A stretch of 64,000 bases of DNA. It comes from Tribonema minus (Eukaryota > Sar > Xanthophyceae > Tribonematales > Tribonemataceae). Both the position numbers and the translations under genes were made by a program. The stretch is from contig JAFCMP010000224.1 of NCBI GenBank assembly GCA_017506865.1, positions 310,001-374,000 on the forward strand, in the 5' to 3' direction. The notes beneath the pieces are model-generated. The model worked only from the letters and a program-made list of their open reading frames with translations, was not told where the DNA came from and made no database searches. Positions 1 through 64,000 of the stretch are shown piece by piece (position 1 is the stretch's first letter; the number at the start of each line of letters is the position of its first letter).

Positions 1-1640
1 GGCGGGGAAGGGTGCAGGGGGGGCATTCCCGCAGCACTGAGGGAAGTGTGACTGCATAGCATTGAGGGTAATGACTGCATGCCGGCTCTGGTGTGCCGGG
101 GAGAGCATTGGAAGTAGTGCTCTGTGGGTGGGTGGGGGAGGCGTGGTGTGTGTACGGTATGGCGTTTGAATGTTGGACACCGATTACATTGTTCTGTCAC
201 TGATGGCATACATACATGATGTGTGGGTGTGTTGGGGTGTGAGGCAGATATGGCCATGGCATGATCCGTGCTCATCGTGATCTAATATAAACTCAAAAAC
301 ACCATGCGGATGTGACTGCCGATATATGTGTGCGTCGTTGTTATCCTTTCCATTCAGTACATGCATCACTAAGAGCCTGCTGCAAGTTGTTGCCTCGGCG
401 CTGGACATGTAATACACTTCAAAATATGTAGGGGCCTACAGCATGTGAGACACTTGCATCATTGCAGCACTGTCGCATGACGCCCAGTGATACACATGAG
501 GCTAGCTACGCATCGTACCTCAGATCAGATCTGGCATCGTCCAACCTTAACACCTCAAGTTGAAGTTGGCCAACTTTGAGAGAGTGAGAGTGGGGTGGGT
601 GATGGATGTTTTTCGAGGGCCAGAGCTTAGGGTGGCAAAAGCGTCACCAGTTGCTGCCTCTCTGGAGGCCGGTTACGTCCCAGCCATGAGCCAAATCAAA
701 ACGTTTCTTCCCCTTTTTGACCCTACATGACCCTAAACCGGGAAGTTTGGGTTTAGTAAACCCTCACTTCTCATCCCCCCTCTTGTGGTGCAAAGCTTCC
801 ACAAGGGGCTCTCCTCTGCTACAGGAATGCTTTCAAAGCGCTTCCACCAGCGTGCGACTCTCCCAGCTCGCTCGCCACTGCCGTTCTTCAACAGAAATTT
901 GAAGATGTAGTCGAAGTAAAATACAAACTTCAATTTGGTCTTCTGTCAACTTCAACGCCTAGCCGTGAGTGCCGGGAGTGAGTGGGATTCGGGTCCTGAC
1001 GGGGGAGCACGGAAGTGAGAGCCTCAGAGTGCAGTGATTAACAACACTGCATGAGAGAGGCTGAGAGAGGCTGGACCTGCTGGGGCACGAATGTCTGTGT
1101 GACGGGTTGGTAGGGGCGTAGCTGGGGTGGTGTGAGCATCACTGTGTCAGCTGATCATTTACATCCTGATGCATTGAGTGCTAGGACTTTTTGGCAACGC
1201 AATCCTTGCTTCATGACTGGCGACTACGGGACTAGCCCTTACCCAAATCCTAGCCAGCATTCAGCACATCCATGGGCTGTTCAAGCTGCACATCTTCTGG
1301 CCAGCCAAAGGTTTCGTCAGCAAGCCGCCTTTTTCAAAGGCGCTTGTGCATTGCATATGAGGTTGTCGACATGATTTTTTTTGTCACACCATGTAGTAGC
1401 AGAGCAAGTGCAGTTTTCGACCTCAGTGTGGTGAGCAAGAAGATGCAATTTCACTCAGATGATTACGGGTTTGCTCTCCACTGCCGCCAGTTTTGCTCCC
1501 TCTGTCGAGGGTGTGGCTGAACTGAGTCGGGAAAAAAAAAAAAGGATGGATCGCGATTCGTCGGATCCCTCCAAGGAAACTTGAAGAATCCTTCAGATGA
1601 GCTACGCGTACATACACAATCACTGCACCCACACAGCACC
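1..1640. other. Noncoding region upstream of psbO
   Basis: I see no convincing coding exon here. The left part is GT-rich. Around 540-570 and 900-960 there are copies of the short CTTCAA/TTGAAG motif that recurs in noncoding DNA across the window. A poly-A run of about 12 bases lies at 1531-1543, close upstream of the psbO start. The psbO promoter should lie here, but I cannot point to a defined element. Confidence 0.5.
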
Positions 1641-2603
1641 ATGAGGACAGCCGTGGCATGCGTAGCTGTGGCAGCCATCGGCGGCGCCTCCGCCTTCCAG
1701 ACCCCGTTCATGGGGTCGCGCGTGGCGGGCAAGGCGACCCAGTCCTCTGGGCTCACCATGAGCGCCAAGGATGACTTCAAGGCCGCCGCCGCGGGTGCCC
1801 TGGCTGTGTTCGCTGGCATGTCCTTCCTAGCTGCCCCCGCTCAGGCCATCACCCGGGACCAGGTGGACTCCCTGTCCTACATGCAGGTCAAGGGCACAGG
1901 CCTGGCGAACCGCTGCCCGGAGGTCATCGGCACCAGCAGCATCACGGTCGGAGGGAAGGCGAGGGTCGTGGATCTCTGCATCGAGCCCAAGACCTTCCAG
2001 GTCCTGGAGGAGAAGGAGGGCCGCAAGGGCGAGACCAAGAAGGAGTACGTCAACACCAAGCTCATGACCCGCCAGACCTACACCCTGTACGGCATCGAGG
2101 GCTCCCTCGCCCCCGAGGACGGCAAGCTCACCTTCAGGGAGCAGAACGGCATCGACTACGCCGCCACCACCGTGCAGCTGCCCGGCGGCGAGCGCGTGCC
2201 CTTCCTCTTCACCGTGAAGGAGCTGGTGGCGAAGGCCTCCACGGGCGGCAACACCATCAAGCCGGGCTTCCAGTTCGGCGGCGCTTTCAAGACGCCCTCG
2301 TACCGCACGGGTCTCTTCCTTGACCCCAAGGGCCGTGGTGGCGTCACCGGCTACGACATGGCGGTTGCCCTGCCCGGCCTGCAGAGCGGCGAGGAGGGCG
2401 ACAAGGAGATGTTCAAGGAGAACAACAAGACCTTCGACGTGACCGACGGGCAGATCGAGTTCGAGGTGAACCGGGTGGACACCGATGCGGGTGAGATCGG
2501 GGGTGTGTTCGTGTCCAAGCAGAAGGGAGACACGGACATGGGGTCCAAGACCCCCAAGGACATGCTCGTTAAGGGCATCTTCTACGGCCGCATCGAGCAG
2601 TAG
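1641..2603 (+). CDS. psbO: PsbO, oxygen-evolving enhancer protein 1 (33 kDa manganese-stabilising protein)
   Basis: PsbO stabilises the Mn4CaO5 cluster of photosystem II from the thylakoid lumen. The gene is a single open frame of 320 codons. I chose the ATG at 1641 (context CACCATGA); the frame is open further upstream but has no ATG there. The leader is tripartite. A signal peptide ends near ASAFQ (residues 16-20), with the phenylalanine motif of secondary red plastids. A transit region follows. A lumenal signal of the LAAPAQA|ITRDQV type ends near residue 72. The mature part begins with the family block YMQVKGTGLANRCPEV. Its two expected disulfide cysteines are present (NRCPEV and VDLCIEP), as is FTVKELVAKAS. 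Mature length is normal for the family. It has no intron and no exon-edge copies, unlike most intron-containing neighbours. Identification is secure. Confidence 0.97.
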   Translation: MRTAVACVAVAAIGGASAFQTPFMGSRVAGKATQSSGLTMSAKDDFKAAAAGALAVFAGMSFLAAPAQAITRDQVDSLSYMQVKGTGLANRCPEVIGTSSITVGGKARVVDLCIEPKTFQVLEEKEGRKGETKKEYVNTKLMTRQTYTLYGIEGSLAPEDGKLTFREQNGIDYAATTVQLPGGERVPFLFTVKELVAKASTGGNTIKPGFQFGGAFKTPSYRTGLFLDPKGRGGVTGYDMAVALPGLQSGEEGDKEMFKENNKTFDVTDGQIEFEVNRVDTDAGEIGGVFVSKQKGDTDMGSKTPKDMLVKGIFYGRIEQ

Positions 2604-5576
2604 AGCCACCTCCGTAAAAATGCACAGCACACACAAACCACAAAGTACACAGCACCCTGGGTTTGGGTCACGACCACATGTTTCACATTTTGTTCTCAAC
2701 AAAACCCTCGTAACTAGGGCGCCGCAGTGCCCCGCTACCATAGAGTCCTCTCTCTTGTATCAAGAATATGATGATGATACATACTTGGTCAACATGCGGA
2801 GGCGAGCTCCCCCTCCTCGTTGGTTTTGATTTGTGTTTGCGAATGCGGTATGCAGCCCGTTGCGCATGTGCTCGGTTGTCGCTGCGGGCTGGTTACGCAA
2901 GGTCTGCTAAGCTTTTTGGAGCTTGCATGTTGTCTGCTAAGCTTTGACGGAGCTTGCATGTGTATGACAGCATTGCTTTGCGTTTGGGAGCAGGCAATCG
3001 TGCGTGAATGCGCAGGAGCGTGCATGATTGCTAATTGATGTTTTAGTCAGTACTGCGCGTTCTGTATGCCTGCGCACTTGCACTGCTGCGTCCAGGTGAG
3101 TCTTCCCATATGTTATTTGAAGTGCGTAATGGCGTGGATTGATGATCATCTCGAGTAGAGACATCATTGCTCCATGGATGTGCGTGGTGCAGTGGTGTGC
3201 ACCGCTTTTTCCTGCGCACGTGCACTGCCATGCCGCGGAATTGTTTTCCCCATCATGGCACGGCTCAACTGCGCGACAGCCACTCTGGAAGCGACGGAAG
3301 CGGCTGAATCAGAAGGCTTGGACAGCAGCACGCCATGACACTCACTGCTGGGGCATGGCAATCAGGCAAGCGAGCAACTCTCTGATTCTCATTTGACTTA
3401 CGCCTGTAGGCACGTGAAAGTAGTGGACACGCCTGATTGGCAACATGCCATCCGCTTCAGGCAGTTCATCATGCGGTTGCCATATTTCATGCATAATTGT
3501 ATTGAACCTCGAAGACTTTTCTCACGTGTAGTTGCAATATTTTTGTTCAACCTGTTTTCATTAGGCATGTGGAAGCAGTGACACATGTGCGTTTAATTCA
3601 ACCTTGAAGTTATTATGCATCTAACCTTGAAATTATAGTTGCCGTAGAACAACTCTTTGGATCATGCATAATGTACTCGTGCAGTACTTGCTGAATTTAG
3701 GTGATTGTGTACCTTGTTGTCAACTCTCGCAAAAAAAACGGAAAAGCCGCGATGAATTGTGTCAAGATCGCTACCAGAGTCTACAGACGCTTTGCAATGA
3801 AGTGCTTCTCAATATGTCAGTATGTGTATCTGAAATCCAATTTACTTCAGTTGCAAACTAGTGAAACTTTCATTCAGCCAGCGACGAATTGCTGATGTCA
3901 GCAGGAGCCTTTGGTCTTGTTTGAACGTTGTGCGGCGCTGTTCAACTTGTACGAGCTGGCCTTTCTGCATCACTCTGCAGCAGCACTAACTGTTGTGTAT
4001 CCTCAATTGCCAGTCTTCGGCATCCTCAAACATGGAGCTGCTGCGCTTGCAACGCTTTGGTGCTGGATCACATCAACTTGAAGTTGAATGGACGCGCATG
4101 TGAAAAAACCAGAATCTTTGTCAATGAGCGCCGTTGTTCGCAACGAGCACCATTGTTGCGCTGATATGGCAGTTCACCGTCATGGACGGCAGGTGTCCTG
4201 CTTCAGCATGAACTGGCGCACATTCGGATTGTACAAATCCTGTACAAAAAGGTTCACCCGCTCATGTCTTGGTCAGAATGTCCATGAAGCTAACGTAGTG
4301 CTGTGCTGGTGGGGATCTCAACTATGTAGGCTTGCATGGCACCTGCAATGGTGGCACCCGGTTTTTGCCAGGAACGAACTCAATAGTAATCTGCAGTCGA
4401 TTACTTTCAGCTCAATACGTCACAGCTGACATCAAATCGCAGCCTGCGTCTGGAAAGCTTTTAGATTTGGCTTTCCCGCACTTTCTCACAAGTAGCCATC
4501 AGGTCTGCTTGAGTGCCTGCTTGGCCACGCATTTAACTCCTTAACCTTGGCTGAGCCAATTTTCACGTCAGCCGGTGCTCTATGAGCAGATGTTTGCATC
4601 TGAAAGTAAACCCTGCAACGTCAAAAATGGAGTTTTTTGCAAATGACTGTCAGGTCACTGCATGATGTCGCAATATTACTATAATGTGGTGGCGGGTTCA
4701 CAAACAGCCAGTTTGGTGGTGTAGACGTCCTGCACTACGTGATGCACACCTGTGCAACTTGACGATGCGTCTCTCATCTTAAGTGCATGCGGTCCAGTGT
4801 TTACAGGTTCTCTTCTCAAACAAGACACATGCGCAAGTCGCATGCGCAAGTCTTGTCTCGCACATGCCATGCTTCCCGTGAAGCTACGCATTTGCGACCT
4901 ATGTCATGAATCATGATGCTCGAGTTGCAATGCCCATCATCAGCGCCACGGTCACATCATACGCTGAACAGTGGAGACGCTCCACCTGCAGAAACAACAT
5001 GAGTATTTGCAGACGCAGTCTGCTGGCACCATTGTAGAGTTTTGCAGACGCAGTCAAGTGCATGCGACAGTAGCTCCCAGATGTGATTATGCTTGTAAAA
5101 ACTCATGGATTTGCATCAATGCAAGTATTGTAGCATGTAATGTAGTTATTTATTCGACAATCATGTTCCCCAAGTGATATGCAACTGCCACTGATTGATG
5201 TTACGGTCTCAGGGCTTGCCATGACGACTTACAGAAGAAACTTGCAGGTGTGCACGCAGCTGACCGTTTTTTATTGATGATGGCCACCCTGTCACGGTGG
5301 GCATGGACCAGTCTATCTTGCTGATTTCACTGGGCTGCAGAAAGCCCAAGCTCATGTTGACTGAAATGTCCATGGCTTCATCGCGATGAAGCGATGCCCA
5401 GGTTGCCATCCAGTATCACTTCAAAGCATCTTGTCTGTATATGCGCTGTCTGAATGCATGCACGACTGATGGTTATTAGGGTGGTTCTACATTCTAAGCC
5501 ACGTGGCGCCGTCTGGCAATCGAGGCGACGAAGGCAGTTGGTCGACGCACTTTGCAGGTGTTTGGCTGCTGCGATC
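2604..5576. other. Intergenic region, psbO to INO1
   Basis: About 3 kb with only short, composition-driven open frames. I see no family-like exon on either strand. Composition is closer to introns than exons. A short direct repeat of the type GCTAAGCTTTTTGGAGCTTG / GCTAAGCTTTGACGGAGCTTG occurs at 2907-2957. A partial repeat around GCGCAAGTC sits near 4830-4855. The psbO 3' UTR and INO1 promoter must lie here, unmarked. Confidence 0.5.
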
Positions 5577-8500
5577 ATGGCGGCGACTCTGTTCAGCGAC
5601 GAGCCCTTCGAGGTGGACTCCCCCAATGTCGTTTACACGGATGACGAGATCACCAGCACATACAGCTACCAGACCACTCTGGTCGAGGGCACGAAGGTGA
5701 TGCCTCGCTCGCAGACGCTGACCTTCAAGACCGCGCGCAAGGTGCCCAAGACGGGCATGATGCTGGTGGGGTGGGGCGGCAACAACGGCACCACCGTCAC
5801 CGCTGGCATCATCGCCAACCAGCAGGGCATGTCTTGGCCTACCAAGAACGGCACGAAGACAGCCAACTACTTCGGCTCGCTGTGCATGGCCTCAACGCTG
5901 CGGCTGGGAGCGGACGCCTGCGGCAACAGCGTGTACGTGCCCTTCCGCAACATGGTCCCCATGGTGCACCCGAACGATCTGGTGGTGGGTGGGTGGGACA
6001 TTTCGGGCATGAACCTCGGCGACGCCATGCGGCGCAGCCGGGTGCTCGACATCACCCTGCAAGACCAGCTCTACCCCCACCTAGCTAAGCTCAAGCCCCT
6101 CCCATCCATCTACTTCCCCGAGTTCATCGCCGCGAACCAGAGCGACCGCGCCGACAACTGTCTGAAGGGCAGCAAGGCGGCGCAGATGGAGCAAATACGC
6201 AAGGACATTCGGGACTTCAAGGCTGCCAATGGACTAGACAAGGTGGTGGTCTTGTGGACAGCGAACACGGAGCGCTTTGCGTCGGTGGAGGAGGGGGTAA
6301 ACGACACGGCGGAGGCGCTGCTGGCGGCGATAGAGCGCGGGGAGCCGGAAATATCGCCCTCCACTATCTTCGCCGTGGCGTCGATATTGGAGGGGTGCAG
6401 CTACATCAACGGCAGCCCTCAAAACACTTTCGTGCCAGGTGAGGCATACTTGGCAAAGCTGCTTTTATGATGCAGTCGTTAATGTCATTTACTTTAGTAT
6501 TGCACGAACACCTCTGCTGGATCTGTCAGGGACTCTTTCAAAACCCACACAATAACTGTACAGGAGGTGGCAATGACGCAGGTAAGGCTGCATGTGCACT
6601 CAATGATGGGCATTTCACACCAGTATCTCTACTCTACTTTTAATCTCCTGAGTTCATGTGTTGTTTTGTAATCAGACTTGACGACCACTTTGAGCAACGG
6701 CCGTGCTTCACTGCCTGTCGGTCTCAGTCACCTAGATAGTTTGGGAGCAGAAACAGCATGTTCGTACTCAGCGTGGCTGGTGTCGTGCACCCCGATCAGC
6801 ACTCGTAATGCTTTAGGCTGGGCGGATCGAAAGCTTATGAGCACGATGGTCCTGGCTGCCCGGCAGCTGGCTGATAGATGCGTTGGTTAGGCACTCTCGC
6901 GTACGCATTTCTTATCGGATAATCGCACGCATCACTGCGCACCGACATTGCGGGTTTTCAGATTAGCAGCTGCAGTAGGAGTCACAGGCAGGACCCCATG
7001 GCAAACGGCACGACGAACGGCCAAGGGCGAGTCGGCTCGTTCATACATGGTGTGTATACGAGCACGTGGTGCAAAACACAATCATGTGTCTGCTCAGCAC
7101 GTGATAACTGTGGCACAGGCTGCTCCCGTGCGAATAGCTTCAGCACGTGCAGAGCTTGGCTTAGTGCGTATTAAGATCAGTTCAGTTCTGAAGTACATGC
7201 AGCCGGTGCCTTTATTGTGGCAAGAGGTAACCCCCAGCACTTCTTGTGGCTCTCTCACAGTATGGGCCATCACAAAAGTCCACTAGCATCAACATGCGTT
7301 ATTGAGCCGACCTTGCATATTTGGTGAGCGGGACGTCGCCGCGCCATCCAAGTTGAAGTCCAAATTGAAGTTTGAAAAGCAGCGGAAGCGTTGCTGCCCT
7401 GAACCTCAGTGCATCTCAGCTGTGCATCGACGGCACTTATATCAAGAACAATGCCAGCCAAATGCTGCTTGTGAACGAGCGGCATTTGTTACAATGAGCC
7501 TGTCACAAAGCTCTGCTGCGCGCCAGCATGGACATGTCCGGGTGTTCAAAGGCGTGCAGTGAGGGGTAGGGTTGGGGTCACTATTAGTGCCAGCTTCTGT
7601 GACATTGTGACCTGGTGACTGCGATTTGTTGTTTTCTCAACTGACAGCAGTAACGGCAGCGATCACGGCTACCAGGGAGGTAGCAGGCTGCAGCAGTGTG
7701 TCTGCTCGCCGTGCATGCACAGCGCATCACCTGCGGTGGTCCGTGCAGTACACCCGCAAGTTGTTGAAATTCAGATGACACGATTCACACTTCTTTACGA
7801 TGCCACTGCATTGGAGTAGCGGCCTGTACTGTACCAGATCTGACATTGCAGTTGGGCAAAGCAGCGAACATGAAGCACTGGCCTTGACCGAAGCAGCGTC
7901 GGTTTTCAGTCACAGTGACATACATACATGCCAACAATGCTATGGTACTGGCAAACGGCGTTGAATGCAGCACAGAAAACAAAAAAGTGGGAACAGCACG
8001 CCGATGCTGTAACTGCATCAGAGAGATGGCAGCAGTGTGTGGCATTGGCTATAGTAGTACGGTGTCGGGCATGCTGTAGCGATGAGTTGGTGACGTAACC
8101 CTAACCCTACCCTAACCCTAACCGCTACCCTGAGATTACAACGATGGCAGCAGCTGGGGCCCCACTGCCGATGTCATGGCACACCGGTGTGATGACACAC
8201 TACATGAGTTTGTGCGCATGGATGGGAGCGCACAAGTGCTGCATTGCGCATACATATGTTCCACTTTAGACTTGTAGATGTATCGATGGGTCATTTATCG
8301 CGATTCTCGTCAGGTGTGATGATGCACACGTACAGTGCAGCATGTGCGGTGTGCTCCCAGCACCGGCTTTCCGGGTCTGAAGAAAGCAATCTGGCAGTAG
8401 CTTTCGTCAAGTGCCATCATGTTGTCCAAATGGGTGCTTGTCACCGCATGTATTTCAACCGTAAGCACGCCCCCAGTGCATAGAAACACGCCTTACTGTG

Positions 8501-11242
8501 GCCGACCCTCGCCCCTCCCCTGCACGAGCTGCCAAGATGTACAGCATGTTGATTCCAAATAGGTAGCTTGATGGTGATGCGATCGCGAGGCCCATCCAAA
8601 GTCACCTCCTGCACCATCTAGTCCACAGCTTTTCATCAAATCATGCCGCTTCCTGCCATCACTACTTAGTTATGTAGGTATGGGTGCATGCTTATTAGGG
8701 TTAGGGTTAGGTGACGGTTTGAGCTGCGGGTCCAGTGAGGCCTCTCACGTATCATAACAGCATTATTCTATTCTAAACTTGCCCTCAAATGCGCACGCAC
8801 ACAGCCGAGCGCCTCATGCGGTGTCCTCCGCTCCCTGTATGCATGAACCCACGAGTGCAGGTGTCGTAGAGCTGGCCTTCGAGAAAGAGGTTTTCATCGG
8901 CGGCGATGACTTCAAGTCCGGACAGACAAAGATGAAGTCCGTGATGGTGGACTTTCTCGTGAGCGCCGGCATCAAGCCCGTGTCGATCGTGTCGTACAAC
9001 CACCTGGGCAACAACGACGGCAAGAACCTCAGCGCGCCGCAGCAGTTCCGGTCCAAGGAGATCAGCAAGAGCAACGTGGTGGACGACATGGTGGCCAGCA
9101 ACAGGTATGTAGGCATACGCGTCTGTATACATGCCTTTGTGCGTATGTATGTGCATCTTGTTTACATGCCGTAGCAGTTCCGCTCTGAAGAGATTAGCAA
9201 GAGCAACGTGGTGGGTGACATGGCCAGCAACAGGTACGAATGCAGACGCGTGTATACGGTGGGTATGGTGTTTTTTGTGCGCGTGTGCATGTGCTGGTTG
9301 CGCCTCACCTCTCAACACTTGACAAACGACTGCTTGACAATGAGCATGAGGACTAAGCACCTGACTGCGCTCTCACCCCGAGAACGATGCTATTCAGGTG
9401 TGCCATGATCCGACATTTCTCCTTTCCAAACTTCATCAAAGTGGCCTGACGCTCCTCATTTTCCAAAAACTTTATCTGAATAGCAAATATTAACGTCAAT
9501 GCCATACACTTCCAGGCTGCTGCACTATGAGGACAAGCACTCGGACCATGCCTGACTGTCTCATCTTCTCTGCCCCTGATAGTGGACGCTCACTTTTGCT
9601 CGCATGTATGTGCAACCTCAACTCCAAACAACTTCCACGCTGTGCAACTGCAATCCCAAACAAACTTCCAGGCTGCTGTACGACGAAGTACGAGCACACG
9701 GACCATGCCTGACGGTCTCCATGTGCTCTGCCCCTGACGGTAGATACTCACACGTGCTCGCATGCACAACTTCAACTCTGAACGAACTTTCAGGCTGCTA
9801 CATCGAGGACGAAACACCCTTGACCATGCTGACCATCTCCACGTGCTCACGTGTGCAACTTCAACCCCACACAACAAACCTCACGCTGTGCAGCTTCAAC
9901 TCCGAACAAACTCCCAGGCTGCTGTACGACGAGTGCGAACCCCTAGATCCATGCTTGACTGACACCATGTGCTCTGCCCCTGACGGTACATACATACTCG
10001 CACTCGCTCGCATGCGCAACTTCAACTCTGAATGAACTTCCAGGCTGCTGTACGACGAGGACGAACACCCGGACCACGTGGTCGTCATCAAGTACGTACC
10101 GTACGTGGCCGACTCCAAGCGCGCGCTGGACGAGTACACGAGCGAGATCTTCATGGGCGGCGTCAACACCATCTCCATGCACAACACGTGCGAGGACTCG
10201 CTGCTCGCGACGCCGCTCATCTTTGACCTCGTGCTCATCGCGGAGCTCGCCGAGCGCGTGCAGGTGAGCATACATACCGTATGCATTGCTGTACGCTTTA
10301 CATGCCGTATGCATCGCTGCTCGTGACGCCGCTCATCTTCGACCTCGTGCTCATCGCGGAGCTCGCCGAGCGCGTGCAGGTGAGCATACATACCGTATGC
10401 ATTGCTGTATGCTTTACATACCGTATGCATCGCTGCTCGTGACGCCGCTCATCTTCGACCTCGTGCTTATCGCGGAGCTTGCCAAGCGTGTGCAGGTGGT
10501 GGTTTGCGCGTACATACTGTATGCATTACTGTATGTATGCTTTACATACTGTTTGTATCGCTCTCAACGCCGCTGACTTACAACATCGCAGAGGTCGCGG
10601 AGCGAGTGAAGGTGGGGTTCAAACGTGCATAGCGAAGCTCATCATGCGCATTTCGTGCTGTCGCTGGCACCGTCAATACTGCTGTCCCCTGTGCTTGATG
10701 CGCCGCCTGCAGCGCGTACGCATTGCTGGTGACAGCATGCTGGTACATACATATTTATAAGTACAGTATGTGATCCGAACACCAAGTGCTGCTCGGCACG
10801 CGAACACAGAAGCTTCACACAGGCCCTCTTTCTATGGGGTGGCTGGGGCGGAGGATCGTGCTGGCGCACGCTTGCAGACCCGTACGCGCCCCCATATACC
10901 ATTGCAAGTGCTCCTTGCTGACGATCGCCGCTGCTGCTGCTGCTGCTGCCGCTGCTGCTGCTGCCGCAGATCAAGCGCGAAGGCTCAGCTAAATTCGAGC
11001 GCCTCCACCCCGTACTCTCGGTCCTCAGCTACATGCTCAAGGCCCCCCTGGTTCCCCCCGGCACCCCCGTCATCAACGCGCTCTTCGCGCAGCGCCAGTG
11101 CCTCGCGAATTTCATGCGCGCGTGCGTGGGCCTCCCCGCGGAGAGCCACATGATGCTCGAGCACAAGCTCGTGGGGGAGATTGAGGAGCGGCAGCACGCA
11201 CGCGAGAACGGAGAGCCCGCGGCGAAGCGCGCGCGCACGTGA
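5577..11242 (+). CDS. INO1: Inositol-3-phosphate synthase, 4 exons
   Basis: Converts glucose 6-phosphate to inositol 3-phosphate with NAD, the first step of inositol synthesis, usually in the cytosol. Exons: 5577-6438, 8861-9104, 10044-10263, 10970-11242. All introns are GT-AG, the phases match, and the total is 532 residues, normal for the family. Exon 1 carries the NAD motif [10 protein letters not shown], then [31 protein letters not shown] and [11 protein letters not shown]. Exon 2 carries [12 protein letters not shown] and [13 protein letters not shown]. Exon 3 has [15 protein letters not shown] and the [15 protein letters not shown] block. Exon 4 has [16 protein letters not shown] and ends in a basic tail. 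The ATG at 5577 gives the family-like [11 protein letters not shown] start. Introns 2 and 3 hold truncated copies of the flanking exon edges; intron 1 (2.4 kb) holds telomere-like runs. Confidence 0.96.
8096..8123. repeat. Interstitial telomere-like run (CCCTAA orientation)
   Basis: A short imperfect run of CCCTAA units inside INO1 intron 1. A second run in the opposite orientation (TTAGGG) lies at 8694-8711 in the same intron. Neither is at a chromosome end. Confidence 0.8.
9174..9233 (+). repeat. Truncated copy of INO1 exon 2, 3' edge plus donor
   Basis: About 60 bases closely resemble the last 63 bases of exon 2 (9042-9104), including the encoded EISKSNVV and the block ending GCCAGCAACAG|GTA. 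The copy has a 3-base deletion and several substitutions. It lies 70 bases into intron 2 and still carries a GT donor. It cannot be added to the reading frame as a normal exon, because it lacks its own acceptor and repeats the same residues. Confidence 0.9.
9490..10043 (+). repeat. Ladder of INO1 exon 3 5'-edge copies with acceptors
   Basis: Direct copies of the junction (intron end)-CAG|GCTGCTGTACGACGAGG with exon-part starts near 9515, 9672, 9794 and 9918. They lead up to the real exon 3 start at 10044, with spacing of about 157, 122, 124 and 126 bases. Each copy carries the acceptor, about 40 bases of exon-like sequence and intron filler containing CAACTTCAACTC. All four copies have lost the reading frame. 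Only the last junction, at 10044, continues into the full exon. Confidence 0.9.
10317..10611 (+). repeat. Ladder of INO1 exon 3 3'-edge copies with donors
   Basis: Three direct copies of the end of exon 3 (10201-10263, encoding [20 protein letters not shown]) lie at 10317-10379, 10433-10495 and 10561-10611. Each is followed by GT and an intron start rich in CATACATACCGTATGCA. The period is 116, 116 and then about 126 bases. Similarity falls with distance: the first copy is almost identical, the third is heavily changed. Confidence 0.93.
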
Positions 11243-13325
11243 GGCAGCGCTCAGCGCGCGCACGCATGCAGCAGCGCTCAGCTCGGCCCGCGCGCTCAGC
11301 TCAGGCAGGGCGCGCACGTCTGCGCGCACGTGGCGGCGCAGCGCTCGTACTGCAGCGCTCACCCCGCGTGTACGCGTGCGCAGCGGCCGGGCTGCGCGCA
11401 CGTAGGCAGCGGCTGGCCTGCCTCGCGCACGCGGCAGCGCGCCGTGCGCAGCGCCCAGGCCGCGGGGGCATGTGTGCAGTGCTGCTCCCCAAGGCAGCGC
11501 CCCGACCGTGCGCGCCGTGCGCAGCGCTGCCGTGCTGCGCGCCATCTTTACTTTAGCAACGCAGATTGCCCCGGGATGCTGCTCGGGGTGCGTCATAGGG
11601 ACAGGTAGGTACAAGCAGGGGGGCGGGGGTTTGGCTTCCAGGGGTGCATTGTGTCTTAAGGGGGTTGAGGAGCGTTGTGGTCCGTGGGTATGTACGTTGC
11701 GGCAGTTACCGTGTGGAACGCTGCCATATTTATCATGAGGGCACGGCTCCGCCGCCATCAACAAAGCAGTCGCGCAGAACACACAGCAGGGGTGCGCTGC
11801 AATGCCTTGAGGCATCGGCGTGGAAGGAGCAAGGGGGGGGAGAGTCACAGGAGCTCAGTTCTCGTTGCGTTGCCGAAGCGCTGCCGTCCGCTGCAGCCGC
11901 TGACCGAAGAGCACAACCAATAGACGCGCGCGCGCATTGTGTGCTGCGCGCGCAGCCACTTGCCCGACACGGTCATGTTACACAAATGGCTACATTATTA
12001 TTGTGAAACAACAAGCGATGATCTGCTTCCGCCTAGCTGCGCATTAGTGCCCATGTGCTGCTTTGCTCGAGTGCCATGCATGCATGGCGCACAGGTATTG
12101 ATACCAAGATGCGTTGGTTTGACAACACCTGGGCGCACACGTAGCATACCACACAGGATCACGTGATGCTGCACATTGACATTGATCGCCGGCAAATTGG
12201 CACACGGAACAAAGTCCAGTTCAATACGGATGATGCACAAAGCAAACTGCTGTTGCTTGATTCAACCGCAACATACACACATACAGCACAACAAGACGCA
12301 CACGTCGCCACCGCCTGAACGTCAGCTAACAGGTGTCATCAATTTACCGTCTGGAAAGGTGCTCTGTATCATACCAGGTACGTACGAATGTAATGAGTGG
12401 TATCGATGACGCCCATAAGCCCCCTAACCCCCTCCCCCCTGCCCACTGTCCCCCTGGCTGCAACGGCCGTGGTGTACAGGTGAACTTCAAGTTCACCATG
12501 TCTTCAACGAACAGGACCCGCGGAAAGCGCAACAACAGGCGGCACGCTAGCCTAACTGCCAACGCACAACGAAACAAGTGGCGGCACCGGTGTATGTGTG
12601 CTGCTGTCACGGCACGCCTGCTGTAGCAGGGTCTCCTTTGCCCCCCTCCCCCCCATCCTTCGCCCAGACGATGAAATCACACGTAAAAAAACAGTGTAAA
12701 AGCTCCAGTGCCCAGCCGTTGCATTCCCCCCGGAATGCCCTTCCGCGAGAGTACCAGCGCAAAAGCGCTACTGACCCGTGCTGGCTCCGCTCCCATGGCA
12801 CATCCTTCCCTCAGCACTCCCCCCCCCCTGGTCCCCCCCCCCTCATATGATTCCTGTTCTGCACCCCTTCCCCCTTCATACCGCCAGCCGCGCAGTGCGT
12901 CTGCGCGTTAGGTGCTAGGCCACAACATCCCCCCCGCCCTCCCCCTCACAAAATGGCATCAGCATCGCTGACGTCAGCATTGCTGGCAGCGCGCCCTACC
13001 TGCTGCCCCTAAACTCCGGCAAGGGCGGAGTGCCCCCCAACAGGGCCACCGGGCTGAGCACTGGGGCACGCCAGGCCACAACGCTCAACCCCAGCAAAAA
13101 ATTACCCCCTCCCACCCCCCACCCCCCTGCGCCATGCCACGCCGCTCCTGTCAAAATCTGAGCGCTGGGTAAAACCTGAGCGCTGCTGCTCTCATTCCCC
13201 CCCTTCCCCCCCTTAATAAGCTCATCACCGGCTCCCCCTCTGAGACCAGCGCAGCATGCCACGCCGGCTGCAGCAGCAGTCACTCAGTGCGGCGCCGGCC
13301 AGTGCCCCCCCCCTAAATATGCTCA
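11243..13325. other. Intergenic region between the INO1 and MOB1 3' ends
   Basis: Convergent 3' ends. From 11243 to about 11540 the DNA is a locally repetitive GCGCGCAC/GCAGCGCTC-rich stretch that extends the sense of the INO1 tail without an open frame. From 12400 on it is C-rich. A copy of the last bases of the MOB1 coding region (GCTCATCACCGGCTCCCCCT) lies at about 13219, just beyond the gene's own stop. I see no further gene. Confidence 0.5.
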
Positions 13326-15729
13326 TCACCGGCTCCCCCTCCGAGACCCCCCCCCGCCCCCATTGAACTCCGCAATGAGCGGCGTGACCAGAGCATCCAG
13401 TGGGTCCATCTCCCGCCGCGGCAGCAGGTCAAACTCCAGGACAAAGAAAATCAAATGCTGTTGAGGAGAGGATGCAAGGGGGGGGGGGGGGGGGGGGGGT
13501 TAGCATACTGGCGGTGAGGGGAGGTTGAGCGACAAAGTTGCTTTTTGCAGGTGTGATGGAAGCTCTCATGTAGACAGCTAGATGGCCGCCGCCGAGTCGA
13601 GTCGCCACACGGAGTGTGCTGCGTGCGCACACTCATGATAAGTTCGTGCAGGGCCGCGGGCGATGACATCAGCTTGGGGTTTAGGATGAGGGTTAGGGTT
13701 TAGGATTAGGGTGCGCTGCTGCCGCTTGGAAACTTGCGACAGGACACACGTCAGAGTCTCGCTCCAGAGTCTCGCATGGCCGCGCGTTCATCACATCACC
13801 TGCATCAGTACTTGCTGTCAGAGTACATAGTGCACGTGATTCAGCATTGCCGCGCCTTTAAGGACGATCGGGCTGCTTGGCCTAACCCTGAATCTGACTC
13901 TAACCTAAACCAAACCCTGACACTGAGCATTCATATCAGGAGGCTTAGCACGCGCAGCTGCTCTACTGTGTCAAACCGACTGCATTGAATGATGTCAAGG
14001 TCACATGATGCAACTTCATGTTGAAGTCAACAAATTGAGCGCTACACCTTGAAGGACGTGTGCAGGTGCTTGGCGGCGCCGAGCTGCTTGATTGTCTCAA
14101 TGTGACTGCAGTGCATGATTTTGATGGTCATATGACGCAACTTCGTGCTTGAAGTAAACAAAAACTGAGCGCTGTCGCACCTTGAAGGACGTGTTGAGGT
14201 GCTTGGCGGCGCCGAGCTGCTCTATCGTCTCAAAGTGGCTGCAGTAGATGATCGCAAAGACGCGGAACAGCCTCTTGAAGACCGTCGCCACCACCCTCTT
14301 GAAGTCCTTGGGGTACGCCGTCACGTCCCCCGACGTCGGAAAGATCCCCTCGTTGTTGATCTGATCCTCCACCCACGCCATCACAAAGTCCACGTACTGC
14401 GGCGCGGAGCACTTCTGCGGTATGGGCTTCTTGCCACCGGGGGGGCGGGGCGCGTTGTCGGGTACCCATAGGTACTCGAACCCGGGGGGGAAGCCCTCTC
14501 CGGGGCGCGAGAAGCGCTCTGCGTCGTCCGCCACGATGCCGTAGAGGAGCGATACTTCGTTGAAGAAGTCAACGGCTGCGGGGGAGGGGGGGGGGGGGGA
14601 AGGGGCAATGATTCGTTCAACAAAAGCTCAAACACTGCACTGCTTTCAAACTCTGCTACGTCTCGGATAGCCTGCATCTCTTGATGTGCACTCCTGAGAG
14701 TGCGCACGCGCGCTCGCGGACTGTCCAAAAGAGATGTTGCTGCACAGTAACAGTTCTTCAAAGTATACGTATGCTGCAGAGTGATACTTGTGTACAGCAT
14801 AGCTATGGACTTTACACGCCTGAGGGTAAAGATGCCAACAAACCATGCTGCTCCAATCATTGCTCACAGTGAATTTCATGTAATTCTCACTCACTGTTCA
14901 CGGACAGCCACTCATTCACGTCCTCCGATGGGGGCAGCTGCACCGCTAATCGCATGTCTCCGCTGCACGTGGAGTAGCAGGCGGGCAGCAAGCAACGCGC
15001 ACACAGTAGAGAGGCATGAGAGCTTTGTCAGCGTAAATACTGGAAGTATGTGCATGTAGGTAGGTACTTCAAATATATCGGCGCTTACCGACTTGGCACG
15101 AGAGCCCGGGCGCTTGAAGGTGTGGACCCATTCCACTACAGACTCAGATGTCTTACCGACTTGGCACAAGAGCCCGGGCGCTTGAAGGTGTGGACCCATT
15201 CCACTACAGACTCAGATGTGCGCTTCCGCAGATGATTGCTCGCACTTCTTGAAGTGGATGTAGAATGGCGCCTGAAGGCAATTTTTGCGTGTTACATGCG
15301 TCCCCCTGTGCTGATGGCGCATTGCTCTGCTGCATTGTTCCCGATCGCTGGTGCAGCAGCTCCAGCAAGGCGGACCAAAAACTTGCAAACTTCAGGTCTC
15401 ACACTGCAGTGAATGTGCAGAGCGTAGTGAGCTGGTGTGCCAGAGCGCAATTCCCGCTTCTTGCAGAGCTGGCCAATAATGGTGGCCATGATTCGATGTG
15501 CTACATGAGTGACCTCGACTGCTGACAGAGGCATGTCAGCTGCAACAACAATTCTGCTGGCACTACAAAAATGCAAATCGCCTCACTCCGGTCGCACACA
15601 CCTGCCCAGTGTAGTTCTAGAGTAAGCGTGGAGCTGGTGATGTTTTGACCCCTCCTTGTGCCCCTTTATCGGCTTGAAGGTCTTGTGCTTGTTGCCGCTA
15701 CCAAACCTCGATGATAAACTGGAGAACAT
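13326..15729 (-). CDS. MOB1: MOB1-like kinase activator (Mob1/phocein family), one internal exon unplaced
   Basis: MOB1 proteins bind and activate NDR/LATS kinases in cell-cycle and morphogenesis pathways. Exons seen on the minus strand: 15729-15602 (start; MFSSLSSRFG, HKTFKPIKGHKEGSKHHQL), 14575-14181 (VDFFNEVSLLYG, KCSAPQYVDFVMAWVEDQ, FKRLFRVFAIIYCSHF, AAKHLNTSFK) and 13457-13326 (HLIFFVLEFDLLPRREMDPL to stop). Exon 1 ends in phase 2 and exon 14575-14181 begins in phase 1, so a short exon of about 20 codons (the family block ending in NEW) is missing between them. I could not place it. The two family zinc cysteines and the first zinc histidine are absent (see findings). The glycine/serine tail after residue FN is unusual. 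Confidence 0.88.
14048..14115 (-). repeat. Copy of the MOB1 middle exon 3' edge with donor
   Basis: Read on the minus strand, this repeats the end of the 14575-14181 exon (the AAKHLNTSFK region) with its donor, 133 bases into the following intron. A second, more decayed remnant with the same filler (ACTTCATG, TTGAAGTCAACA) lies near 13985-14047. Confidence 0.85.
15084..15219 (-). repeat. 68-bp tandem duplication in the MOB1 upstream intron
   Basis: Two nearly identical 68-base units start at 15084 and 15152. On the minus strand each reads an open TSESVVEWVHTFKRPGS followed by AAGTCG|GTAAG. The donor-like end makes it look like a duplicated exon edge. The VVEW residues recall the NEW block of MOB1, but the phase (0) does not match the flanking exons, so I do not call it an exon. 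Confidence 0.7.
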
Positions 15730-16564
15730 CTTTTTGAAAACCCGAGGGCCCCTCCCCCTGGCCTCCTCCGGCACCACCCCCAACCTGCTTTCAGCCGGAG
15801 AGGGAATGACGGCGGACCCCGTGGCAAGCGATTTGCCACTCCAGAATGAGCTGAGATCGCCCTAGTTCCTGCACAGTAGTTGATGTTGGACAGAGCAGTG
15901 GAGAGCGTTCGTGACATCGCCAGACCGCAAAAAAATAGTATCGATGAGTGTCCAGTACGTCGGCATGCCAGTTGTGCACCGTGTAGCAGGTCACCGCGTG
16001 GATGTTTTCATGTAGAGGTCGGTGTAGTAGAGCAGCATTAAGTGGGTAGCAGCATGCTTCTGCAGGAAACATGTGGAAATAGGCACCTGGTCAACGGCCT
16101 GATTCTGCCGCCGCAGTCACGCTGCCAATTGAGCGCTCAGCGCAAGGCCTGCAGAGCAACACTGATGATGAGGCGACATGAATGATTCAGCGGCTACAAG
16201 CAGCGGGGATGGCAGGCATGCACAAAAACTGCGAACTTACTTTTCCGGTTCTGGGACCTCCAGAGTTCACGCGCGGCACCCAGGATCGCCAGCGCCGCTG
16301 CCAAGAACGAGTGCAATCCTCTCGAAACGCTCTCTTTGCCACTCCTCAACGAGTTCCTCTCTGCTGGTTTCCGTATGGGATGTCTACGGCCTGGCCATCT
16401 TTATCACGTTTAGGAAGGAAGAAACTTCAGTCACGCTTGAAGTTGGCTCTTGAAGTTTTTCCCGTTCCTGGGCGCGCGCGATCTCATTGTGTTCGCTGCA
16501 GCCACGGTGTGCAGCGGTAGTATTCAGTCACGGCTAATATCTTCTACAGGCAAAAATAGCAGCC
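15730..16564. promoter_or_regulatory. Shared divergent promoter region, MOB1 and NELF-A
   Basis: About 835 bases separate the two divergent start codons. No coding exon is visible. I cannot identify a TATA box or a specific operator; the promoter call rests only on gene orientation. Confidence 0.4.
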
Positions 16565-19500
16565 ATGTCAGCCAACAGGGCTGTACTGCTGGGGTCGGAG
16601 GTACTCAAGGACGATTGGGGAAGTCATGTCGTGTGGCCTGTGCTCGACACAGAGTATCTCAGCAAGATCAAGGCAAGTTGGAACAACATGGAGCCATCGG
16701 GCCAGATGCGATATCTTCTAGCCTGCCTGGGCGCAGACTACGCTCGAGATCCGGCTATGGAGCGTCAAGTGCGGCAGTTCGTGGAAGAGATACACGATGG
16801 CCACAACATGGACGCCTGGGTAGCTCCCATGGCCGGGCTTGTCGCCAAGATGTTGTTCGGCGACAAGAAGACCTATGAGCAGCTTGAGAGCGTCATGGAT
16901 GACACCATTGACAGCGTCATGACCAAAACGCTGCAACACGCAGTGGCGATGGTGGAAGGCTCTACAGACAAAACCGTTGGCGCCGGTGGCAAAGCTGCAA
17001 AAACGGAGTTGGAGGGAGATGGCGAGAAGCAGCCCAAGTCTTCTCCTGCAGCCCCTGATGCTGCTGGTGATGGCATGACCTGGGAGCAGCTGCTCGACAA
17101 GGCTAGCACACCGTACTTCTATCCTCTAGAGGTGAGCAACGACCAGTAACAGCATCAGTCCCTGGGTGCTGTCCACCATCGCTACGGAGCTTCGAAGCCG
17201 ACATCGCCCACACCGATACAGTGTACTCAGTCATCCACCAGCAGTGTCACCTGGGTGCCAGGCTCAGGGCTGCAAAGGCAATGCGCAGTGTCGGCACTTA
17301 CGCATACACTGGCATGAAGTGCCTTCCTGCAATGGTTCATGCTCACGCACACAGCCGCGCTGTATCTGATGCAACAGATGCACTGTGCACACGGCAGCAG
17401 GGCATGCGCAGAGCAGCATGCAGTCCGTGTAGCTGCGGCAGTCAAGAAGCGTCGACAACGCCGTGCCCTATTCATGAGGTGCATGATGTGCTCTCCCCCG
17501 CTACTGCACACTCATCATCTATGTGTTTACACTGCTGTACTTCGAGATCAACATCTGCAAGGGTACGTAGGCAAAAAACACGCGCTACGCTGTCCTATTG
17601 CTGCTGCTGACCTCCTGGGTTTGAAGTAGCCTCTTGAAACATCCTCTTGTTGTTGGAACGTGCCCCAATCCTTGAAGTGCGACGCTCCTCTTGCAACGTG
17701 GAGACCTCCACACCGTCGGCGCGTGCCCTTTCTTACCCTGCCGCGCTGCGCATCATCACGTCCTCGAGCCGCCTCTCAAGCACAGCACCACCACTACAGC
17801 ATATCATCTGCTGCCACGGCGCCCTGTTTCCATCCCCACCACGTCGTCAGGCCCTGTTCCCGCTCCCAGCCTACTGCGCCGCTCCTCTGTCATCCTCAAT
17901 TTAGGCTGACATGCGTGCCAGCAGAGATCATGAACCCGCCGTCGGCCTACCGTACAACGGCGCGCTGGCGCTCTCTGGGGCTCTACCCCTCTCAAGCCGC
18001 CAGCCCCAAAGCCCGCCCGCACAACATGTACACCTGTATCTCTCATTGCTTATCATCACCCCACCTTCACCCCCCCTTGCGTCCGCCAGGCCCAGTACCT
18101 GCACCCCAGCCTGCAGCCCCCGCGCAGCGCCTTCGACAACCGCCACTTCCAGCCCGCGCCGCGCAAGGCTGCGCCGACGCCGACCGGCGCGGAGCGCCAG
18201 ACGCAGGGCATGTGGAGCACTGCCCCCAGTGCGAGCACTGCTGCTGCTGCGGGGGATGGGGCGAGGGGCGCCGGGGGGGGCGGGGTGCGTGGCGCGCAAG
18301 GTGAAGTATGATAGGGAGGAGCGTCGTCGGTGGTGGTGTTGAAGTTGTACCTTGAAGTGCAGGTGCAGTGGGGGGGCGGGGCGGCATAGAGCGCCTGCTT
18401 GTGTTGTTTTCAGGGGAAAGCATGGCGTGGACGTGTACAGTCATGCATCGCTGATGCGGTGGAAGGCAAGTATGCATGACGCGTGGGGAACAACTGCCAC
18501 CTCGTCTCGCATGCACGCGTGAGGGTCATATGGGTGACACGACACCGCACTGACGTGCTGCCGAGACGCGGCGCTGGCGGCAGCCAAGCCGCCAAACAGC
18601 CTCTTCTTCAACGATTAGACTGCTGGAGCCCTGATCCTGTAACCCTGCGGTTAGGCTTAGCGTAATCAGCCAGCACGCAACACGCGACAGCGCTGCGGCC
18701 AAGAACCAGCGCCCGCATTTGCACACGCATGTGACCAGTCTGTTACCACTCACAAGTGCCCGCTTCACCCCTTGCGACCCCCCCTTGTATCTCAGGTCAA
18801 AGGCCACCAGCGCCCTCTGAGCAGGCCAAGAGGCCGGGGAGCTGGGGGGCGGGGGGTGGGGGGTGGCACAGGGACCTAGGGGGCGGGGGGGGCTTGCCAA
18901 GGACGCGAGGGGCATGGGGGCGTGGCGTGCAAGCAGCGGCGTAAGGTTAGTGCATTGTCTCTGTATTGTAGTATAGTGTAGTTTGCTAGAGTACCAAGGC
19001 CCGAGGGTGCTTTTGGGTCACACGGGGGGGAAGGGGGGGGGCATGTGGCATTGCTCAGGCGCTCTCGGCGTACTTGAAGTGAGCATCGAGCTTTTGGCGT
19101 TTGTGACTGTGACTCCATTATTGACCGTGATGTGAAGGCTTCAACCCCTTCCGCCATCTAATACCGCTATGCGCTTGCATGTGAATTGGACGAGTCTGAT
19201 GTGCGCAGGCAGCACAAGGGCATTTGTGCGTAGATTGGGGGTAGCAGATTGTGAACGGTCGCACAAGAATGAGCCTCATTACGCAAAATGTGAGATTCGC
19301 GCCACGCGCACTGAGCACTGAGGCCAGACGCTGCACTGTCATGCTTCCACTTTCAGCAATGGAAGGCACTTGAGCTCACTCAAGCCCCCCCCCCCACCCC
19401 CCCCCATCCCCCCTCCCCTTCTCACAGTAAGAAGAGCAAGATGGTCATGCTCGACGTGACAGACGTCAAGAAGATCCGCCAGGCAGAGGCGATGCCCGAA

Positions 19501-20082
19501 GCGCCCAGCGCGGTGCCAGCCAAGGGCCGCAAACGCAGCGCCCCAACACTCAATCTCCACAAGCCCTTGCCCTCCCAAGCAGGTGGCGGCGGCGCTGCTG
19601 CCGCCACAGCAGAGCCCAAGCGGCCGCGGCTCATCGATGCGCCGCAGCCGAAAGCGGCAGCGGCAGTGGCGCCAGCGCCAGCAGCGGCGCAAGCGTGGCC
19701 CGCCGCCGCAGCAGCGCCGCCGCAGCGTGCGGCGGCCGCGCCGCCGGCTGCAGAGGCCGCAGCGCAGGCGGCGGCAGCAGCGGCGGCGACGGCGGCAGCA
19801 GCAGCGGCGGCGGCGTCGCCGGCGGATACGCTGCTGCAGCAGGCGAACCTGCTGAGCGCGGAGGACGCGCAGCGCGTGCGGCTCTTCTTCCAGGGGACGA
19901 ACCCAACGCCGGGGCAGCTGCAGGTGAAGCTGAAGATGCACGAGGAGTTTGTCGGCGGCGCGCGCGAGACGCTGTACCTGAATCTCGACTACGCGACCAT
20001 GACATGGCGCAAGACCAAGAAGGTCAAGCAGCAGGCGGCGGCGCCGCCGCAGCAGCCGCCGCAGCAGCAGCCGCAGGCGTGA
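16565..20082 (+). CDS. NELFA: NELF-A-like negative elongation factor subunit, 4 exons
   Basis: In animals NELF-A is part of the NELF complex that holds RNA polymerase II in promoter-proximal pausing. Exons: 16565-17131, 18090-18300, 18796-18940, 19428-20082. Phases match (0, 1, 2) and the total is 525 residues. Exon 1 encodes the helical N-terminal domain (WPVLDTEYLSKIKASW, GQMRYLLACLG, DAWVAPMAGLVAKMLF) and ends TPYFYPLE. It continues across the splice as AQYLHPSL, like the animal PLECQYLN junction. Exons 2-3 are a low-complexity linker rich in Gly, Ala and Pro. Exon 4 opens with a basic patch and MVMLDVTDVKKIRQAE, matching the animal VKLLDISELD block. It then has a long alanine tract and ends with a folded C-terminal segment (NLLSAEDAQRVRLFFQG, LNLDYATMTWRKTKKVK), where animals have MNYATGQWTRFKKYK. 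Family call is by pattern, and both ends and the order agree. Confidence 0.85.
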
Positions 20083-21804
20083 GGCGCAGCATCAGCAGCA
20101 GCGCACCCAATGTTGGTTGCGCACGGACATCGGCTGCCCGCGGGCAGGCATCAGCAATCGGCGATGCCGTGCGTAAACTCTGCGCCATTGCGTGCATGCG
20201 CACCAATTGGTCGCGCCGTTAGATGACGAATGCGCTAGGTTGAGATTCATCATGCAGGCGCCCTCCCGACGCAGCGGCGCCGTGACAGTGGCGCACCACG
20301 CAGCAGCCGTGGTGCCGGCAACGCATGGCCCTCAGTGCTCAGCGACGGCGCCCAGCGGCAGCACCCACAGATGAGTTGGGCTCGCTCGTGCACTGCATGC
20401 ACGAGACTGTTTGCAGCTACGACTTGAAGCCGGCAGGTCACACAGGGTCCCAGCTGACACTGTACGCTGCGCCGCGCCAGCGGCAAGCAGCTTGCACACA
20501 TCACATGATATGGCAAGGAATTGCCGCAGGGGGGGGGGAGGCAAGGGGCAAGTTCATGGGCGGCGAACGGACTGCAGACCATGGGTTTGAGCGCTGCTGT
20601 TTACGTCAGTGCTCATCAGTGGCACCATGCGTGACACATGGCACCAACTGGCACTCTCGGCAGGACGGAACAGAGCTTCCATGAGGAAGCTGCCAGGCAA
20701 CCAACAACCAATAAAACACACACAACACTGCAGAATGAATCTGCAGGTCGCGGTAAATGAATTTTGATCAGGTTCCATCCAAGGCCCCCCTGCAGGGTTT
20801 TCTTTATAGCAACACTTGTTTGGCACCATACATGTGACGGCGGCCCACCGGTGCTCTCGCACTTACACTGATGGTGCAGTGCTCAAAACACACCTTGCAT
20901 GTGCCAATGCATGTGCCACATGAATGTATGAGGTCACGGCCTGTCAGGTGCTACACGACAGCGCGCTGCTTGTTCTTTCTTGCACTGAGGTGCGAAAAAC
21001 TGTTGACCACCACTTACACCAAAGTGAAGCCGGCTACAGTATCAACACATGCAGGTGGATGGTCCAAGCCATGCAAGATGTTTGCTTCAGGTTTAATTAT
21101 GTTTGCACGCCAACCAGGCTGCATTTTGCACCAGCCTTGCTGAGGCATGCTGCAAGGGAGATCTCAGCAAGTTCAACCTGGACCTTGCATGCTCCGAGTA
21201 CTATTTGTTGAACGCGAAGTTTCGTGTTGGTCAGACCCGGTACATGGCAACCGGGGATAGAGCAGCAGGGCAACGAAAGTCCCGAGGCGAGCCCACCAGC
21301 AAGGCTAGGTAGCTCCGCAACACACATGCCAAACCCCCCAACTTGTTGAATGGAAAACGAATGAAAAGATCGTAGAGCTCTAGGTGACAAGGTGTGGGGT
21401 TAGCCGCCAAATTGAATGCCTTCCACAAATATTGAATGGTGGCACATACCTGCATCGAGGCACAGCGAAAATGCAAGAGCGCTTCGAGGACAATGTTCTC
21501 TGAAGAGCACTGCTGCCTCAGGCTGCAGTGCCTCTGCAACTGTCCGAAAAAAAACTCAACCCCAGCATGGGTTCTTGCAGCGCTCCTACTAGACCGCAGA
21601 CGAGCGCAGCTCAAGCACCAGGTTCAGAAGGACAAATCATTCATTCATTCGAACGACTTGTTCAGATGGGGCCAAAAGCAACATAGAACGTGCATCTACT
21701 CCCGCACCCCACCCTGTACCTTCTTGTGATGACCCCTCTACCCCCTCCCCCCCCCCCCCCCCACACCACCAACAAAACACCCCCCCCCCCTCCCCTCCGC
21801 CCCT
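20083..21804. other. Intergenic region with one dispersed repeat
   Basis: No exon recognised. The sequence AATAAA occurs near 20710, about 630 bases past the NELF-A stop. A 34-base stretch at about 21363-21397 recurs almost exactly near 55373-55406 in the rhomboid gene (listed separately). The right end, 21735-21795, is C-rich. Confidence 0.45.
21363..21397 (+). repeat. Dispersed repeat, copy 1
   Basis: Begins AAAAGATCGTAGAGCTCTAG and continues GTGACAAGGTGTGG. The same 34 bases occur in the same orientation near 55373-55406, 34 kb away, with weaker similarity continuing to both sides (AATG..AAC upstream, CCTTCCAC downstream). It is not a recognisable tRNA or snRNA. It could be the end of a mobile element or an undescribed small RNA. 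Confidence 0.75.
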
Positions 21805-22139
21805 CTATGAAGCCGTCGTCTGCGCCACCGCGCCCTCCTCCTCGTACTCCTCCTCGTTCAGCGCCGGCATGCGCCCCAGCTGCTCGTAGCCGCCCGCGCC
21901 CTTGTACTCGAGCAGCGGCGGCACGCTCGCGCCGTCGCCGCGGCAGATGTTGCAGGTGACGCCCCCCGCGCCGCCGCAGCAGCCGCACGGCACCGACAGC
22001 GGCGCGGCGGCGCCGTCGGAGCGGCGCCGCGCGAGGAGGATGCCGACGCCGTAGCAGCGCGCGCACGTGAGCGTGCCCGCGCCCTGGCAGTACGGGCACA
22101 CGCTGCGCTTCACCACGTTCTGCTTCTTGAGCTCCAGGC
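21805..22139 (-). CDS. ORANGE/DnaJ-type zinc-finger protein, last exon
   Basis: A C-terminal exon of 335 bases on the minus strand. It is preceded by a C-rich tract and CAG acceptor (phase 1) and ends with TAG at 21805. It encodes LELKKQNVVKRSVCPYCQGAG followed by three more CxxCxGxG-like units (CARCYGVG, CGCCGGAG, CNICRGDG), then an acidic tail with NEEEYEEEG. Four such Cys pairs bind two zinc ions in DnaJ and in plastid ORANGE-like proteins, and the basic run before the first finger resembles the ORANGE family. Upstream exons are not identified with certainty; the leader exon at 23686-23916 is on the same strand and may belong to this gene. Without the other exons the exact family stays open. 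Confidence 0.7.
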
Positions 22140-23685
22140 CTGGGGGGGGCGGGTGGTGGATGGGGGGGGGGGGGGGGTGACGGCATTGTGTCATATGCGC
22201 GAATACGGGGTGTCGTGGCTATGCGTATACGAGCGCGACGACAGGTAGCGCGGGCCTGTCACACGCTGGCCGCGCCTGATGAGCCTATTTCTAACCCTAA
22301 CCCCTTCATGGCAGGCTGTCTCGCTTTCTCTACTTACTCTAGCACCCAGTGATGCTGGCTCCAGCCCTGCAGTAAGTCAACAAGCTACTTGCGGGCTACG
22401 CGTGCATCAAAGTCCGCATGCAGTGAGAATCACCGTGAGATAAATGCGAACCTTTGCAAGCAACATGTAGCAATGCTTATCGAATGCGCATCATCTGCTG
22501 TCACCTTGATTTTTCGGCACTGCCCATGGTGGCATGGTGGCCCACTACTGCAGTCAACAGAGACAGAGGTGCTCACACAAGTAATGCGCAATACCACTGT
22601 CAAACAGAAAACCGCTGCAGGTTGTCACCAGCAAACGGCAGAGAAATCCACACTGTAAAGCCTGCTGAGCTGTGCTGAGTCAAATGTTGAGAGAACTTCA
22701 AGTATATGTTGGTCCTGAGAGCATGTGACTGATGTTACGAGTCAATTCGCAAGTGATATTTGCAGTGCGAAAAGATGGACGTGCACATGTGCAAGCCGCA
22801 CTGCCAGCTGCACCAGCATGCAATACCTACAGAATTTCCTGGTGACTAGGTGCAAGGCTGCACAACGAGCTTCCTCTTGAATGGCGTAATTGTCCAATGA
22901 AGCCCTATCGCACACGATCCAGGCAAGTTGTCACCTCAGCATCAGCACGAACTAACAGCCCTTGACAGCTCCACGTTGTTACGTTGTTGTCTGACATGAG
23001 CTGAGACGCATCATCCACGGCTTCAAAAGACCGTGCCATGGCGAAACTGCCAATTCAGTTGGCTGACACCTGTAGTCACAGGTGAGGCGTGCACATACAT
23101 CAGATTGCTGCTGCCGCAATGAGATGGCACGGAACACTACCACACGCCTATTGCAGGCCTTCCTGTGTGTTGACGTCGAACACGCATCCTTGTTGCCTCG
23201 TTCGCGGTTGAAACTCAAGAATGCAAATATGATAGCATCCTCAAGAGCTCTACTGATAGAATTTGACTCTGAGCACGATTAATCGTCTCATACGTTGACG
23301 CACATACTGTGCGTGCACAGCCAAGCCATGCATATGGAACAAATCAGGGCACCAGTGGGCCTGCGAACACGCCAACAGCTTTAAGCCTTTTTCAATGTGC
23401 AAACACTTTACCTATAAGGGTCCCCATGACTCCGACCGTTCCACCAGCAAAGCCGCTCATCAACTCATTTACGGCCTGCATATGCAGAGAGTGCATAGGA
23501 GGTCAGACAATGCGATGCTTGTTGAAGTCATACACGGAAGTGACGATCCAGCGCATCAGCGCATGGCAGCGCGCCACGCAGTCAAGAGAGCAGAGCAGCC
23601 TGACCAGCGCCGCAGACGGCAGCTGCTGTGTCATCAGATGCATAAGCTAACGCGATGCTAGCACAAGTTCATAGGTGAAACGTAC
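22140..23685. other. Probable intron sequence with unplaced exons
   Basis: Lies between the plastid-leader exon and the zinc-finger exon, both on the minus strand. If they are one gene, at least one more exon must be here, because the phases (0 out, 1 in) do not join directly. A minus-strand open stretch around 23640-23535 (QQLPSAALVRLLCSLD) is a weak candidate. A short CCCTAA run is at 22291-22303. Confidence 0.35.
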
Positions 23686-23916
23686 GTCTATGTAGGCGGG
23701 ATCTAGGGCCCGCAGCTCCGAGCTCCTCCGCCGTCTGAGCCGGGATTCGTGTCGTCGACAGTGCATAGTCAATGGCAGGCGCCGCTCGCCAGCAACTTGT
23801 TGTTCGCGCCTCACAGCTGCCCTGACGACGCCTGCGGATGTAGCCACGAAAGCATGTGCGCACTGCAATCCCAGGCACGCCAGCAGCACCAGAGACACCA
23901 ACGGCGATGGAGCCAT
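23686..23916 (-). CDS. First exon with plastid-type bipartite leader
   Basis: ATG at 23916 in good context (GCGCCATGG). It encodes 77 residues to a strong donor GAC|GTACGT. The start MAPSPLVSLVLLACLGLQCA is a clear signal peptide ending in AHAF|VATSAG, the alanine-phenylalanine cleavage type used for secondary red plastids. An arginine-rich, transit-like stretch follows. The mature protein is not visible in this exon. It may be the N-terminus of the zinc-finger protein whose last exon is at 21805-22139, which would fit a plastid ORANGE-like protein; that link is inference. Confidence 0.6.
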
Positions 23917-24467
23917 GGCGCTATCGATGTGATCTCTGCTCCTTTTGCCTGGTCCTCTCCCAGCAGCGCCTCTCGTCAACCACGCTGTGCCTTCACGGTC
24001 GAGGTGAACTGATGAATTGCATTCATGATTTCGCATGAATTCATCCATGGATATCGGTCTCTGCAGAAGAAGTTGGGAGAAGTTTGGTGATAGAGCAGCA
24101 CGCAAAGCCTGAGAGCGTTGAAGAGCAGGTGAGATACAGCAACTCAACAACAGATGCTTCACTCTGAGCGCGAGCTGCGCAATCACTCCTGACTTGAAAG
24201 CGAACCTGCGAGGATCCATCGCAATCGACTTGCAGTTAGTTTGCGCTTATGAAAGCAACGTAGCTGGCCTTGCACACCGCTTTGTTATCGTGATGTCTGA
24301 TCTCTTCGTCATCTGCTACCACCCTTGCAACCACGCTTCGACCAGGTGTGAGCGGCAGTGAAATCCGGACTTGCAGCACCCGAACACAGAGCAAGGCACA
24401 GCGTTGCATGCCCAAGAGGCATTGGCCCTTGTACCTATCGCTAGCGCTTTTCCTACGTCTACTCCTC
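23917..24467. promoter_or_regulatory. Divergent promoter region, leader-exon gene and PSMB4
   Basis: About 550 bases between divergent starts. Both frames remain open for some distance upstream of the chosen ATGs, so true 5' ends are uncertain. No specific element recognised. Confidence 0.35.
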
Positions 24468-27083
24468 ATGATCGGCCTGGCACCTTCGCGCTCTCATGGA
24501 GCTCCTAGTCAGACGCTGATGGATGCCCCTCGTCAGCGAACCCAGAGTCCGATTGTCACGGGCACCAGTGTCATCGGTCTTAAGTACAAGGACGGGGTGA
24601 TGTTAGCAGCGGATACACTGGCATCCTATGGTTCGCTGGCGCGGTACAAGAGCGTGGAAAGGATCCGCCCCGTAGGAGAGTCCACGCTGCTGGGAGCTTC
24701 CGGAGAATACTCTGACTTCCAGGTAAGCGCTCTTTGATGGTCTGCTGCTGCCCTTGTACTGATGGTGCTGCGGCCACGTCTTTCATCGCAGAATTGATGT
24801 TTGCGTTGGCAACTTACTTGTACATGCATTCGCGCACCCGTTGCACCTAAGCCAGCACCGTCTTACTGTCACTCAGTGCCCTGTATGATGTCTTCAGGCT
24901 TTAGGAAGCTACCTGCACGAAAGAAACTTCAATTGCGCAGCGCTGTGGATCCAGTGATAACTCATGTCAAACGCGTGTCAGAAACACATCAGGGACAGCA
25001 CTGGCACCTCATGGACTGTAGCCAGCGCCTCTATGACTCCAGCAGTGCCTTGCGTTGCCGCATCATCAGTCGCCTCGCTTCTTCTACTGCGTTGGCATGT
25101 ATCCTTGAGCACGCTCTACAAGCTTCCATACTCGCGCACGCCTATTCACGTCCTGCACCGCTTCATTCCGACCATGTGCCAATGCGGAACACTGTCAACC
25201 CATGGACGGTTCCATGTGCCTGTCAATGATGTTGCCACTGGCCTGGTGACACCGACTCACGACGCTACATCTTTGATCCAGTAATGGCTTGCTGTTGGCT
25301 CTGCTGACGAGCTGTCGCAGCACCGAATGCACTCGCTCCCTTGTGATCCACGCCCTTCTTTGAATAGTAATGGAGATGCTCCAATACGCTTCTTTGAATA
25401 GTAATGGAGATGCTTCAATGCGACCAGGAGCAGGAGGACAGGAATACGCTTGATAATGCAAATACGCTTGTCAGGATTCCACGGAGCCACAGCCTTTCCT
25501 TGCAACCTCTCTAAGCGGCGTGAGGCACCCATTGCCGCACCCATGCATCTCTTCCAGGCAATCATTGAAATGGCTTCAGGATCAGGAGCATGTCATCTCT
25601 CCTGATGAAGTAGCTCAGCACGCTCCATCCCCGCAACACGCGCGCAGGCGGCCATGGAGATGCTCGAGGACCAGATGCAGGAGGACATGAACAATGTTTT
25701 TCTCCATGAAGTACATTAGGGTATATTAAAGTTAGGGTGAGGTCATCATTAGCACATGAAGTACTTAGGGTTAGGGTGAGGTCATCATTAGCACATGAAG
25801 TACCTATTATAAGGGGTGTCAGGGTGAGGGTTGGGTCATCTTAGCACGCCCCATTTCATTTCCGCACGTGCGCAGGCAATCATAGAGATGCTGGAGGATC
25901 AGACGCAGGAGGACAGGAACAATGCTATTTTTCCTCATGAAATGTACCTAGGGTATATTAGGGTTAGCTTATCTTATTGCGCCCCATTACCATGATGCGC
26001 ACGCAGGCGACCATGGAGATGCTTGAGGACCAGACGCAGGAGGACAGGAACAAATGTTGTTTTTCTCATGAAGAATAGTAGGGTCTGGGTTAGGTTATCG
26101 TAGCAACGCGCCCCATGCCACAATGCGTGACAACAACCTCAACACGCTCGCCATTCCCGCAATGCGCGCGCAGGCGATCATGGAGATGCTGGAGGACCAG
26201 ACGCAGGAGGACAGGAACATGGACGACGGCTTCAAGCGCGCGCCCGCGGAGGTCCACTCGTACCTGCGCGCGGTCATGTACAACCGCCGCAACAAGATGA
26301 ACCCGCTGTGGAACTACCTGCTCATTGCGGGCGTGAACCCGCGCACGGGGGGCTTCTTCCTGGGCTCCGTGGACCACATCGGCACCGCGTACGAGGATGA
26401 TATCCTCGCGACGGGCTTCGGCGCGCACCTCGCGCTGCCGATACTGCGGCGGCGGTGGCGCGCGGACATGGAGGTGTGTATTACATTGATTGTGTTTGTT
26501 GTTGAGTAGATATGGTTTGAGGGACTCACAACTCATGCACGCGCCGTCCTGCGTCTGCTGCCCCTTCTAGGAGGCAGCAGGACTGCATGTGCGTCCTCTT
26601 CTACCATTCGTTGCAGTTGCCACCACCTCAGCATCTAGCATCAGCCAGCACCTCTGGTTGTGAGATCATGCGACTCACGCACGCATCACCCCTGCCTCTC
26701 CTACCCCCCCCGTGCAGGAGGGGCGCGCGCTGCTGGAGGACTGCATGCGCGTCCTCTTCTACCATTGATTTGTACTGGCCACAACCTTAGCATCCAGCAT
26801 CAGCTACCACATCTGCTGTGCAGCCTGATCGTCAGCTCACTCCACTCAAGCATTGCCCTGCCTTCAATACTTCCCCTTGCAGGAGGGAGAGGCACGCGCG
26901 CTGCTGGAGGACTGCATGCGCGTCCTCTTCTACCGCGACTGCCGCGCGCTCAACCGCATACAGATTGCCAAGGCCACGCGCGAGGGCGTTCTCGTCTCCG
27001 ACCCGTACACGATAGAGACGTCGTGGAGCCTCGCCGCCTTCGCGCAGCCCAAGGCGGGCGCTGATACGGATGGCAGCTGGTGA
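24468..27083 (+). CDS. PSMB4: Proteasome subunit beta type-4, 3 exons
   Basis: A non-catalytic beta subunit of the 20S proteasome core. Exons: 24468-24722, 26174-26473, 26883-27083; both introns are GT-AG in phase 0. Exon 1 carries RTQSPIVTGTSVIGLKYKDG, AADTLASYGSLARYKSVERI and GASGEYSDFQ. Exon 2 carries MYNRRNKMNPLWNYLL, GFFLGSVDHIGTAYED and ILATGFGAHLALPILR. Exon 3 carries LLEDCMRVLFYRDCRALNRI and TIETSWSLAAF. The catalytic threonine of active beta subunits is not expected here. With the ATG at 24468 the protein has 251 residues; in-frame ATGs at 24408 and 24519 are alternatives (the family pro-sequence is short, so 24519 is plausible). Both introns contain repeated exon-edge copies. Confidence 0.95.
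25360..26173 (+). repeat. Ladder of PSMB4 exon 2 5'-edge copies with acceptors
   Basis: Copies of CGCAGGCGATCATGGAGATG-type sequence have exon-part starts at about 25558, 25648, 25875 and 26006, before the real exon at 26174. Fragments (ATGGAGATGCT) occur already near 25370. Each copy is followed by AGGAACAATG-like filler and a telomere-like stretch (TTAGGGTGAGG). Copies nearest the exon match best. Confidence 0.92.
26571..26882 (+). repeat. Two PSMB4 exon 3 5'-edge copies with acceptors
   Basis: Copies of the exon 3 start (encoding LLEDCMRVLFY) begin at 26571 and 26718 after TAG and CAG acceptors; the real exon begins at 26883. Spacing is 147 and 165 bases. The second copy keeps CTGCTGGAGGACTGCATGCG exactly before diverging after TTCTACC. 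Confidence 0.93.
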
Positions 27084-27653
27084 TGAGAGAGGGGTTGGGG
27101 GGGGGGGGGGCAGGTGGAAGGGGGGGGGGGGGGCTTTGTTTGTGAGAAATTGGGTTGGTTGGGAGAGCTGGGAATGGCTACATGAGTTGACGGATATGCT
27201 TGCGGACGGTGTTGCTGGTGGCGCCTTGCTGCACTGCTGGCCGTGTGTTTCATTTTGTCTGTTCATTGTGTGCATGTGGCTGGGGGGGGTGCAGAAGGCC
27301 ATTGCGACGTTGCTGCGTTTTCGTGCGTGCTTTTCTGGCTGCATTTCTGTTGCACAGCTGGATGCATTGTCACCCCTTGTGGCGCACCGGCAGTTGGGTG
27401 TCTTACTGCTCCTGGTTTGTTAAGACCATGACTTTGAAAGCCGTTGACAGAGCGACTGAATGTATACAGAGCGACGTGCACTGCTGCTAGTGTTACGCAC
27501 TGTGACCACCAATTGCTTGTAAGGTTTCCTGGAGGCACAAGCTGAGATGGCAAAGAGTGGTTGAAGTTGACGTCAAGTTCAACTTGATCTTATTCGGAGT
27601 TTTTAAATGTGTATCTTTTGGATCTTCAGCCCATCAGCGCACGGCGCAGCAGT
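27084..27653. other. Intergenic region, PSMB4 to ATPase
   Basis: Begins with poly-G tracts just after the PSMB4 stop (27097-27133). No exon recognised. The CTTCAA-type motif is clustered at 27560-27590 (TTGAAGTTGACGTCAAGTTC), about 70 bases before the ATPase start codon. Confidence 0.45.
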
Positions 27654-50307
<22,654 letters not shown>

Positions 50308-51102
50308 GAACGTGGCTCTGCAGCAGCCGCTTCTCGATGTTGCCACTGCCCAACGTGATCATGCTCAGTAGAGTGAGGCCATAGCACAAAGGAAGTGACC
50401 CCTTGGCTCTGCAAAGACCGTGTCTCGATCTTACCACCGCAAGTCTATGATCTTGCTCAGCAGGGAAAAGGTCACAGACCGCGCAACGAAGTACTGCATA
50501 CGCAGTAGACGCTCTGCCTGTGCCCAAATGCGCGACACCTGTGCAGATCACCAATTTTGCTGAGCCGGCGCCGGGGTGCTGGTCATAGAGCCTTACATCC
50601 CTGCGCATGTAAGAAGAACGGTCTGTAATCATGGGCAAGGTTGGTGACTGTGGCAATACAGGCTCTCCAATGGTCACGAGTGGTGACGGAGCGTGTTCAA
50701 TGTTGCCTCTTGTCTGTCTGCATACTCTGCGCTGAACCGTGCACTGATTTGCAGGCAACATCATGACTCTGTCAGCGGCAAGGCGTCGTGCGTGCATGAG
50801 GATCCAACATGTCACATTTGTGTGCTGCCAACTGCTGCTGCTGGATGATGTCATGATCGTTGCCAGCACCTGTGTTGAGCCATTTGTGAAGAACGCCAGC
50901 CCTACACCCTCGCCGCAAGTTAGGCTTTATGACTGCCAGGGCTTGTGTTCATTCAGCTGCTGGCTCTCTGGCGTCACACACCGACGCCGCTCGCGCCGCC
51001 TTGGCGCACTACGCGCTGGACGGTTTCAAACTTCAAGTTGAAGCTTACTTTTGAAGTTTGCGTTGAAGTTTATGTGCGAACCACCTTGGCGCGGACGATG
51101 CA
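50308..51102. other. Intergenic region, ATPase to rhomboid
   Basis: About 800 bases with no recognisable exon. The CTTCAA/TTGAAG motif is dense at 51028-51070 (AACTTCAAGTTGAAGCTTAC), shortly before the rhomboid start, as also upstream of the ATPase start. Confidence 0.45.
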
Positions 51103-54100
51103 ATGATGGCTCCTGCTGATTCAGATGTCGCTGAAAGGGAGCTGGAGTCGCTGAGGCAGCGCGTTCGGCAGCAGGTTGTTACACTTCAGCTTCAGCAAGA
51201 TCGCGTGTGATCCTCTGCAAGCATTGATGTTGATGATGTTGATGCACCGCGATCGTGGCTGAGCTTCAGCACAGCACTGACGTTTACTGCGCTGCCCGAA
51301 ACTTACGCCGCCAAGCGAGACGGGCCATTGCCAGTGCGTCCTGTAGTTGTCGCGATGGCTGAGCTCGCCTGAACGCGTCTCAATTTGTCATTGCTATGTT
51401 GATTTACGCCAATGCAGGAAGAACTTATACAGCAGCTGCTAGCGGCCCAGGAGGTTAGCGAGAATGCAGCGGCAGCGGCTGCGGTCCAGTACGCCGCCGC
51501 GGTTCCTGCTGAGCCACGGACACCGCAGCCTGCAGCCGGTGTGGCTGACACATTCGATGATGGCAGCTTCGATGACGGCGTTGAGAGTTCGCTGTTGGAG
51601 CGGCATAGGCAAGCAGCTGGAGATGAGGAGATGGCCAGGGTGCTGCAGGTGCGTGCACGGAGCGCCTGTCGTTGCTGCTGAGGGGCCAGGCAGCAGCAAC
51701 CGATCAAGCTGCAGCTTGGCGGCGCATGTTAAGGCACAAGCTAAGGACCAACATGGGATCACTTGTCGGCTCATGCCACTCTGATGAGCGTTTTTAATAT
51801 GTTTGAAAATGCGGTTGCCAGGGGCACGCGATTGGTGCATCTGCAGGTACTCAGGCGGGTCAGCAGCAATTGTCATGCCCGACTGGTGGCTCAGCCTCTC
51901 AACATCAAGCGATGATGCCCATGTTCCTGTGATGATGCGCAATGTGCCTGTTATTGGAACTGTCCAGCCACTCGGGATCCTTCGGTGGCGGCTGTAGCAG
52001 CTGCAGTGGCGCAAGCACCACCTGACATGCACGGGTCCCGCATGTCTGAATGTAATCATTTCGCCTGCATGGACTTCATCTGTTTCTAAGGACACTCTTG
52101 CCTGCGCAGCACGGGTGGGCCGCATGAGTGCTGCATGCAGGTGTTGACGCAGTATTTGAACTTCAGGCATGAACTTCAATGTGCGCTCCACTCTCCGCAG
52201 ACATCCGTGTTGCACCTGTGTTGGTGTTGTTGTGATGCACCGTGTGTGGCCACATCAACAGCTGAACGCTAACTTGACTGCACACGATGCCAACTTTCTC
52301 TGCCGCAGAGGATGGAAATGGGAAATGCGGCGGACGATGAGCGCGATCCTGAAATGGAGGACCCTGTGTGGGGCAAACTGGTCGTCGAGCAGGTGCGAGG
52401 ATGCTTCCGATGCAGATAAGAAACGGCACAAGCCCGAATGCTTAGCATCGCTGCGTTAAACAAAGCTCAATATAGCTTACCATCGCTGCACTGTATGCTT
52501 ACCATCGCTGCGTTAAACAAAACTCAATATAGCTTACCATCGCTGCACTGTAACATAGCTCGATGCCGTTGTGGACAGTAGCCCTGTGCGGCAGCGCGCC
52601 ACACGCCGTCGCTAATCCATACACTGCTGTGCTGCAGCGGAGGTTTATAAACGTTGCCGGGCCAAACACCTCATGTCGGGCATGCATACACATCATGACC
52701 AGAGACGCAGCTGCCAGTGCGCGCCACCCGCTGCCGCTGCAGCAACGGAGGCATGTGTGATGGTGCCTCATGCGGCAGGCGCCCTCGTCGTCGCCTCTGT
52801 TGCCGCGCTAGGACCTGCTCTGCTTCGCTGACGAGGGCAGAAGTTGGCTCGCATGGTATGCGAGGCCCACATCCAGCGGGAAAGCGTTGCTGTTTGCGCG
52901 ATCGCGGCCATGGCCTGTGCCTCTCACGCACCACGCAAGGGAACTACTTAACAAGCCTGGTTGCAGTTGAAGTCACAGTCATCGGCAGACCGACACCTGT
53001 CGCACTGGGCATCGTGAGCACTGCTGTGGCCTGTTCCACTGCGCCTCCTGCCTTGTAGGTACTGCTTGACCACAACACCTGCATCCTAACCGCCACGACT
53101 TGCGCATTGTGATACAGTATGTTACACATATACCGTATGTGTGCTGCCTCTCACCCTTGCTGTGCCTAACCCTAACCCTAACCCATGTAATGCGAAGACC
53201 CATTTTGAGCGAAATACCACTGGTTGCGCGATGACGGCTATGACCTGTGTCTCAGGCACTACTCAAGGAAGAAAAAAAAAGCTTGGTTGAAGTTGAGGTC
53301 ACAGTCATACCGGGCGGGGCGGGCGAGCAGCATCATGGCCTGTCACGCTGCGCACCCTGAGCACTGCTGTAGCCTCTGCCATGTCGCCTCCCGCTCTGCG
53401 CCGCTTGGCTACAGTACCTGCATACTCACCACACACAGCGCAAGACAGTGCCGTGTGTGCTGCCCCTCACTCTCGCTATGCCAAATCCGAACCCTAAGCC
53501 TAACCCTACTTGTGCCCAGCCTAACCCTAAACTTAACCCTAATTGTGCGTAATCCTAACTCTACTTGTGCGCAGGTCGGCGGGCCCAGGCCCCACCAGGT
53601 GCTGTGCTTTGCGTTCTGCCCCTGCCTGGTCGGGCCCACGCTGCGGTGGGAGCGCCGCACCATGCTGGGGGGATTGTCCGTGCCCGTGCTGCTGTGCGAC
53701 AGCGGAAAGTCGGCGGTTATACGGCGGCTGATGAAAACGGTGGGTTTGTACGCGTGGCCATGACTGGTGACTCGTGCGTCGAGTTTGTGAGTGTGAGTTG
53801 GCATGACTCTGACTCATCCCTGGTCATGCGCGTAGGTACTGGTTTTGGAGCACGGTGAAGCTCGACTTACATATGTAGTGGCCAGTGCGCGAATATGTGT
53901 TTGTGTACCGCCCCTTCCGCCCGCCCCCACCCCACCCCCCCCGCCGTATCAGCGCAAGTTGTGCTGCGTAACACTTCTAAAGTAGAACGTAAACAAGTGT
54001 AGTCCAAGCTGCATTTTGCAAGCGGTCTGGCTGTGAGGGAAGGCTGGCGATATTAAGGAACCTAGCGTGTTCTCTCACATTGGGGCATGGTCACCCTTGA

Positions 54101-57100
54101 GTGTAGTTAGGGTTAGGGTCAGGCTGTACTGCCCTCAACTCTGATCCAGAGACATCAGTGCTCACCAGTTGTTCTCAGGCAGTGGCACATGCTCTACAGT
54201 AGTATGGCACACCCATGTGCATTCTCTGCACTTCTCGGCAGTTGTCCTACTGTAGCACCGAACGACCGCCTGCACTGCAGGGTACCTCACGTCAGTGAAG
54301 ACCGTCTGAGATGATAGGTACAAAGCGTGGCACTGACAGCATTTCGCCTCTCCATGATATATGACAGCCCAAGATTTGCCTATTTCATCAAAACAGCGCT
54401 TTCCCCCCTGTGTTTCGCACTGCGCAGTGGGCGGTGGGATTTGGCGCAGTGCAGGTGGCAATGCTGCTGCAGGCACTGACCGTTGGCGGCGGTGGGCTGG
54501 CTCCAACTTCCGTCAACCCCATGTTAGGGCCTTGGCCGTCTGTGCTGGTGATACAGGTGACGCTCCTATGCCAGTGCTGCTCGCTGCTGCCTCGCATCAC
54601 GGCTCAGCAGTGCTGCTGAGGTGTGTAGAGGTATTTTGCGCAAGAGGGGCATTCGCCGCGCCTTTGGAGCGGTGCGCTTTGGTTTAGGGTTAGGGTTAGG
54701 GTTAGGGTTAGGGTTAGAGTTAGGGCAGCGACTGCATTATCTGGGTTATCAGTTATCTTTTCACTGACTCAGTCAGGCATTCATTCAAGCACATTCACAC
54801 ATTTGGGCAGCACGAGATGCTTGTCAAGTGCTCAGGATAGGAGGCTGATGACTGTGTTAATCATTGAGCTGCGCTGAAAGCCGTTTTGACACGGCCAGTG
54901 GGAAGCCCCCACGCAGCTGGTCCATTACGTACGATGATTTTGTTTTTGTGCTGGAGTCTTTGGGCAATGGACAGAGTGCTGGAAGCAACTAGCCAGGGCA
55001 TAGATGTACATTCCCTGAGGGTATTGCGAGTATAGCAGTGGCCCTGCATCTTTGCAGCAATCCCGCCCAAGCATGTCACTGCAGCGCAATGTACAAACAT
55101 GGGCTTGCCCGTCTCACGCTGCCTATGCACACGGTGCCATTGCTGCCTGCGTTCGGTGCGCCAAGGTCGCTTCGGCCATCGTGCACCGGCACCAGTACTG
55201 GCGCTTAGGCGTACACTCCTAGAGGGTACACTTGTTTCAGAAATGTCTTGCGAGTATAGCAGTAGGCTCGTATCTTTGCAGCACTCGCCTCGCCAAACAT
55301 GACACTGCAGCACAACTCAAGCACCATACTACTGTTAACCTATGGGCTTCCCTATCTAATGAAACCGCATCAAAAGATCGTAGAGCTCTAGGTGACAAGG
55401 TGTGGTGAGCCGCAAGAGCCTTCCACCAATAACCGTGGTTGCCGCTGCTGCAGCACGAGTCAAACAGTACCACCATATCCATAGTAGTCAAAAGACTAAA
55501 AAAATAGTTACTGTGCTCAAAAGACTTCTGTGTGCAAGCTTTTAGCGTTCGAGGCATGGGTGTTCAGTATCTAATATCGTTGTGCACACGATGCCATTGC
55601 TGCCGGTGTGCAGGGTGCCAAGGTCGCGTCGTTGATAGTGTACAGGCACCAGTACTGGCGCCTGATGACGCCGCTGCTGCTGCACGCGGGCCTCATTCAC
55701 CTCGTCGTCAACCTGGGCATACAGCTGCGCATAGGTAAGGCCCACAGCCTGCCACCAACAACATTAGAGGAGCCATGAAAAACCTTGTCGTGTCCTCTGT
55801 ACATTTCATTGTCATTTGTCGGGGCATACAGCTGTGCATACGTAAGGCGCAATGCCCGCCGCCGACAACGCCGGAAGAGCCATTAATAACTCTGTTGTGT
55901 CGTCGTTGTCGACCGGGGCACAGCTGCTCATGGATCGGACGCAGCACCCGCCGCTGCCAACACCAGATGAGCCATTTGAGTGTTAGCACCAGCGCTGCTG
56001 AGCCCTGCCATTGCTTAGGTAAGGTCTGTTGTGTCCTCTGTACACCTCATTGTCATTTGTCGGGGCATACAGCTGCGCATAGGTAAGGCCTGGGTGCCCG
56101 CCGTTGACAAGGTCAGACGAGCCGTGAACATTTCATTGTGTTTTCTGAACACCTCATTGTCAATCGCTGCACATCAATCAGACTCAGCACCCGCCGCTGC
56201 TAGTACCAGATGAATTGTCTCTAATGCTGCAAGCGTGTTACCAACAACGACGCTAAGCGCTGCCGCCATTGCTGAAGGTAGTAGTTCATTTCTGTAGACT
56301 ATGCACTCCCTCTTGAGCATTGCCCACACTTGGCATGGCGTCGCGCGTTGGCGAGGGGGGCGCTGAGCGCTGTCAGCATGGCACACTGAGGGTTGCTTAG
56401 ACCTAGTCTAATGTATACAGAATGCCCCAGCAAACGTGGGGAAGTGAGGACGAGCAAGCTGCCTGTTTCACGAAGACAATTCCGCTCACCTGCACTTGAT
56501 CTCGAAAACACATGAGGGCGACGGAGGGCAACACGAGGTGGCATTTCGCTGTGCACTAACAAGGGAAGGCTGGGCACATTGCAAACGGACTTGATGGTAG
56601 CACTGGCATGCCAAAGACTCCACACTCGACTTGCACATTGTCGCCTGCTGTTCACCGCTGACACACACATGAGTGACGGTCTGTCGTTTGAACACTCACA
56701 GAGCGGTGAAATGTGGACTCGATCTCTATTTCGTCATGCAGTGTGCTTTATTAGCGGCGCTCTTGGGTTTATACGTGCATGAGCAAGACTAGGCCCTGGG
56801 GCTGGGCCAGGGCTGCCTAGCCCTAATGTTACGGCAAGCCGGTACTACTGCAACAGTGAAATGCCCTCTGCATTCCCACATTTCCTTGTAGACCTCGTAC
56901 TCACACTTGCCCAGTGACTTAGTGAACAACACTTAGAGTTGAGGCTGGCCTGCAGCTCTGTTTCTGCTTCCGCAGGTTCCCGACACCAGTGTCAGCCGCT
57001 GCTGCCGTGAGACATCAGGCGCAGCTGACTTCACGATTAAGCAATGCATCATGCTCGTGCCTATGCGGCCGCGCTTGCTCCCCGCACGCGGTGAATCAGA

Positions 57101-58410
57101 ACGCGGCATTGTGGCCTACTCTGAACCCGCCGCAGTCAGTGACACACAGCATGCTGTAGTCTATCTCTAAGCCGGCAGCGGTGTTAAACTCAACAGCCGC
57201 CGGTGCAGGTGCATTCTGATCAGTATACTGTGCGTCGTTTCACTGAGTCATGCTTCTGATACCACCTTTTGGACTGCTTCTCTGCTCAAATGAAGGTGTC
57301 ATGCTGGAGCAGCAGTGGGGAGGCCGAAGATGGCTGTTGGTGTACCTTATTAGTGGCTTTGTGGCGTCGCTCGCCAGCTGCGTTGCCCTGCCAAATCAGA
57401 TCACAGTGGGATCCAGGTGCGTCACGGCAGAGCTTACGAGCACGGCACTTGTTATTGGCTACCTTTTTGCCTCCACTATGTGCTGCTTCACTACGAGCGT
57501 TGCCCACATGCTAAACTGGGAGCCAGGGTTTCCGCAGTACATCGGCTTGGCCATGACGCTGTGATCCTGGAGGAGTCTATGCAATGCGCACCTGTGCATG
57601 CATGCTCTGCAGCTTGCTTCTCGCGTTGACCATCATGCTAGCATGGACACTGCATTACACAATAGCACAGCGCATTGACCGTTGCAAGCAGTCACGATGA
57701 CGACGGGGCCCATGACGAGAAGCAAGCATGTCGCATTCGGACGTGCATGCTGCTGCCGCATTCAACTCACATTGTGCGCTGCCATGCAGTTTCAGCTGCA
57801 TTCAGCCTCGTAAATTTGCGTATGCCCTCTGCAACAGAGCTCCCATTGGATCTCATTACGCCTTTCATGCGGTCGCATCAGCGCGGCTCGTGTCTGCCAC
57901 AGCCACGCCGCTCACTTGCCCTTCAACACGCTCATCTCCCAGCCAAACGTGGGGGCTGCTGTTCAGCTTGAAGCTGTGCTATTGAACTTGAACTTGATGT
58001 TGAACTTGCACTGATTGCCGCCGTGCAGCGGCGCGCTGTGCGGTCTCATGGGCGCCTGGCTTGCGGAGATCGTGCTCCGCTGGGGCAGCGCTCAACAGCC
58101 GGGCGGCGGCGACATGGCGCAGCGCATGACGAGCCTTGTCATTTGCTCCGTCAACATCGCCGTGACCCTGGGGTTCAGTTTCGTGCCGTACATTGACTGG
58201 GCGGCGCACGTGGGGGGGCTCGTGGGGGGACTGCTGGTCGGCAGCGCTCTGTTCTGCGTCACGGCGCGCGCGCGGCGCGCTGCGTGGGGGGTTTTGGGGG
58301 CAGTCGTTGTGGGTGGCATGGTTGGTGTGTTGCGGTCGGAGCCAGATCCGCGGCTAGCCGATGCTTGCAAGTACTTCATCGATGCGGGTATGCAAGCGCC
58401 TGGTTGCTGA
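51103..58410 (+). CDS. Rhomboid-family intramembrane serine protease, 8 exons
   Basis: Rhomboids cleave transmembrane helices inside the membrane. Exons: 51103-51204, 51418-51648, 52309-52392, 53575-53739, 54428-54556, 55614-55734, 57296-57416, 58029-58410; phases agree, 444 residues. Exons 1-3 encode a cytosolic-looking region with a Glu/Gln-rich coiled-coil-like start, an alanine stretch and an acidic segment. Exon 4 (CFAFCPCLVGPTLRWERR) is not recognised as a known domain. From exon 5 the core is clear: SVNPMLGPWPS, YRHQYWRLMTPLLLHAG (L1 loop), HLVVNL, then the catalytic serine in GSSGALCGLMGA, formed across the exon 7/8 splice, and the catalytic histidine in AAHVGGLVGGLL. An active protease is likely. 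The start could be either of two adjacent ATGs, 51103 or 51106. Membrane of residence is not clear. Confidence 0.9.
52908..53515 (+). repeat. 300-bp intron duplication in the rhomboid gene
   Basis: Two diverged tandem units, about 52908-53215 and 53222-53515. They share CATGGCCTGTGCCTC-like starts, TTGAAGTCACAGTCAT, GAGCACTGCTGT and ends rich in CCCTAA. Unlike the exon-edge ladders this unit lies wholly within the intron. A smaller intronic tandem repeat (TTAAACAAARCTCAATATAG) is at 52440-52553. Confidence 0.8.
53489..53574 (+). repeat. Degenerate CCCTAA run forming the exon 4 acceptor tract
   Basis: CTACTTGTGCCCAG near 53507-53519 and CTACTTGTGCGCAG at 53561-53574 are tandem copies of the acceptor. 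They are separated by CCTAACCCTAAACTTAACCC, so telomere-like sequence sits where a pyrimidine tract is expected. Confidence 0.75.
54682..54725 (+). repeat. Interstitial telomere-like run (TTAGGG)
   Basis: About seven TTAGGG-type units in the intron after rhomboid exon 5. Confidence 0.9.
55122..55206 (+). repeat. Copy of rhomboid exon 6 5' edge with intron end
   Basis: Resembles 55588-55665: GCACACGGTGCCATTGCTGC, then a start like GTGCGCCAAGGTCGC and CACCGGCACCAGTACTGGCG, matching the coding sequence for YRHQYWRL. It lies 490 bases upstream of the real exon 6 and is out of frame. Confidence 0.9.
55373..55406 (+). repeat. Dispersed repeat, copy 2
   Basis: Matches 21363-21397 over 34 bases (AAAAGATCGTAGAGCTCTAG and onward), in the same orientation, inside the rhomboid intron between exons 5 and 6. 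Confidence 0.75.
55815..56215 (+). repeat. Ladder of rhomboid exon 6 3'-edge copies
   Basis: The exon 6 end GGGCATACAGCTGCGCATAG|GTAAGG is repeated near 55824 (GGGGCATACAGCTGTGCATA), 55914 (partial), 56062 (GGGGCATACAGCTGCGCATA followed by GGTAAGGC) and weakly near 56165. Each has CCGCCGYTG and ACCTCATTGTCA-like filler. Confidence 0.88.
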
Positions 58411-59581
58411 TTATGTAGAGGCTTCGCGTGTGACGCGTGTGGCGCGTGCGTGAAATTGCCGGTCAAGTGCAGGTACTTGCATGTAAAAAAAATGTGTCGG
58501 CCTCTTTGAGATACTGCAGGATCGCACTGGGCTGCTAAGGCGCCTTTTGTTTATATGGTGAATGCGCAGTGTGGTAGCTGCGGATGGACTGTTGATAACA
58601 TTACCTTTATCAATGATGACGGCGCAATATCCGTACTGATTGTGTCTCGCTTTTGTGCCAGCAACCCCCTGTGTGCTGTTGCTACACTTTGCAGCTTACA
58701 AGCCTGTGCTCATTCATAAAGTGCGTGCTTCCATGCAGGCGACTGTACCTCAACTTCTTGACGCAACGTGAGTTGGCAAGCTGACTTTGCTCTCCACCTA
58801 CATACCATGATTACACTAAACAATCCTTTAATGACTGCCCATAATCTTGGCAATGGGCGGACTGCGGTTGACTTGCCATGCAGACCCTTTTTGCGCCCAA
58901 CTGGCGATTAACATTCTGCATTGCTGAGCAATGTGCTGATGCAGTACAGAGCATATACTTCAACGCCATATGGACCATGTCTGACATGTTGTCATTTTGC
59001 TTGTATGGCCTTTGATTGCCAGCAATAACACATGTGCCTTGTTGCATATGACATGCCTTCCACACACAATTGCAATCTAGCACAGGCAAGATGCAAATGC
59101 GTTTATGTCCTTAGCATCTGCAAACCACAGCAGCATGATTGCGAAATTAGGCTGCGCCATGCTACATCGCTGGCGGTGACCTCTGGTCTGTGTACTGTAT
59201 TCTGCGCTCACCCCGTGTACGTGCACTGGTTCCAGAGTCTGCAACGGCAGTGGCAACAGCCTAACAACACACAAGGACATCGAACCGACAGTGGCCAGCC
59301 AGCGGTGTGCGAGCGCCCGTGTGTTCGCTGCGTGGACGATACATGGTGACGCATCGCATGCCATGTCCACATCCATATCCACTGAGTTTGCTACTTGTCT
59401 CTCTATGGCCGCACAACACAAGCGCATTGAGATGCTATTGTCTGCCCATCCCGTCGATGCCGTCCGCTGTGTACTTGACATCCCGCCCATCTCAAGCACA
59501 TGCCTGCAATCGCACCAATACCCTCCATGTACGGTGCACAATGCCAAAGACACGGTGCCCGTATGCGCATGTTGAACTTCC
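58411..59581. other. Intergenic region after rhomboid
   Basis: About 1.2 kb with only short open frames and no recognisable exon or repeat. Composition is close to 50% GC. Confidence 0.45.
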
Positions 59582-60600
59582 TCATTGCACTGCTCCGCAG
59601 GGGCAGTGGCAGGGGCAGCCAAGGCTGCACATGGTCTGCCTCGACGAGTGAGACCACATTTTCTCCAGTTCCTGGCAGTCCTCAGCATTCCATTCGCCCC
59701 AGGGACAGCTGTGTCTCACTGCCCACATGGGGGCCTCTGCACAACCCCCCTCTTGGCTGCTCCAGTACTTGCCGTTGCGCAGGAGCTGGCGCAAATCCAC
59801 AGGCCGCCGTACCCTCCACTGAGCAACCATTCTGCAACGCGGACGTTTGGCTTGCTGTACCGCTTGTCAGGGAGCAGCAGCGCGGCGCGCACTTGATCGC
59901 TCTGAGCTCCAGGTTCCCAGCTGCAACTCCTGGCCCTCTCGAGCACCAGAGGACTGCAGCGGCTGCCACACGAAAGGCTTCATCCCAATGCCCCCTGCCC
60001 CAGTAAACTCCAAGGATTGTGAGCGTTGCTGCGAAGCATCTGAGCAGGGGCAAATGGCCGCGACGCATGGCCTCAGCCATCATCAGGCCATGACTTCATA
60101 AGATGTGCTCTCGAGCAGCCACATGACGATAGCGATTTCCCCGCCTGACGCGGCCGCCTCCAGAGGCGCAAGGACACTAAAACAGTGACTTTCGGTACAC
60201 AGCTTCGTCATGAGAGGTAGATTAGTATACCCATCCCCAACTGCCTCCACAACCCCAAGGACAGCGCCGTAGAGAACCGCCCTTCGCTGAGCAGAAATCA
60301 CAGCGTTCAAAGGTGCCTGCCGGCCGCCGCCAACAGCGCAAGCGCGTACCAGCCAGGCCACGACGCGGGCGAGCAGAGCTGCCGCGACGGCCACGTCAGC
60401 GCCACGCCGCTGTCACCGCGCTCCGCCAGCACGCTGCGCCACTTTACACCGTCAACGTCCTGGCCGCCACTGCTGCCGGCCACACGCCTGCGTAGCGCAA
60501 TCAGCGGGGGCCGGCGTTGTTGTGTTGCGCAGCGCCCTCCAGGGCTGCGCCGGGGACTGGCAGGCCCACATTCGCCAGGCATCGCACGAGGTCCATAAAG
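59582..60600 (-). pseudogene. Degenerate ankyrin-like coding region
   Basis: On the minus strand, ankyrin-like fragments occur in different frames: LEAAASGGEIAIVMWLLEST (60394-60083 frame), MRRGHLPLLRCF (60083-59682 frame), and WAVRHSCPWGEWNAEDC (59830-59582 frame). These resemble the WARANGCPW repeats of the intact gene at 61624-62709. Stops and frame changes separate them without clear splice sites. It may be the broken 3' continuation of the 60501-61478 gene, an unrelated remnant, or a real gene with sequencing indels. Confidence 0.5.
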
Positions 60601-61478
60601 CCGGCAGCGCCAGCCGCGCAGGTCAGCTCTGATGTGCTCATGTCTCCTGACTGCAGGGCATTGACGAAGCCATTGCTGAGCATCGCCGCGTCCAGCCGAG
60701 CATGGCTGTGCGCAGCCTGCGCGAACCGCGTCTTGTAGAGCGAGGTCACAGCGTACTTGCTCGCCAGCGCAGCCCGCCCGATGATCACGGTCATGTAGGC
60801 CGCGCGCACACGTCTGCTGGTCGGCACTATAAGGAGCCGGTCCTCGCTGTCCCTGTAGCCGAGAATGTGAAGCAAGAGGTCTTGGCTCTCCAGCACCTGA
60901 TTGTGTGCTTGGCGGTGGTCATCTACGAGCGGCATTGTGCTGGCCGCAAGCGCACGCTTGAGAGTAGTAGTGTTCGCCCGTTCCCTCAAAGCCGAGACGA
61001 TTTCCGCGCTGCTGAAACGCCATTTCAAAGGAGGTGTCCGATGGCTCAGATTCTTCAAGGCCTCCATAATGCCGTCCAGCTCTATCAGTGTCATGGCAGG
61101 TCCGTCAACGCGAGCGTCAAGTCTGCCAGCCGGAGAGGCACAGTCAAGGTGTTGCCAGTGAGCAAAGGGGAGTTCAGCCTGGCCCTGTTCTGCACGCAGT
61201 TTGAGCATGCACCTGGCAGTCGACAACACTCACCGATCGGCAGTTTACAAAGGTTGTAACCTGCAGCACGTTCACAACACAATCTTTGCCAGCTTCAGCT
61301 CACCGGAAGAGCTGGCAGCTGCCGCGTCGAAGCTTCGCAACAGCCAGATCCTGCTCTGGAGCAACAGAACATGTTGCTTTAGCAGCAGGACCAGCACCTG
61401 CTGCTCGTGGACAAGATGCTTCAAATCATCGATAAATACATCAAGGTGAAAAGTCCCATCGACTTCTTCCTCCACCAT
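60501..61478 (-). CDS. Ankyrin-like protein, 2 exons, possibly truncated
   Basis: Exon 1 is 61478-61304, starting MVEEEVDGTFHLDVFIDDLK, with a leucine/valine-rich helix and the donor TCCG|GTGAGC. Exon 2 is 61189-60501, entered at GTGCAG|AACAGGGC in phase 1, which matches. The product is 287 residues. Exon 2 contains SAEIVSALRERANTTTLKRA, an apparent F-box-like or helical middle, and ends with an ankyrin-like stretch (ELTCAAGAAGFMDLVRCLAN). The stop at 60501 comes in the middle of what looks like an ankyrin repeat, and related fragments continue in other frames to 59582. Function is unknown. It starts head-to-head with the intact ankyrin-like gene, 145 bases apart. Confidence 0.5.
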
Positions 61479-61623
61479 CGACGATGTCCGCCGTGCGCTT
61501 TCTGTTCACCTGCTTGCTGTCTTTCATAAGGTGCTCAAAAGTTTTTTAAGGGGTGAACGTGCTTCTTGAAGTTTTTCGCAACCCGTTTGAAGTTCGCTAA
61601 AACCGTTGTGCAAACCAACGAGG

Positions 61624-62709
61624 ATGGCGCTGGATGCTGCGCACCCTCTGCTTGTCTCGACGCTGGCTCAGCACATCTTGGCCTTTCTTCGCCCATCAGT
61701 CATGGTGAGGAGTACATGCCTTGTTTTTAGGACCGCAACAGACGCCAACACTGAAGGAAAGCACCAGACGGTGGCTCTAGATGCCTTCGCCAGCGTTGAT
61801 CTTATCACGTGGGCGGTTGGCAACGGTATGCACCCGGAGCTAGCGCAAAACTCGTGCATTCGCTACAGCAACCTCGACGGCCTGCGCCAGCTCCGCGTGA
61901 TGTGCGACCTGCCACTGTGTGCGAGGCACTGTTGGCTCGCTGCCCGTGGTCATCACCTGGCACTGCTCAAGTGGCTGCGGAAGAGCGGCTGCCCCTGGTG
62001 TGAGCGCACATGCGCGGAGGCTGCCACTGGCGGGCACTCGAAGCTGCTGCAGTGGGCTCGTGCCAACAAGTGCCCCTGGAACGAGTCAACGTGCTCATCG
62101 GCTGCAGGGGAAGGTCACTTGAAGCTGCTGCAATGGGCACGTGAGCGCAGGTGTCGTTGGAATGAAGCGACCTGCTCATCTGCTGCTGCCAACGGGCACC
62201 TGGAGACGCTGCAATGGGCTCGTGGCAAGGGGTGCCCCTGGGACCAGTCGACGTGCTCGGTCGCCGCACGCAACGGTCACCTGGAGGTGCTGCAGTGGGC
62301 TCGCGCCAATGACTGCCCGTTGGACAGCTCTGTGTGCAACGTCGCCGCAGAAGGAGGGCATCTGCACGTGCTGCAGTGGGCCCACGCCAACGGCTGCCCC
62401 TGGAACGAGGAAACGTGCTCAGCAGCAGCCAGCGGAGGGCACCTGGACGTATTGCAGTGGGCTCGTGCCAACGGCTGCCCTTGGAACAAGGACACCTGCA
62501 GCGCGGCCGCGCGTACGGGCCAGCTGCACATCCTTCAGTGGGCTCGCGCGCATGGCTGCCCGTGGGATCTGGAAACGTGCCGCTTGGCTGCGTCCTTCGG
62601 CCATCTTGAACTCCTTGCGTGGGCGCGCGCGAATGGGTTCGGGGACGTGCCTCCCAGCCGCATATACGGGCCGCTGTGGCCAGGCGCCGACGAGTGGCCG
62701 CAGGTTTAG
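61624..62709 (+). CDS. Ankyrin-like repeat protein
   Basis: A single exon of 361 residues; the ATG at 61624 (GAGGATGGCG) is the first in frame. The N-terminal 110 residues are unique, with HILAFLRPSVMVRSTC reminiscent of an F-box helix. From about residue 117 there are eight tandem 27-residue repeats with consensus WARANGCPWNEETCSAAA followed by xGHLxxLQ, i.e. 81-bp units at about 61970-62620, ending in a short variable tail. This repeat type is expanded in several algae and in some of their large viruses. It is a protein-binding scaffold by analogy; no partner can be inferred. Confidence 0.88.
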   Translation: MALDAAHPLLVSTLAQHILAFLRPSVMVRSTCLVFRTATDANTEGKHQTVALDAFASVDLITWAVGNGMHPELAQNSCIRYSNLDGLRQLRVMCDLPLCARHCWLAARGHHLALLKWLRKSGCPWCERTCAEAATGGHSKLLQWARANKCPWNESTCSSAAGEGHLKLLQWARERRCRWNEATCSSAAANGHLETLQWARGKGCPWDQSTCSVAARNGHLEVLQWARANDCPLDSSVCNVAAEGGHLHVLQWAHANGCPWNEETCSAAASGGHLDVLQWARANGCPWNKDTCSAAARTGQLHILQWARAHGCPWDLETCRLAASFGHLELLAWARANGFGDVPPSRIYGPLWPGADEWPQV

Positions 62710-64000
62710 GAGACATAGGGATGGGCGGCGTGTGTTGAGAAGAGCGCGTTGAGGAGGTGCGCTGGGCGCATGCGCAGAGGGGCTCAGCCATATGCTGCGG
62801 GAGGCAGACTCAGGTGACTCGACTGCCGCGCAGCTGACGTGTTGCGTGTGTTGGGATTTTGAATGCAATGCTGGTGTCAATCAAGGTGGATAGTCAAGCT
62901 CAGCAGCCGTGAGGACTCACAAACTGCCCCAGCTGCACTCCACGATATAACGGACTGTCGCGTTGTGAATGAAGAAAACAGCAGTCCATCATATGTACAG
63001 GAGAAGTGATCCTCAGTGCGCATTGAGACACTCCAAGTTGTCACAAGATGCACGTATACTGTCACAGCAAGCTTGACATCACTTACATGTGTTTTTTTTT
63101 TGCAATCTTGCAATGAAAATAAATGAGAAGTACAGTCACGCAGGTGACTTCTGTCTCATCACCCGTGCCATCGTTATCTCTCGTGCCTGCATAACAGGAC
63201 TCACAGACACTGCAAGTCTGGGGAGCAATGCAAGGAGAATGGCGAGCGGCAGGGGGGAAGAATGGCGATTGAGGTGCTAAGATGGCCAAGGAGCAGGTAA
63301 AAAAGCACGTAAGACTGCATTTGCAACCATGGTGCTTTCCTTGACGCTTCTCATAGCTCAACGGCAAAGGAGGTTGATTGACTCCCGATCACAGCTGCAA
63401 ATGCACATATGCATGTTTTGTTGACAACATGGTACTTGACTCAGTCAGAATCACCGCAGCGATGTCGTATCCTTGAAGTCTGTGCATTAGATCAGGATCA
63501 CCCGGTACATGGTGCAATCAGGGAGCGAGCAAACATCTTGGTAGTGATGTACAAAGCCGTCATAATTGGGCCCTGATTGTGTACGCACCTACTGCAACAC
63601 ATTGCCAACAAGCTCCACACCTACTCTCTTTTCAAACCGCGCCGCTTGTATGCTGCAGGTATGACTTTTGAGCATGCTCTGGTTCAATCTAGATGTCGGA
63701 AGTATCTTGGCGCAACAATTGTGTGGACAACACTTTGTAAATTGCACCCTACATTTGATGCATCAATCAGTCACATACTACGAGCTATATGCAGGCTCAG
63801 CTAATACTCGACAAATGTATATCATGAAACCGCCAGACTCTATGTCAAATACTTCGCAGGCTAGTTGAAATGTCAAATAAAGGCAACAGCAAGGTGCTTT
63901 GCCGTCAGAAGTATGCAACAACAGCAGATGCCACTGCACATCATCTTCAGCAAGCTTCAAGCAATGTGCTTCATTTCCTCAGTGCTCTTTCCACAACCTC
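62710..64000. other. Right-hand end, no gene recognised
   Basis: About 1.3 kb, lower in GC, with short random open frames. A poly-T run lies at 63093-63101 and AATAAA-like sequence near 63118 and 63876. I see no exon. Confidence 0.45.

Follow-up and report, generated by a model that had tools for sequence, protein, structure and literature searches.

The window analysed here, a 64,000-nucleotide stretch of the Tribonema minus genome that was selected because the feature is visible there, carries five genes whose exons were curated by translation and homology: INO1 (matching PF07994/PF01658), MOB1 (PF03637), a proteasome beta gene that is putatively PSMB4 (PF00227), a calcium ATPase (Ca-ATPase) and a rhomboid gene (PF01694). 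The reading frame assembled from 21 exons of the Ca-ATPase aligns with SERCA2 (5mpm; query 20-1016; E 5.9e-267), and the alignment as listed contains small length differences, none matching the copies described below, and no inserted duplicate. Because the protein fits SERCA2 without such an insertion, the Ca-ATPase copies sit inside introns.

We defined an edge copy as a direct match of an exon edge and its splice site within the adjoining intron, with a local score of at least 50. In the window, 23 of 68 exon edges have such a copy, corresponding to 19 of 34 introns, compared with 0 of 794 when exon edges were matched to other introns and 0 of 68 for reverse complements. At a looser score of 40, these values were 25 of 68, 1 of 794 and 0 of 68, respectively. 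Copies of donor edges lie downstream of their exon and those of acceptor edges upstream, exactly the geometry that had been proposed (Table 1). The original statement that most long introns carry copies holds narrowly, as 15 of the 34 introns have none at a score of 50, including the longest (INO1 6439-8860, 2,422 bp).

The same search was applied to a sample of 250 kb from other parts of the genome, with exons taken from our own gene finder. After 53 of 280 predicted exons were removed as a neighbour's copy or as too short, a step that favours the junction reading, 41 of the 352 tested edges (of 382) had a copy and controls gave 0 of 1,228. Eleven of 16 scanned sample genes were supported by Pfam, these 16 having been picked for their arrays. 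Exon-edge copying beside splice sites is confirmed as real, and the sample shows that it occurs elsewhere in the genome. An introner or transposable element was considered and rejected, as neither set of sampled other introns gave a match at the threshold of 50.

Several features of individual arrays were recorded alongside. The live donor of Ca-ATPase exon 31077-31298 is GC, and the doubtful copy at its acceptor edge lies in GCC-rich, low-complexity DNA and was placed under interior in the array statistics. The array of proteasome beta exon 26174-26473 has an exon-only remnant upstream, at about 25404-25444, and a short tandem repeat (25731-25803) between its copies. A single stray array piece was noticed elsewhere in the genome.

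Table 1 Exon-edge copies in the window. Donor, 3' exon edge with donor; acceptor, 5' exon edge with acceptor.
Gene	Exon	Edge	Copies	Period (bp)	Position	Strand	Remark
INO1	8861-9104	donor	1	132	9036..9257	+	
INO1	10044-10263	acceptor	4 upstream	122-156	9497..10076	+	
INO1	10044-10263	donor	at least 2	116	10198..10614	+	
MOB1	14181-14575	donor	1	about 126-133	13956..14252	-	
Proteasome beta	26174-26473	acceptor	3 full	131-228	25614..26219	+	
Proteasome beta	26883-27082	acceptor	1 full, 1 exon-only piece		26579..26934	+	
Ca-ATPase	31077-31298	acceptor			30707..31074	+	doubtful; score 52
Ca-ATPase	31077-31298	donor	2	145-154	31207..31601	+	
Ca-ATPase	32203-32404	acceptor	upstream copy or copies	about 110	31939..32258	+	
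Ca-ATPase	32203-32404	donor	2	129	32348..32683	+	
Ca-ATPase	33261-33363	acceptor	1	184	32938..33274	+	14 bp of exon; score below 50
Ca-ATPase	33851-33941	donor	1 decayed	135	33884..34093	+	
Ca-ATPase	35294-35479	acceptor	4 upstream	126-150	34727..35325	+	
Ca-ATPase	35294-35479	donor	3	126, constant	35397..35858	+	
Ca-ATPase	37283-37417	donor	3, then a fourth remnant	141-152	37367..37866	+	
Ca-ATPase	38843-38914	donor	1	184	38889..39106	+	
Ca-ATPase	40265-40402	acceptor and donor	upstream acceptor copies; downstream donor copy	175-184; 153	39665..40587	+	
Ca-ATPase	41155-41313	acceptor	2 decayed		40873..41056	+	by eye; score 42; interior in statistics
Ca-ATPase	42922-43053	donor	2 decayed	143-162	42973..43367	+	score 49, sub-threshold
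Ca-ATPase	43864-44013	acceptor	1	185	43646..43901	+	
Ca-ATPase	43864-44013	donor	1	102	43988..44143	+	
Ca-ATPase	46480-46569	donor	1	about 238	46522..46830	+	
Ca-ATPase	47952-48225	donor	2	103-109	48163..48515	+	
Rhomboid	55614-55734	acceptor	upstream copy	offset 457	55021..55661	+	
Rhomboid	55614-55734	donor	at least 2	107 (first)	55715..56213	+	

Tandem structure of the arrays

Units are mostly 100-190 bp long and combine, for the most part, 25-100 bp of exon with 45-190 bp of intron. Their periods are near-constant in most arrays (for example, 126/126/126 and 177/184/175), with exceptions such as 228/131/167 and 107/241, homology of the intron-derived parts can still be recognised in 84 of 102 copies (z of at least 3), and TRF likewise detects arrays. 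The arrays are thus shown to be tandem duplications and not scattered copies. For units of 80-260 bp in the window and sample together, the median period is 145 bp and the 10-90% range 108-193 bp. There is weak support for the fall of similarity with distance that was first noted: 21 of 35 arrays have their best match in the nearest copy, against 14.5 expected.

The newest pair, at Ca-ATPase exon 40265-40402, spans 39977-40326 and is 99% identical over a 175-bp unit. It is also the only junction case among four clean two-copy duplications whose borders share 0, 0, 1 and 1 bp of extra homology, the remaining 12 of 16 rows having no clean end. This pair is the one most open to doubt if the repeats were assembly errors or collapsed haplotypes, an explanation that we consider extremely improbable for the arrays as a whole: copies differ from one another by graded amounts, each with its own indels, which makes wholesale assembly error unlikely, and they are arranged in an orderly way relative to reading frames.

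Placement at splice junctions

When intronic arrays with units of 80-260 bp were classed as junction or interior, 57 of 66 (0.86) spanned a junction (22 of 24 in the window and 35 of 42 in the sample), compared with 29% expected from random placement; clusters in this size range that were unclassified (7), exonic (4) or intergenic (9) are not part of the count, and several arrays within one gene are not independent. Arrays are denser at junctions than in intron interiors or intergenic DNA, contrary to the even placement originally named as what would refute the pattern. Junction density is 2.67 arrays per kb in the window and 0.73 in the sample (3.7 times lower), against 0.065 and 0.060 in intron interiors and 0.038 and 0.092 between genes, so that junctions exceed intron interiors 41 times in the window and 12 times in the sample. 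Units shorter than 80 bp were not concentrated at junctions (3 arrays there, 10 interior), and we ascribe a seeming change of junction share with array age to these short-period arrays, which are mostly interior. The strong junction excess of 80-260-bp duplications is shown.

Duplication might instead occur evenly everywhere, with junction-crossing arrays only easier to see and longer-lasting because selection holds one copy fixed. Some bias of this kind is certain, since a duplication confined to an exon disappears and an interior one changes in both of its copies, and the sample has a similar background in intron interiors and between genes. Moreover, arrays found by TRF with at least 90% match and any period of at least 50 were at a junction in 2 cases and interior in 6, 5 of the latter having periods below 80. 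The size of the bias can be gauged from how many junction arrays would be detectable if they were wholly intronic: 35 of 56 when scaled to the whole unit, a 1.6-fold bias, and 16 of 56 on the actual intron part alone, the harshest value at 3.5-fold. Both fall well below the excess of about 15-fold in odds (57:9 versus 0.29:0.71). When duplications were simulated at random positions, decaying neutrally and with long indels allowed, the junction share came to 0.24-0.32, and another simulation gave 0.30-0.36 rather than 0.86; the latter drew its periods and lengths from an array set in which a low-complexity filter had dropped long alignments (175 pairs versus 238), whereas the final counts use the corrected set. 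Finally, TRF requires similarity over the whole unit, yet 12 of its 17 arrays with 80-260-bp units were at a junction. As modelled, detection bias and neutral survivorship fall short of the junction excess, and we think an even spread of duplication events unlikely.

Counting the original unit, junction arrays account for 25.5% of the window's intron bases and 12.6% of the sample's. The suggested intron growth is thus supported as a real contribution to length: arrays derived from the adjacent junction hold about a quarter of intron sequence in the window and an eighth in the sample. Intron lengthening is usually attributed to transposons and random indels.

Decay of the spare copies

Mismatches between live edges and window copies fall 73/67/140 across the three codon positions. 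Changes specific to the copies are distributed 38/29/44 and those of the live lineage 0/2/11, and 23 of 32 indels in window copies shift the frame. With silent changes in the live exon discounted, the mismatches are spread evenly across the codon positions. Spare copies therefore decay roughly neutrally, though not perfectly so. We rejected tandem or mutually exclusive exons as an identity for the copies, which lack coding constraint by these same counts. Alternative exons and coding repeats were likewise set aside. Splice dinucleotides are intact in 85 of 98 copies, little above the 0.77-0.82 of adjacent exon dinucleotides, and the role in alternative splicing that had been suggested finds no support in this near-neutral decay. 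The same retention figure bears on stwintrons or recursive splicing, in which internal splice sites would be used one after another, and gives no sign of such use. Exon parts of copies differ at 443 of 3,909 sites, with about 540 predicted from the intron parts (825 of 3,742); copies were found through exon similarity, and this deficit may be an effect of the search.

Selection could favour junction duplications, with extra sites aiding intron recognition or providing alternatives, at least temporarily. The units do include the junction, few interior units adjoin one, and both the slight surplus of intact dinucleotides and exon parts whose divergence is about 18% short of the strictly neutral value point in this direction. 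However, alignments that span a site favour their centre, which here is the splice-site position, acceptor copies on the upstream side should do harm, and the even spread of copy-specific changes and predominance of frame-shifting indels argue against constraint. We regard such selection as improbable.

Alternatively, gene conversion from the live exon could refresh exon parts and so prolong the time over which arrays are recognisable. One sample copy (C1 contig block, 46293) has exon mismatches at 0 of 55 sites and intron mismatches at 15 of 47 (p 2.7e-4, 1 of 102 copies), and the total exon-part deficit and score-based comparisons of copy pairs run in the same direction. Of 30 copy-copy pairs, 20 have a recognisable exon part and an intron part that is not clearly so; in the 10 with well-aligned intron parts, by contrast, both parts have diverged to a similar degree, with identities of 0.819 and 0.805. 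An apparent rule that exon parts of dead copies far outlive intron parts was abandoned as largely a product of harsh indel scoring. Under indel-tolerant scoring, p falls below 0.01 for 2 of 84 copies, which leaves the total exon-part deficit of about 18%, one strong outlier copy and the set of copy pairs whose intron parts are unrecognisable. Gene conversion is improbable in our assessment.

Proposed mechanism and related systems

We favour, with a probability of roughly 0.55, recurrent junction duplications whose outer copies are spliced out and decay, the event being promoted by something tied to the junction. This accords with the original proposal of repeated tandem duplication over a junction with the innermost copy alone under selection. 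Tandem duplications, mostly of 100-190 bp, would recur at exon-intron junctions, with breakpoints mostly 25-100 bp into the exon at one end and 45-200 bp into the intron at the other. Because each unit joins an exon edge to an intron edge, splicing would probably remove the spare copies: the inner copy would remain in the mRNA under selection, and outer copies, with their spare donor or acceptor, would land in the intron, be spliced out at low cost and decay. Further events, or slippage within the array, could then yield several copies and a longer intron. At the DNA level, a break whose long overhangs are filled in may be closed by end joining, and a junction-linked factor such as transcription, splicing or nucleosome position may raise the likelihood of the event.

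A more tentative extension is that splice junctions of this lineage act as hot spots where nucleosome-sized tandem duplication recurs because DNA is marked or broken there in the course of transcription or splicing, making intron growth a standing and junction-directed process. Should the excess stem from biased mutation, DNA would bear the imprint of RNA processing or of chromatin at splice sites; if the hot-spot reading is true, a trail of dead splice sites has been left genome-wide. Each array also sets a competing splice-site copy beside the live site and so offers a natural experiment on how splice sites are chosen.

The original statement that no named system matches was too strong. Our literature search found that single junction-crossing duplications are known and found no such concentration of them. 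In a potato RdRp gene, a tandem duplication crosses an intron-exon boundary (Ma, Lan and Niu 2016, PMC4974935), and the first intron holds another tandem duplication of 83 bp. As in Tribonema minus, 3' intron, acceptor and 5' exon edge were duplicated in tandem at the DNA level, in potato with verification by reads. In the available part of that report, potato RdRp is one case in which a new intron arose from a cryptic donor; by contrast, the T. minus copies lie in introns, with no new intron seen, in many genes and on both donor and acceptor sides. More generally, intron gain through tandem genomic duplication has been proposed and in part demonstrated (PMC3443670), so that gene structure is shaped by one class of mutation there and here. 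In that model, as the accessible text presents it, an exonic AGGT is duplicated and the intervening stretch becomes an intron, whereas the unit here already has a working junction and its copy ends within an old intron.

For the DNA step, small tandem duplications can arise by end joining when complementary overhangs are filled by CST-guided Pol alpha-primase (PMC8355091). These resemble the present units in being small, direct duplications, and near-blunt ends are there joined by NHEJ, as may be the case here; the system, as far as the available portion of the article describes it, concerns induced breaks in mouse and human cells with overhangs of 43 and 50 bp, and no link to splice junctions. 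Introners (PMC9860276) likewise generate intronic sequence genome-wide but are described as copying themselves into many genes, whereas the tested arrays here match their own gene only.

Copies of exon edges inside introns

We aligned each exon edge (50 exon and 30 intron bases) to the remainder of its own intron, using a threshold score of 50. Among the five curated genes of the window, which was chosen for showing the feature, 23 of 68 edges reached this score, in 19 of 34 introns; at the same score the queries gave 0 of 794 matches against the other introns of the set and 0 of 68 against the reverse complement. Relaxed stringency recovered 51 copies at 28 window edges. In a 250-kb sample from elsewhere in the genome (158 Mb, 554 contigs), picked regardless of content as 20 stretches of 10 kb on 20 contigs plus one 50-kb block, 41 of 352 tested edges (382 in total) reached the threshold, as did 0 of 1228 control comparisons. 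Sample copies occurred in 15 of 33 predicted intron-bearing genes, and the share of edges with a copy climbed with intron length (3/60, 3/76, 13/106, 18/94 and 4/16).

Exons were predicted with a small coding and splice-site HMM trained on the window exons, with five genes corrected by hand. Because this HMM mistakes many copies for exons, 53 of 280 predicted sample exons were dropped as resembling a neighbouring exon or as internal and <25 bp, which biases the sample towards a junction-copy reading. Pfam supported INO1, MOB1, the proteasome beta subunit and the rhomboid gene, as well as 11 of 16 array-bearing sample genes, which were scanned as predicted and selected for carrying arrays. The 21 joined exons of the Ca-ATPase aligned with SERCA2 from residue 20 to 1016, the first residues of exon 42048, whose start is uncertain, being omitted from the query protein. 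Rhomboid exon 53575 has an uncertain 3' end, with a phase mismatch there.

Concentration at splice junctions

Copies with units of 80-260 bp were commoner at exon edges than in intron interiors, the comparison set as a refutation test for the original observation. Among clusters with a smallest period of 80-260 bp after corrected filtering, 57 lay at junctions and 9 in interiors (22 and 2 in the window, 35 and 7 in the sample), arrays within one gene being non-independent; other clusters of this class were intergenic (9), exonic (4) or unclassified (7). Uniform placement on pre-duplication gene structures predicted junction shares of 0.26 in the window and 0.30 in the sample. Densities per kb of possible start positions were, for window and sample respectively, 2.67 and 0.73 at junctions, 0.065 and 0.060 in interiors, and 0.038 and 0.092 in intergenic sequence, to which uncurated predicted genes were assigned in the window. 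Both window interior arrays are doubtful (see table).

Tandem Repeats Finder (TRF), which needs whole-unit similarity, placed 12 of 17 arrays with 80-260-bp units at junctions, and 4 of its 5 interior arrays sit within clusters placed at a junction by BLAST. In the 11 Pfam-supported sample genes, picked for having arrays, 30 of 32 junction-or-interior arrays of 80-260 bp were at junctions, with 5 more unclassified. Units <80 bp differed, with 3 at junctions and 10 in interiors; TRF at any period of at least 50 and a match of at least 90% gave 2 and 6, five of the six interior periods being <80. The two-copy window repeats of 57-69 bp likewise show no junction preference.

Features of the window by position
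Feature	Window position	Remark
PsbO	1641-2603	one open frame without introns
Short-period interior repeat	15084-15219	
Short-period interior repeat	49129-49268	end 9 bp upstream of an acceptor
Short-period interior repeat	52438-52552	
Uncurated predicted gene (example)	16757-20082	
Uncurated predicted gene (example)	21805-23427	
Uncurated predicted gene (example)	60501-62531	
Doubtful interior array	30707-31074	low-complexity GCC run adjoining acceptor
Doubtful interior array	40873-41056	by eye, resembles copies of next exon edge
Ca-ATPase intron, apparent GC start	31299	GT in aligned copies, GC in live donor
Ca-ATPase intron, apparent GC start	42145	
TTAGGG telomere-like run	42210-42282	Ca-ATPase intron
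TTAGGG telomere-like run	54684-54725	rhomboid intron
Diverged 81-bp repeats	62019-62565	

Even duplication followed by neutral survivorship around a constrained live exon could in principle yield such an excess, but simulations that placed duplications at random, held the live exon under constraint and let the rest decay through small and long indels gave junction shares of 0.24-0.32 (0.30-0.36 in an earlier version). Junction arrays are also easier to find: on the harshest count, 16 of 56 were detectable from the intron part alone, a 3.5-fold bias, although scaling to the whole unit raised this to 35 of 56, a 1.6-fold bias, against an excess of ~15-fold in odds.

Decay of the copies and their splice sites

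The main alternative account of the junction excess would be selection favouring extra splice sites. Among the 98 copies that span the splice site, GT or AG stayed intact in 85 (14/17, 13/14, 33/37 and 25/30), compared with dinucleotide retention of 0.77-0.82 in nearby exon and 0.61-0.69 in intron; the spare splice sites show neither purging nor clear preservation.

Mismatches between live edges and window copies fell at 73/756, 67/747 and 140/750 sites of codon positions 1, 2 and 3, the pattern expected if copies drift neutrally (equal thirds) while the live exon accumulates silent changes. Copy-specific changes numbered 38, 29 and 44 by position and live-lineage changes 0, 2 and 11; frame-shifting indels made up 23/32 in these copies. 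Intron parts were recognisable in 84 of 102 copies from window and sample, with mismatches at 825/3742 sites, compared with 443/3909 in their exon parts. The latter figure is ~18% below the ~540 predicted from strict neutrality and silent live-exon change, a deficit favoured by the detection of copies via exon similarity, to which slight constraint or gene conversion may add. Taken individually, 2 of the 84 copies deviated at p < 0.01 (p < 0.001 for one), and 0 of 84 did so the other way round, with the exon part more diverged. An acceptor-edge copy in a WD40 gene (near 46293 in a block of contig C1 joined from L025-L029), with 0/55 exon and 15/47 intron mismatches, is a candidate for gene conversion. 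Exon and intron were similarly diverged (identity 0.819 versus 0.805) in the 10 of 30 copy-copy pairs with well-aligned intron parts; in the remaining 20 the exon part was recognisable (0.818) and the intron part not clearly so.

Array anatomy and possible origin

Across the 58 arrays from window and sample whose nearest copy lies at a period of 80-260 bp, 37 on donor and 21 on acceptor sides, the period had a median of 145 (10-90% range 108-193) and the exon part a median of 53 (10th percentile 25, maximum 104). The intron part was at least 45 on donor sides, to which masking of the first 45 bases during the search may contribute, and at least 50 on acceptor sides, as expected because a live acceptor cannot do without a branch point and pyrimidine tract of its own. 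Periods were near-constant inside most arrays, which favours tandem duplication over scattered insertion.

Homology beyond whole units in four clean duplications, only one of them at a junction, was 0, 0, 1 and 1 bp. Overhang fill-in followed by end joining, a route demonstrated in mouse and human cells (PMC8355091), would account for this better than recombination of pre-existing repeats. Most units contain more intron than exon, which makes a hot exon improbable. Since the unit is nucleosome-sized and contains the junction, breaks might occur on either side of a junction-seated structure such as a nucleosome, R-loop or paused polymerase. Related prior work on intron gain by tandem duplication reportedly includes the original AGGT model and an ATP2A2 experiment. 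Such gain is also treated in PMC3443670 and PMC2891723, and duplication across an intron-exon boundary is described for one potato gene (PMC4974935). Among the open-access PMC papers retrieved, we found no report of genome-wide junction concentration of duplications or of comparable duplications in yellow-green algae.

Another contig carries a stray 156-bp fragment of the acceptor-edge array of INO1, at ~1501-1656 of the 3.1-kb locus L002 (G000:C13:1023940-1027027), the remainder of which has no other clear window match. Made up of a single spacer flanked by two exon-edge copies, the fragment resembles window 9518-9642 and adjoining copies (88% identity over 127 bp) and is apparently, by eye, bordered by ~45-bp direct repeats. 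Judged from this one sequence, array units may be captured and then pasted elsewhere.

The curated genes have many long introns, two of them with telomere-like runs; the intronless PsbO has, among the best 120 matches listed, a JGI-source protein at the top (95% over 94%) and Botrydium granulatum as best named match (84%), which would make the source probably a stramenopile close to the yellow-green algae. The translation of the 81-bp repeats presumably resembles ankyrin-type repeats of algae.
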